Assembly (NCBI RefSeq): GCF_003614185.1
Contig: NZ_KZ987724.1
Coordinates: 5,151,722-5,195,250 of the forward strand
Reading direction: 5' to 3'
DNA from: Paenibacillus aceti
GTDB taxonomy: Bacteria; Bacillota; Bacilli; Paenibacillales; Paenibacillaceae
Length of the DNA stretch: 43,529 nt
Of this stretch, positions 1 through 43,529 are shown in pieces. The notes under the pieces are model-generated. The model was not told the DNA's origin. It worked only from the letters and a program-made list of their open reading frames with translations, and ran no database searches. Numbering within the stretch: position 1 is the stretch's first letter; every line of letters begins with the position of its first letter. Position numbers and translations under genes: made by a program.

Positions 1-1460
<1,460 letters not shown>

Positions 1461-1516
1461 AATATCTAAATGCAAATGTAGTTTCGTATCCAGTTTTCAA
1501 GGATTAACCTTGAACG

Positions 1517-1633
1517 TTTGGTGGCGATAGCGGAGGGGTTCCACACGTACCCATCCCGAACACGACCGTTAAGCCCTCTAGCGCCGATGGTACTTGGACC
1601 GAAGGGTCCTGGGAGAGTAGGAAGCTGCCAAGC
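1517..1633 (+). rRNA. rrf: 5S ribosomal RNA
   Basis: The 117-nt segment starts TTTGGTGGCGATAGCG and ends AGCTGCCAAGC. Its 5' and 3' ends pair to form helix I, and it carries the conserved CCCATCCCGAACAC and AGCGCCGATGGTA segments of Bacillota 5S rRNA. It lies 56 nt after the 23S end, which is the normal 16S-23S-5S order. No tRNA gene is visible between 23S and 5S or directly after 5S. Confidence 0.97.
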
Positions 1634-1639
1634 GACAAG

Positions 1640-1673
1640 AACCACTGCCGATAATCCGGTGGTGGTTTTTTTA
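1640..1673 (+). terminator. rRNA operon intrinsic terminator
   Basis: ACCACTGCCG and CGGTGGTGGT form a near-perfect stem around a short ATAATC loop. A run of seven T follows, directly after the 5S gene. This is the normal end of the rRNA transcript. Confidence 0.93.
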
Positions 1674-1678
1674 TCCCC

Positions 1679-1910
1679 TGTGGATAAGTGATGAAATTAT
1701 GATTGCCTCTGTGTTATCCTCAAATTGTACACAGTTGTTCACATTTTCCTCTGTATATTCTCGATATGCACAGATTACATAGCACAATATACCCTTTTAG
1801 CATGAACTATGCACAGCCTTATACACATATTCAGTTGATATATCGATATTATATACTTCTGTCCACATAATTTTAGTGAGTCTGATCTTACTGAAAAATT
1901 GTTATCCACA
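1679..1910. promoter_or_regulatory. cluster of DnaA-box-like 9-mers in a gene-free AT-rich gap
   Basis: Two perfect DnaA boxes are visible: TTATCCACA on the minus strand at 1679-1687 and on the plus strand at 1902-1910. TTATACACA at 1819-1827 also fits the TTWTNCACA consensus. Single-mismatch relatives occur at 1714 (TTATCCTCA), 1725 (TTGTACACA), 1735 (TTGTTCACA), 1764 (ATATGCACA) and 1807 (CTATGCACA). No dnaA, dnaN or other origin gene is in the window, so I do not call this oriC. DnaA-box clusters outside the origin are known in B. subtilis, and this may be one. Nothing protein-coding is apparent between 1674 and 2033. Confidence 0.5.
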
Positions 1911-2033
1911 GGTCGAAATTGTGGGTATCCTGGTATTTTACTGCCATTAAGTTGTATCACAGTAATAATAAGCAAGCCAATTGCTGAAGCTGGAATAGAT
2001 ATAAATTACATCGGAATAATGAAGAATAAGGCA

Positions 2034-2062
2034 TTGACAGTCTCTCCCATGTCATGTATCAT
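2034..2062 (+). promoter_or_regulatory. sigma-A promoter for the riboswitch-DMT transcript
   Basis: A perfect TTGACA (2034-2039) is followed after 17 nt by TATCAT (2057-2062), one base from the -10 consensus. The expected start near 2069 lies about 35 nt upstream of the riboswitch aptamer, which fits a leader transcript ending in the DMT permease gene. Confidence 0.75.
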
Positions 2063-2103
2063 GTTCTGTGGTAATCAATATGCATCCGAACGAACAGCAT
2101 ACT

Positions 2104-2229
2104 TTTTCGTATAACCTTGCAGAGAGCTTTATTAGAGAACGGGCGAGGGTTTCTACAGGAAGCCGTAACTTCCTAACTACGAGGATAAGAATGGTATTAT
2201 TCATTCCTATCAGGTGGTTAGGATTTTTT
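2104..2229 (+). promoter_or_regulatory. purine (guanine-class) riboswitch, diverged, with terminator and antiterminator
   Basis: The core matches the purine aptamer: P1 TTCGT/ACGAG around TATAA, P2 CCTTGC (2115-2120) with GCGAGG (2143-2148), J2/3 GTTTCTAC (2149-2156), P3 AGGAAG (2157-2162) with CTTCCT (2169-2174), loop CCGTAA, then AACTACGA. The C in ACTA corresponds to the guanine-specifying position 74. A terminator TCCTA (2205-2209) with TAGGA (2219-2223) precedes six T. Bases 2171-2180 can instead pair over 10 contiguous positions (one G-U) with 2214-2223, which forms an antiterminator at the expense of P3 and P1. This is the layout of a ligand-OFF switch. Unusual points are an L2 of 22 nt instead of about 7, an L3 one base short and one extra A before ACTA. 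L2 still ends in GG, which could kiss the CC of L3. Confidence 0.85.
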
Positions 2230-2274
2230 GCGTTTCTGGAATTATATATAGCTACAAGGGGGAGCATTGGGGAA

Positions 2275-3237
2275 ATGAAATTAAAGTATTTATTAGCCGT
2301 TTTAATTGGTGCAAGCAGCTATGGGATCTTATCCACCTTCGTTGTACTTGCATATGGGCACGGATATCAGCTCGGTGAAGTGGTAGGTACGCAACTGCTG
2401 ACAGGCTGTATTTTATCATGGCTATTAGCTATGTATACGAAGTTGAGGGAGAAACGGAAGCAAGGAACGAATAGTGGTGGCCGGACAGCAAATTTGACTG
2501 ATTCTACAGCCAAGTCTGCGAAGAAGCTGACCTGGAAGCAAAGATTGATGCTAATGTTAGTCGGAACACCTACTGCAATTACCGGCTTGCTCTATTATTA
2601 TTCGCTTCAATATATCCCGGCATCGCTGGCGATTGTGCTACTATTTCAATTTACCTGGATCAGTGTATTGATTCAAGCGATCAGCAAGCGCGAGCGTCCG
2701 AATGGAGTGATGCTGTTCACACTCGTATTGCTGTTTGGAGGTACATTGCTGGCAGCGGGGCTGATGGAGCAAGGGGGAGCTCAGTTTTCTGCGATCGGGG
2801 TAACATTTGGATTGTTGGCGGCTGTAAGCTATTCATTATTTGTTCTATTTAGTGGTAAGGCATTGCCATCCGTAAACCCGGCTTATCGCAGTGCCTGGAT
2901 GATTACGGGCGGACTGGTGCTTGTATTTATTTTATTCCCGCCGCATTTCTTGTTTAACGGTTTACTGTGGAGCAATTTATTGTTGTTTGGCTTTCTGCTG
3001 GGGCTGTTCGGAGCGTTCATTCCTCCCGTTCTCTACGCGATTGGAGTCCCTCATGTGGGCGAGGGAATGACCGGAATTCTTGGAGCGGCGGAGCTCCCCG
3101 TGGCGGTAATGATGTCCTCTATCGTTCTTCACGAGCATGTTACTGCGCTGCAATGGATCGGGGTTGTCATTGTTCTGCTTGGGGTCATGTTCCCAGAACT
3201 CTATAAGAGAAGTAAGAGAAGATTAGTTACTAATTAA
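2275..3237 (+). CDS. DMT-superfamily (EamA) permease under riboswitch control
   Basis: This 320-residue hydrophobic protein has about ten predicted membrane segments in two repeats of five, the size and pattern of EamA/RhaT-type drug/metabolite transporters. Each half fits an EamA domain, roughly residues 3-145 and 160-310. The frame is open from 2068, but I place the start at ATG 2275. It has AAGGGGGAG about 10 nt upstream, and the residues before it would translate the riboswitch. The only leader element is the purine riboswitch, so the substrate is probably a purine base, nucleoside or related compound. This is inference, because DMT substrates cannot be read from sequence. If ligand turns the gene off, uptake is more likely than export. 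No clear terminator follows. Confidence 0.88.
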   Translation: MKLKYLLAVLIGASSYGILSTFVVLAYGHGYQLGEVVGTQLLTGCILSWLLAMYTKLREKRKQGTNSGGRTANLTDSTAKSAKKLTWKQRLMLMLVGTPTAITGLLYYYSLQYIPASLAIVLLFQFTWISVLIQAISKRERPNGVMLFTLVLLFGGTLLAAGLMEQGGAQFSAIGVTFGLLAAVSYSLFVLFSGKALPSVNPAYRSAWMITGGLVLVFILFPPHFLFNGLLWSNLLLFGFLLGLFGAFIPPVLYAIGVPHVGEGMTGILGAAELPVAVMMSSIVLHEHVTALQWIGVVIVLLGVMFPELYKRSKRRLVTN

Positions 3238-3340
3238 CCCTGTATCATAAAATAAAAAAATCGACAAACTTCTTTGTTATTTTCAGGTATTATTATGAAT
3301 AGTATAATGAACTGATATTAACTCGAAAGTAGGGATTGAT

Positions 3341-3829
3341 ATGGGGATCTTTGATAAATTGAAGGATGGAGCTACTAAAGCTGCTGATTTAGCGAAGGAT
3401 TCAATGGAAATTGCCAAGATTAACTCGCAAATTTCAAACAAGCGTAAGGAAATCGAGAAGAGCTATCTATTAATCGGTAAGGAAGTATACAAGGCTTATA
3501 CCAACAAAGAAATGGATGCGCTTGAAGCATTAGTACAAGAGCAAAGTGATCTGATCCGCGGCTTGGAAGAAGAAGTGGAGCAACTTGAATTTAAAATCAG
3601 ACAAATCAAGGATGAGAAGGAATGTGTATGCGGAAGAGTGGTACCGATGGATACCAAATTCTGTCCGTCCTGCGGCCACAAATTTGAGGAGCTGCCAGCC
3701 ATTATCGAGGTCGCTGAGGAGCCGTCGGATGAGACGCTTGTGGTCTTGAAACATTGCAGCTCTTGCGATGCCATTGTGAATGAGAACGATCAGTTCTGCG
3801 ATAAGTGCGGAAATCCGCTCGCTCCGTAA
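3341..3829 (+). CDS. coiled-coil protein with two C-terminal zinc ribbons
   Basis: This is a 162-residue soluble protein. Residues 20-95 are charged and heptad-like, probably a coiled coil. Two zinc-binding ribbons follow. The first uses C95, C97, C108 and C111, and its first knuckle is CxC rather than CxxC. The second uses C139, C142, C153 and C156. The ATG has GTAGGGATT just upstream, and a TATAAT lies at 3303-3308. It stands alone, with a terminator after it at 3876-3922. Proteins of this build are usually annotated as zinc-ribbon domain proteins of unknown function. A role in binding nucleic acid or protein partners is possible but not shown. Confidence 0.85.
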   Translation: MGIFDKLKDGATKAADLAKDSMEIAKINSQISNKRKEIEKSYLLIGKEVYKAYTNKEMDALEALVQEQSDLIRGLEEEVEQLEFKIRQIKDEKECVCGRVVPMDTKFCPSCGHKFEELPAIIEVAEEPSDETLVVLKHCSSCDAIVNENDQFCDKCGNPLAP

Positions 3830-3875
3830 GGAGGGCTTGGCGAGAGAACGCCTATGGGACTAGATTCATATTAGC

Positions 3876-3922
3876 AAACAGGTTGAAAACCGTCGTATAG
3901 ATGGTTGTCGGCCTGTTTTTTG
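3876..3922 (+). terminator. intrinsic terminator after the zinc-ribbon gene
   Basis: AACAGG (3877-3882) pairs with CCTGTT (3912-3917), with an inner AACC/GGTT pairing, and a T run follows. It separates the zinc-ribbon gene from fhs. Confidence 0.7.
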
Positions 3923-4026
3923 TTGATTGTTCTTTTTTGCACATATTAAATTTGTTGTTTCGTGTACAATATGACGGTATGGTTTTAGATTTTGCATATT
4001 GAAGCTGATGGGGGTTGCCTGAGGAA

Positions 4027-5658
4027 ATGAAGCCTATTGTAGACATTGCCAAGTCGTTTGGAATTGATGAGCAGTATATTGAACTGTACGGGAAGTATAA
4101 GTGCAAAATAAACTTGAAAATCAGAGAGGACTTGCAGGATCGGCCTAATGGTAAGCTGGTGCTCGTCACAGCGATGAATCCTACGCCCGCTGGGGAAGGG
4201 AAGACGCTAACAACGATCGGTCTCTCGCAAGCTCTTAATTTGATAGGGATTCCGACCATCGCTGCGCTTAGGGAGCCATCTCTCGGCCCTTGCTTCGGTA
4301 TGAAGGGCGGAGCTACAGGCAGCGGCAAGGCGGAGATTCTGCCCGCGGAGGATATTAATCTGCATTTTACGGGAGATATTCATGCGATCACTGCAGCTCA
4401 TAATTTGCTGTCGGCGATGATTGAGAATCATATATATCATGGCAATGCATTGCAGATCGATACGCAGCGTATCGTGTGGAAGCATGCGATGGATATGAAT
4501 GACCGCAGCCTGCGTAAGATTGTGTGTGGTATTGGAGACGGGAACGGAAGTGTACATGAGTCCGGCTTCATGATCACAACAGCTTCTGAAATCATGGCTG
4601 TGCTGTGCTTAAGTGAGGATCTGCACGACCTCAGACAGCGCCTAGGGAAGATTATCGTCGCTTACAATATGTCTGGAGAAGCAGTGACAGCAGAGCAAAT
4701 CGGAGCGGTGGATTCAATGACCGTACTACTGAAGGATGCCATTATGCCTAATATGGTGCAGACGGCGGAGGGGACCCCGGTGTTCGTTCATGGCGGACCT
4801 TTTGCGAATATTGCCCATGGCTGCAGCAGTGTCATCGGTACGAAGACAGCGTTGAAGCTGGCGGATGTAGTAGTGACGGAGGCAGGCTTCGGCGCAGATT
4901 TGGGGGCCGAGAAATTCTTCGATATCAAATGCCGTCAATCCGGGCTGACTCCGGCCGCAGCGGTGCTGGTAGTTACGGTGAAGGCGTTGAAATATAACGG
5001 CGGCGTAGCTAAAAACGAGCTGGACGGATCTAACCTGGCTGCACTGCAAGCGGGATTGGGGAATATGGAGCGGCATATTGAGAATATTCGTAAGTTCGGC
5101 GTACCTGTCATGGTAGTTATCAACCACTTCGCGAATGATCACGAAGAGGAGTTGGAGCTGCTTATCGAGCATTGCCGCCAGCTCGGCGTGAGTGCCGCTG
5201 TGTCCAATGTATGGGCCGAAGGCGGTGCAGGGGGCAGACAGATGGCGGAAATGCTGCGAGATATCCTGGAGCATGGACATAGCAGCTTCGCTCCTCTATA
5301 TACGCTGGACAGTAGTCTTATGGAGAAAATAGAGACGATCGTGCATCAAATATACCATGGTGCGGGAGTTCAGATGACCCCATCAGCGCGTAGGAAGCTG
5401 GAGCAGATCGAGGGTCTTGGGTTCGGCGGTATGCCGGTATGCATGGCGAAGACGCCATACTCTTTCTCCGATCAGCCGAAGCTGCTCGGCGCGCCGGAGG
5501 ATTTTACCGTTCAGATCAAAGATGTTACATTGTCAGCCGGAGCCGGCTTTGTCGTCGTTCATACCGGAAATATCGTGACGATGCCCGGACTGCCGAAGGT
5601 TCCCGCAGCTGAGCGAATTTATCTGGATGAGACAGGGAAAGTTAACGGATTAATCTAA
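4027..5658 (+). CDS. fhs: formate-tetrahydrofolate ligase
   Basis: The enzyme makes 10-formyl-tetrahydrofolate from formate, ATP and tetrahydrofolate, feeding purine and formyl-methionine synthesis. The 543-residue protein is close to the family length of about 555. It has the signature nucleotide loop TPAGEGKT at residues 53-60, a conserved region around LREPSLGPCFGMKGGATG, and the C-terminal TVQIKDVTLSAGAGF segment. Start choice is uncertain. ATG 4027 gives the usual short N-terminus (MKPIVDIAKSFGI). The in-frame TTG at 4015 is directly abutted by GGGGG and would add four residues. The downstream acetyltransferase begins 77 nt later with no terminator between, so the two may be co-transcribed. 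Confidence 0.96.
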   Translation: MKPIVDIAKSFGIDEQYIELYGKYKCKINLKIREDLQDRPNGKLVLVTAMNPTPAGEGKTLTTIGLSQALNLIGIPTIAALREPSLGPCFGMKGGATGSGKAEILPAEDINLHFTGDIHAITAAHNLLSAMIENHIYHGNALQIDTQRIVWKHAMDMNDRSLRKIVCGIGDGNGSVHESGFMITTASEIMAVLCLSEDLHDLRQRLGKIIVAYNMSGEAVTAEQIGAVDSMTVLLKDAIMPNMVQTAEGTPVFVHGGPFANIAHGCSSVIGTKTALKLADVVVTEAGFGADLGAEKFFDIKCRQSGLTPAAAVLVVTVKALKYNGGVAKNELDGSNLAALQAGLGNMERHIENIRKFGVPVMVVINHFANDHEEELELLIEHCRQLGVSAAVSNVWAEGGAGGRQMAEMLRDILEHGHSSFAPLYTLDSSLMEKIETIVHQIYHGAGVQMTPSARRKLEQIEGLGFGGMPVCMAKTPYSFSDQPKLLGAPEDFTVQIKDVTLSAGAGFVVVHTGNIVTMPGLPKVPAAERIYLDETGKVNGLI

Positions 5659-5735
5659 AAAAGAGTGGAACTATATGGATTTCCAAGTTACGATGTTAAA
5701 TATGAGACAAACGTAACAAGAAATGAGGGAATCTA

Positions 5736-6914
5736 ATGGAGATCAGACAACTGGTTGCCGAAGAGTTTGAGGTCAGCGCGGATTTGGGAGAATATGCATT
5801 TCAATATAAATTGTCTCCTGTTGAGCGGGCCGAACGAAGAACACATTTCAGGCCGGAGCAGGCATGGGGAGCGTTCGAGGATGGACAACTCCAGGCTCGT
5901 CTGCTGCTATTGCCGCTGCAAATTTATATTCAAGGCAAGCCCTTCGATATGGGAGGAATTGCCGGCGTGGCCTCCTGGCCAGAGAAGCGCCGTAGCGGTC
6001 TGGTACGGCATTTATTCAATCAGGTGTTAAGCGTCATGAAGGAGCAGGGTCAGACGATATCCTGCCTCAATCCGTTCTCGTTCGCCTACTACCGTAAATT
6101 CGGCTGGGAGCAAATGACCGAGCTACGGAAATATACGATTCCAGTAAATCAATTTCCAGCGCGCAAGAGCTTCAAGGGCAGAGTAAGCAGGGATACCAAG
6201 GACATCGCGCTGTTGGATGAAATATACCGCCCTTATGCTCAGCGCTATAACGGAATGCTGCTCCGTGACCATGAGTGGTGGGAGAGAAGGGTATTGGATG
6301 CAGACTCCCATGATGTCGTATATTACTCGGAGGAAGGTACTCCGCAGGGATACGCGATATATAAGGTTGCGAATCGTGAGCTAACGATCGAAGAATTTAT
6401 CTATCATAATGAGGTGGCACGGGAGGCCTTATGGACCTACTATGCCAATCATGATTCCATGGTTGAACAAGCGGTCGTGGAGTGCATCCCCTTGGATGAT
6501 TTCTTCCCGTTCATGCTCGATAATCCTCGCTTCAAGCAGGAGATTAACCCATATTTCATGGCTCGGATCGTCGATGCCGCTGCATTTATTAGTGAATATA
6601 CCTTTCAGGCGTTTGAGGCAGAGACAAAGCTGATGCTGCGGATCGAGGATACTTCGGCCGCGTGGAATGACGGAGTCTGGGAGTTATCGATTTCGCCTGA
6701 TGGAAGCGGACGGCTGGACAAGCTTGCTGGGAGCCTGGCTGAAGCTGAGCTAGATCTCGCATTTGATATCCGTACCTTGACGACGATGCTCATGGGGTAC
6801 AGACGTCCGCTAGAGATGTACCGTTGTGGTCGATTAGTAGGGCAGGAGGCAGTCGTGAATACCCTGGAGCGTCTGATTCCGGTTGGTACGGTCTATTTAA
6901 CCGACTCTTTCTGA
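5736..6914 (+). CDS. Eis-like GNAT N-acetyltransferase
   Basis: This 392-residue protein has the layout of the Eis (enhanced intracellular survival) family. It has an N-terminal GNAT fold with the acetyl-CoA loop VASWPEKRRSGL at residues 78-89, a second degenerate GNAT-like part (about 150-290), and a C-terminal sterol-carrier-like domain (about 290-390) ending in a terminal Phe. In this family the terminal carboxylate takes part in catalysis. The ATG follows TGAGGGAATCTA. Eis relatives acetylate aminoglycosides or lysine and polyamine amines, but the substrate here is unknown. The gene is followed by a repeat-rich non-coding gap. Confidence 0.9.
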   Translation: MEIRQLVAEEFEVSADLGEYAFQYKLSPVERAERRTHFRPEQAWGAFEDGQLQARLLLLPLQIYIQGKPFDMGGIAGVASWPEKRRSGLVRHLFNQVLSVMKEQGQTISCLNPFSFAYYRKFGWEQMTELRKYTIPVNQFPARKSFKGRVSRDTKDIALLDEIYRPYAQRYNGMLLRDHEWWERRVLDADSHDVVYYSEEGTPQGYAIYKVANRELTIEEFIYHNEVAREALWTYYANHDSMVEQAVVECIPLDDFFPFMLDNPRFKQEINPYFMARIVDAAAFISEYTFQAFEAETKLMLRIEDTSAAWNDGVWELSISPDGSGRLDKLAGSLAEAELDLAFDIRTLTTMLMGYRRPLEMYRCGRLVGQEAVVNTLERLIPVGTVYLTDSF

Positions 6915-6995
6915 TTAGATCAATATCGGAACAGCTAGCTGCAAAGTGTTAGCGCGATCTTCACGCGTGCGAATCATCGGCGTTCAAGCTCGAAG

Positions 6996-7173
6996 CCTGC
7001 AAAAATGCAGGTTTTATCGTTCAATATCCCTAGTTCTGAAGAAAAGCCTGCAAATGTGCAGGCTTTTCTTCAGTTTTGATTGGAATCCGCCCGATTCAGA
7101 GGAAAAAACTGCATTATCGCAGGAATTTTCCAAATCAGGGCGATATATCTCGGAATTCCTGCATATTTGCAGG
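6996..7173. repeat. four-hairpin TGCAGG array, copy 1
   Basis: Four hairpins built on CCTGCA...TGCAGG are centred near 7003, 7054, 7115 and 7165, a spacing of about 51, 61 and 50 nt. The second is a perfect 17-bp stem (7036-7073) with an AATG loop. The third is imperfect. A related, partly decayed array lies at 34325-34453. Both arrays sit next to a copy of the 185-bp repeat. No gene is visible in 6915-7226. The first hairpin or the 17-bp palindrome may also act as the terminator of the acetyltransferase gene. Confidence 0.7.
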
Positions 7174-7226
7174 CTTTTGAGTTACTGGATCATGGTCGAG
7201 CCTCAACCGATCAGACTGTCGATATC

Positions 7227-7411
7227 CTAACGAAACTGGAGAGCGTTATATACTCAAAAATAAGCCCAGTTCGAATCTAACGAAACTCCATATCGCTATT
7301 TTGGAGAAATCAGGCTTCAAGCGCACTTATGTAAACCAATAACGTTACCTAGTTTCGTCACAAATTTCAGAGGCCCATTTTGGTGCGAATAGCGATACCA
7401 CGTTTCGTTAG
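7227..7411 (-). repeat. 185-bp four-arm palindromic repeat, copy A
   Basis: The element is bounded by CTAACGAAAC and GTTTCGTTAG and holds two forward and two inverted copies of that motif. In minus orientation it aligns along its whole length with the copies at 34484-34668 and 36627-36811, and all three are exactly 185 bp. Internal conserved words include TATCGCTATT, GGTTTACATAAG, GCTTGAAGCCTGA and GGAGTTTCGTTAG. It begins two bases beyond the terminator of the 7461-7718 gene. No target-site duplication is obvious. Confidence 0.85.
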
Positions 7412-7413
7412 AA

Positions 7414-7448
7414 CAAAAAAGGACCGCCGCAGACGGCAATCCTTTTTT
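7414..7448 (-). terminator. terminator, usable on both strands
   Basis: AAAAAAGGA and GCCG pair with CGGC and TCCTTTTTT around a CAGA loop, with two unpaired bases on each side. It is A-rich on one side and T-rich on the other, so it could end transcripts from either direction. It lies 13 nt after the stop codon of the 7461-7718 gene. Confidence 0.8.
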
Positions 7449-7460
7449 GGAACTGTTCGA

Positions 7461-7718
7461 TTAGGATTTACTCCTGCGCATGGAGCGCAAAATCATGCTT
7501 ACGATAAGGACAAGCACGATGGCCCCGATCAGGGCAGGGACGAAATAGAAGCCTCCGATCACCGGGCCCCAGTTTCCTAACAGGAAGCTGCCCAACCAAG
7601 CCCCGATAAATCCGGCAATAATATTGCCGATTACCCCACCAGGGACATCTCTACCTAGAATTAATCCGGCCAGCCAGCCGAGTACACCACCGATAATTAA
7701 TGACCATAAAAACCCCAT
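7461..7718 (-). CDS. GlsB/YeaQ/YmgE-family small membrane protein
   Basis: This 85-residue protein consists of three hydrophobic glycine-rich segments (about residues 5-22, 28-52 and 58-80) and a basic tail RSMRRSKS. The pattern GGVLGWLAGLILG followed by IGNIIAGFIGAWLG is typical of the transglycosylase-associated / GlsB stress-response family. The start is ATG at 7718, with AGAGGTG seven bases upstream. The GTG at 7727 lies inside that ribosome binding site. Family members are linked to general stress in Gram-positives, but the molecular function is unknown. The gene is monocistronic, with its own terminator. Confidence 0.9.
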   Translation of the reverse strand: MGFLWSLIIGGVLGWLAGLILGRDVPGGVIGNIIAGFIGAWLGSFLLGNWGPVIGGFYFVPALIGAIVLVLIVSMILRSMRRSKS

Positions 7719-7832
7719 TGCTAACACCTCTGCTTTTTAGTTGGTTTGTCGTTTACTATTTACCAAAAAGGGGTGTTTTAAACATGTTTTTTGAAAAAGG
7801 TGCCAATTTGGAAATCATATGCCCAGGCTGGC

Positions 7833-8660
7833 TTAGCGCCTTCGACGAAAGCGGGCTACGAATAAGCAAGCGAGCACAAGAATAACCAGTGAACCGGCAG
7901 CCGTGATCGCTTCTTCCATACTTCCCTCAGTCTGCCCTGTTCCTTGACCGAGCCCGCCCCATGCTCCGCGATCTCCGCCGAAGCCACCAGGGAAGCCGCC
8001 CTCGATTCCGGCTTGTCCCCGTTCTCCATTCCACGCCGGAAGGTCCGCCGGAACGTTTGTCTCATCTGGCTGAGCTTGGCCGGCTTGACTCTGCTGCCCA
8101 TTATCAGCACCTTGCTGAGGCTCGGCATTTGTGGTTTGCTGTGCAGGACTGCCATCCGTACCTTGTTTCTGCGCATCTTGCTTGTTAGGCACTTCTGATG
8201 GGGTTGGGTCGGTGTCTACATCCCCGTTCGGTGTGATTGGCTGGGCTTGCTCACCCTGAACATTATCATCGCCCTGGCCCATGGTGGGTCTGCCACCGCC
8301 CATGCCGCCTCTGCCTCCCATGCCACCGCCCATACCTCCGCCGCTGCCGGAACCGTCACCTGAAGAAGGAATCGTGCCGTCCAGCTGCTGCGTTATATTC
8401 TCGACTTGGGAGGAGTTGCTGTTAATCAACTGGGGCAAAGCTTGTTCATACTGCTCATAGGTGTAGAACGCAGTCGGATCTGCTTTTACATATGGACTGA
8501 TCATCTCGGACAATTGATTAATCCGCGCCGTGAAGGTATCGCTGGCAAGATAGCCTTCGGTCGCTTCCTTCAGAATTTCGTGGTACTCCTCCTTGTACTT
8601 ATCGACGGCGAGCAGCTTGGCGATCAGTGGCCGTTCCGCCACCGCTCCCTCAATAAAGAT
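7833..8660 (-). pseudogene. CotH-like spore coat protein, 5'-truncated remnant
   Basis: The remaining frame matches the C-terminal part of CotH-type proteins: AERPLIAKLLAVDKYKEEYH, then a helical region. Next come a glycine-methionine-rich stretch (GGGMGGGMGGRGG), a Gln/Pro/Asp-rich linker, GGFPGGFGGD, and one C-terminal membrane segment (VILVLACLF) with an arginine tail. CotH is a protein kinase that phosphorylates coat proteins, and its kinase domain would lie upstream. Here the frame stops at an in-frame TAG (8658-8660), and the DNA beyond it is the Fur-regulated promoter of the next gene. The nearest start codon is GTG 8642, without a good ribosome binding site. The catalytic domain is therefore missing. 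Expression is doubtful. Confidence 0.75.
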
Positions 8661-8663
8661 CTA

Positions 8664-8693
8664 TTGACAATGATAATTATTATCAATTACTAT
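8664..8693 (+). promoter_or_regulatory. promoter with overlapping perfect Fur box
   Basis: TTGACA (8664-8669), an 18-nt spacer and TACTAT (8688-8693) form a sigma-A-type promoter. The spacer holds TGATAATTATTATCA (8671-8685), a perfect 7-1-7 inverted repeat matching the Fur box of B. subtilis. Iron-bound Fur would occlude this promoter, so the downstream heme monooxygenase should be induced by iron limitation. Confidence 0.88.
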
Positions 8694-8744
8694 GGAGATA
8701 GTGTTAAATTATTTATTATTGATGATGATGCGGAGGTACTGCCA

Positions 8745-9083
8745 TTGTTTATTATGACGAGAACGATGCTTGTCGAAAAGGGAAACAGTGATAAAATTGT
8801 CGAGCGCTTCAGCCAACCAGGTCCGATGGATGAGATGGAAGGTCTGATCGATATCAGTGTCATGGTGAATAGGAAGAGTAAGGAAGAGGAAGAAGTGGTG
8901 GCGATCATCCGCTGGGAATCCGAGGAGGCCTGGAAGAATTGGGAGAAGAGTCCTGCCCATATTGAAGGCCATCGCCAGAAGAGAGGCCAGCAGCCACCGT
9001 CCTATATCATCAGTACATCTGTGAATCTGTATCATGCTGAAGTGGTGAAGAAAGGCAAGGCATTTGCCGCGAACAACCTCTAA
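8745..9083 (+). CDS. hmoA: IsdG/HmoA-type heme-degrading monooxygenase
   Basis: This 112-residue protein is of the antibiotic-biosynthesis-monooxygenase fold. It matches the HmoA/IsdG group in length and in the segments MFIMTRTMLVEKG, DKIVERF, and WESEEAWKNWEKSPAHIEGH, which holds the conserved Trp and His of the heme site. The catalytic Asn seen near position 7 in IsdG is not evident here. Such enzymes open heme to release iron. I place the start at TTG 8745 because GGAGG (8732-8736) lies eight bases upstream. The frame is open far upstream, but there it only reads through the CotH remnant in antisense. The Fur box just upstream fits iron control. A terminator follows at 9108-9146. Confidence 0.87.
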   Translation: MFIMTRTMLVEKGNSDKIVERFSQPGPMDEMEGLIDISVMVNRKSKEEEEVVAIIRWESEEAWKNWEKSPAHIEGHRQKRGQQPPSYIISTSVNLYHAEVVKKGKAFAANNL

Positions 9084-9107
9084 TGAGTATATGAATTTAC
9101 AATAGTG

Positions 9108-9146
9108 ACAGTGCCGTATCCGAGCAATTAGGGGGCACTGTTTTTT
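9108..9146 (+). terminator. intrinsic terminator after the heme monooxygenase
   Basis: ACAGTGCC (9108-9115) pairs perfectly with GGCACTGT (9134-9141), followed by TTTTTT. Confidence 0.9.
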
Positions 9147-9217
9147 GTTGTGCTTCTGCACACGGCGAATTCTATGATAAGATTAGAATATCTTAAATTT
9201 AAAGCAGGGAGAGCGTC

Positions 9218-9988
9218 ATGAAATTAGTATCTTGGAATGTGAACGGGCTTAGAGCCTGTGTGAATAAAGGCTTTTATGATTATTTCAAAGAGGTCGATGC
9301 AGACATCTTCTGCGTTCAGGAGACCAAGCTGCAGGAAGGGCAAATTGAACTGGAGCTCGGTGAGGAGTATGAGCAATATTGGAATTACGCGGAGAAGAAG
9401 GGGTATTCCGGTACAGCTATTTTTACAAAAATAAAGCCACTTTCGGTCTGGTACGGTCTGGAGGAGAATGATGAGCCAGAGGGTCGCATGATCACGTTGG
9501 AGTTCGACAGCTTCTATCTAGTAAATGTATATTCCCCGAATGCCAAACGGGATTTAACCCGGTTGGAGTATCGGCTGGAATGGGAGGATCGCTTCCGCAG
9601 CTATTTGCTGGAATTGGACCGCCAGAAGCCTGTGATTGTATGCGGGGATATGAATGTGGCGCATCAGGAGATCGATCTGAAGAATCCGAAGTCAAATCTC
9701 GGCAACTCCGGCTTTACGCTGGAAGAACGGGGAAGGATGACGGAACTGCTTGGATCGGGATTTGTTGATTCCTTTCGGCATTTCTATCCCGATCGCGAGC
9801 AGGTTTATAGCTGGTGGTCCTACATGCCCAAGGTTAGAGAACGGAATGTGGGCTGGCGGATCGATTATTTCCTGACCTCGGCCAGATTGGCTCCGTCTCT
9901 GATCGATGCTGAAATCGATTGTCATATTATGGGCAGTGACCATTGTCCTGTGAAGCTGTATATGACAGATCCCGTTACCGCTAAGTAA
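9218..9988 (+). CDS. exoA: exodeoxyribonuclease III (AP endonuclease)
   Basis: This 256-residue enzyme is of the exonuclease-endonuclease-phosphatase fold, acting in base-excision repair at abasic sites and DNA 3' ends. Family landmarks are all present: SWNVNGLRA at the N-terminus, the metal-binding Glu in VQETKLQ, YSPNAKRDL, the catalytic CGDMNVAH, the RIDYFL region and the C-terminal SDHCPV. Length fits Bacillus ExoA (about 252). The ATG has CAGGGAGAGC upstream. It runs convergently into the VanZ-RDD gene, overlapping it by eight bases. Confidence 0.96.
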   Translation: MKLVSWNVNGLRACVNKGFYDYFKEVDADIFCVQETKLQEGQIELELGEEYEQYWNYAEKKGYSGTAIFTKIKPLSVWYGLEENDEPEGRMITLEFDSFYLVNVYSPNAKRDLTRLEYRLEWEDRFRSYLLELDRQKPVIVCGDMNVAHQEIDLKNPKSNLGNSGFTLEERGRMTELLGSGFVDSFRHFYPDREQVYSWWSYMPKVRERNVGWRIDYFLTSARLAPSLIDAEIDCHIMGSDHCPVKLYMTDPVTAK

Positions 9989-11108
9989 GCGGAGCTTGCT
10001 CCTCCTGAGCCTCCTCAGGCTTCCAGGCGACTACATGCTTGGTTCTGCTGATCTTCTCATAGAAGAGCTGAGGCTTCTTGCGTATCACACTGACAAAGAT
10101 GTGAATGAAGAAGGCGACGTCCATCGCAAAGATGAACAAGGTAACTAATACAGTGATAATCGGATGAAGATAGTCATTCAATAGCGGAATGGTCTGGTGT
10201 AGACCGAAGATTCCCCAGTATAGAATGCCATAGCGTACGATGAGGGACAGCAAGGATACCCTCTGTTTCGGTCCGGTTCGCGTGAGCCGGATGCGTACGA
10301 TCCATTTGCCGAAGGTATAACCGCCAGTCAGATATGGGAGTAGCATGAAATAGATTCCCGATGACAGCAGAAAAGAGAGCGACAAATCAAGCATCTGATC
10401 CAGCATGATCTGCAGTATGGACCATATCCAGAAGTCGATAATATAGGCGATGAACCTTCTTAAATAGGTTACACGCTTGCTCGATGGGTCTACATCGGCA
10501 TCCAGCCGTTCCACATTAGGGAGCAGGCTTGAGGTCCAGTCAGCAAGCAGGGCCCCCAAGATTCCGCCCAGCGTGTTCATCAAGAGATCATCCACGTCAA
10601 ACACACGGTAAGGATGACTGTAAATGCCGTATAAACCCGTTAACTGCGTCTGCTCGAAGAACAGAGAGAGCAGGAACGAGAACATAATGCAGCGCAGCCA
10701 GCCTTGCCGATAATAATAACGCAGCATCATGCCGAAGGGCATAGTCAGGAAGACATTGAACACGACCTGAAGGAAAGCCCGCTCCTTGAACAAATGCAGG
10801 TAAGAAGAAGGATTGGTGATGACGATGGAGGTCTCCTTCATAATGTCGCGCAGGAAATTCAGAGGCATGAGCTGCAGTCCGCCAGAGGCCATGGCCGGGT
10901 TATCCCTGGTCGCAGGAAGCGGCAGAATCACGAGAAAATAAGCGTTCAATAAATAAAGCAAGAACAAATATAGCAGAAACGATCTGAACTTATTGATATA
11001 GCCGTATTTGCGGTATTGCACAATCAGAAACGGCATTGTGAATAAGAAGGCTACAAAAGGAAAAGAGAAAAAAGCGTATTTGATTGGAAATAAGTATGAT
11101 TGAAGCAT
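9981..11108 (-). CDS. VanZ-RDD fusion membrane protein
   Basis: This 375-residue integral membrane protein has two parts. Residues about 35-195 are VanZ-like: NAYFLVILPLPATRD, the LMPLNFLRDI region, and the SLFFEQTQLTGLYGIYSHPYR and FDVDDLLMNTLGG segments. Residues about 215-360 form an RDD-type domain with RRFIAYIIDFWIWS and GGYTFGKWIVRIRL. VanZ homologues are tied to teicoplanin and lipoglycopeptide resistance through an unknown mechanism. RDD domains occur in many membrane proteins, some acting in ion or osmolyte exchange. The start is ATG 11108 with GCAGGTG upstream. The in-frame TTG at 11123 lacks one. The 3' end overlaps the convergent exoA by eight bases. Confidence 0.88.
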   Translation of the reverse strand: MLQSYLFPIKYAFFSFPFVAFLFTMPFLIVQYRKYGYINKFRSFLLYLFLLYLLNAYFLVILPLPATRDNPAMASGGLQLMPLNFLRDIMKETSIVITNPSSYLHLFKERAFLQVVFNVFLTMPFGMMLRYYYRQGWLRCIMFSFLLSLFFEQTQLTGLYGIYSHPYRVFDVDDLLMNTLGGILGALLADWTSSLLPNVERLDADVDPSSKRVTYLRRFIAYIIDFWIWSILQIMLDQMLDLSLSFLLSSGIYFMLLPYLTGGYTFGKWIVRIRLTRTGPKQRVSLLSLIVRYGILYWGIFGLHQTIPLLNDYLHPIITVLVTLFIFAMDVAFFIHIFVSVIRKKPQLFYEKISRTKHVVAWKPEEAQEEQAPLT

Positions 11109-11160
11109 AGCTGCACCTGCCAATTATGATTTAGATTATTTTATATTGTACCACTTCTAT

Positions 11161-12042
11161 TTATACAGGCTTAGCTGATTGGATCACAAATTTCCTGAAT
11201 TGCTCTGCCGCCGGGGAGAGAAATCTGCCTTCCGCCGCAGCGATGCCGATTTCCCGGTAACAGTTCGGGTTTCTGACAGAGATCCAGGCGAGCCCGTTCT
11301 CGTCGATGCCTTCCGTTTTGGGGAGGATCGCGATACCCAGTCCGGCACAGACCAGTCCAGCGATCGTATGAATCTCCTCTCCTTCGAACAGAATGCGCGG
11401 GGAGATGCCTGCTTGCTGCAGTAGCTCATCGGTAATATGGCGCAGTCCATAGCCATCCTTGAACGAGATAAGCATCTCGTCCTGTAGTTCCTCAAGGGCT
11501 ACGGAGGTTGATCCGGCCAGTCGGTGATGGACAGGAACCGCGAGATACAGCTTCTCGGTCCATAGCTTCGTCCATTCGATACTTAGGGAGGTGTCCTGCG
11601 GTGAGGACATACATAAATCTATTTCACCCGAGTCAAGCCGTTCCAGCAAGCTCAGGTTGCTATTCTGATGAAGCTGAAAGCGGACATGCGGGTAGATGTC
11701 GCGGAATCTGCCGATCAGATCCGGAATCCAGCGGACGCCAAGGGTATGCAGGAAACCCAGCGATATCTCGCCGCGTTCAGGATCGAGCAGCTGTTCAAGT
11801 TCGCGCCGCCCGGCCTGGTACTCCTCCAATATTCGATCCACCCGGGCGAGGAATAGCTTGCCGTACTGGTTCAGGACGATGGTCCGCCCTTTCCGTTCAA
11901 ATAGGGGTACATTCAATTCATCCTCGAGTCTGGCAATGGATCTGCTAAGAGCAGGCTGAGTAATATTTAAAGCTCTGGCTGCGGAGGTCATATGCTGAAT
12001 TCGTGCTACAGTCTGAAAGTATTCTAGTTGCTGCCACTCCAT
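11161..12042 (-). CDS. LysR-family transcriptional regulator
   Basis: This 293-residue protein has the classical LysR winged helix-turn-helix at residues 1-60 (TSAARALNITQPALSRSIARLE). Residues 88-293 form a two-lobed effector-binding domain, with the usual opening GEISLGFLHTLGVRW. It is transcribed divergently from an MFS transporter across 146 nt, an arrangement like B. subtilis yybE/yybF. LysR regulators commonly control the divergent neighbour and themselves, so this one probably controls the MFS gene. The inducer is unknown. The ATG has GAGGGAGAATG upstream. Confidence 0.94.
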   Translation of the reverse strand: MEWQQLEYFQTVARIQHMTSAARALNITQPALSRSIARLEDELNVPLFERKGRTIVLNQYGKLFLARVDRILEEYQAGRRELEQLLDPERGEISLGFLHTLGVRWIPDLIGRFRDIYPHVRFQLHQNSNLSLLERLDSGEIDLCMSSPQDTSLSIEWTKLWTEKLYLAVPVHHRLAGSTSVALEELQDEMLISFKDGYGLRHITDELLQQAGISPRILFEGEEIHTIAGLVCAGLGIAILPKTEGIDENGLAWISVRNPNCYREIGIAAAEGRFLSPAAEQFRKFVIQSAKPV

Positions 12043-12097
12043 GAATCATTCTCCCTCTATCTCTGCTTATTACATCCAATATATAAGAGTGTTACTA

Positions 12098-12119
12098 ATA
12101 ATGCATTATACTATAGTAT
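12098..12119. promoter_or_regulatory. putative LysR operator, two adjacent palindromes
   Basis: ATAATGCATTAT (12098-12109) and ATACTATAGTAT (12108-12119) are perfect 12-bp palindromes that overlap by two bases, about one helical turn apart. They lie midway between the LysR and MFS genes. LysR proteins typically bind a recognition site plus an adjacent activation site in this way. TTGACC at 12119-12124 could be a -35 element for the MFS gene, but no well-spaced -10 is clear. Confidence 0.5.
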
Positions 12120-12188
12120 TGACCCGTCCTATACTTACTATGTGACCAATAAATAAACATAGATAAGAATTGGATTGGAGAGAGAGAA

Positions 12189-13403
12189 ATGAATACGATA
12201 GAAGTGGGGAGTTCTGAGCATCGGAGAACTTCTATTAGCATGCTGCTCGGCAGTATTGTTACGTTTGCGGTGCTGTATAGTCCGCAGCCGTTAATCAGTC
12301 TGTTCTCGAAGCAATATCATATTTCCCCGGCGACGGCGGGCGCTTCGGTGTCTTTGGCCACGATCGGACTGGCGATTGGTCTGGTCATTGTATCGGCTGT
12401 ATCTGATCGTGTGGATCGGAAGCTATTAATGAGCCTGTCGCTGCTTACTACCTCGTTATTGGCAATTTTATCTGCGTTTACCGAGCAGTTTTCATTGTTT
12501 CTTGTGATCCGTTTTCTGGAGGGAATCAGTATCGCTGGCTTCCCATCGATCGCGATGGCCTTTCTGAATGAAGAGTTCCACCCCAGCGCAATGGGGCGGG
12601 TCATCGGGATTTATGTGGCTGGTACGTCGATCGGCGGTTTTTTTGGCCGTATTGTGATCGGAGCGTTGACCGACCTGTTCAACTGGCAGATCGCCCTGAT
12701 GATGCTGGGGGCGTTAAGCCTGTTGTTCAGCCTATACTTCTGGCGCAACCTGCCAGCTTCCCGTAATTTTACACCCGGAAAGACAAGCCTGCATCAATGG
12801 GAGGCGGGCCTTAAACATAACTTCACGCAGCGGAAATTACTCGGGTTATTCCTGACGGCCTTTCTGCTGATGGGCGTCTATATTATGATCTTGAATTATA
12901 TCGGTTATCCGCTTACGAGCAAGCCCTATAATTTGAGTCAGACGGTATTCGGCTTTCTGTTCGTCGTCAACCTGTTAGGCACTTGCAGCTCGGTCTGGTT
13001 CGGCAAGCTGGCTGACCGTCATCCACGGCAATATGTTATCGCGCTGGCGATAGGTATTCTGCTGCTCGGGGTACTGCTGACATTAAGCACGGTATTATTC
13101 CTGAAAATACTCGGTGTCGCTCTCGTAGCCTTCGGGTTCTTCGCGGCCCATTCCGTAGCCAGCGGCTGGGTCGGGATCGTAGCCGGCCGTAAGTATAAGG
13201 CGCAGGCTTCAGCGCTGTACCTGTTATTTTACTATGGCGGATCAAGTCTGGTTGGCTGGTCTGGCGGCTTGTTCTTTCATCAGTTTGGTTGGAACGGTAT
13301 GATCGCTTATGCGGGTGTACTGCTTGTCCTCGCTATACTAGTCTCGCGGCTGGCAGCCAGTTCCCCGCGTACACAATATGCACATGGGAGCAGCGTTCAT
13401 TAA
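12189..13403 (+). CDS. MFS transporter (YnfM/YybF type)
   Basis: This 404-residue protein has about twelve membrane segments. It carries major-facilitator hallmarks: the loop 2-3 motif SAVSDRVDRKLL, RFLEGISIAGFPSIAMAFLNEEF in segments 4-5, and a repeat of the loop motif in the second half (GKLADRHPRQ). This pattern fits the YnfM-like proton-driven efflux subgroup. The ATG follows GGATTGGAGAGAGAG. Its divergent LysR neighbour is the likely regulator. The substrate is not predictable. Export of a small toxic metabolite or drug is the usual role. Confidence 0.92.
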   Translation: MNTIEVGSSEHRRTSISMLLGSIVTFAVLYSPQPLISLFSKQYHISPATAGASVSLATIGLAIGLVIVSAVSDRVDRKLLMSLSLLTTSLLAILSAFTEQFSLFLVIRFLEGISIAGFPSIAMAFLNEEFHPSAMGRVIGIYVAGTSIGGFFGRIVIGALTDLFNWQIALMMLGALSLLFSLYFWRNLPASRNFTPGKTSLHQWEAGLKHNFTQRKLLGLFLTAFLLMGVYIMILNYIGYPLTSKPYNLSQTVFGFLFVVNLLGTCSSVWFGKLADRHPRQYVIALAIGILLLGVLLTLSTVLFLKILGVALVAFGFFAAHSVASGWVGIVAGRKYKAQASALYLLFYYGGSSLVGWSGGLFFHQFGWNGMIAYAGVLLVLAILVSRLAASSPRTQYAHGSSVH

Positions 13404-13483
13404 ATCTGAGCATTTGTCCCTTTCATTAGGAGTTCATCCCGCATCTATTAATACATCAGGGAATTCTGGAAGAGGGATGTTAG

Positions 13484-14401
13484 ATGGAACGACAAGTGAT
13501 TATAAATGCAGATGATTTCGGCTTGTCCCCAGCCGTGAATCGCGGGATTATTGAAGCATTTCAGGCCGGCGGTATTACCAGCACCTCCTTAATGGTTAAT
13601 ATGCCGGGCTTTGAGGAGGCGGTGCAGCTGGCATTCAGCCAGCCTGCGTTGAGCGTCGGTCTGCATTTCAATCTGACCTATGGGCGGCCAGTCTCGAATC
13701 CGGCCAGCATCCCCTCGCTAGTGAGGTCGGATGGAAGCTTTCACAGCGACCCTCTCGCCCCGGCACGGGATTCGCGGGATGTGCATCGGGAGCTTACAGC
13801 CCAATGGGAGCGCTTCGTGAGGACGGGGCTGCGTCCAACGCATCTGGACTCCCATCATTTGCTGCATCAGCAGCATCCGGAAATATACAAGGTAATGGCG
13901 CGCAAGGCCTACAAGGAGGGAGTCCCGTTGCGCAGATCGCAAATACAGCATGCGATCAGCGGAGTTCCGGCTGTCAAAATGACGGATGCCATCCTGCTTG
14001 ACTCTTATGGTGGTGATGAGGGAAGACAGCGTCTCGGGCAGCATTTGCTATCGGTTCAGGAAGGAATTACCGAGATCGTCTGCCATCCGGGTCATGTAGA
14101 TGAGACCTTGCGGGAAATATCCCGGTGGGTGGATATTCGGGAGCAGGAGCTTGCTCTGTTTGCCAGCCCTGAGGTGGCGAATACGCTCGCTGCGATAGGA
14201 CTCGTCCCGGTGAGTTACCGAGCCTTGCAAAAGGTCAGGACGAGGACGTCGATCCGTTCTCGCTCTCGTCTTCGTTCTGGTAAAGGGCTGCGAAGACCCG
14301 TTTACTATGCTGCACCTCAGCGTCCTGCGGCAAAAGGGCGGAGGTTGAGGAAAGCAAAAAGGAATGGCGTTTCAATGAATCGGTCCCACAGGGCCAGATA
14401 G
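13484..14401 (+). CDS. YdjC/ChbG-family carbohydrate deacetylase
   Basis: This 305-residue protein is of the YdjC/ChbG/HpnK family of metal-dependent deacetylases acting on N-acetylated sugars. The N-terminal INADDFGLS motif supplies the metal Asp. SVGLHFNLTYG and LDSHHLLHQQ supply the His ligands and surroundings, and EIVCHPGHVDE forms the C-terminal active-site strand. Residues 245-305 form an unusual basic tail (many Arg/Ser/Lys), longer than in typical members and probably disordered. The ATG has AAGAGGGATG upstream. A strong terminator follows, so it is its own unit. The substrate (chitobiose, a diacetyl sugar or a glycolipid) is undetermined. Confidence 0.9.
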   Translation: MERQVIINADDFGLSPAVNRGIIEAFQAGGITSTSLMVNMPGFEEAVQLAFSQPALSVGLHFNLTYGRPVSNPASIPSLVRSDGSFHSDPLAPARDSRDVHRELTAQWERFVRTGLRPTHLDSHHLLHQQHPEIYKVMARKAYKEGVPLRRSQIQHAISGVPAVKMTDAILLDSYGGDEGRQRLGQHLLSVQEGITEIVCHPGHVDETLREISRWVDIREQELALFASPEVANTLAAIGLVPVSYRALQKVRTRTSIRSRSRLRSGKGLRRPVYYAAPQRPAAKGRRLRKAKRNGVSMNRSHRAR

Positions 14402-14403
14402 AT

Positions 14404-14445
14404 AGAAGGATAACCTCTCGATGTGAGCAGGTTATCCTTCTTTTT
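14404..14445 (+). terminator. intrinsic terminator after the ChbG-like gene
   Basis: AGAAGGATAACCT (14404-14416) pairs perfectly with AGGTTATCCTTCT (14429-14441), and TTTT follows. Confidence 0.93.
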
Positions 14446-14552
14446 CTACGGGAAAGTGCCTTGATGCAGAATTTTCTCTATAATAATAGATAATTGTGAG
14501 GACATAATCCTTAGGTAGAGGATCAGAGTATGAGGACGAGGGGGGACAGAAG

Positions 14553-15758
14553 ATGACCATCAACCGGGAACGAATGCTGGAACGGATGCAGGAGCAGGTT
14601 AGAGCGGGGGAGCATATTATAGGCGTGGCTGCCGGAGCGGGGATTTCAGCCAAATATGCCGTAAAGGGCGGGGCCGATATCATTCTGGCCCTGAATTCAG
14701 GGCGCTTTAGACAGATGGGACTGGGTTCGATTGCCGGATTAATGCCGTTCGCTAATTCCAACGAGATGGTGCTGGATTTCGGTTCACGGGAAATTCTGTC
14801 TGTCGTCAGGGGAAGACCCGTCATATTCGGTCTATGCGCCACAGATCCGACGATCGACCTGCCCTCGTATCTTGAGACGATTGAGCGCAGCGGATTTGCC
14901 GGAATTATCAACTACCCTACCTTGGGATTAATCGACGGAAAATTTCGAGAAGCCCTTGAAGAGGAAGGGATCTCTTATCTTCAGGAAGTAGAAGCGATCC
15001 GGATTGCCCATGAACGGAATATGTTCACGATGGCCTTCGTATTCCATGTCGAACAAGCGGCCTTAATGCTCGAGGCAGGGGCGGATGTAATTTGTGTTCA
15101 TTTGGGCGTGACTGCAGGAGGTCTGATGGGGACGAAAAAAGTATTGTCGCTGGAGACCGGCGCGGAGCTCGCACGGCAAATCTTTGCCGTCTGTGATGCA
15201 TCGGGGCGAGCTCCGCTCAAGCTGGTCTATGGCGGCCCGGTTCATACTCCGATTGATGTGCAGTATATGTATGATAATACCTCAGCGATGGGCTATGTCG
15301 GAGGCTCCAGCTTTGAGCGGATTCCGACAGAGGAAGCGATCGTAGATACGACGCACCGCTTCAAAATTACCGGGGAGTTAGAGCAGGATCAGCAGCTGAT
15401 GGACAAGCTGACTCTGTTGGATGAGCCCTATGATTATGTAGCTATCGTGAAGGAGCATATCGCCCATAATTACATGAACAATATCTCCTTGACCGAGCTG
15501 GCCGATCAGATTCACGTATCACGTACGCATTTGAGCGCGCTTTTTAATAAGGAAGTAGGGTGTTCTTTTCCAGAATATTTGGCGAAGTATCGCATTCATA
15601 AGGCTCAGGATGTGATGAAGCATACGAAGCTGAGTTTGACGAGAATTGCAGAACTGGTTGGATATCCGGATTACGTGCATTTCAGCAAGACTTTTAAGAA
15701 ATATACCGGGATCACTCCGCAAGCCTTCCGTAAACAAGCATCCGACAAATATACATAA
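14553..15758 (+). CDS. TIM-barrel (PEP-hydrolase-like) domain fused to an AraC DNA-binding domain
   Basis: This 401-residue protein has two domains. Residues 1-275 are a TIM-barrel of the PF09370 type (phosphoenolpyruvate hydrolase-like), clearly paralogous to the 17176-18000 product. Shared motifs are GAGAGISAK, NSGRFRQMGLGSIAGLM, CATDP, NYPTLGLIDG, GGPVHTPID and GSSFER. Residues 295-401 are an AraC/YesN-type double helix-turn-helix (ISLTELADQIHVSRTHLSAL; LSLTRIAELVGYPDYVHFSK). This suggests a transcription factor whose sensor is derived from the enzyme and probably senses the pathway substrate or product. The start is ATG, with AGGGGGGA seven bases upstream. It heads the cluster, 146 nt before the UPF0261 gene. 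Confidence 0.9.
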   Translation: MTINRERMLERMQEQVRAGEHIIGVAAGAGISAKYAVKGGADIILALNSGRFRQMGLGSIAGLMPFANSNEMVLDFGSREILSVVRGRPVIFGLCATDPTIDLPSYLETIERSGFAGIINYPTLGLIDGKFREALEEEGISYLQEVEAIRIAHERNMFTMAFVFHVEQAALMLEAGADVICVHLGVTAGGLMGTKKVLSLETGAELARQIFAVCDASGRAPLKLVYGGPVHTPIDVQYMYDNTSAMGYVGGSSFERIPTEEAIVDTTHRFKITGELEQDQQLMDKLTLLDEPYDYVAIVKEHIAHNYMNNISLTELADQIHVSRTHLSALFNKEVGCSFPEYLAKYRIHKAQDVMKHTKLSLTRIAELVGYPDYVHFSKTFKKYTGITPQAFRKQASDKYT

Positions 15759-15788
15759 ACATCATACAAGCATACGATTACTTTATAG

Positions 15789-15802
15789 TGAAAGCGCTGT
15801 AT
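15789..15802 (+). promoter_or_regulatory. possible cre (CcpA) site
   Basis: TGAAAGCGCTGTAT matches the first ten bases of the ideal palindromic cre (TGAAAGCGCTTTCA) and departs in the last four. It lies in the 146-nt gap before the UPF0261 gene, a plausible place for carbon-catabolite control. A 12-bp palindrome, CGCCTGCAGGCG, follows at 15829-15840. Its role is unknown. Confidence 0.35.
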
Positions 15803-15904
15803 TATGAAGCCATAGAGGTTCAGGTAACCGCCTGCAGGCGCTGATTTATTGATTTTGCTATGGAACCTCAAACCTTAAATTCAGCTGTTGAAGGAGGCTA
15901 TACA

Positions 15905-17119
15905 GTGAAGACGATAGCCATTGCGGGGACATTCGATTCCAAGGGCAAAGAGTTTTTGTATGTGAAATCGGTGATTGAAGGGCTGGGTTTGAAGGCTTTC
16001 ACGATACACAGCGGCGTGTTCGAGCCGATGTTCACTCCGGATGTATCCAATGAAGAAGTCGCAGCGGCAGCCGGGTTTGATATCCATGAAATTGCGGCCA
16101 AGAAGGATCGGGCCATCGGAACAGAGGCTTTGGCCAAAGGGATGGAGCAGATCATTCCCAAGCTCTATGCGGAAGGAAAGTTCGACGGGATTCTGTCCTT
16201 CGGGGGAACCGGAGGGACTTCAATTGTAACGGCAGGAATGAGGGGCTTGCCGATCGGCGTGCCGAAGCTGATGGTATCCACCGTTGCCTCTGGGAACACG
16301 GCACCCTATGTTGGAACCAGTGATATTATGATGTTTCCGTCCATCGTGGATGTATCGGGGCTGAATTCTTTCTCCATTAAAATATTTACGAATGCTGTGC
16401 ACGCGATAGCCGGCATGGTACAGTTCGAATCTGCACCGCCGCAGGATAAGAAGCCATTGATCGCGGCGACGATGTTCGGCGTGACAACTCCAAGCGTTGA
16501 TTTCGCGCGGGAGTATCTGGAGGAGCAGGGCTATGAGGTGCTCGTGTTTCATGCGACAGGTACGGGCGGTCAGACGATGGAAAGTCTGGTCGAAAGCGGA
16601 TTCATCGACGGGGTGCTTGATCTGACTACGACGGAATGGTGTGATGAACTGGTCGGCGGGGTATTAGCGGCAGGACCGCAGCGGCTCGAGGCCGCGGGGC
16701 GCTGTAAGGTACCGCAGGTCGTGTCGACCGGAGCGCTGGATATGGTTAACTTCGGACCGTATGATACGGTACCGGAGCCGTTCAAGCATCGGAATCTGTA
16801 TAAGCATAATCCGTCAGTTACCCTGATGCGGACGACGGTTGAAGAGAACCGTCAGCTGGGGGAGATTATCGCTGATAAGCTGAATCAGACAGAAGGGCCG
16901 ACGGCTCTGATACTTCCGCTTAAGGGGGTATCGATGCTCGATGTAGCGGGCGCCCCGTTTAGCGGGATGGAAGAGGATGAGATGCTGTTCAATACCCTTA
17001 GACAGAATATCGATCGCCGCAAGGTCGAGCTGATAGAACTGGATACGGACATCAATGATCAGCGGTTCGCGGTAACGGCGGCCAAGAAGCTTGTTGAACT
17101 CATGGAACAGAACAAGTAA
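15905..17119 (+). CDS. UPF0261 / Tm-1-like ATP-binding domain protein
   Basis: This 404-residue protein is of the UPF0261 (Tm-1-like) family. It opens with TIAIAGTFDSKGKEFLYVK. It contains the glycine-rich LSFGGTGGTSIVTAGMRGLP, MVSTVASGNTAPYVGTSDIMM, FHATGTGGQTMESLV and DLTTTEWCDELVGG, and ends in an LPLKGVSMLDVAGAPF region. In tomato the Tm-1 virus-resistance protein joins this domain to a TIM-barrel of the type encoded by the next gene, so the bacterial pair is the split form. The reaction is unknown. I chose GTG 15905 because GAAGGAGG lies eight bases upstream. The ATG at 15860 lacks one. The next gene follows after 56 nt without a terminator. Confidence 0.92.
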   Translation: MKTIAIAGTFDSKGKEFLYVKSVIEGLGLKAFTIHSGVFEPMFTPDVSNEEVAAAAGFDIHEIAAKKDRAIGTEALAKGMEQIIPKLYAEGKFDGILSFGGTGGTSIVTAGMRGLPIGVPKLMVSTVASGNTAPYVGTSDIMMFPSIVDVSGLNSFSIKIFTNAVHAIAGMVQFESAPPQDKKPLIAATMFGVTTPSVDFAREYLEEQGYEVLVFHATGTGGQTMESLVESGFIDGVLDLTTTEWCDELVGGVLAAGPQRLEAAGRCKVPQVVSTGALDMVNFGPYDTVPEPFKHRNLYKHNPSVTLMRTTVEENRQLGEIIADKLNQTEGPTALILPLKGVSMLDVAGAPFSGMEEDEMLFNTLRQNIDRRKVELIELDTDINDQRFAVTAAKKLVELMEQNK

Positions 17120-17175
17120 AGCATTGCTTGTCTTCTATAACTAACAGATGAATATTGAAAAGGAGGAAATACAAA

Positions 17176-18000
17176 ATGAAGACTAGAGCAGAAGTATTGG
17201 CGAAATTAAAAGCAGAGGTCGCCGCGGGCAATGTACTACTAGGCGCAGGAGCCGGCACCGGTATATCCGCGAAGAGTGCGGAGAACGGCGGCGTGGATCT
17301 GATCATCATCTATAACTCGGGGCGCTACCGGATGGCGGGACGCGGATCACTGGCAGGCTTGATGGCTTACGGAGATGCGAATCAGATCGTCGTAGACATG
17401 GGGAATGAGGTGCTTCCAGTTGTGAAGGAAACGCCAGTGCTCGCCGGGGTATGCGGAACCGACCCGTTCCGGATTATGGATATATTCCTGAAACAACTGA
17501 AGGATCAGGGCTTCGCCGGAGTACAGAACTTCCCGACCGTCGGCTTGATCGATGGCGTGTTCCGGGCCAATCTGGAAGAGACGGGTATGGGCTATGATCT
17601 CGAAGTAGACATGATCCGCAAAGCCCATGAGCTTGATCTGTTGACGACACCTTATGTATTCGATGTGGATCAGGCGAAGAAGATGGCTGAAGCAGGTGCG
17701 GATATTCTTGTCGCCCATATGGGGTTGACTACGAAGGGGACGATCGGAGCCAAGACTGCCTTGACTCTGGATGATTGTGTAGAGCGAATCCAGGCGATCT
17801 GTGATGCAGGGAAGGCGATCAACCCGGACATTATGGTGCTATGCCATGGTGGGCCAATCGCTGAACCGGCAGATGCGGAATATGTGCTGTCCAGAACAAA
17901 GGGAGTGGAGGGCTTCTTCGGGGCATCCAGCATTGAACGTTTTGCTACTGAAGTCGGCATCAAGCAGCAGACAGAAGCTTTCAAGAGAATTCTCAAGTAA
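17176..18000 (+). CDS. PEP-hydrolase-like TIM-barrel protein
   Basis: This 274-residue protein is of the PF09370 family (phosphoenolpyruvate hydrolase-like, related to the PEP mutase/isocitrate lyase barrel). Key segments are [75 protein letters not shown] and GASSIER. It corresponds to the C-terminal half of plant Tm-1, with the UPF0261 half encoded just upstream. The two products probably act on one pathway or form a complex. ATG 17176 has AAAGGAGG about nine bases upstream. The TTG at 17155 overlaps poorly. The true substrate is unknown, and the family name is not evidence of PEP hydrolysis here. Confidence 0.92.
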
Positions 18001-18115
18001 GCTTATTTTATATAGTGGGTAGTCTTCGCTTTCAGGCCTCTGGAAGTGCATAAAACAACCTCTATTGCTGCATCCTACAGGTGGACTCTATAGCGACCAA
18101 GGGGGTGCAGGATAA

Positions 18116-18280
18116 ATGAGCAAGAAGAAGTCAGAACAGCTAAGCAAGTATGAAGTGCAGACGACTCCGCTGAACAGGATGCCGGTTCCCGACAAGCAGA
18201 GGGAGGAATTCGCCAAAGAAATGGTAGAAGATGCCAAGGCGGCGTTTGGACAGGAGCAATCGGAGCATAAAGAGGAATAA
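18116..18280 (+). CDS. small charged hypothetical protein, 54 residues
   Basis: A short gene starts at ATG 18116 with AAGGGGGTG about nine bases upstream and ends in TAA. The product begins MSKKKSEQLSKYEVQTTPLN and ends in EQSEHKEE. It is very hydrophilic, has no cysteine and no membrane segment, and is probably partly helical. A terminator follows. I do not recognise the family. The strong ribosome binding site and terminator argue that it is real. It might be the last gene of the Tm-1-like unit or independent. Confidence 0.65.
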   Translation: MSKKKSEQLSKYEVQTTPLNRMPVPDKQREEFAKEMVEDAKAAFGQEQSEHKEE

Positions 18281-18297
18281 GGATTTGTGCAAATACA

Positions 18298-18336
18298 GGG
18301 TGCCTGATCGGTTCGGAGCCGAAGGGGCACCCTTCT
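18298..18336 (+). terminator. intrinsic terminator after the 54-residue gene
   Basis: GGGTGCC (18298-18304) pairs with GGCACCC (18326-18332), with an inner CGG/CCG stem. The T tract is weak (TTCTTG). Confidence 0.65.
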
Positions 18337-18349
18337 TGCGATTCTATGA

Positions 18350-18378
18350 TTGACAGTGAATAGATCGGAATCTATAAT
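18350..18378 (+). promoter_or_regulatory. perfect-consensus sigma-A promoter
   Basis: TTGACA (18350-18355), a 17-nt spacer and TATAAT (18373-18378) match the sigma-A consensus at every position. The only thing downstream before the next terminator is the broken OsmC gene, so a strong promoter now drives a pseudogene transcript of about 240 nt. Confidence 0.85.
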
Positions 18379-18456
18379 ACATATAAATCATAGCGGAGAA
18401 GTATGTTTACTGCGAGAGCGGGAAGACGGACGATTCCGGACAAAGGAGAGGTTGAA

Positions 18457-18593
18457 ATGGCTGCTGTACATACCTTCAAAGCGAATGCGCATCTGCAAGA
18501 TGGGGTTAGAGTGAGAACAACTGCCCGGTTGGCGATACGATTGCTAACCCGGTGAATCTCAAATTGGAGAGCATTATTATAGAGAATGGATAG
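18457..18593 (+). pseudogene. OsmC-family gene with large internal deletion
   Basis: The start has AAAGGAGAG seven bases upstream of ATG 18457. It encodes an OsmC-type N-terminus, MAAVHTFKANAHLQDGVRV. In another frame from 18522 the sequence reads CPVGDTIANPVNLKLESII to a TAG at 18591, which resembles an OsmC C-terminus including the conserved CPVGDT motif with its peroxidatic-type Cys. The middle of the usual protein of about 130 residues is absent and the two ends are out of frame. The original frame stops after 32 residues. Promoter, ribosome binding site and terminator are intact, so the deletion is probably recent. OsmC proteins are thiol peroxidases for organic hydroperoxides. Confidence 0.72.
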
Positions 18594-18600
18594 AGTATAA

Positions 18601-18628
18601 TCCGCCGCCGATCATCCGGCGGTTTTTT
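18601..18628 (+). terminator. intrinsic terminator after the OsmC remnant
   Basis: TCCGCCG and CGGCGG pair around a short loop, followed by TTTTTT. It starts eight bases beyond the pseudogene stop codon. Confidence 0.88.
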
Positions 18629-18729
18629 AAATATTCTCCTCTTCGCAGCTATTATTAGACATCAGGAAGGAGAATAAGGAATAAGCTTGAATAATTAATT
18701 ATGAAGAATGAGGGAGGAGAAGGAATAAG

Positions 18730-19812
18730 ATGAATAAAGAGAAGGTCAGGCAGGAGATCGAGCGCAAGCTGGAGAATAGAACTGTAACTGATCCATTGCT
18801 GCATAATGTGTTCCTGTTATTACATTCGGATGGAGGGGATTTTCACTGGCCCATGGCTGCGGGAGAGACAGATGGACTTCCGGCCCATCCAGATCAACCT
18901 TATCACACCGCCAGTATTGGGAAGACCTTCACCTCGGTGATCCTAGCCATTTTTGCCGAAAAAGGCCTTATTCAATATGATGACCCCATCGCCAATTACC
19001 TGCCGCCGCAACTTCTTAAAGACCTACATATCTACAAAGGTAAAGACTATACATACGATATTCGGATTAAGCATCTGTTAAGTAACACATCGGGTTTGCC
19101 TGATTATTTCGAAGAAAAACCGAAGAACGGACAATCCTTCCTTCAACAGCAACTGGCTCAGCCTTCTCGTTTCTGGACAGCGGAAGAGACGATCCAGTGG
19201 TCGAAGGAGCATCTGAATCCCCATTTTCCTCCAGGTCGAAGAGTCCATTACACCGATACGGGATATAATCTGCTAGGTTTGATCATTGAGACGATTACCT
19301 CTAAGCCTTATCATGAAGCACTTCACGATTATATTTTTACTCCACTGCAAATGAACCACACTTATCTATGCCAGTATTCGGAACCAGCCTTGAAGAGCGA
19401 ACATCTCGTAGCCAATTTATATCTGGATAAGCAAACCATCCCTGTTGAGGAACATCGCAGCTTTAGCGCTTTTTATGCGGGGGGCCAGACCGTTTCGACC
19501 TCGGAGGATTTACTAATCTTCATGAAATCCGTCGTTAATCACCAGATTATCCGTAAGGAATCCTTAGACACAATGCAGCAGTGGAATCGAATGTGGATCG
19601 GAATGGATTATGGCTATGGGCTGATGAGATTACATTTTATCCCTTGGAGTCAGAAATATATCGGCTGGGGACATCTGGGCTCGAGCGGCGCTTCTATGCT
19701 CTATCTTCCCAATCTGGATATGTATATGATCGGCAGCTTCAACCAAACGGCCTATAGCAGGAAGGGAATGAATTTTCTCTTTAGTCAGGTTTTGCGAAAA
19801 ATGTCGAAGTGA
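18730..19812 (+). CDS. serine hydrolase, beta-lactamase / DD-peptidase fold
   Basis: This 360-residue protein is of the class C beta-lactamase-like serine hydrolase group. The catalytic SxxK is S62-I-G-K65. The second motif is YTD at Y174, a form seen in many esterase-like members in place of YxN. A third-motif candidate is GHLGSSG near residue 320. No signal peptide or membrane segment is visible, so the product is likely cytoplasmic, unlike true penicillin-binding proteins. The ATG follows AGGGAGGAGAAGGAATA. Possible activities are esterase, amidase or peptidase. Calling it a beta-lactamase would go beyond the evidence. Confidence 0.85.
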   Translation: MNKEKVRQEIERKLENRTVTDPLLHNVFLLLHSDGGDFHWPMAAGETDGLPAHPDQPYHTASIGKTFTSVILAIFAEKGLIQYDDPIANYLPPQLLKDLHIYKGKDYTYDIRIKHLLSNTSGLPDYFEEKPKNGQSFLQQQLAQPSRFWTAEETIQWSKEHLNPHFPPGRRVHYTDTGYNLLGLIIETITSKPYHEALHDYIFTPLQMNHTYLCQYSEPALKSEHLVANLYLDKQTIPVEEHRSFSAFYAGGQTVSTSEDLLIFMKSVVNHQIIRKESLDTMQQWNRMWIGMDYGYGLMRLHFIPWSQKYIGWGHLGSSGASMLYLPNLDMYMIGSFNQTAYSRKGMNFLFSQVLRKMSK

Positions 19813-20157
19813 TAGGTCTATAGAGCTATATTTAAAATTGTAAATTTATTTTGGGTTTTTATGTATTTTGATGTAAATGTTTCATATCGAAATCTTGTTT
19901 AGAAATTGTTCAGAATCAGCTGATATAATACTACGTAGAGTGATCATAAAGGCCCCTCAGACAGTTAACCACCTCATTATTTCCTTATAATTACCATTTC
20001 TTTTTGTTTAAAAAAATGAAAATCTCTGAAAAAGATAGAAAGTAAGTGAAATAGAGAATCACGGATTTTATTGCTAGATTCTGTCGTTTTTTCATGATTA
20101 TAGGGGCTTTGTGGATCATATAAAATTTGAAGTTATCGGACTAAAGGAGTGGGAGAC
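19813..20157 (+). other. gene-free leader region before the exopolysaccharide operon
   Basis: This AT-rich stretch of 345 nt has no convincing gene. TATAAT occurs at 19924-19929 without a well-placed -35 element. A weak hairpin, AGAATC (20055-20060) with GATTCT (20077-20082), is followed shortly by six T (20087-20092). It could be a leader terminator for the operon downstream. I see no match to a known c-di-GMP riboswitch core. A further ATATAA lies near 20120. The operon promoter is probably in this region but cannot be fixed by eye. Confidence 0.35.
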
Positions 20158-21159
20158 ATGGACGATAAGTGCATATCGGTAGTAATCCCTGCTTACAATG
20201 AGGAGGAGGTCATCCGGCAGTGCTATGATGCACTCACGGACGTGATGCTCGATTCAAACTATCCATATGAGCTAGTCTTCGTAAACGATGGAAGCAAGGA
20301 CCGTACGATGAGTATTTTGGATGAATTGGCCAGACTGGACGAGCATATACGGATCATTAATTTTGCCAGGAATTTCGGTCATCAGGCGGCGGTAACGGCA
20401 GGGATCAATCTGTCCAAGGGAGATTGTGTCGTCATCATCGATGCGGATTTGCAGGACCCTCCACAAGTGATTCTCGAGATGCTGGAGAAGTGGGAGGAAG
20501 GCTATGAGGTGGTGTACGGTAAGCGCAGGCACCGTAAAGGCGAGACGCTGTTTAAGCTCGCTTCAGCCTCCTTGTTCTACCGCTTCCTGCAACGGATGTC
20601 AGACACTCATATTCCAAGGGACACGGGTGATTTCCGTCTGATTGATCGCAAGGTTGTACATGTATTTAACCGTCTAACGGAACGAAATAAATTTATTCGC
20701 GGGATTATAAGCTGGATCGGATTTAATCAGACCTTTGTGGAATATGACCGGAGTGAGCGGTTAGCAGGAACCACGAAATATCCGCTGCGCAAGATGCTCG
20801 CCTTTGCCTCTGACGGAATTTTCTCGTTCTCATCCAAGCCGTTGAAGCTAATTACCCGGATGGGGATGCTGACTGTTGTGCTGGCTTTCATTGTCCTTGT
20901 GTACTCTCTATGTGCGAAGCTGCTCGGCCTCCCGGAGGTGGAACGGGGCTGGACGTCGATCATGATGGCTATTACCTTGTTCAGTGGTGTTCAAATGCTG
21001 TCATTAGGCGTCATCGGCCAATATATTGCCCGCATCTATGACGAGAGCAAGAATCGGCCTCAGTATATCGTTAGAGAAACCGTCCATTATCCTCATGAAG
21101 AAGTACATGCAAATCCATCCTATCAGTATTATCATTCTACGGAGATGGTTACTAAATGA
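20158..21159 (+). CDS. GtrB-like polyprenyl-phosphate glycosyltransferase (GT2)
   Basis: This 333-residue protein has an N-terminal GT2 domain (residues 1-225) and two C-terminal membrane segments (about 235-255 and 268-292), the GtrB/DPM1-like arrangement. Motifs are VIPAYNEE, VNDGSKDRT, and the metal-binding DADLQD at 95-100. FARNFGHQAAVTAG and GTTKYPLRKM are typical of enzymes that move a sugar from UDP-sugar to undecaprenyl phosphate on the inner membrane face. It is the first gene of the operon. The partner flippase GtrA is the last (29728-30153). The start is ATG 20158, with AAAGGAG eight bases upstream. The next gene begins 25 nt later. Confidence 0.9.
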   Translation: MDDKCISVVIPAYNEEEVIRQCYDALTDVMLDSNYPYELVFVNDGSKDRTMSILDELARLDEHIRIINFARNFGHQAAVTAGINLSKGDCVVIIDADLQDPPQVILEMLEKWEEGYEVVYGKRRHRKGETLFKLASASLFYRFLQRMSDTHIPRDTGDFRLIDRKVVHVFNRLTERNKFIRGIISWIGFNQTFVEYDRSERLAGTTKYPLRKMLAFASDGIFSFSSKPLKLITRMGMLTVVLAFIVLVYSLCAKLLGLPEVERGWTSIMMAITLFSGVQMLSLGVIGQYIARIYDESKNRPQYIVRETVHYPHEEVHANPSYQYYHSTEMVTK

Positions 21160-21184
21160 CAATTGAGAAAGTTGTGGTGCAGGC

Positions 21185-22366
21185 TTGAACAAGAGCAGTG
21201 GAGTAAGAAAATATGGGACAAGCGTTCTCTGCATTATTTTACTGTGGAGTATTGCACTTACAGCTTGCGGGAATACGCCGCTCTCGCCTGAACAGGCGGC
21301 TAAGCCAGAAGGAAATAAGGCGCCAGACAATCAGACAGCTGCTAAAGAGGCGGATGTTGATGGCGATTTTCATAAGCAGGTTAAATCGAACCGGGAGCTT
21401 ACGGAACGTTTTGTGCTGGATAAAATGTATGGAGCGAACGGGGTATATACGAATTATCTGGATACTGGTGAGACGGATACGGTTGCTACAGGGCATGAGG
21501 TGTTAAGCGAATCCGCTGGTTTAATGCTGCGCTATGATGTGTTAATGAACCGGGAGGATGCGTTTCAGACGGAATGGGAGCAGGCCCTGCGTGTTTTTGA
21601 ACTGCCCTCAGGCTTTAGCTACCGGTATAGTCCCAAGCAGGACAAGAAATATACGATCAACGCAGCAGTAGATGACCTTAGGATCATCAGGGCCTTATAT
21701 GAGGCGGGAGAGCGCTTCTCTCCGGATTATACGAAATTGGCTGACGCCTATGGCAAGCTGTTCTCCAACTTCAACATCAAGGGGGATCGGATGTATGATT
21801 TCTACGATGAGGTATACAAGATCAACAATAAGTTTGTGACACTATGCTATATTGATCTGTCGACATTGAAACGATTGCCCATTCCTTCAGAGCAGCAAGC
21901 TGACTTGATCGGCAATATGCAGACAATTATGCAGAACGGATACCTATCCGATGCGTTTCCTTTCTACGAGACAAGATATGAATACGATACGAGTTCATAC
22001 CATTCGGAGGGGATCAATACCGTTGAATCGCTACTTACGATTCTGGCCTTGTCTGAAGCGGGTATTCAGCGCCCCGAGAGCATCGCTTACCTGAAGGAAC
22101 ATGTGCAGAGCGGAACTTTGTACGGCCAATATGATAAAAAAGGCAAGGCGCAGAACGAGATTCAGTCCACGGCTATTTATGCCATTGCGGCGATGATCGG
22201 TTCTGTACTCGGGGACGAGGATTTGTATAAGGATAGTATCCGACAAATGGATAAATATCAGGTCCAGGATCAGACCAGCCCGCTATACGGTGGTTTTGGA
22301 GACCCTGCGACACAGCAAGCATATTCATTTGATAATTTGATGGCGTTGCTCGCCTATGCTCATTAG
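21185..22366 (+). CDS. ydaJ: GH8-like glycosidase lipoprotein (YdaJ-like)
   Basis: This 393-residue protein has a lipoprotein signal: basic start, hydrophobic core, lipobox LTAC with C28. It is followed by a Pro/Gln/Ala-rich spacer and a glycoside hydrolase family 8-type domain (about 60-393). The GH8 general-acid motif appears as VLSESAGLML (E109), and the second acidic site as NAAVDDLRI (D163/D164). In synthase-dependent polysaccharide systems GH8 enzymes such as BcsZ trim the nascent polymer outside the cell. In B. subtilis, YdaJ plays the equivalent part. The start is TTG 21185 with only a weak ribosome binding site, so the N-terminus is somewhat uncertain, but the signal requires a start close to here. 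Confidence 0.85.
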   Translation: MNKSSGVRKYGTSVLCIILLWSIALTACGNTPLSPEQAAKPEGNKAPDNQTAAKEADVDGDFHKQVKSNRELTERFVLDKMYGANGVYTNYLDTGETDTVATGHEVLSESAGLMLRYDVLMNREDAFQTEWEQALRVFELPSGFSYRYSPKQDKKYTINAAVDDLRIIRALYEAGERFSPDYTKLADAYGKLFSNFNIKGDRMYDFYDEVYKINNKFVTLCYIDLSTLKRLPIPSEQQADLIGNMQTIMQNGYLSDAFPFYETRYEYDTSSYHSEGINTVESLLTILALSEAGIQRPESIAYLKEHVQSGTLYGQYDKKGKAQNEIQSTAIYAIAAMIGSVLGDEDLYKDSIRQMDKYQVQDQTSPLYGGFGDPATQQAYSFDNLMALLAYAH

Positions 22367-22404
22367 AGCCGGGGATTCGCGGGCATGAAGGCAGGTGTAG
22401 TCAA

Positions 22405-23901
22405 TTGGCAAAGGCTCCTTGGTTCAAAAAGCTCGGTGATTGGATGAAGATCCTCAGCCGATATGTTTCTCCATCTCTGTTGGCGACTTCATTGGTGCTG
22501 TTAATTACGGTGTTCGTATTGTTCGTACCGCCATATGTCGGGATGGCAGATAACGGCGACTACTTTCGAATTTTGTATAGCAATGGGCTATATTTTAATA
22601 CTCCTGACTATGACAGCTTATATTTCGGCTATTTCAATAAAGAGTTCGGAATCTTCCAATACTTCAACGAAAATGCATCTATGTATACTTCCTCACAAGC
22701 TCTTCTTATACGTGTATCTATCTGGATCAATCAGTTATTTAATCAGCAGGTGTTCGATATCCGGGTTCAGGCGGTACTACTCACGTTAATGTATACTGGA
22801 GCGGTTTATCTGTTCGTCGAAGCATTAACCTGGAGGATGAAGCCCAAGTATGGATATATCGTGGCAGTTTTAGCGGTGTTTTTATTTGCAGATACGGCAT
22901 ACACGGCTTTCTTCAACTCGTTCTTTGGTGAAAGTATAGTCTGGATTATGCTTACTTACTTATTCGCTTCGGGATTGCTTCTATTCCGCAAACGTTACTC
23001 TGATTACGGGATGATGGTTATTTTCTTCATAAGCGGGCTCCTGCTGACGACGAGTAAACAGCAAAATGCCCCTGTCGGCATCATTATTGCTGTAATGGGA
23101 ATCATTCTGATCTTTGTTCGCAAGCAGCGAAGCTTTCGCTTGATGATGGCTTCCTCGCTTGCACTGCTTATGATTGCAGGTATCGCTACTTATGTGCTGA
23201 TCCCGAAGGAATTTGTCAATGTGAACAAATATCATGCCATGACGCGCGGTATACTGATGCAGTCGGAAGACCCGGAGAAGACGCTGGAATCCTTCGGGAT
23301 TAACCGACAGTACGCTATTCTTAGAGGCACTATTCATTACGAGCCGTATACTACTGTGGACGTGAACTCTCAGATTTTAGAAGACAGCTTTTATAATCAT
23401 TACGGGTTTGTATCAATTCTTAGCTATTACTTGGCTCACCCGGATCAGGCGGGAAAAATAATGAATCTGGCTGCGAAAAGTGCGTTTACGATTCGTCCAC
23501 CAGCCATGGGCAACTATGAGAAGTCGGTGGGTAAGCCCTTTGGGGCGCAGACGAAATTCTTCTCCGTATATAGCCAGCTAAAAAGGGCGCTTGCCCCGAA
23601 AACCTTTGGCTTCATCATCATTTGGATGTTAGTTATTATCGGGTTATATGCCCCTCATTTTGTCGCTGCTATCAAAGCGAAGCATGTACGGAGCATGACT
23701 CGGCTGCCTTTGATGCTGATGATGATGTTTATGGGACTGTCCGGCATCTTCGTATCGATTATCGGTGCCGGGGATGCGGATTTGGCGAAGCATGAATTTT
23801 TATTCACAGCGGCTTTTGATCTGGTGACATTCGCTGCGGTTGCCGATGCCATATGCCGAAATTTGTGGCAGAACAAGCCGGAAGCTGATCATGAACCATG
23901 A
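22405..23901 (+). CDS. GT-C-like polytopic membrane glycosyltransferase, putative
   Basis: This 498-residue protein has about ten to eleven membrane segments. A large extracytoplasmic loop follows segment 1 and opens with PPYVGMADNGDYFRI. An Asp-rich motif there is typical of GT-C enzymes that take sugar from polyprenyl phosphate on the outer face. It resembles proteins annotated as glycan-biosynthesis hexose transferases (WsfD-like) in Bacillales, an impression that I cannot verify here. It lies between the ydaJ-like and ydaL-like genes and has no counterpart in B. subtilis ydaJKLMN. With GtrB and GtrA in the same operon it would be the third component, placing the lipid-carried sugar on the polymer. 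The start is TTG 22405, with AAGGCAGGTG upstream. Confidence 0.7.
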   Translation: MAKAPWFKKLGDWMKILSRYVSPSLLATSLVLLITVFVLFVPPYVGMADNGDYFRILYSNGLYFNTPDYDSLYFGYFNKEFGIFQYFNENASMYTSSQALLIRVSIWINQLFNQQVFDIRVQAVLLTLMYTGAVYLFVEALTWRMKPKYGYIVAVLAVFLFADTAYTAFFNSFFGESIVWIMLTYLFASGLLLFRKRYSDYGMMVIFFISGLLLTTSKQQNAPVGIIIAVMGIILIFVRKQRSFRLMMASSLALLMIAGIATYVLIPKEFVNVNKYHAMTRGILMQSEDPEKTLESFGINRQYAILRGTIHYEPYTTVDVNSQILEDSFYNHYGFVSILSYYLAHPDQAGKIMNLAAKSAFTIRPPAMGNYEKSVGKPFGAQTKFFSVYSQLKRALAPKTFGFIIIWMLVIIGLYAPHFVAAIKAKHVRSMTRLPLMLMMMFMGLSGIFVSIIGAGDADLAKHEFLFTAAFDLVTFAAVADAICRNLWQNKPEADHEP

Positions 23902-23942
23902 TGAAATGACAGTAAAATCAAAAGAAAGGAGGAACGATCCGA

Positions 23943-25478
23943 TTGAGGCGAAATTTTCATATATGTATCGGGCTGCTGGTGCTGCTAATGTCTGGTGTAA
24001 TTTATCCAGCATCGGTTCAGGCGGCTACTCCCTCCTCTTTTGATTCGGTTCTTATCGTCTATGACAGCTTGGGGATCGGCTCGAGGCAAGAAGGTAATGT
24101 GGAGGCTTTGAAGCGGCTGCTTGCCGCATTTCAGGTTCAGGTTACGACGGAGTCGATAGATTCCTATAAGCCGGGGATGCTAGCGAATTATTCCAAGCTG
24201 ATCGAGGTGCATAACCGCTCCGACCTTGCTGAGGAAGACAGTGAATATTTAACGGACCTGCAGTCCTATCAAGGTGACTTTCTCTACATTGGAGGGATGC
24301 CGCGGGACAAGCTGGTTCGATCATTAGGCTTGCAGATTCAAGAGGTTGAGAAGATAGCGGATTTGACCATCGGTCCGTTCGTGGAGAAATCGATCCGTCT
24401 CAGGACGGTATTTGATTCAGAGCAGCCTGGAGTTCGGAAATACGGGGCTTTGCAGCTTCAGAATGTAAGCTATCCTTACGGGATTCAGCAGGGTGCGCTT
24501 GCTTATGTACCTTTTATGGAAAAAGACACTCTCAGTGAAATTGCATTGTCTTACATACTTAAGGATTGGTTGCGGCAGGCGCAGGACAGTCACAATTACC
24601 TCGTGTTCAAGGAAATCTATCCATTCTCGGATTTGAGTTTACTGGAGCGAATGTCAGACGAGCTATATGATGCAGGGATTCCATTTATCGTAAGCGTGCA
24701 TCCGGTATTCAGCAATACGGATTATCCTGCTATGAAACGATATATCAACAGTTTGAAGTATGTGCAATCCCGCCACGGTACTGTGCTGGTAGAAGCCCCG
24801 TTCGTGGCCACGATTCGGGATGACGGGCGTGACTTATACCGCCAAATGGAGCATTTTATTGATGTTCTGGCCGCGGAAGGTGTCGTGCCACTTGGCATGG
24901 GAGCCGATATGTTCTGGACCTATGATGATTATTTTTCTGCGGAGGGGATGGCTTTTTTTGACTCGGTTGTGCTCTTCCCGGATACACGCCAGATTTACAA
25001 AGCGAAGCGAAATCGCTCCGAAGCCTTCTCTTCCTCCGTCTACAGTGTAGATCCGTTGTTCATACAGCGTTATCTTTTGGATAGGCATCTGTTCGAATCG
25101 CTTCCGATGGATACGGCATTTACCTTAGATTTTGTACACGATGATTCTGAGCTTGACCATTTGATGCAGGGGCTGAAGGATAGCTGGATTAGGTTTGAGG
25201 ATTACAAAAAAGGGGATCACCGAGTAAAAACGGCGAACAATGAGCTAACATCGGAGCGCGGCCTGCTTGTGCTGAATGGAGTTAGTCTAGGGACTCAGGC
25301 CAGCCATGTGGAGACGAGCTCTGATTATGAATATAAGCAGCAGGAGAAGAAGAGCTTTGAAACCTGGTTTACGGTGCAGAACAAAATATTTATCATCATT
25401 ATTCTGATTACTTTGTTTGTATTTTCCGGTTTTCTGATTATTGGATATCGTATGTATAAACGGAAATTTTACAAGTAA
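23943..25478 (+). CDS. ydaL: DUF2334 polysaccharide-deacetylase-like protein (YdaL-like)
   Basis: This 511-residue protein has a signal peptide (RRNFHICIGLLVLLMSG...VQA) and an N-terminal region (30-190) of unknown fold. A DUF2334 deacetylase-like domain spans about 200-400 (KEIYPFSDLSLLERMSDELY, GIPFIVSVHPVF), and one membrane anchor lies at about 482-504. The domain is related to NodB deacetylases but often lacks the full metal set. Only scattered candidate ligands are visible (SVHP, WTYDD). It corresponds to YdaL of B. subtilis and to DUF2334 proteins of other exopolysaccharide loci, acting outside the membrane on the polymer. The start is TTG 23943, with AAAGGAGG nine bases upstream. The GT2 gene follows after 10 nt. 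Confidence 0.86.
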   Translation: MRRNFHICIGLLVLLMSGVIYPASVQAATPSSFDSVLIVYDSLGIGSRQEGNVEALKRLLAAFQVQVTTESIDSYKPGMLANYSKLIEVHNRSDLAEEDSEYLTDLQSYQGDFLYIGGMPRDKLVRSLGLQIQEVEKIADLTIGPFVEKSIRLRTVFDSEQPGVRKYGALQLQNVSYPYGIQQGALAYVPFMEKDTLSEIALSYILKDWLRQAQDSHNYLVFKEIYPFSDLSLLERMSDELYDAGIPFIVSVHPVFSNTDYPAMKRYINSLKYVQSRHGTVLVEAPFVATIRDDGRDLYRQMEHFIDVLAAEGVVPLGMGADMFWTYDDYFSAEGMAFFDSVVLFPDTRQIYKAKRNRSEAFSSSVYSVDPLFIQRYLLDRHLFESLPMDTAFTLDFVHDDSELDHLMQGLKDSWIRFEDYKKGDHRVKTANNELTSERGLLVLNGVSLGTQASHVETSSDYEYKQQEKKSFETWFTVQNKIFIIIILITLFVFSGFLIIGYRMYKRKFYK

Positions 25479-25488
25479 GGAGGCAGCT

Positions 25489-26739
25489 ATGACTGTTGTA
25501 GACATCTTGATGCTGATCGCTGTCATCTGTATATGGTCGCTGCTTCTCGTAAATGTCGTGCTGATTATTGCCGGCTATCTGTATTACATGGAGAATGAGA
25601 AGCGTGAGGTGCCACCGCTGCCGGAGGATGCCCCCTTCGTTACGCTGATGGTTCCTGCTCATAACGAAGGCAAGGTCATTACCCAGACGGTAGAAGCTCT
25701 GCTAGCGTTGGATTACCCGCATGATCGTTATGAGATTATCGTCATTAATGATAATTCGAGTGATAATAGCAGCGAGCTACTGGCCAAGCTGCAGGCCAAG
25801 CATAAGGGACGGAATTTGATCGTAATTAACACGGATAGTGTTACGGGCGGAAAAGGCAAGTCCAATGCCCTCAATATTGGCTTCAAGCAGAGCAGAGGAG
25901 AATATATCGCGATCTATGATGCCGACAATACGCCGGAGAAGACGGCGCTGCGCTATCTGGTCGCGGAAATTACCCATGATCCTACGCTTGGAGCGGTGAT
26001 AGGCAAATTCCGTACTCGTAACCGTAACGCCAGCCTGCTGACCCGATTTATTAATATCGAGACGCTGTCCTTCCAATGGATGGCTCAGGCGGGGAGATGG
26101 AAGCTCTTCAAGCTGTGCACCATTCCGGGCACGAACTTCATCATGCGCCGGGAGATTATAGAGCATATCGGGGGCTGGGATGTCAAAGCGATTGCCGAGG
26201 ATACAGAGATCAGCTTCCGCATTTATTTGATGGGCTACCGCATCAAGTTTCAACCCAAGTCGGTAACGTGGGAGCAAGAGCCCCAGACGCTGAGGGTGTG
26301 GTTCAAGCAGCGAACCAGATGGGCTAAAGGGAACATTTATGTTATCGTCAAAAATTTACCGCTATTGTTCGACCGATCGGCGAAACGGATTCATTTTGAT
26401 CTGATCTATTTTTTATCTATTTATTTCTTATTGCTGACTTCGCTTATTATGTCGGACTCGCTGCTTATTCTATATGCGCTTGGGCTTGTCCATACGACGA
26501 TCGCCGGGCTCAGCTCGTTCTTATGGCTGCTCGCTATCATTTTATTCGTGACGGGGACCTTCATTACGATCATTACGGAAAAAGGGGAGATGAGATTATC
26601 CAATCTGTGGATCATCATGCTGATGTACATTTCCTACTGCCAATTATGGATGATTGTAGCCGCTAATGGTCTATATAACTACTTCAAGGATTTGATATTT
26701 AAAAGAGAAGTTAAGTGGTACAAAACCGAACGTTATTAA
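25489..26739 (+). CDS. ydaM: processive GT2 polysaccharide synthase (YdaM / BcsA-like)
   Basis: This 416-residue membrane synthase has an N-terminal membrane segment (5-32), a GT2 domain (50-290) and three C-terminal segments. All processive-synthase motifs are present: MVPAHNE, D88 in VINDNS, D144xD146 in YDADN, the acceptor/base motif AEDTE (E237, D238), and QRTRW at 274-278. This set is typical of cellulose-, hyaluronan- and PNAG-type synthases. No PilZ domain is attached, so c-di-GMP must act through another subunit (see 28846-29700). ATG 25489 has AAGGAGG seven bases upstream. The polymer type cannot be read from sequence. Confidence 0.93.
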   Translation: MTVVDILMLIAVICIWSLLLVNVVLIIAGYLYYMENEKREVPPLPEDAPFVTLMVPAHNEGKVITQTVEALLALDYPHDRYEIIVINDNSSDNSSELLAKLQAKHKGRNLIVINTDSVTGGKGKSNALNIGFKQSRGEYIAIYDADNTPEKTALRYLVAEITHDPTLGAVIGKFRTRNRNASLLTRFINIETLSFQWMAQAGRWKLFKLCTIPGTNFIMRREIIEHIGGWDVKAIAEDTEISFRIYLMGYRIKFQPKSVTWEQEPQTLRVWFKQRTRWAKGNIYVIVKNLPLLFDRSAKRIHFDLIYFLSIYFLLLTSLIMSDSLLILYALGLVHTTIAGLSSFLWLLAIILFVTGTFITIITEKGEMRLSNLWIIMLMYISYCQLWMIVAANGLYNYFKDLIFKREVKWYKTERY

Positions 26740-26755
26740 GACAAGGGGGAGAAAC

Positions 26756-28849
26756 GTGAATACAAGATCCATGATCTCCGGTATTCTATGCTGTTTGATA
26801 TTCGTCATTTCCTGTGGTCAGGTATATGCTGAGCCTGCTCCAAGTGCAAATGGCAGCCGCTATACCTACGAAGCGCCGATCACTTCGTCCAACATCTCGC
26901 TATCAGGGGTAACCGCAGCTCGCAACATGTATATCCAGCTTGAGGAATACTGGAATGTCAGCACGCTTACGCTTAACTTGGATTATCAGGCGACCCAGCT
27001 GACAAGAAGGGAAGAGTCCAGTGTGACTCTCAAAATGAACGGCACCAAGTTCTATTCATTCCGTCCTGTAGTGGATGACCAGAAAAGACAGACCTTAACG
27101 GTGTCAGTTCCTAAAGATTTACTGGTTCGAGGCGGGAATACGCTCTCGATTGAAGGTTATATTTTAACCAATAAGCTAGAAGGGGTCTGTCTAACCGCGG
27201 AGAAGCGGGACAATTGGCTTGAGCTGTACAAGACCTCTTATGCTACGGTCAATTATTCGAAGCAAGATATCGGGGCTAGCATCCGAAATTTTAATCAGCA
27301 GTTTGTGGGCCTGGATTCGTTAAAAGAGAAGCTTAGCGCCTTAGGCGTTCCAGCCGGCAGCGAACCGGCAGAGCTTGAAGCCGCAGTATACGCGCTTTCC
27401 GGTTTTGCCAAGGGCAATCACTCGGGAGAGGAAACCATTCCGATGCTGCCTATGGATGATTCAACATTTAATGGGCGGGAGAATGTCGTTATTGTCTCCT
27501 TGTATAACCATCTGCCTGACAAATGGAAGCAGGCGCTAGGACAGGTTAGTGTCAAGGATAAAGCGCTGATCCGCGTAGTGAATACAGGCGAGCAGACGGC
27601 TCTGATTGTCACGTCGGACGATCCTCTCATGCTGAAGAAGGCTGGCCGTTTAATTGGCAATCAGACTATGATGGAGCAACTGGACGGTGCGGAGAAATGG
27701 GTCGATGCGGGCACGAATGTGGACACGCCGGAGATCAATGTCAGCCGCAATGTAACGCTCACGGAGAGAGGGGACAAGCTGACGGGATTGATGCATCAGG
27801 AGCAGAGCTATTTTGTGTCGCTGCCAGCGAACCGCTTCATTGCCGATTCGAGCAAGCTGAGTCTTGATTTCCGCTATTCGGATAATCTCGATTTTGATCG
27901 TTCTCTTGTGACGGTTCTGATTAACGATACACCGATTGGCAGCAAGAAGCTGACGAGGGAAGCGTCGAATCAGGATCAGCTTACGCTGACGATTCCGAAG
28001 AACCTGGAGGTTTCGGGTAATTTCACGGTTACTGTAGCTTTTGATCTGGAGCTAATCAGCGCAGGTTGTATCGATCTCCAGGATCAGATGCCATGGGCTT
28101 TCATTACGAAGGATTCTCTGCTTCAATTGAACACGAAGGATGGCTTGGACTTACTGTTCAATAATTATCCGAATCCATTCCTGAGGGATGCAAGCTTCAA
28201 TAAGGTCGCTGTGCTGCTGCCAGCGAAGATGGATTCTTATAGCTATCTCGCACTCGGCAATCTGTTCCATCTGCTGGGCAAGTATGCGGAAGCTAATACA
28301 GGCGAAGTAACTTTCTATACAGGTGGAGAGCTTCCCGCTGATTCGGAACTGCAGCAGCATAATCTTATTTCTATCGGCTCCTACCAAGCGAATGCTTGGC
28401 TGCAAAAGAATAACGACAAGCTATTCTTCCAATACGGCCCGGACGGTGGCGGAATTCAATCCAATGAGAAGATGAGCATCGAGGAGGACTACGGCAAGCG
28501 GATCGGGACGCTGCAGTTGATGGAATCCCCATATGCGCCAGGCTATGGCTGGCTCGCGGTGACTGGTGCAAGCTCCAAATATGATTATTTGGCCTCTGGC
28601 TTGTTGGCCACGGACAGTGGAAAATGGAAGATCTACGGAGATGGCGTAGTGACCGATGCAGATGGAAATATCAAGCCCTTCCGTTTCAAGAAGCAAGCTG
28701 AGCTAGAGGAGAATAGCCTGGCCACTCAGATTGCGGAGCGAGGGGATGTCATGGCCTTCATTGTCGTGCTGGGACTGACCTTCATCCTGGTAGCTGTATC
28801 GCTTGTTCTTCTGCTTCGTAAGTACAGAAAGAGAGCGAGGGAAGAATGA
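26756..28849 (+). CDS. ydaN: BcsB-like periplasm-side synthase partner (YdaN-like)
   Basis: This 697-residue protein has a signal peptide (about 1-26) and a long extracytoplasmic region. Two BcsB-type modules lie at about 45-170 and 360-450, with paired beta-rich carbohydrate-binding and ferredoxin-like parts, for example NRFIADSSKLSLDFRYSDNL. One C-terminal membrane segment (about 665-690) and a basic tail follow. BcsB proteins dock on the synthase and guide the polymer out. YdaN is the Bacillus equivalent. The start is GTG 26756, with AAGGGGGAG six bases upstream. It overlaps the next gene by four bases (ATGA), indicating translational coupling to the GGDEF receptor. Confidence 0.9.
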   Translation: MNTRSMISGILCCLIFVISCGQVYAEPAPSANGSRYTYEAPITSSNISLSGVTAARNMYIQLEEYWNVSTLTLNLDYQATQLTRREESSVTLKMNGTKFYSFRPVVDDQKRQTLTVSVPKDLLVRGGNTLSIEGYILTNKLEGVCLTAEKRDNWLELYKTSYATVNYSKQDIGASIRNFNQQFVGLDSLKEKLSALGVPAGSEPAELEAAVYALSGFAKGNHSGEETIPMLPMDDSTFNGRENVVIVSLYNHLPDKWKQALGQVSVKDKALIRVVNTGEQTALIVTSDDPLMLKKAGRLIGNQTMMEQLDGAEKWVDAGTNVDTPEINVSRNVTLTERGDKLTGLMHQEQSYFVSLPANRFIADSSKLSLDFRYSDNLDFDRSLVTVLINDTPIGSKKLTREASNQDQLTLTIPKNLEVSGNFTVTVAFDLELISAGCIDLQDQMPWAFITKDSLLQLNTKDGLDLLFNNYPNPFLRDASFNKVAVLLPAKMDSYSYLALGNLFHLLGKYAEANTGEVTFYTGGELPADSELQQHNLISIGSYQANAWLQKNNDKLFFQYGPDGGGIQSNEKMSIEEDYGKRIGTLQLMESPYAPGYGWLAVTGASSKYDYLASGLLATDSGKWKIYGDGVVTDADGNIKPFRFKKQAELEENSLATQIAERGDVMAFIVVLGLTFILVAVSLVLLLRKYRKRAREE

Positions 28850-29700
28850 TGAAACGCTATCAGAGCAGTTTATTGTCGGATGCGGCTTTTCTGCTGCTGT
28901 TTGTAGTATGCTTCATTCATGTCGTGTTCACGGCAGGAGATCCGGATCGTTATCTGATCAACATGATCTTGTTGAATATGTCGTTCCTGATCGCGGTATT
29001 GACTTACTTCACCAACATTACTGTCGGGTTGATCCTGAATATTGTGTTCATCTTCGGATACGGTACTTATACGATTTACCAGACGCTTATTGTCGGCGAG
29101 CCGCTGCAGAGCTATCATTACTATTGGCTGGTGATGACGCCTGTTCTGACGGTGGTTATCGCTCTGCTGACGAATGCCAATCGGCGTCTTCAGCAGGAGA
29201 AGGAGCTGCTTCAGGCCAAGAACGCTTCACTGGCTACTCTTGATGAACGCACGAATCTGAAGAATACGCGCTCCTTCCAGAGCGATGCGACAATATTCAT
29301 GGCGCTGTCCAATCGTTATCAGATCCCGTTAACACTGCTGGTAATGACGGTCAAGCATTGGGATGAATTGAGCCGGATGGTCAGTGAAGCCCAGATCACG
29401 GATATGATCTATGATATTTCGCGGCTAAGCGAGACGAGTATCCGCATGAATGACTCTCTGTATATGCTTAATGCGGATCATCCTACCTGGGGGCTGCTGC
29501 TGTTCACGGATGAGGACGGAGCCAAGGTCGTTGTACAGCGTCTGAAGGAGAAGGTAGAATCATTCAACAATATCGAGTTCTCTAACAAGTATAAGCTGGA
29601 TATGAAGCTGACGGTCGGGGCGGTTCAGTATACTGAAGAGGTTGAGACTCCGCTCGATTTCATCGCGAAGGCTCGTCAGAAGATGGAGTATGACGTATAG
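28846..29700 (+). CDS. ydaK: membrane degenerate-GGDEF protein, putative c-di-GMP receptor (YdaK-like)
   Basis: This 284-residue protein has four predicted membrane segments (about 8-110), a short coiled linker and a GGDEF-type domain (130-284) that opens with DERTNLKNTRSF. The catalytic GGDEF is replaced by NADHP, so synthesis of c-di-GMP is very unlikely. An RxxD inhibitory-site motif is kept as R200-M-N-D203, exactly five residues before the former GGDEF. B. subtilis YdaK is a c-di-GMP receptor of the same type encoded beside ydaLMN. This protein most likely senses c-di-GMP and activates the synthase. Translation is coupled to the BcsB-like gene. The gene order differs from B. subtilis, where ydaK is second. 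Confidence 0.88.
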   Translation: MMKRYQSSLLSDAAFLLLFVVCFIHVVFTAGDPDRYLINMILLNMSFLIAVLTYFTNITVGLILNIVFIFGYGTYTIYQTLIVGEPLQSYHYYWLVMTPVLTVVIALLTNANRRLQQEKELLQAKNASLATLDERTNLKNTRSFQSDATIFMALSNRYQIPLTLLVMTVKHWDELSRMVSEAQITDMIYDISRLSETSIRMNDSLYMLNADHPTWGLLLFTDEDGAKVVVQRLKEKVESFNNIEFSNKYKLDMKLTVGAVQYTEEVETPLDFIAKARQKMEYDV

Positions 29701-29727
29701 ATATAATAGATAGAAGGTGAGGTCCCT

Positions 29728-30153
29728 ATGAAGTCTAATATGCTATCTGATTCGCTGCGTTCCTTTATCATCTTTGGGCTTGTAGGGATCGTGAACACCG
29801 GCGTAGACATCGGGGTGTTTACACTATTAACCTGGTGGCAGCTGCCCTGGCTTGCAGCGCAGATCATCGCTTACGGCTGCGGGGTGCTGAACAGCTTCCT
29901 GATGAATAGGAAGTGGACATTCAAGCAGCAGGGTCCGCTTGCGAAGGGACTGCTGCGCTTTGTCCTGCTGAACCTGGTCACGCTAGGCGTAACCTCCGTC
30001 TGTATGCTGCTCATGCATGAGCATCTCGGCATCTCGCTATGGATGAGCAAAGGGGCAGTTACGCTTCTTGGGGTCGTGCTGAACTTTGCCGGAAGCCGCC
30101 TGTGGGTGTTCCGGGCAGAACAGGTCCATGTGAATGTGAGGAATCATCGATGA
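29728..30153 (+). CDS. GtrA-family membrane protein (flippase-like)
   Basis: This 141-residue protein has four membrane segments and the GtrA/DPMS signature: FIIFGLVGIVNTGVDIGVF at the start, YGCGVLNSFLMNRKWTF in the middle, and LNFAGSRLWVFR at the end. GtrA proteins are thought to move the undecaprenyl-phosphate-linked sugar made by GtrB across the membrane. Here GtrB is encoded at the other end of the same operon (20158-21159). The ATG has AGAAGGTGAGG upstream, 27 nt after the ydaK-like gene. A large terminator follows. Confidence 0.9.
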   Translation: MKSNMLSDSLRSFIIFGLVGIVNTGVDIGVFTLLTWWQLPWLAAQIIAYGCGVLNSFLMNRKWTFKQQGPLAKGLLRFVLLNLVTLGVTSVCMLLMHEHLGISLWMSKGAVTLLGVVLNFAGSRLWVFRAEQVHVNVRNHR

Positions 30154-30160
30154 ACATTGT

Positions 30161-30220
30161 GGGGGTTGTTCTGCCGCAGGCTTTAGAAATCTGCGGTGGG
30201 GGCAACCCTGTTTGTTTTGT
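30161..30220 (+). terminator. operon terminator after the exopolysaccharide cluster
   Basis: GGGTTG and CCGCAG pair with CTGCGG and CAACCC across an asymmetric bulge. A T-rich tract (TGTTTGTTTT) follows. It marks the 3' end of the eight-gene operon. Confidence 0.75.
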
Positions 30221-30280
30221 GGGCCGTGCTGTGATCTGTAGGCTTTTTCTCGTGCAATCCCCCCTCCTTAATTTAGATAT

Positions 30281-30475
30281 TCCGCTTAGTTGCAGAAATA
30301 CAACTATTCCGAGGGAAATCAGCCTGTAGTCTGGCAATAGATGCGAATATACAACTATTATCTGACTTTGGCCCGGATCGAGGGGGGAATCCCCCAAATA
30401 GTTGTATAACTGCAGTTATATTCCCCGTTGAGGGTATAAACCGGGCAGATAGTGGTATATATGCATCTATATTCC
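30281..30475. repeat. four-arm palindromic repeat, ACAACTATT family
   Basis: Two forward arms contain TGCA/TGCG followed by ATACAACTATT (30291-30308 and 30342-30359), 51 nt apart. Two inverted arms contain AATAGTTGTAT or GATAGTGGTAT followed by TGCA and ATATTCC (30397 and 30448), also 51 nt apart. The whole is symmetric about 30378. A GGGGGGAATCCCCC hairpin lies near the centre. It has the same layout as the 185-bp repeat but a different sequence. No gene is visible between 30221 and 30625. Confidence 0.65.
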
Positions 30476-30625
30476 TTCCACCCCTTCCCCCCAAAAAAAT
30501 GCCAGCGCATAATGGAGTACCTGGACTACCACCCTATCGTCTCATGAAATCATTCAGATTCCTATCCATATTTTAGGCGGCCACGTTATAATAGGGCTAC
30601 CTAGAAGAAGAGGAGAGGGAGAGGA

Positions 30626-31303
30626 ATGGCTCATATTGTCATAGCGGATGATGATGCGCATATTCGCGAGTTGATCGGCGTTTATTTGCAGAATGAAGGG
30701 TTTGAAGTGACGGAAGCAGAAGATGGCGTGGCAGCACTGGCAGCGGTGAAGAATGTACAGGCGGATCTCGTCATTCTCGATATAATGATGCCCGGGATGG
30801 ACGGCTGGGAGCTATGCAGCACGCTGCGTGCGAAGTACCCTGATTTGCCACTGCTGATGATCTCCGCCAAAGGTGAACCTGCTCATAAAGTAAAAGGATT
30901 CCGGCTTGGAACCGATGATTATATGACGAAACCGTTCGATACGCTGGAGCTAGTCATGCGGGTCAAGGCGTTGCTGAAGCGTTACCGAATTACATCTGCG
31001 CAGACCGTTCAACTTGGTAAGCTGCAACTGAACCGTCAGGCTTATAAAGTATTCCGCGGCGATGAGTCGTTCACTCTGCCGTTGAAGGAGTTTGAGCTAT
31101 TGTATAAGCTGGCCAGCTTCCCCGGGCAAATTTTCACAAGGGATCAATTGATCGAGCAAATCTGGGGGTTCAATTATGAAGGCGATGAGCGGACGGTAGA
31201 TGTCCATATTAAAAGATTGCGTGAACGGTTCGGGGAAGATGCTGATGTGTTTCGAATCGAGACCGTACGTGGCCTTGGTTATCGACTTGAGGTGAACGGA
31301 TGA
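30626..31303 (+). CDS. OmpR/PhoB-family response regulator
   Basis: This 225-residue protein has a receiver domain (1-118) with acidic pocket residues D8/D9/D10, phospho-acceptor D52 in VILDIMMPGMDG, and the conserved Lys in MTKPFD. A winged-helix effector domain (125-225) follows, with RDQLIEQIWGFNYEGDERTVDVHIKRLR split over its recognition region. The ATG has GAAGAGGAGAGGGAGAGG upstream. It overlaps the kinase gene by four bases (ATGA), so the two are coupled. Its likely operator is the set of four direct repeats at 32712-32750, ahead of the hydrolase gene. Confidence 0.95.
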   Translation: MAHIVIADDDAHIRELIGVYLQNEGFEVTEAEDGVAALAAVKNVQADLVILDIMMPGMDGWELCSTLRAKYPDLPLLMISAKGEPAHKVKGFRLGTDDYMTKPFDTLELVMRVKALLKRYRITSAQTVQLGKLQLNRQAYKVFRGDESFTLPLKEFELLYKLASFPGQIFTRDQLIEQIWGFNYEGDERTVDVHIKRLRERFGEDADVFRIETVRGLGYRLEVNG

Positions 31304-32652
31304 TCCGCTCATTATACACTCGTGTCGTTCTGACCTTCCTACTTGCGGTTATTGCCGGGTTGAGCATCGCTTTTGTAGCGACCTGGACGATCTTTCAGAC
31401 GCGGCTAGAGAAGGAAATCGAGGAGGAGGTCTTGGCGGTCTCCAGTGATCTGGTTGAGAGCTATGCCCAAGCTTCAGACCAGAGCCTGGATTCACTTCGT
31501 AATCATGCCCGTGCTCTGCGCAACTATTCGATCCGCATCATTGACCAGAGCGGTGATATCCTGGTTCTTAATTCTCCATATGCTGATCATGGGATTGCCG
31601 TACCATCTGAAGAGTCCAGACGTGTATTGAACGGGGAGACGGTGGTATTTACAGATCGTGGAGCGAAGATCGTGGGACGCCCCTTTGAGCGGAGTGGCGA
31701 ATCCTACGCCTTATTCGTAAAGCCAGCAGATAACAGTAGCTTCCCCTTGGCGCGCATTCTGGTCACCTTCCTGCTAATTATGTTTTGTATAGGTGGTTTT
31801 ATATTCCTGATTGCTTCCCGATTTATGGTCAAGCCCATCCGTAGAATGACTGATGCCACGGAACGAATGGCCCGCGGTGACTTCGATGTTGAGCTGAACT
31901 TGAACCGCAGGGACGAGTTAGGTGTATTGGCACAGAGCTTCGATCATATGTCAAAAGAGTTAAAACAGATTGAGCAAATGCGTCAGGATTTCGTGTCTAA
32001 TGTGTCCCATGAGATTCAATCACCACTGACCTCGATCACCGGATTTGCCCAAGCGCTGCGCGATGGTGTCGTATCCAGCGAGCATCAGACGAGATATCTC
32101 GGCATTATAGCGGAGGAGAGCAAGCGGCTCTCCCGGCTTAGCGATAACCTGCTCCAGCTAGCTTCCCTGGATTCAGACCATCATCCGTTCGCACCGACTA
32201 CTTATGCGCTTGATGAGCAAATCCGCCAAGTTATCGTCTCTCTGGAGCCGCAATGGTCTGGTAAGCGAATCGTCATCGAGCTTGAATTGCCGGCAGTTCA
32301 AATTGTTGCCGATGCGGATCAATTAAATCAGGTATGGATCAATCTGCTCAGCAATGCTATCAAGTTCACGCCCGAGGGGGGCAGAGTAGGTATCGAGCTG
32401 CGTTTGACCACCAACGAGATTGAAGTGATGATTGCTGATACAGGAATAGGTATTTCCCCGGAGCAGATTAACTATGTGTTCGAGAGATTTTACAAGGCAG
32501 ATCAGTCTCGCAATCGTGTCAGCAAAGGCAGCGGACTAGGGCTTGCCATCGCACGTAAGATCATTGAACTGCATGAAGGGCAGATCTTCGTCGCCCATAG
32601 CTCTCCTGACGAGGGAACTACGATTAAAGTTATCTTGCCGGCCGGGAGATAA
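31300..32652 (+). CDS. sensor histidine kinase
   Basis: This 450-residue membrane kinase has membrane segments at about 8-32 and 152-173 with a 120-residue extracytoplasmic sensor domain between them. It continues with HAMP (174-226), HisKA with the phospho-accepting H237 in VSHEIQSPLTS, and an ATPase domain with N (NLLSNAIKF), G1 (DTGIGI), F (FERFYKAD) and G2 (GSGLGLAIARK) boxes. It is a complete and probably active partner of the upstream regulator. The sensor part has no recognisable ligand motif. The stimulus could be envelope- or lipid-related, given the adjacent hydrolase (inference). A terminator follows. Confidence 0.95.
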   Translation: MIRSLYTRVVLTFLLAVIAGLSIAFVATWTIFQTRLEKEIEEEVLAVSSDLVESYAQASDQSLDSLRNHARALRNYSIRIIDQSGDILVLNSPYADHGIAVPSEESRRVLNGETVVFTDRGAKIVGRPFERSGESYALFVKPADNSSFPLARILVTFLLIMFCIGGFIFLIASRFMVKPIRRMTDATERMARGDFDVELNLNRRDELGVLAQSFDHMSKELKQIEQMRQDFVSNVSHEIQSPLTSITGFAQALRDGVVSSEHQTRYLGIIAEESKRLSRLSDNLLQLASLDSDHHPFAPTTYALDEQIRQVIVSLEPQWSGKRIVIELELPAVQIVADADQLNQVWINLLSNAIKFTPEGGRVGIELRLTTNEIEVMIADTGIGISPEQINYVFERFYKADQSRNRVSKGSGLGLAIARKIIELHEGQIFVAHSSPDEGTTIKVILPAGR

Positions 32653-32663
32653 TGGCTAGCAAA

Positions 32664-32707
32664 GTCTCCGGTACGGAATTTTCCGTTGGCGGAGGCTTTT
32701 TATTTTC
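32664..32707 (+). terminator. terminator after the two-component genes
   Basis: GTCTCCG pairs with CGGAGGC (one G-U), and the inner ACGGAA pairs with TTCCGT. A T-rich tail (CTTTTTATTTT) follows. Confidence 0.82.
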
Positions 32708-32711
32708 CTCT

Positions 32712-32781
32712 GTTCATATTCAGTTCATATTGGGTTCATGATCCGTTCATGACCACAGGATAAGATGGTGCCGAATAAAAT
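32712..32781 (+). promoter_or_regulatory. PhoB/OmpR-type operator with four 11-bp direct repeats, plus promoter
   Basis: GTTCAT occurs at 32712, 32723, 32734 and 32745, exactly 11 bp apart. The first two repeats extend to TTCATATT, the last two to TTCATGA. Four half-sites on one DNA face are the normal target of two response-regulator dimers of the PhoB/OmpR class. A -10-like TAAAAT lies at 32776-32781, placing the repeats just upstream of the -35 position, as for an activator. The adjacent response regulator is the obvious candidate. Confidence 0.7.
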
Positions 32782-32807
32782 ATTACAGCCAAATAGGAGA
32801 GTTCGAG

Positions 32808-34304
32808 ATGAGAATTTTTGAGGTGCTTCTTCTTTTATCCAGTGTGGTTTTACTAGTGATGATGTTCTCTAAGAGCATCCATTGTAGGACGTTATTTTTG
32901 GCTAGCGTGTCGGATATGGTACTGCTCATTATTCACTTGGTAGTGGAGGGCTATAGAGTACAGCTGCTATTTCCTTATTGTCTTATTGTCATTATATTTA
33001 GTATTTCGCTGTATCGATTGCTTCGGAAAGAAGAGGCCCGCAGGGTACCGCGCTATTTATCCGTGCCACTTACCAGCATAGCCACTTTGTTGTTGGTTCT
33101 CACGGCGGCTCTTATGTATGCGTTCCCGGTATTTCCATTACCAGAGCCGACAGGCAGCTTTAAGGTAGGTACGCAGACCTTTCATTTTATTGATTACGGA
33201 AGGAAAGAACAGTTCGGAGAGCAGCCAGGGGTACAGAGAGAGCTGATGGTTCAGGTATGGTATCCGGCGCAAAATACAACGGGCAGACCGCTGCCTTTTA
33301 TCCCCGAGAGCACTAGAGTGCTTAAAGAGGAACCGATGTCTCAGACGATGGGGATTCCGCGGATTTTCATGAATTATCTGAAATATATTCAGACCCATTC
33401 CTATGAGGGGGCCGAGGTGGCGAGCTCCAATTCTTCTTACCCGTTAGTTCTTCTGAATCATGGCTTCGGCTCATCGAAGATTTACCAGACTTCACAGGCC
33501 GAAAATATGGCAAGTCACGGTTATATCGTGGCCTCGATTGACCATACTTACAGCACATTTGCCACTGTATTTCCAGATGGGCGCACGACGACGATGAGAA
33601 CCGATGATGAACAGGTTGGAGACAAGCCGTATCGGGATAATGTAGGAAAAATGTGGACGGATGATGTCACTTTTACTCTAGACCAGCTTGAACAGATGAA
33701 TGCCGGGCTCATTCCTAGTGGGTTGGAGGGGCGAATGGATCTGAAGCGTGTGGGTGTATTTGGTCATTCCTTTGGCGGAGCCGCTTCCTATGATGCGGCT
33801 AATGATCCGAGGATTATGGCGGGGATCGATCTGGACGGAGCGCTCTATCGTTATGATCAGGCTCCATTAACGAAGCCGTTTATGTTCATGTTCTCGGAAC
33901 GCACCTTCGACCTCTACAATAAAGTGAGGGAACATTATATCTATACCGATGAGGAACTGGCGGAAATGGGGGCGACAAGAGAAGGGTTCGAGGAGGCTCT
34001 AACTGAGGTTGAAACCCAAGTGGAGCATCTTGTATATGTGGCTCAGCATGGAGGTCAAGTTTTGTATATCGAGAATACGGAGCATTATAATTTTGCCGAT
34101 CTGCAGTTCATTACTCCATTTTTGCGCCAATTCCAGCTCATAGGGACCATCAGCCCTGCTCGATCTGCGGCTCTAGTGAACGCATATACGCTCGATTTCT
34201 TTAACAAGTACTTGAAGGGTGAGGGTGGGAGCTTGCTTGAAGGGCCGAGCAGCGAATATTCCGAAGTGAAGTTTGCGACATCGCTGTTTGCTGGGAAGGA
34301 GTAA
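32808..34304 (+). CDS. membrane-anchored alpha/beta hydrolase, PAF-acetylhydrolase-like
   Basis: This 498-residue protein has four N-terminal membrane segments (about residues 4-20, 33-48, 54-70, 88-108). An alpha/beta-hydrolase domain (about 120-490) resembles the plasma PAF-acetylhydrolase/dienelactone hydrolase group. Features are MVQVWYPA, the oxyanion region LLNHGFGSS, the nucleophile elbow GHSFGG (S321), a likely acid in GIDLDGA and a likely His in ENTEHYNFAD. The domain should face outside the cytoplasm, given the membrane topology. The substrate may be an ester or short-chain lipid. The direct-repeat operator in front suggests control by the upstream two-component pair. The ATG follows AATAGGAGAGTTCGAG. 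Confidence 0.86.
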   Translation: MRIFEVLLLLSSVVLLVMMFSKSIHCRTLFLASVSDMVLLIIHLVVEGYRVQLLFPYCLIVIIFSISLYRLLRKEEARRVPRYLSVPLTSIATLLLVLTAALMYAFPVFPLPEPTGSFKVGTQTFHFIDYGRKEQFGEQPGVQRELMVQVWYPAQNTTGRPLPFIPESTRVLKEEPMSQTMGIPRIFMNYLKYIQTHSYEGAEVASSNSSYPLVLLNHGFGSSKIYQTSQAENMASHGYIVASIDHTYSTFATVFPDGRTTTMRTDDEQVGDKPYRDNVGKMWTDDVTFTLDQLEQMNAGLIPSGLEGRMDLKRVGVFGHSFGGAASYDAANDPRIMAGIDLDGALYRYDQAPLTKPFMFMFSERTFDLYNKVREHYIYTDEELAEMGATREGFEEALTEVETQVEHLVYVAQHGGQVLYIENTEHYNFADLQFITPFLRQFQLIGTISPARSAALVNAYTLDFFNKYLKGEGGSLLEGPSSEYSEVKFATSLFAGKE

Positions 34305-34315
34305 TAATTGAGTGA

Positions 34316-34351
34316 GGGGGCAGTGCTGCAAATATGCAGCCTTTTGCCCCC
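34316..34351 (+). terminator. hairpin ending the hydrolase transcript
   Basis: GGGGGCA (34316-34322) pairs with TGCCCCC (34345-34351), and GCTGCA/TGCAGC (34325-34340) forms the inner stem. A strong T run is missing, so termination strength is uncertain. The inner stem is also the first arm of the second TGCAGG array. Confidence 0.5.
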
Positions 34352-34453
34352 TTGTTCAAGGATCAGGTCGATATGGTGAAAATAACGGCATTATCCTTAC
34401 GGAGTTGTTCACCACGGGTCGGAACAGTTGCGAAATTCCTGCATAATTGCAGG
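34325..34453. repeat. TGCAGG hairpin array, copy 2 (partly decayed)
   Basis: GCTGCA/TGCAGC centred at 34332 and CCTGCA/TGCAGG centred at 34445 are 113 nt apart, close to the spacing between arms 1 and 3 (112) or 2 and 4 (111) in the array at 6996-7173. A GCATTATC word near 34388 matches the third arm of that array. A second or decayed arm is missing. It directly precedes the 185-bp repeat copy B. Confidence 0.5.
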
Positions 34454-34483
34454 CTTTGGCGAAACCTGGGGTGTAGATAGATT

Positions 34484-34668
34484 CTAACGAAACCTGGTAT
34501 CGCTATTCGCGCCCAAAAGGGCCTCTGAAAATTGTAACGAAACAGGGTAACGTTATTGGTTTACATAAGAGTGCTTGAAGCCTGAATTCTCTCAAATAGC
34601 GCTATGGAGTTTCGTTAGATTCGATCCGGGCTTGTTTTTGAGTAATTAGCGTTCTGTAGTTTCCTTAG
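34484..34668 (+). repeat. 185-bp four-arm palindromic repeat, copy B
   Basis: CTAACGAAAC starts at 34484 and the second arm GTAACGAAAC at 34534 (50 nt later). Inverted arms end at 34618 (GTTTCGTTAG) and 34668 (GTTTCCTTAG), again 50 nt apart. The length is exactly that of copies A and C. It has the same orientation as copy C at 36627-36811 and the opposite to copy A. Nothing coding is visible in 34352-34862. Confidence 0.87.
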
Positions 34669-34862
34669 AGTTGTATCCTATAGTTATATGAACCTACATA
34701 ACCGTGAAATTGATTTCGTAGAAGGACAAGTCCTTCCATGGTAACAAAATGAACGAGGAGAACTTCAAAACTTTTGAGTATAATTGAAAATTCCTGTTCT
34801 CCACTTGCCGAATAGAACGCTTGATCGTACTGGGATTACAGGATATGAGGCAACGCGAATAA

Positions 34863-35051
34863 CTACAAGAAAAAGTAAAAACCCACCCCAAGGTTGCACG
34901 CCGAAGGTGGGTTTCTAACGTCCTTTAACTTGAAGGGATACCCCATCCAAGCTAATTGTACAGGCCGAGTGTTACCAGCACTCGGTCTTTCTGACGTTAT
35001 TTTACCATAATAGACCCCCATTTCACCTTCTTTATACATTCGGATATCCAT
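34863..35051 (-). CDS. small ORF with NTRPVQLAWMG motif, doubtful
   Basis: A possible 62-residue frame on the minus strand has ATG starts at 35051 or, behind GAAGGTG, at 35018. It contains NTRPVQLAWMG. The frame at 38718-38969 holds NTKPIQLAWMG, and the codon differences between the two are synonymous or conservative, which is a weak sign of coding selection. The end of the frame overlaps a terminator-like hairpin, AAACCCACC/GGTGGGTTT (34879-34914). It could instead be the degraded end of a mobile element. I do not recognise the family. Confidence 0.3.
   Translation of the reverse strand: MDIRMYKEGEMGVYYGKITSERPSAGNTRPVQLAWMGYPFKLKDVRNPPSACNLGVGFYFFL
34879..34914 (-). terminator. minus-strand terminator-like hairpin
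   Basis: AAACCCACC and GGTGGGTTT form a 9-bp stem. Read on the minus strand it is followed by TTACTTTTTC, so it would end transcripts running leftward from the small ORF region. Confidence 0.55.
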
Positions 35052-35152
35052 GCAATCCTCTATTGAATAATTGGGCTTATGGCAACTGTTTTAAATTGTC
35101 GCTTTAAGTTTCGCCCTATGGTGGCTACAATAACATAAAAAGGGAAAGAAAT

Positions 35153-36577
35153 ATGGGGGCGAGTTTTATGAATATCCAGGAATTGAGGGAACACCGGCAG
35201 TACCCGGACAATATCGGGCAAGAAAATAGTCGCGCGACCTTTGAACGCGATTATTCGCGGTTGATTCATTCGCCGACCTTCCGCCGATTGCAGGGCAAGT
35301 CGCAGGTATTCGGGGCGGGGACCGGTGATTATTACCGGACGCGGCTGACGCATTCGCTGGAGGTGGCGCAAATCGCCAGAGAAGCGGCGCGGAGCTTGCT
35401 GCGATCCTATCCGGATGTTGCTGTGGAACGCGCAGACCATCCCGGATTGATCATCGATCCGGAGGTCGTTGAGTGTGCGGCCATCTGCCATGATTTTGGA
35501 CATCCTCCATTTGGCCATAAAGGCGAAGAGGTGCTGGATCATATTTTGGAGAAGCTGGTGGAAGAGAAGATAGAGCAGGCTTTGAAGAATACCGACCCAA
35601 CACCTGATGAAGTACAACGGGTTCGGGTTGCTATCCGGCAGAAGTATGAGCATTTTGAAGGCAACGCCCATAATTTTCGGCTGATGATGTTCCTGGAGAA
35701 ACGGGAAAATATCGACGGCCTTAACTTGTCAGACGCCGTGCTGCTCGGGACGAACAAATATCCTTACCCCGGCACTGTTAATAAAAAAGGCCTCTATCTG
35801 CATGAGTGGGAATATATCTCCTACATCCGCGACCGTTGGGGCATTCCGGAAGGGAAAAAAACGTTCGAGGCACAATTGATGGATTTATGCGATGATATCG
35901 CTTATTCAGCACATGATCTCGAGGATGGCATTAAAGCGGGTAAAATTGAGGTGCATGAGCCTTTTCTCAAGGATTCGCATATTCAGCGGCTGATCGTCGA
36001 GAAAGTCATGACATTGGAGGATTCCTTCTGGGACGGTTGGACGCCAGATCAGATTCTGGTCAAGGTAGAAGAGGTGCTGAATTCATTCTTACGCGTCTGG
36101 AATGAGAAAATGCCGATTTGTAATCATGAGTATTCCCGGACACGTCGCGAAGTCAAGGCGTATTGGGTCAGCCTGTTCGTGTCCAGCCTTGGTGTAGTTC
36201 CTGACGGTAACTGGCAGAAAGTAACGTTCGTGAAGGAAGGTCTGGAGGATGAGGATATGCTGCGGACGGTGAGCGTGTTGAAAAGCTTTGCTTGGGTGAC
36301 CATGATCCGCGACTTACGGGTGCAACGGCTGCAGAAGCGCAGTGCTTGGGTTATTAAGCGGCTATGGGATGCTTTTGTCGATCCCGAGACATCCAAATCG
36401 ATTATCCCTGGCGACTGGCTGCGCCGTTTTGATCGCGATCAGGCGAGGGAGAAGCCGATATGGACCTGGGAGCATATGATCATCGATTATATCGCTGGCA
36501 TGACAGACGCTTATGCGGAGAAGATCTATAATGAGCTGTACGGACTGAAGGTAGGGACAATTTACGAGATGGATTAA
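35153..36577 (+). CDS. dgt: dGTPase-family deoxynucleotide triphosphohydrolase
   Basis: This 474-residue protein is of the HD-domain dGTP triphosphohydrolase family. It has the N-terminal DYSRLIHSPTFRRLQGKSQV signature and metal-binding His67 in RTRLTHSLEVAQIA. The HD pair is H113-D114 in ICHDFGHPPFGHKGEE, with a further Asp in LCDDIAYSAHDLEDG. The enzyme splits dGTP (and often other dNTPs) into nucleoside and tripolyphosphate. Starts at 35153 or 35168 are both possible. AGGGAAAG precedes the first and GGGGGCGAG the second. Interestingly, thymidine kinase lies convergent next door, so two deoxynucleotide pool genes are adjacent. A strong terminator follows. Confidence 0.94.
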   Translation: MGASFMNIQELREHRQYPDNIGQENSRATFERDYSRLIHSPTFRRLQGKSQVFGAGTGDYYRTRLTHSLEVAQIAREAARSLLRSYPDVAVERADHPGLIIDPEVVECAAICHDFGHPPFGHKGEEVLDHILEKLVEEKIEQALKNTDPTPDEVQRVRVAIRQKYEHFEGNAHNFRLMMFLEKRENIDGLNLSDAVLLGTNKYPYPGTVNKKGLYLHEWEYISYIRDRWGIPEGKKTFEAQLMDLCDDIAYSAHDLEDGIKAGKIEVHEPFLKDSHIQRLIVEKVMTLEDSFWDGWTPDQILVKVEEVLNSFLRVWNEKMPICNHEYSRTRREVKAYWVSLFVSSLGVVPDGNWQKVTFVKEGLEDEDMLRTVSVLKSFAWVTMIRDLRVQRLQKRSAWVIKRLWDAFVDPETSKSIIPGDWLRRFDRDQAREKPIWTWEHMIIDYIAGMTDAYAEKIYNELYGLKVGTIYEMD

Positions 36578-36626
36578 AATAAAGAAGAGGCTGGCTCATA
36601 AGCATAAGCTGGCCTCTTCTTTATTT
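36577..36626 (+). terminator. bidirectional terminator after dgt
   Basis: AAATAAAGAAGAGGC (36577-36591) pairs perfectly with GCCTCTTCTTTATTT (36612-36626). The very next base starts the 185-bp repeat copy C. Confidence 0.9.
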
Positions 36627-36811
36627 CTAACGAAACCTGGTATCGCTAATTGTGCTCAAAACGGCTGCTGAGAATTTTAACGAAACGGGGTATCGTTATT
36701 AGTTTACATAAGTGGTTATAACACCGAAATCCTCTGAAATAACGATATGGAGTTTCGTTAGATTTGATTTGCTGCTAATTTGGGGACAATAGCGATCTGT
36801 AGCTTCGTTAG
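36627..36811 (+). repeat. 185-bp four-arm palindromic repeat, copy C
   Basis: The element starts CTAACGAAAC at 36627, directly abutting the dgt terminator, and ends GCTTCGTTAG at 36811, five bases before the stop end of the thymidine kinase gene. It has the same length and arm positions as copies A and B, but is more diverged in the spacers. It fills the whole gap between dgt and tdk. Confidence 0.85.
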
Positions 36812-36815
36812 AGTT

Positions 36816-37385
36816 CTAAAGCGGTGGGTTTGCATGGCATTTGCGGCATACTGGATAGTAGGTATCGTTACCGCCGATTTGAATTTGCTCCCCAGTATAG
36901 ACGGGTTTGCCGTTCTCTACCCGCAAATTCATCGTTGCTTTGCGCGCACAGAACCAGCAGATCGTCTTCATTTCCTCGATCTTATCCGCATAGATCAACA
37001 GGAGGCGGCTCCCCTCGAAGAGCTGATTCTGGAAATCATTCTTCAGCCCGAACGCCATTACGGGAATGTCCAGCTCGTCGACGATCCGAACGAATTGCTT
37101 AATGCTGGACTCACCTAGGAATTGGCACTCATCCACCAGTACACAGTAAAGCCGTGGGGTATGGTTTTTTACAATCTCGAATACGTCCGTATCCTTGTTC
37201 ATCGGTATAGCCGGGCGGCGCAGCCCGATCCGGGAGGAAACGAAGCCGACCTCATCCCGGTCATCCACAGCAGGAGTGAAAATAAGCACGGGTTTGTTCT
37301 GTTCCTCGTAATTGTGCGCCACCTTCAAGATTTCAATCGATTTGCCGCTGTTCATTGCCCCATATTTGAAAAATAATTGTGCCAA
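36816..37385 (-). CDS. tdk: thymidine kinase
   Basis: This 189-residue protein is a type II thymidine kinase, which phosphorylates thymidine in the salvage path to dTTP. The P-loop is GAMNSGKS at 9-16. The catalytic/Mg region is VLVDECQFL. The lasso and zinc site is C-W-F-C ... C-R-K-C with RKATMNLRV between. The start is TTG 37385 with AAAGGGCG upstream. No closer ATG keeps the P-loop intact. Its 3' end faces dgt, and the two share the gap filled by repeat copy C. Confidence 0.95.
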
Positions 37386-37631
37386 TCTATGTCGCCCTTT
37401 CTCTAATTCGTATCTTAACCAATGATTATTCTATCATATATCGGCGAGTTGCATAGAGAACAGCACGGGTGCTCACGACTTTCGGTATAGGGGGAATATT
37501 CAGAGGGGGATGGGCTCGGGTGTGGACGGATGGGGGCATATCAGTCAAGATTGAACGTTAAAGACAAGTTAGCTGCCGAGAAAGTCTCGACAGCCTGATG
37601 CAACCCCCTTTGGATTTCTCCTACGAGCCAG

Positions 37632-38528
37632 TTATATTTTGCGAACCGCAAACCAGAGTTCGATATAGTTGAGGCCGTCTTTTGTCCCGTTCATTTCGAA
37701 CTCTACCCCGTCTACCTGCTCGTAGCCAGCCGTAGGGAGCCATTCGGTGTAAAAGCGACGGTAAAGCGTTTCGATCGTCTCTCCAAACTGCTCCCATTGA
37801 TGTGGCTCTGACGGAAAGATCGCCCACGTATATGCGGGAATCGTTACCGTGGTGTATCCGTCTGTGTTGCTGTTTTCTTCCTTAAATGCGCACAGCATGT
37901 AAGGAAACGTATCCGGTCCAGTCTTCCTGTAGCTGCAAACCGCATTCACAGGGTATAGATCTTGGCTCACGAAAGTTGGCAAAACGCCCGCACGTGCTTC
38001 AAGTTGCTTCACTTCGCCGTTTGCATGGCTCTGCTCCCAAAGCTTGGCCGGCGTTTGAAGTGCCTCTCCACCTCCGTCGGTGCGAAAAATACCTTCAATT
38101 CCGAATACCTCAAAACGTTCCTTCGTCTCAATCCGATAATTCATTGCATCTGCCCCTTTGATCGTGATAAGGAAGGACAGACGGGGGTAGGCTTTTAGCA
38201 CAATTCCGTCTTGACGAGCCATGGCCGGAGTGATCCCGTGTAATGCATGAAACGCACGCGCGAAAGAGACCGGAGAGTCGTAACCGTATTTAAGCGCAAC
38301 ATCGATTACCTTCGCTACTCCCCTATGCTGTAGCTCCAGCGCAGCAAGTGTCAACCGTCTCCGCCGAATATACTCCGCCAGCGTCACGTCCGTAATGAAT
38401 GAGAACATTCGCTGGAAATGGTACGATGAACAGCAGGCCATGCGAGCCGCCTCGCTAAGCTCAATCTCCCCGGTTAGGTTCTCCTCAATGTAGTCTATCG
38501 CCCTGTTCATTCGCTCCAACCACTCCAT
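37632..38528 (-). CDS. AraC-family regulator with GyrI-like effector domain
   Basis: This 298-residue protein has an N-terminal AraC-type double helix-turn-helix (residues 1-108: IELSEAARMACCSSYHFQRM; VIDVALKYGYDSPVSFARAF). A C-terminal GyrI-like small-molecule-binding domain (about 125-298) follows, as in Rob and BmrR-type sensors. Such proteins sense drugs or small hydrophobic compounds, and the ligand is unknown here. The ATG at 38528 has GAGGGAATAAG upstream. No target operon is adjacent: the neighbours are tdk and a rhodanese, both on the same strand but separated by long gaps. 37386-37631 shows no further gene. Confidence 0.93.
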   Translation of the reverse strand: MEWLERMNRAIDYIEENLTGEIELSEAARMACCSSYHFQRMFSFITDVTLAEYIRRRRLTLAALELQHRGVAKVIDVALKYGYDSPVSFARAFHALHGITPAMARQDGIVLKAYPRLSFLITIKGADAMNYRIETKERFEVFGIEGIFRTDGGGEALQTPAKLWEQSHANGEVKQLEARAGVLPTFVSQDLYPVNAVCSYRKTGPDTFPYMLCAFKEENSNTDGYTTVTIPAYTWAIFPSEPHQWEQFGETIETLYRRFYTEWLPTAGYEQVDGVEFEMNGTKDGLNYIELWFAVRKI

Positions 38529-39010
38529 CTTATTCCCTCCTCTTTAGTTCAAGTATAGTCGGAGCAAAAAATCGCTTCGCAACGTTTTGTGCACAAAGAA
38601 GTTGCTTCACCGTGATTGGGCCGCGTCGCCGTGATTCATGCCTTTTCGTAGCGACATTCTATTCTGTGTAGATATCTTCTCTGGGGTTTGTTCAGTAGGA
38701 CGTGATATAACTTGAAGTTATACGAGAATAGGGGTTGAAGAAACAGGACACTTGATCGCATGCCCGATAAACTTTAAGATACGGTTGTATAATTGAACCT
38801 TGGGTGGGCGTAGTTTCCCTTCGAGCATATGCTTTCGAAGTAAGTTTCCTTCGGAAACTTTGTAGGAGGTGGAGCCCATGGAACCCATCCAAGCCAATTG
38901 TATAGGCTTAGTGTTCGTAGAACTTTCGATTTCAACATATGCGCTAGCGCATATACAAGTGATTGTCACAACCCCAAGCTCGCGTCCAATCGCGTGCTGG
39001 CTCTCGCTCC
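38529..39010. other. gene-poor gap with palindromes and a decayed ORF
   Basis: No confident gene is seen. AAGTTTCC/GGAAACTT forms a perfect 8-bp hairpin near 38842-38860, followed on the plus strand by AGGAGGTG and an ATG (38878) opening a short frame. ATATGCGCTAGCGCATAT at 38937-38954 is a perfect 18-bp palindrome. On the minus strand a frame (38718-38969) includes NTKPIQLAWMG, matching the motif in 34863-35051. The mixture suggests remains of an unrecognised element rather than a live gene. Confidence 0.4.
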
Positions 39011-39847
39011 CTACTCTTCTCCCGTCGCAATCGGATTCTCGGGATACGAGATCCAGTCGCTCCAGCTTCCCGCATATAGTTTAATTTTCTCATAGCCGGC
39101 TTCCTTCAGGCCGATGAAATTCGGACAAGCGGAGACGCCTGAACCGCAGTATACGATGATCTCTTGGTCGGCGGGAAAATCCTTGTAGTGCTCTGCAAGC
39201 CGGTCGGAAGGTATCCATTTGCCATCCTGTTCCACGAGTAGCTTCCAGAACTTATTCTTCGCTCCAGGAATATGCCCAGCAGCTTTATCCATCGTTTCCT
39301 CTAACCCTTGATAGCGGCGAGGATCACGTGAATCAATGACAATTATCTCGCTATTACTGGATGCGCTGCGCACTTCATCCATGCTGGCAAGCATTTCGGG
39401 ACGCAGGCTATATGTATAGCTTGCAGGCACACGGATGGGTTGGTCGGCGGTCACCGGATAATTGGCGTTTTTCCATGCTGTGAAGCCTTCGTTCATAACA
39501 TGGGCCTGCTCATGCCCTAAATAACTCAGCAGCCACCATAATCGGGAGGCATTCATTCCGCCTTGATCGTCATAGACGATCACCCGCGTTTCAGGTGTTA
39601 TACCGAGCTTAGCCAATGTCTGGCTCAACTGCTCCGGATCGGGAAGTGGATGGCGGCCGCCATGCTCGCGGATCGGGGAGGAGAGGTCTTGTTCGAGATC
39701 GAGATAGACCGCGCCGGGAATATGCTCCTCTTCATAAGCTTTACGTCCAGCATCGGGCTGCCCCATTTCAAAGCGGCAATCGACAATCGTTACGTCGGGC
39801 TCGTACATCCGTGCCAACACCCAGGCCTTGCTTACTATAATGCTCAT
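39011..39847 (-). CDS. tandem-rhodanese sulfurtransferase
   Basis: This 278-residue protein has two rhodanese domains (about 5-130 and 150-275), like thiosulfate or 3-mercaptopyruvate sulfurtransferases. The catalytic loop in the second domain is YCGSGVSAC with C234. CGSGV(S/T)A is closer to the mercaptopyruvate type (CGxGxT) than to thiosulfate rhodanese (CRxGxx). The first domain has lost the Cys (DDQGGMNA), as is normal. The start is ATG 39847 with GGCGGTG eight bases upstream. The open frame extends to 39955, but those residues are AT-rich and unlike the family. It probably handles sulfane sulfur. A sulfite/organosulfur exporter-type gene lies nearby at 40290. Confidence 0.92.
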   Translation of the reverse strand: MSIIVSKAWVLARMYEPDVTIVDCRFEMGQPDAGRKAYEEEHIPGAVYLDLEQDLSSPIREHGGRHPLPDPEQLSQTLAKLGITPETRVIVYDDQGGMNASRLWWLLSYLGHEQAHVMNEGFTAWKNANYPVTADQPIRVPASYTYSLRPEMLASMDEVRSASSNSEIIVIDSRDPRRYQGLEETMDKAAGHIPGAKNKFWKLLVEQDGKWIPSDRLAEHYKDFPADQEIIVYCGSGVSACPNFIGLKEAGYEKIKLYAGSWSDWISYPENPIATGEE

Positions 39848-40003
39848 AATACAAAACACCGCCTTCAAGTAATATTGAATAAAGCCAGTATACACCGTTT
39901 GCAGTAGAGAAAAAATAAACGGGCTTACATGCGCGTAGCCAGCCATACGAAGCATCTGTACATAATAAATGAGAGAAGGTATGATTAGGACGGTTATCCA
40001 GAC

Positions 40004-40168
40004 TTAACGGCGATATACGATGCGAATATTCAGGTGGTGGTAGGTCTCTTCGGTATAATGCTGATGGGGGCAGCTCTTGATACAGCGATGGGAATCTGAT
40101 TCGACATGAAGCTTCTCATTACAATCCGGACAGCGGTCCTGAAATAAAGATTTGAGTTTGCTCAGCAT
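40004..40168 (-). CDS. small putative zinc-binding protein, 54 residues
   Basis: A short gene starts at ATG 40168 with GGGAGGATTGAC directly upstream, a very good ribosome binding site. The product begins MLSKLKSLFQDRCPDCNEKL. CPDC plus a later C-x3-C pair (HRCIKSCPH) and several His suggest a single zinc knuckle. It lies on the same strand as the sulfurtransferase, 156 nt upstream of it, and divergent from the TauE gene. I do not recognise a named family. It is probably real because of the ribosome binding site and the ordered Cys pattern. Confidence 0.75.
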   Translation of the reverse strand: MLSKLKSLFQDRCPDCNEKLHVESDSHRCIKSCPHQHYTEETYHHLNIRIVYRR

Positions 40169-40289
40169 GTCAATCCTCCCTCTATATTTTTCATATTGAA
40201 TTACTTGGTTTTATTTATTGTAACCCATCTTGATTCATTCGTATATGATTCGCGCAAAATGAGATGAGCAGCTTAGGAGGCATACATAC

Positions 40290-41087
40290 GTGGATACAGC
40301 AGGATATTTCATTATGTTCTTGATTGGCCTGATCGGGGCTTTTTTTTCCGGATTGCTGGGTATCGGAGGGGCGATAATTAATTATCCGCTGCTGTTGTAC
40401 GTTCCTGATTTGCTTCAGGTAGGCAACTTTACTCCGAAAGAAGTGTCGGGAATCAGTATGTTTCAAGTTTTCTTCTCGTCCTTGGCCGGTGTCTTGGCCT
40501 ACAAGAAGCATAGCAAGACCGCAGAATCATTGATGCACAAAGGGCTAATAAGCAATATGGGGGTCAGTATCCTGATCGGTAGCTTGGCAGGCAGTATTAG
40601 CTCCAAGTATTTGCCTAGCGAAACGATCAATATCATATACGGAGTATTGGCAGTAATTGCAGTTATTATGATGATGGTTCCAAACCGGGGAAGTCGGGAA
40701 GCGGTGGAGCTTCAAGAGATTTCCTATAACCCTGCTACGGCTTCGGTTGCGGCTCTCTTGGTAGGAATCTTATCCGGGATCGTTGGAGCGGGTGGCTCGT
40801 TCATCTTAATCCCCATCATGCTGACCATCTTGAAGATTCCCACCCGTGTTACGGTGGCGTCTTCGCTGGCCATTGTATTTATATCGGCGATCGGCGGTGT
40901 GTCAGGCAAGCTCATCGGCGGAGGTATTCCGCTACTGCCGACCATCTTTGCCGTGCTGGGCAGCGTTCTTGGCGCTCCAATGGGTACTCGGGTCAGCCGT
41001 CTTTTGAACGTGACATCTCTTCGAGTGGGATTAGCTGTACTGATTGCCGCGACTGCCATCAAAATCTGGTGGGGCATCATAGCATGA
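40290..41087 (+). CDS. TauE/SafE-family anion permease
   Basis: This 265-residue protein has about eight membrane segments in two related halves. Each half opens with the family's glycine-rich GxxGG pattern (FFSGLLGIGGAIINYPLL at 18-35; LSGIVGAGGSFILIPIM at about 160-176). TauE/SafE proteins move sulfite, sulfoacetate or other organic anions. With a sulfurtransferase close by on the opposite strand, a sulfur role is plausible but unproven. The start is GTG 40290 with TTAGGAGG nine bases upstream. It is transcribed toward the DMT gene at 41169 without a clear terminator between. Confidence 0.9.
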   Translation: MDTAGYFIMFLIGLIGAFFSGLLGIGGAIINYPLLLYVPDLLQVGNFTPKEVSGISMFQVFFSSLAGVLAYKKHSKTAESLMHKGLISNMGVSILIGSLAGSISSKYLPSETINIIYGVLAVIAVIMMMVPNRGSREAVELQEISYNPATASVAALLVGILSGIVGAGGSFILIPIMLTILKIPTRVTVASSLAIVFISAIGGVSGKLIGGGIPLLPTIFAVLGSVLGAPMGTRVSRLLNVTSLRVGLAVLIAATAIKIWWGIIA

Positions 41088-41105
41088 GTTAGGTAAGGTG
41101 GATGG

Positions 41106-41121
41106 ATCACAGTAATGTGAT
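41106..41121. promoter_or_regulatory. inverted repeat upstream of the second DMT gene
   Basis: ATCACA-GTAA-TGTGAT is a perfect 6-4-6 inverted repeat, 48 bases before the DMT start. It could be an operator. No regulator gene is adjacent, so the protein is unknown. Confidence 0.35.
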
Positions 41122-41168
41122 GTTAGCGTGTTAACTATACATATTTTTTGGATCGAGGGACTATTAAA

Positions 41169-42092
41169 ATGCATTCCAGAGCTAAATCATCTGTGTCATA
41201 TGAAATTCTTTATATTATCGGCATTATAGCCATATCATTCTCTTCCATATTCGTCCGCTGGTCCAGCGCAGAAGTATCTATTATTGCGATGTACAGATTA
41301 TATCTTACGAATCTGCTCATGCTTCCCCTGCTATGGAAGTATCGCAAAGAAATGCTTCAGTTGACCTCCAGACAATGGCTCATGATAATTTCGTCGGGAC
41401 TCATGCTGGGGCTGCATTTTTTGTTGTGGATGGGCTCGCTGCAGTTCACGACCGTAGCAAGCTCGACGGTAATATTAACTTTGGAACCGATTATTGTGAT
41501 GTTCGGGTCGTTCTTTCTGTTCGGCGCTCGGATCAATCGGGCTATGCTGATCGGTCTCAGTCTCGCTCTTATCGGCTCGATTGCTATCGGCTTTGGAGAT
41601 TTCCAGCTATCACAGGCGGCGATTCGTGGAGATATTCTGTCTCTGCTTGGGACAGTGGCGGTAGCAGCACATATGCTGTTAGGCAAGCATTTACTCTCAA
41701 GCCTTAGCGCCTATGTTTATAATTTCTGGGTGTTTGCGATCGCTGCAACGTTCCTGGCCGGGTACAACTTGGTACTTCATATTCCTTTTACCGGGTATGC
41801 ACCGAGAGAATGGGGAATCTTCCTGTTGCTTGCTGTAGTGCCGACCTTATTCGGTCATTATCTGTTTAACTGGCTGATGAAGTACATTAGCGCGGCGGCT
41901 GTATCTATGGCGGTATTAGGTGAGCCGGTCTTCGCATCGTTACTGGCCTGGTTATTGCTTAAAGAGAGCCTTGGTTCCCTCCAGCTAGGAGCTGGATTCG
42001 TTATATTATGCGGTGTGGCGATCTTTATCCGCTATGGGAAGGACGCACCGTCCGATCAGGTGGATCAAGCGCGGCAGGAGAAGGCTGCTTAA
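41169..42092 (+). CDS. DMT-superfamily (EamA) permease
   Basis: This 307-residue protein has ten membrane segments in two EamA repeats (about 12-145 and 158-290). The conserved ends are SSIFVRWSSAEVSIIAMYRLYL in segment 1-2 and LGEPVFASLLAWLLLKESL in segment 9, typical of this transporter class. ATG 41169 has GATCGAGGGA eight bases upstream. TTG 41148 would place the ribosome binding site inside the gene. The substrate is unknown. It is not closely alike to the riboswitch-controlled DMT protein at 2275-3237, so the two are unlikely to be recent duplicates. Confidence 0.9.
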   Translation: MHSRAKSSVSYEILYIIGIIAISFSSIFVRWSSAEVSIIAMYRLYLTNLLMLPLLWKYRKEMLQLTSRQWLMIISSGLMLGLHFLLWMGSLQFTTVASSTVILTLEPIIVMFGSFFLFGARINRAMLIGLSLALIGSIAIGFGDFQLSQAAIRGDILSLLGTVAVAAHMLLGKHLLSSLSAYVYNFWVFAIAATFLAGYNLVLHIPFTGYAPREWGIFLLLAVVPTLFGHYLFNWLMKYISAAAVSMAVLGEPVFASLLAWLLLKESLGSLQLGAGFVILCGVAIFIRYGKDAPSDQVDQARQEKAA

Positions 42093-42209
42093 TCCTCAAG
42101 ACATTTCCCTTGATTCGTTTATATCATTTTTCAATTAACGGTGATTGGCTTATACCAATGCTTCTTTCTCTTAATAGGATAGATTAGCAAAAGAGAAGGG
42201 AGCATCAAT

Positions 42210-42581
42210 ATGAAAAAACAAGTACATGTATCGCAAACTTATCCGAGATTAACAGTTTACAGCGAAGAGAACTTCCGGGGAGCGAGGCGGGTTTACACAG
42301 GGAATTTAGGAATCCGTAATACGGATAATATCCTTGATGGAATCGAGAGCCTGCGCTTCTTCTCTACGAGCAGCAATGCTACGCTGGTGCTGTTCACCAG
42401 AACGCGGTTCAGAGGCAACTTCCGCGTCATCCGCGGCAACCGCAGCCTTGCTGATCTGGATGATCTGATCAACGGCAATGATGTGGAATCGATTATCTCC
42501 ACTAACCAGCGTCTGACTTTGCAGCAAATTCGGAATATCCGCAGCAGCGGCAATCTTCCTCCCGGCTATAGATTAATTTAA
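42210..42581 (+). CDS. beta/gamma-crystallin-like protein
   Basis: This 123-residue soluble protein opens its fold with LTVYSEENFRGARRVYTGN, the (Y/F)xxxxFxG signature of a Greek-key beta/gamma-crystallin motif. The second repeat is LVLFTRTRFRGNFRVIRGN. Two segments, DGIESL and NDVESI, sit where the Ca-binding (N/D)(N/D)xx(S/T)S motif would be, but both have a hydrophobic last residue, so Ca binding may be weakened. There is no signal peptide. Bacterial members are often stress or spore-coat proteins (protein S of Myxococcus is the classic case). The ATG has GAAGGGAGC upstream, and a perfect terminator follows. Confidence 0.8.
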   Translation: MKKQVHVSQTYPRLTVYSEENFRGARRVYTGNLGIRNTDNILDGIESLRFFSTSSNATLVLFTRTRFRGNFRVIRGNRSLADLDDLINGNDVESIISTNQRLTLQQIRNIRSSGNLPPGYRLI

Positions 42582-42614
42582 CTTATCATCAAAATATTAA
42601 GCTAGTACCCTACC

Positions 42615-42662
42615 ATCAGGCGATCCGGGAGAGGAGTTTCCTTACCTGGACGCCTGATTTTT
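42615..42662 (+). terminator. terminator after the crystallin-like gene
   Basis: ATCAGGCG (42615-42622) pairs perfectly with CGCCTGAT (42651-42658), followed by TTTT. The long loop contains GGAAAC-like symmetry of its own. Confidence 0.85.
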
Positions 42663-42689
42663 ACATAGAGAAAATCGCTGTGCCTACCG

Positions 42690-42905
42690 TTATGACTTCT
42701 TCAATTCAAAAAACTCACATTCCAGACGTGAATGATACGTTAAATCGCTGACGCTGGATTGGGTAATAATCTTGTCCTCTGTGAAGCGGATGATGGTCGC
42801 CCCGCTCTCCACCATATGGCTATTGTGAAATACACGAATCCGCAGCTGACGGTCCAGCGCATCCTGGAAATCTCGATCGGTGGTGAGGCGTCTATTGATC
42901 GGCAT
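42690..42905 (-). CDS. small hypothetical protein, 71 residues
   Basis: The start is ATG 42905 with AAGGAGAACGGACATC upstream. The product begins MPINRRLTTDRDFQDALDRQ and ends in ECEFFELKKS. It is predicted to be soluble and mixed alpha/beta, with IIRFTEDKIITQS as a likely beta hairpin. No catalytic pattern, no membrane segment and no paired Cys are visible. I do not recognise the family. A longer frame to 42962 lacks a ribosome binding site. Confidence 0.7.
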   Translation of the reverse strand: MPINRRLTTDRDFQDALDRQLRIRVFHNSHMVESGATIIRFTEDKIITQSSVSDLTYHSRLECEFFELKKS

Positions 42906-43113
42906 GATGTCCGTTCTCCTTCTTTTTCCGGAATGAATACTTGAAATAGCATAGCAATCCAACCAGGTCGTTGTCCAGTCCCGGGATAATCAGGAAGTCT
43001 CTCCACAATGAGAGGAAAAAGCCCAGTCCCTTCTATAGGTCATTTCCATACACTATAACAGTCTAGAAGCGCCATAAGAACATTTGGAATAACTGCTATA
43101 AGGGGATGATGAT

Positions 43114-43529
43114 ATGGGGAAGCATAGAGGTAAGCAGCGGCACACCGCTCTCGCCCCGACGGGAACGATACTGCAGCGGATTGCGCGGCAGATGCTGCCT
43201 TTCTACAAAGCGATTGCCTGTAATCGAAAATATGCCGCAGCCTGGAGCAGAGCGATCGTCGCGGCTGATCTCGATGCGATGATTAAGCTGCTGCGCAAGG
43301 TATCACCTGTCTTAGGCAAGCAGGGGCTGGGGACGAATGCGATTGGTTACTTTATCTCTTTTGAATTTTGCAAGTTGGGCTATTCGAATGGTGTAACGAT
43401 TCCGCCGGGAACGGTGCAATTCAAGTTCGAGACCCGGGTAAATCAGGCGATGACGAGGGCTTTTCTGCCGCTATATCGCAAACTGGCTTTGAGTCGCTCC
43501 TTCGCTGATAAGCTGGCCCGGGCGATCCG
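43114..43529 (+). CDS. unknown basic protein, 5' part (runs off window end)
   Basis: ATG 43114 has AAGGGGATG upstream, and the frame is open to the window end (138 codons). The product begins MGKHRGKQRHTALAPTGTIL. It is basic and alpha-helical, with KLLRKVSPVLGKQGLGTNAI and a GVTIPPGTVQF segment later. There is no signal peptide. I do not recognise the family, and the C-terminal part is missing from the window. Confidence 0.7.
   Translation, partial: MGKHRGKQRHTALAPTGTILQRIARQMLPFYKAIACNRKYAAAWSRAIVAADLDAMIKLLRKVSPVLGKQGLGTNAIGYFISFEFCKLGYSNGVTIPPGTVQFKFETRVNQAMTRAFLPLYRKLALSRSFADKLARAI

Follow-up and report, generated by a model that had tools for sequence, protein, structure and literature searches.

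A four-arm, 185-bp intergenic repeat of Paenibacillus aceti belongs to an order-wide population of cassettes with a recurrent gene neighbour

The window, a stretch of 43,529 nucleotides from Paenibacillus aceti, contains three copies of an intergenic cassette whose relatives are found throughout the order Paenibacillales. These cassettes share one architecture, occur in high copy number and over a wide range of genomes, conserve their arms and their length, carry arm sequences specific to the lineage and repeatedly adjoin the same kind of gene. We consider that they are probably phased binding cassettes for a DNA-binding, perhaps mobilising, protein encoded by the linked gene, and assign this reading a probability of roughly 0.58. 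Dispersed palindromes of bacteria are usually explained by RAYTs, by the transposases of MITEs or by nucleoid proteins. On the tests made, this class of repeats, detected in 32 of the 43 genera sampled, fits none of these explanations; it combines nearly base-pair-exact spacing with a candidate protein.

Architecture of the cassette

Copies A, B and C (Table 1) were each exactly 185 nt long, as had been claimed in the original prediction, and could be aligned without a gap over their full length, with identities to copy B of 87% for A and 77% for C. Each copy contained the four predicted arms of 25 bp (cassette positions 1-25, 51-75, 111-135 and 161-185), two in one orientation and two in the other, and the spacer GTTTACATAAG described as common to the copies was real. 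The three-copy observation was confirmed and is far above chance. Overlooked in the first reading was an imperfect dyad symmetry within every arm (TAACG..CGYTA), which makes the cassette a set of four dyads whose centres are separated by 50, 62 and 50 bp. A terminator-like hairpin was recognised by eye just before copies A and C and was absent before B, in agreement with the prediction, except that the cassettes started 0-4 nt after the hairpin and not 0-2 nt. Copy C lies between the terminator-like hairpin of the HD-domain gene on one side and the 3' end of the thymidine kinase gene on the other.

Table 1. Positions of cassettes, palindromes and neighbouring genes in the window
Feature	Position	Strand	Details
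Copy A, four-arm cassette, 185 bp	7227..7411	-	arms 7387-7411, 7337-7361, 7277-7301, 7227-7251
Copy B, four-arm cassette, 185 bp	34484..34668	+	arms 34484-34508, 34534-34558, 34594-34618, 34644-34668
Copy C, four-arm cassette, 185 bp	36627..36811	+	arms 36627-36651, 36677-36701, 36737-36761, 36787-36811
HD-domain gene	35153..36577	+	between copies B and C; served in orthology test
Thymidine kinase gene	36816..37385	-	convergent on copy C
Second four-dyad set, CCTGCA-type palindromes beside copy A	6996..7173		starts 6996, 7047, 7108 (imperfect), 7158
Two CCTGCA-type palindromes upstream of copy B	34325-34340, 34438-34453		113 bp apart

Nearly all copies read by eye, from about 30 genomes and in five families, had the same 25/25/25/35/25/25/25 layout with arm sequences specific to the lineage. 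The cassette of a sister genus (g15) was 195 bp long, its centre measuring 45 bp where the other cassettes have 35; this longer centre was found in 10 of 10 copies read from 6 genomes, 4 of these copies coming from an unselected 400 kb and 6 being best matches, several of which were alike. The extension of 10 bp is approximately one helical turn. The CCTGCA-type set beside copy A, also missed in the first reading, had start-to-start distances of 51, 61 and 50 and a layout like that of copy A, and no dyads were recognised between the two palindromes upstream of copy B. Several cassette or palindrome families coexist within one genome, and the spacings of three palindrome families in one genome agreed, lying close to 50-51 and 60-62 or to the total of the two.

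Size, conservation and turnover of the population

A search with the arm pattern, allowing up to 3 mismatches, gave 611 matches (304+307) in the 5.6-Mb genome of the window and 1 match with the reversed-pattern control. Full copies numbered 12 in the 400 kb sampled, and we estimate that this genome contains 150-200 four-site cassettes, which share with REP/REPIN sequences the extragenic location, the palindromes in inverted pairs and the high copy number. Within the genus, matches were obtained in 28 of 41 genomes, with one more (G044) added by model R2, and no cassette was detectable in 12. A cross-lineage model found relatives in 148 of 198 genomes and 32 of 43 genera of the order, with at most the best 13 candidates per genome among the matches listed. 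That the repeat occurs nowhere else is ruled out by this copy count, which revealed a genome-wide family with relatives across the order. No cassette was found in phage, plasmid or viral contigs by blastn or by the exact pattern of two arm types, and a search of the open-access literature found no description of the repeat.

Of the 143 distinct full copies, 123 were 185 nt long, and every one fell within 183-186 nt. Identity among 87 non-redundant copies was 83% in the arms and on average only 50% in the spacers, and the internal arms were about as conserved as the terminal ones. Presumed orthologous copies kept their length and arms while spacers and flanks drifted. Both members were 185 nt long in 9 of 10 pairs, a count that includes one pair (L022/L084) with spacer identity at background, which is probably not orthologous, and only one of several copies from each of two tandem arrays (L203 and L101); the other L203 copies were 184 nt long. 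Selection on spacing is therefore well supported, which upholds one half of the original proposal of selection on spacing or structure.

The positions of cassettes turn over between species. Two copies of the window's genome were absent from both nearest relatives, and when a clean empty site was sought in orthologous gaps, G008 and G003 lacked the two copies of locus L192 and the gaps were not clean. Tandem amplification of the cassette was seen in GM2. Across lineages all four arms changed together, with 206 double changes compared with 121.5 in shuffled data (0/500).

The linked gene family and a possible mechanism

A survey of frames near cassettes (215 clusters, 219 loci, 49 genomes) detected a gene of about 215-230 residues beside cassettes in 10 of the 49 genomes, the next neighbour cluster reaching 4; few loci were read in most genomes, and in the other 39 the gene was not encountered. 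Independence among the 10 is incomplete, since G005 and G054 have nearly the same sequence at that place (97%) and P. glycanilyticus is represented by two records. Of 12 distinct gene copies, 11 had a cassette on their 3' side, from a 43 bp overlap to a distance of 126 bp, most of these pairs being drawn from loci selected for cassettes. Two homologues were met without such selection, one in the window's own genome (L191) and one in P. cellulosilyticus (32% identity), and they adjoin other palindrome arrays, with spacings of 50+61 and 50-51 bp. The repeat next to the former differs from copies A-C, for which no cognate gene was found in about 0.5 Mb of the window's genome.

The linked protein gave weak winged-helix matches and no family match above the cut-off, and no solved relative was found. 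By eye, ten aligned proteins had invariant E59, E61, D73 and E87 and either Q or H at 89, where the P. cellulosilyticus homologue has K. This nuclease-like motif, E..D..ExQ/ExK, was compared with the PD-(D/E)XK core E..D..ExK; since the third motif is ExQ or ExH and not ExK in the ten proteins, the nuclease may be inactive. The structure predicted from 4 sequences was poor (pLDDT 46), and because there is also no solved relative, the assignment of the fold depends on motifs recognised by eye. A PADLOC run gave nothing of note, and the search for the protein alongside phage, plasmid and viral contigs returned only one P. cellulosilyticus record.

The linked gene may make a protein that recognises the cassettes. 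Such a cognate protein, probably the product of the linked gene, would bind the four dyads on double-stranded DNA, sit along roughly the same helical face of the cassette and join the two inverted pairs into one complex. With less certainty, the cassettes might also be spread by the same protein or by a relative of it that acts in trans. Cassettes and protein would thereby shift their specificity jointly, in the manner of REPINs and RAYTs, using a different enzyme and double-stranded instead of hairpin DNA. We hold a broader version tentatively: Paenibacillales may possess a family of 'repeat-associated' nuclease-like winged-helix proteins, with several types in a single genome. Each type would have its own palindromes on a common grid of approximately 50, 61 or 72 bp, with steps one helical turn apart, and its specificity would change along with theirs. 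The whole would be a RAYT-independent, double-stranded-DNA counterpart of REPINs by which dispersed four-site nucleoprotein cassettes are built and maintained order-wide.

Alternative explanations and comparison with known systems

A chromosome-organising or nucleoid-protein site of the host, as exemplified by Noc, SlmA and BIME gyrase sites, could be maintained by selection without being mobile, and the linked gene would then encode an autoregulated binding protein. Conservation in situ and the intergenic location agree with this, the replacement of ExK by ExQ or ExH suggests binding without cutting, and the blast set showed some excess in convergent gene gaps (10 of 35 classified cassettes compared with 38 of 211 gaps). 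However, an evenly spaced sample showed no such excess (2 of 10), a concerted change of specificity at hundreds of dispersed sites is easier for a spreading population, and the positional turnover, the GM2 amplification and the several families per genome also speak against such sites, so that we regard this explanation as rather unlikely. A MITE-type family, made up of non-autonomous elements that derive from an ordinary (DDE) transposon, once spread and are now drifting, appears improbable, in spite of the inverted arms at the cassette ends, the many copies, the shifts in position, with two copies missing from both nearest relatives, and a G001 copy inside an IS200-like element. A target duplication was sought in 115 copies (k=2-9, offsets 0-7) and none was found: 2-mer duplications at the cassette ends were observed at 0.035, as expected (0.035), and the highest z-scores (up to 5.7) were due to single copies (1/115). 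The predicted lack of a duplication thus holds in this test, although old copies could have lost theirs. Retention of length and arms in presumed orthologues with drifting spacers, and internal arms as well conserved as terminal ones, also argue against a MITE; the recurrent neighbour is no transposase family, and no autonomous transposon with the same ends was prominent among the frames near cassettes at the 219 loci. The original view that the repeat is not a dead transposon fits these data and leaves room for past or present mobility.

A structured RNA or single-stranded hairpin (REPIN-like hairpins, an RNase III substrate or a riboregulator) is a little less probable again. The inverted arms are able to fold, partner arms show compensatory change across lineages and the within-arm dyad signal was slightly above shuffles. 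Within the window's lineage, however, compensatory changes did not appear: covariation did not exceed shuffles for arms 1:4 + 2:3 or for 1:3 + 2:4. Arm pairing as RNA or hairpin was dropped, and the structural half of the selection proposal, taken as arm pairing, is not supported within the lineage. Both schemes give equally good pairing (81.8% and 82.3%), so that a single motif changing in concert accounts well for the cross-lineage signal. Cassette strand and transcription were not clearly related: in the blast set 9 cassettes had the same strand and 13 the opposite one, and in the even sample the numbers were 1 and 5. No cassette matched Rfam 15 at the gathering threshold, the window giving only 23S rRNA, 5S rRNA and a purine riboswitch. 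We give very little credence to the idea that a RAYT or an IS200-type Y1 transposase mobilises the cassettes as a true REP/REPIN family. The cassettes are palindromic and intergenic, with inverted units and hundreds of arms, and the window's genome has 14 Y1 matches, but these have identical scores, as expected of a recent IS, and in G001 the Y1 neighbours represent an IS200-like element, which apparently carried its cassette along. The arm-rich G003 and G008 (437 and 216 matches) had no match to PF01797 (RAYT, Y1/HUH), whereas in G009 and G018, with 8 and 20 Y1 matches, no cassette was detectable. A RAYT or Y1 enzyme was rejected as a requirement, and in place of the linked RAYT that had been suggested a different gene family was found.

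This class of repeats offers a way to test how hundreds of sites stay intact within a genome while the sequence by which they are recognised is replaced from one lineage to the next, and whether the role of RAYTs can be taken by a nuclease-like protein; if the specificity pairs hold, they would offer many natural protein-to-palindrome pairings for recognition studies. Multi-operator sites, Noc/SlmA-type sites and resolvase res-type sites resemble the cassettes in having several phased dyads, which a single protein could occupy and link; the cassettes differ in their estimated number in the window's genome, their order-wide occurrence and their rapidly changing sequence families. Enterobacterial BIMEs are intergenic mosaics of palindromes with spacers of set length that form tandem clusters, features that the cassettes share, while the cassettes have other palindromes, another bacterial order, near base-pair-exact spacing and a linked non-RAYT gene. 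The bacterial MITEs bcr1, NEMIS, RUP and ERIC, which are named in PMC3733652, resemble the cassettes in being short, non-coding, of high copy number and near genes, with inverted ends. Cassettes differ from these MITEs by having no target duplication or cognate transposase seen, by internal arms resembling the terminal ones and by length conserved in situ. PMC3733652 also gives a GTAG or CGTC tag at one palindrome end as a REP/REPIN feature; copies A-C and most lineages read start with CTAACG, one G160 type has CTAC and the P. cellulosilyticus palindrome begins with GTAG. The cassettes are also like REPIN/REP populations with their RAYT gene (Bertels and Rainey 2011, PMC3116915): both consist of dispersed extragenic palindromes in inverted units, with many copies, lineage-specific sequence groups and a gene family physically close to some repeats. 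A REPIN is a hairpin doublet, whereas the cassette has four dyads at a fixed 50/62/50 spacing; in addition, two copy-rich cassette genomes have no Y1/HUH RAYT match, the cassette-linked protein differs in its nuclease-like motif and has a winged-helix-like C-terminus, and pairing covariation is not seen within a lineage. On the reading preferred here, the cassette system would work like REPIN/RAYT without being a member of it.

Layout, length and second palindromes

The repeats of the window are genuine members of a class of four-site cassettes that extends through the order, is under a strong spacing constraint and has a linked gene family. Copies A, B and C were each present as proposed in the original prediction, each 185 nt long and each with four arms of 25 nt, forward at positions 1–25 and 51–75 and inverted at 111–135 and 161–185, so that the arms are separated by 25, 35 and 25 nt. 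Copy A was 87% and copy C 77% identical to copy B. A single arm is an imperfect dyad (TAACGAAAC-NNN-GTATCGCTA), and the dyad centres lie at positions 12, 62, 124 and 174 of the cassette, a spacing of 50, 62 and 50 bp. The first bases of the window fall within a 23S rRNA gene.

Repeats and other features located in the window
Feature	Position	Strand	Remarks
Copy A	7227–7411	minus	
Copy B	34484–34668	plus	
Copy C	36627–36811	plus	
CCTGCA-type palindromes	6996, 7047, 7108 (imperfect), 7158; span 6996–7173		adjoining copy A; spacing 51, 61, 50
CCTGCA-N4-TGCAGG palindromes	34325–34453		adjoining copy B
41-nt direct repeat	34942–34982 and 38884–38924		80% identical ungapped; both between called genes
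Purine riboswitch	2087–2199		score above Rfam gathering

Strict length conservation accompanied by sequence drift had been claimed, and both were observed. The 146 full-length matches, of which the window's genome, Paenibacillus sp. GM2 and D2_2 and P. glycanilyticus supplied most, represented 143 distinct copies, 123 of which were 185 nt long (184 nt, 12; 186 nt, 7; 183 nt, 1). Among 87 copies of 185 nt that were mutually <85% identical, mean identity was 83% in the arms and 50% in the spacers. As also claimed, no target duplication was visible, here among 115 copies. Ten presumed orthologous pairs from the window's genome, GM2 and D2_2, few and overlapping in their members, had lengths of 185/185 in nine cases and 184/185 in the remaining one. 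Identity in eight of the ten was 0.87–0.96 in the arms and 0.61–0.74 in the spacers; the 95th percentile of spacer identity in random pairs was 0.65 (mean 0.50, sd 0.09), so three of these eight fall below it. The L022 and L084 copies are probably not orthologous, their spacer identity of 0.51 being that of the background, and for L040/L112 the aligner chose three gaps in spite of equal lengths. The region surrounding L038/L145 was very similar (flanks 0.81–0.92), and in most other pairs the 120-bp flanks were only partly alignable, mostly with gaps. A single tandem copy out of several was entered from each of the GM2 arrays L203 and L101, and the remaining L203 copies are 184 nt long. With length and arm identity retained while spacers and flanks drifted, cassettes seem to be kept in situ as the neighbouring sequence changes.

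The CCTGCA-N4-TGCAGG palindromes, with a similar 50/61 spacing, form another population of repeats built on the cassette plan. Sixteen exact CCTGCA palindromes occurred in 443.5 kb of the window's genome, and none with four scrambled controls. The three palindrome families compared in these 443.5 kb differ in sequence, although two share a TAACG start. Neighbour spacings were 50 (31 times), 62 (14 times) and, singly, 7, 51, 60, 61, 107 and 118 for cassette arms; 50 (4), 51, 60, 61 (3) and 110 for TAACGGWCAT; and 50, 51 (4), 111 (2), 112 (4) and 113 for CCTGCA.

Copy number, spread and turnover

Arm-pattern and model searches placed the family genome-wide and in related genomes. With up to three mismatches, the two strands of the window's 5.6-Mb genome contained 304 and 307 occurrences of the arm pattern, against a single one for the reversed-pattern control. 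A blast search with copy B gave 202 candidates; 40 were scored and all 40 were significant. An even sample of this genome (20 stretches of 20 kb at regular steps) contained 12 complete copies, copy A among them, as well as several partial copies with one to three arms, and by extrapolation the genome holds on the order of 150–200 full copies.

The window-lineage arm, with one mismatch, was found in five of 41 genus genomes (419, 437, 216, 140 and 1 matches). The sequence-only model R1 matched in 28 of the 41, the cross-lineage model R2 added one further genome (G044) among 15 re-tested, and 12 of the 41 were without matches to either. Throughout the order, with 13 candidates scored per genome, R2 matched in at least 148 of 198 genomes and at least 32 of 43 genera. 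Nearly all copies read, from about 30 genomes of five families, had the same layout with different arms, such as CTAACGAATC, CTAACGGACC, CTAACGGAAC, CTAACGGAAG and CTAACGAACC in other lineages; loci L238 (genome G049) and L264 (G044) fitted it poorly. At least two additional arm types of genome G160, close to CTAATGAAC and AGGGAACTACAG in sequence, stand in a nearly unchanged frame.

Cassette positions change as well. The site of copy C held a copy with an internal deletion in G008, three tandem copies in opposite orientation plus single arms in GM2, and no copy in G010, G007 and G022. No copy was detected at the copy B site in G008 and GM2, and the two copies of locus L192 were absent from both. 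The GM2 arrays are cassette and flank duplicated in tandem, and L038 and L145 differ in the number of 50-bp arm-plus-spacer units ahead of the cassette. Eight cassettes stand in tandem with a period of ~302 bp at 8726–11026 of locus L326 (G160). A cassette in G001 (L064, L013) is apparently carried by an IS200-like element, between its Y1 gene and the element's end; three-arm copies recur there close to the ends of many contigs, and the IS appears to have spread them. A further dispersed repeat, similar to CATCGAATCTTGAATTCAGCCGG, occurs near cassettes in G000, G008 and GM2 (L010, L045, L206 and, less clearly, L202) and can mimic orthology.

Protein sites or pairing between arms

Selection on spacing or structure had been put forward for the repeats. 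The spacing was indeed strongly constrained, but pairing between arms was not supported within the window's lineage, where no covariation was detected and the schemes 1:4 with 2:3 and 1:3 with 2:4 both equalled shuffles. Mutual information in this lineage was maximal inside arms 3 and 4, and the within-arm dyad was paired at 77.8%, compared with 77.4% for shuffles, of which 5 in 500 reached the observed value. Compensatory change was found only across lineages, where the four arms change jointly (206 double changes vs 121.5 shuffled; 0 of 500 as high), as would be predicted from a single recognition motif common to the arms of each lineage. Pairing is also compatible with this cross-lineage change, but not with the absence of covariation within a lineage. 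The centre of the cassette was 45 nt instead of 35 in the 10 copies read from six genomes of the sister genus g15 (four copies from an unselected 400 kb; several of the six best matches alike), and this cassette measured 195 nt to the consensus ends. Lengthening the spacing of 62 bp to 72 adds about one helical turn, and the difference between 50 and 61 roughly does so too; proteins that occupy double-stranded DNA would be expected to give such steps. Many spacers (L220–L262, G007 and G020 lineages) contain paired ATTTCCCG / CGGGAAAT motifs, which resemble half of the consensus Noc-binding site and may be chance.

Relative to tandem genes, nine cassettes of the blast set lay on the same and 13 on the opposite strand (one and five in the even sample). 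The blast set (n = 37) fell in 22 tandem, 10 convergent and three divergent gaps, with one copy overlapping a small called frame and one at an edge, and the even sample (n = 12) in six, two and two, with two overlapping small called frames; the background of all gaps ≥30 bp was 137, 38 and 36. An excess of cassettes between convergent genes is therefore seen in the blast set but not in the even sample.

A linked gene family and comparison with REPIN/RAYT

Genome G017 has one detectable cassette, within which a 277-residue frame terminates. This frame had no Pfam match, and its homologues were found in 13 of 341 sequences searched, corresponding to 12 distinct gene copies (one frame-broken) in 11 genomes. 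A cassette was at the 3' side of the gene in 11 of the 12, from a 43-bp overlap to 126 bp distant. As a neighbour control, all frames of ≥150 residues lying ≤200 bp from a full cassette were clustered (275 frames, 219 loci, 49 genomes, 215 clusters): the linked family occurred in 10 genomes, the runner-up, an ABC transporter by its sequence appearance, in four, and two clusters in three. The 10 genomes are not mutually independent and include the near-identical G005 and G054 (97% over 20 kb) and two of P. glycanilyticus. No homologue was found at E 1e-4 in even samples of G072 and G160 (0.8 Mb).

Because most loci had been chosen for their cassettes, the two cases found gene-first weigh more. 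At L191, from one of the stretches sampled at regular steps in the window's genome, the gene is followed by TAACGGWCATTAATGTCCGTTA palindromes 111 bp apart, with a second palindrome type between them at 50 bp. The P. cellulosilyticus homologue (NZ_CP054613.1, L341; 32% identical) has GTAGGTGCA-N4-TGCACCTAC arrays on either flank: the downstream array has 11 palindromes at intervals of 50–51 bp, and the 13 of the upstream array are 51 bp apart except for a single gap of 102. A 120-bp array query matched 31 places in NZ_CP054613.1 and five in NZ_CP054609.1; a second place in NZ_CP054613.1 has a homologue match. The cassette type of copies A–C was absent beside both genes, which therefore speak for the linkage and for the spacing rule but not for a common repeat sequence.

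Ten aligned linked proteins share invariant E59, E61, D73, E87, H94, R96 and D97, and the C-terminal stretch gave weak winged-helix matches below the cut-off. The E..D..ExK order of the P. cellulosilyticus homologue resembles that of PD-(D/E)XK nucleases. The ten have ExQ or ExH instead of ExK, and by this substitution may bind DNA without cutting. No PDB relative was found by sequence, and a structure model from four sequences (pLDDT 46) was left out of the analysis. The linked protein is a candidate for binding, cutting and spreading the cassettes.

No description of the cassette repeat was found in open-access PMC papers, and Paenibacillus does not occur in the text of PMC3733652. The REPIN/RAYT system (PMC3116915, PMC8049555) offers the closest comparison for the mobilising gene that the original prediction had sought: a recurrent gene was found whose protein may spread the cassettes, and the test for the enzyme that defines the REPIN/RAYT family was negative, but the cassette and its linked gene would work in the same way as that repeat and its transposase.
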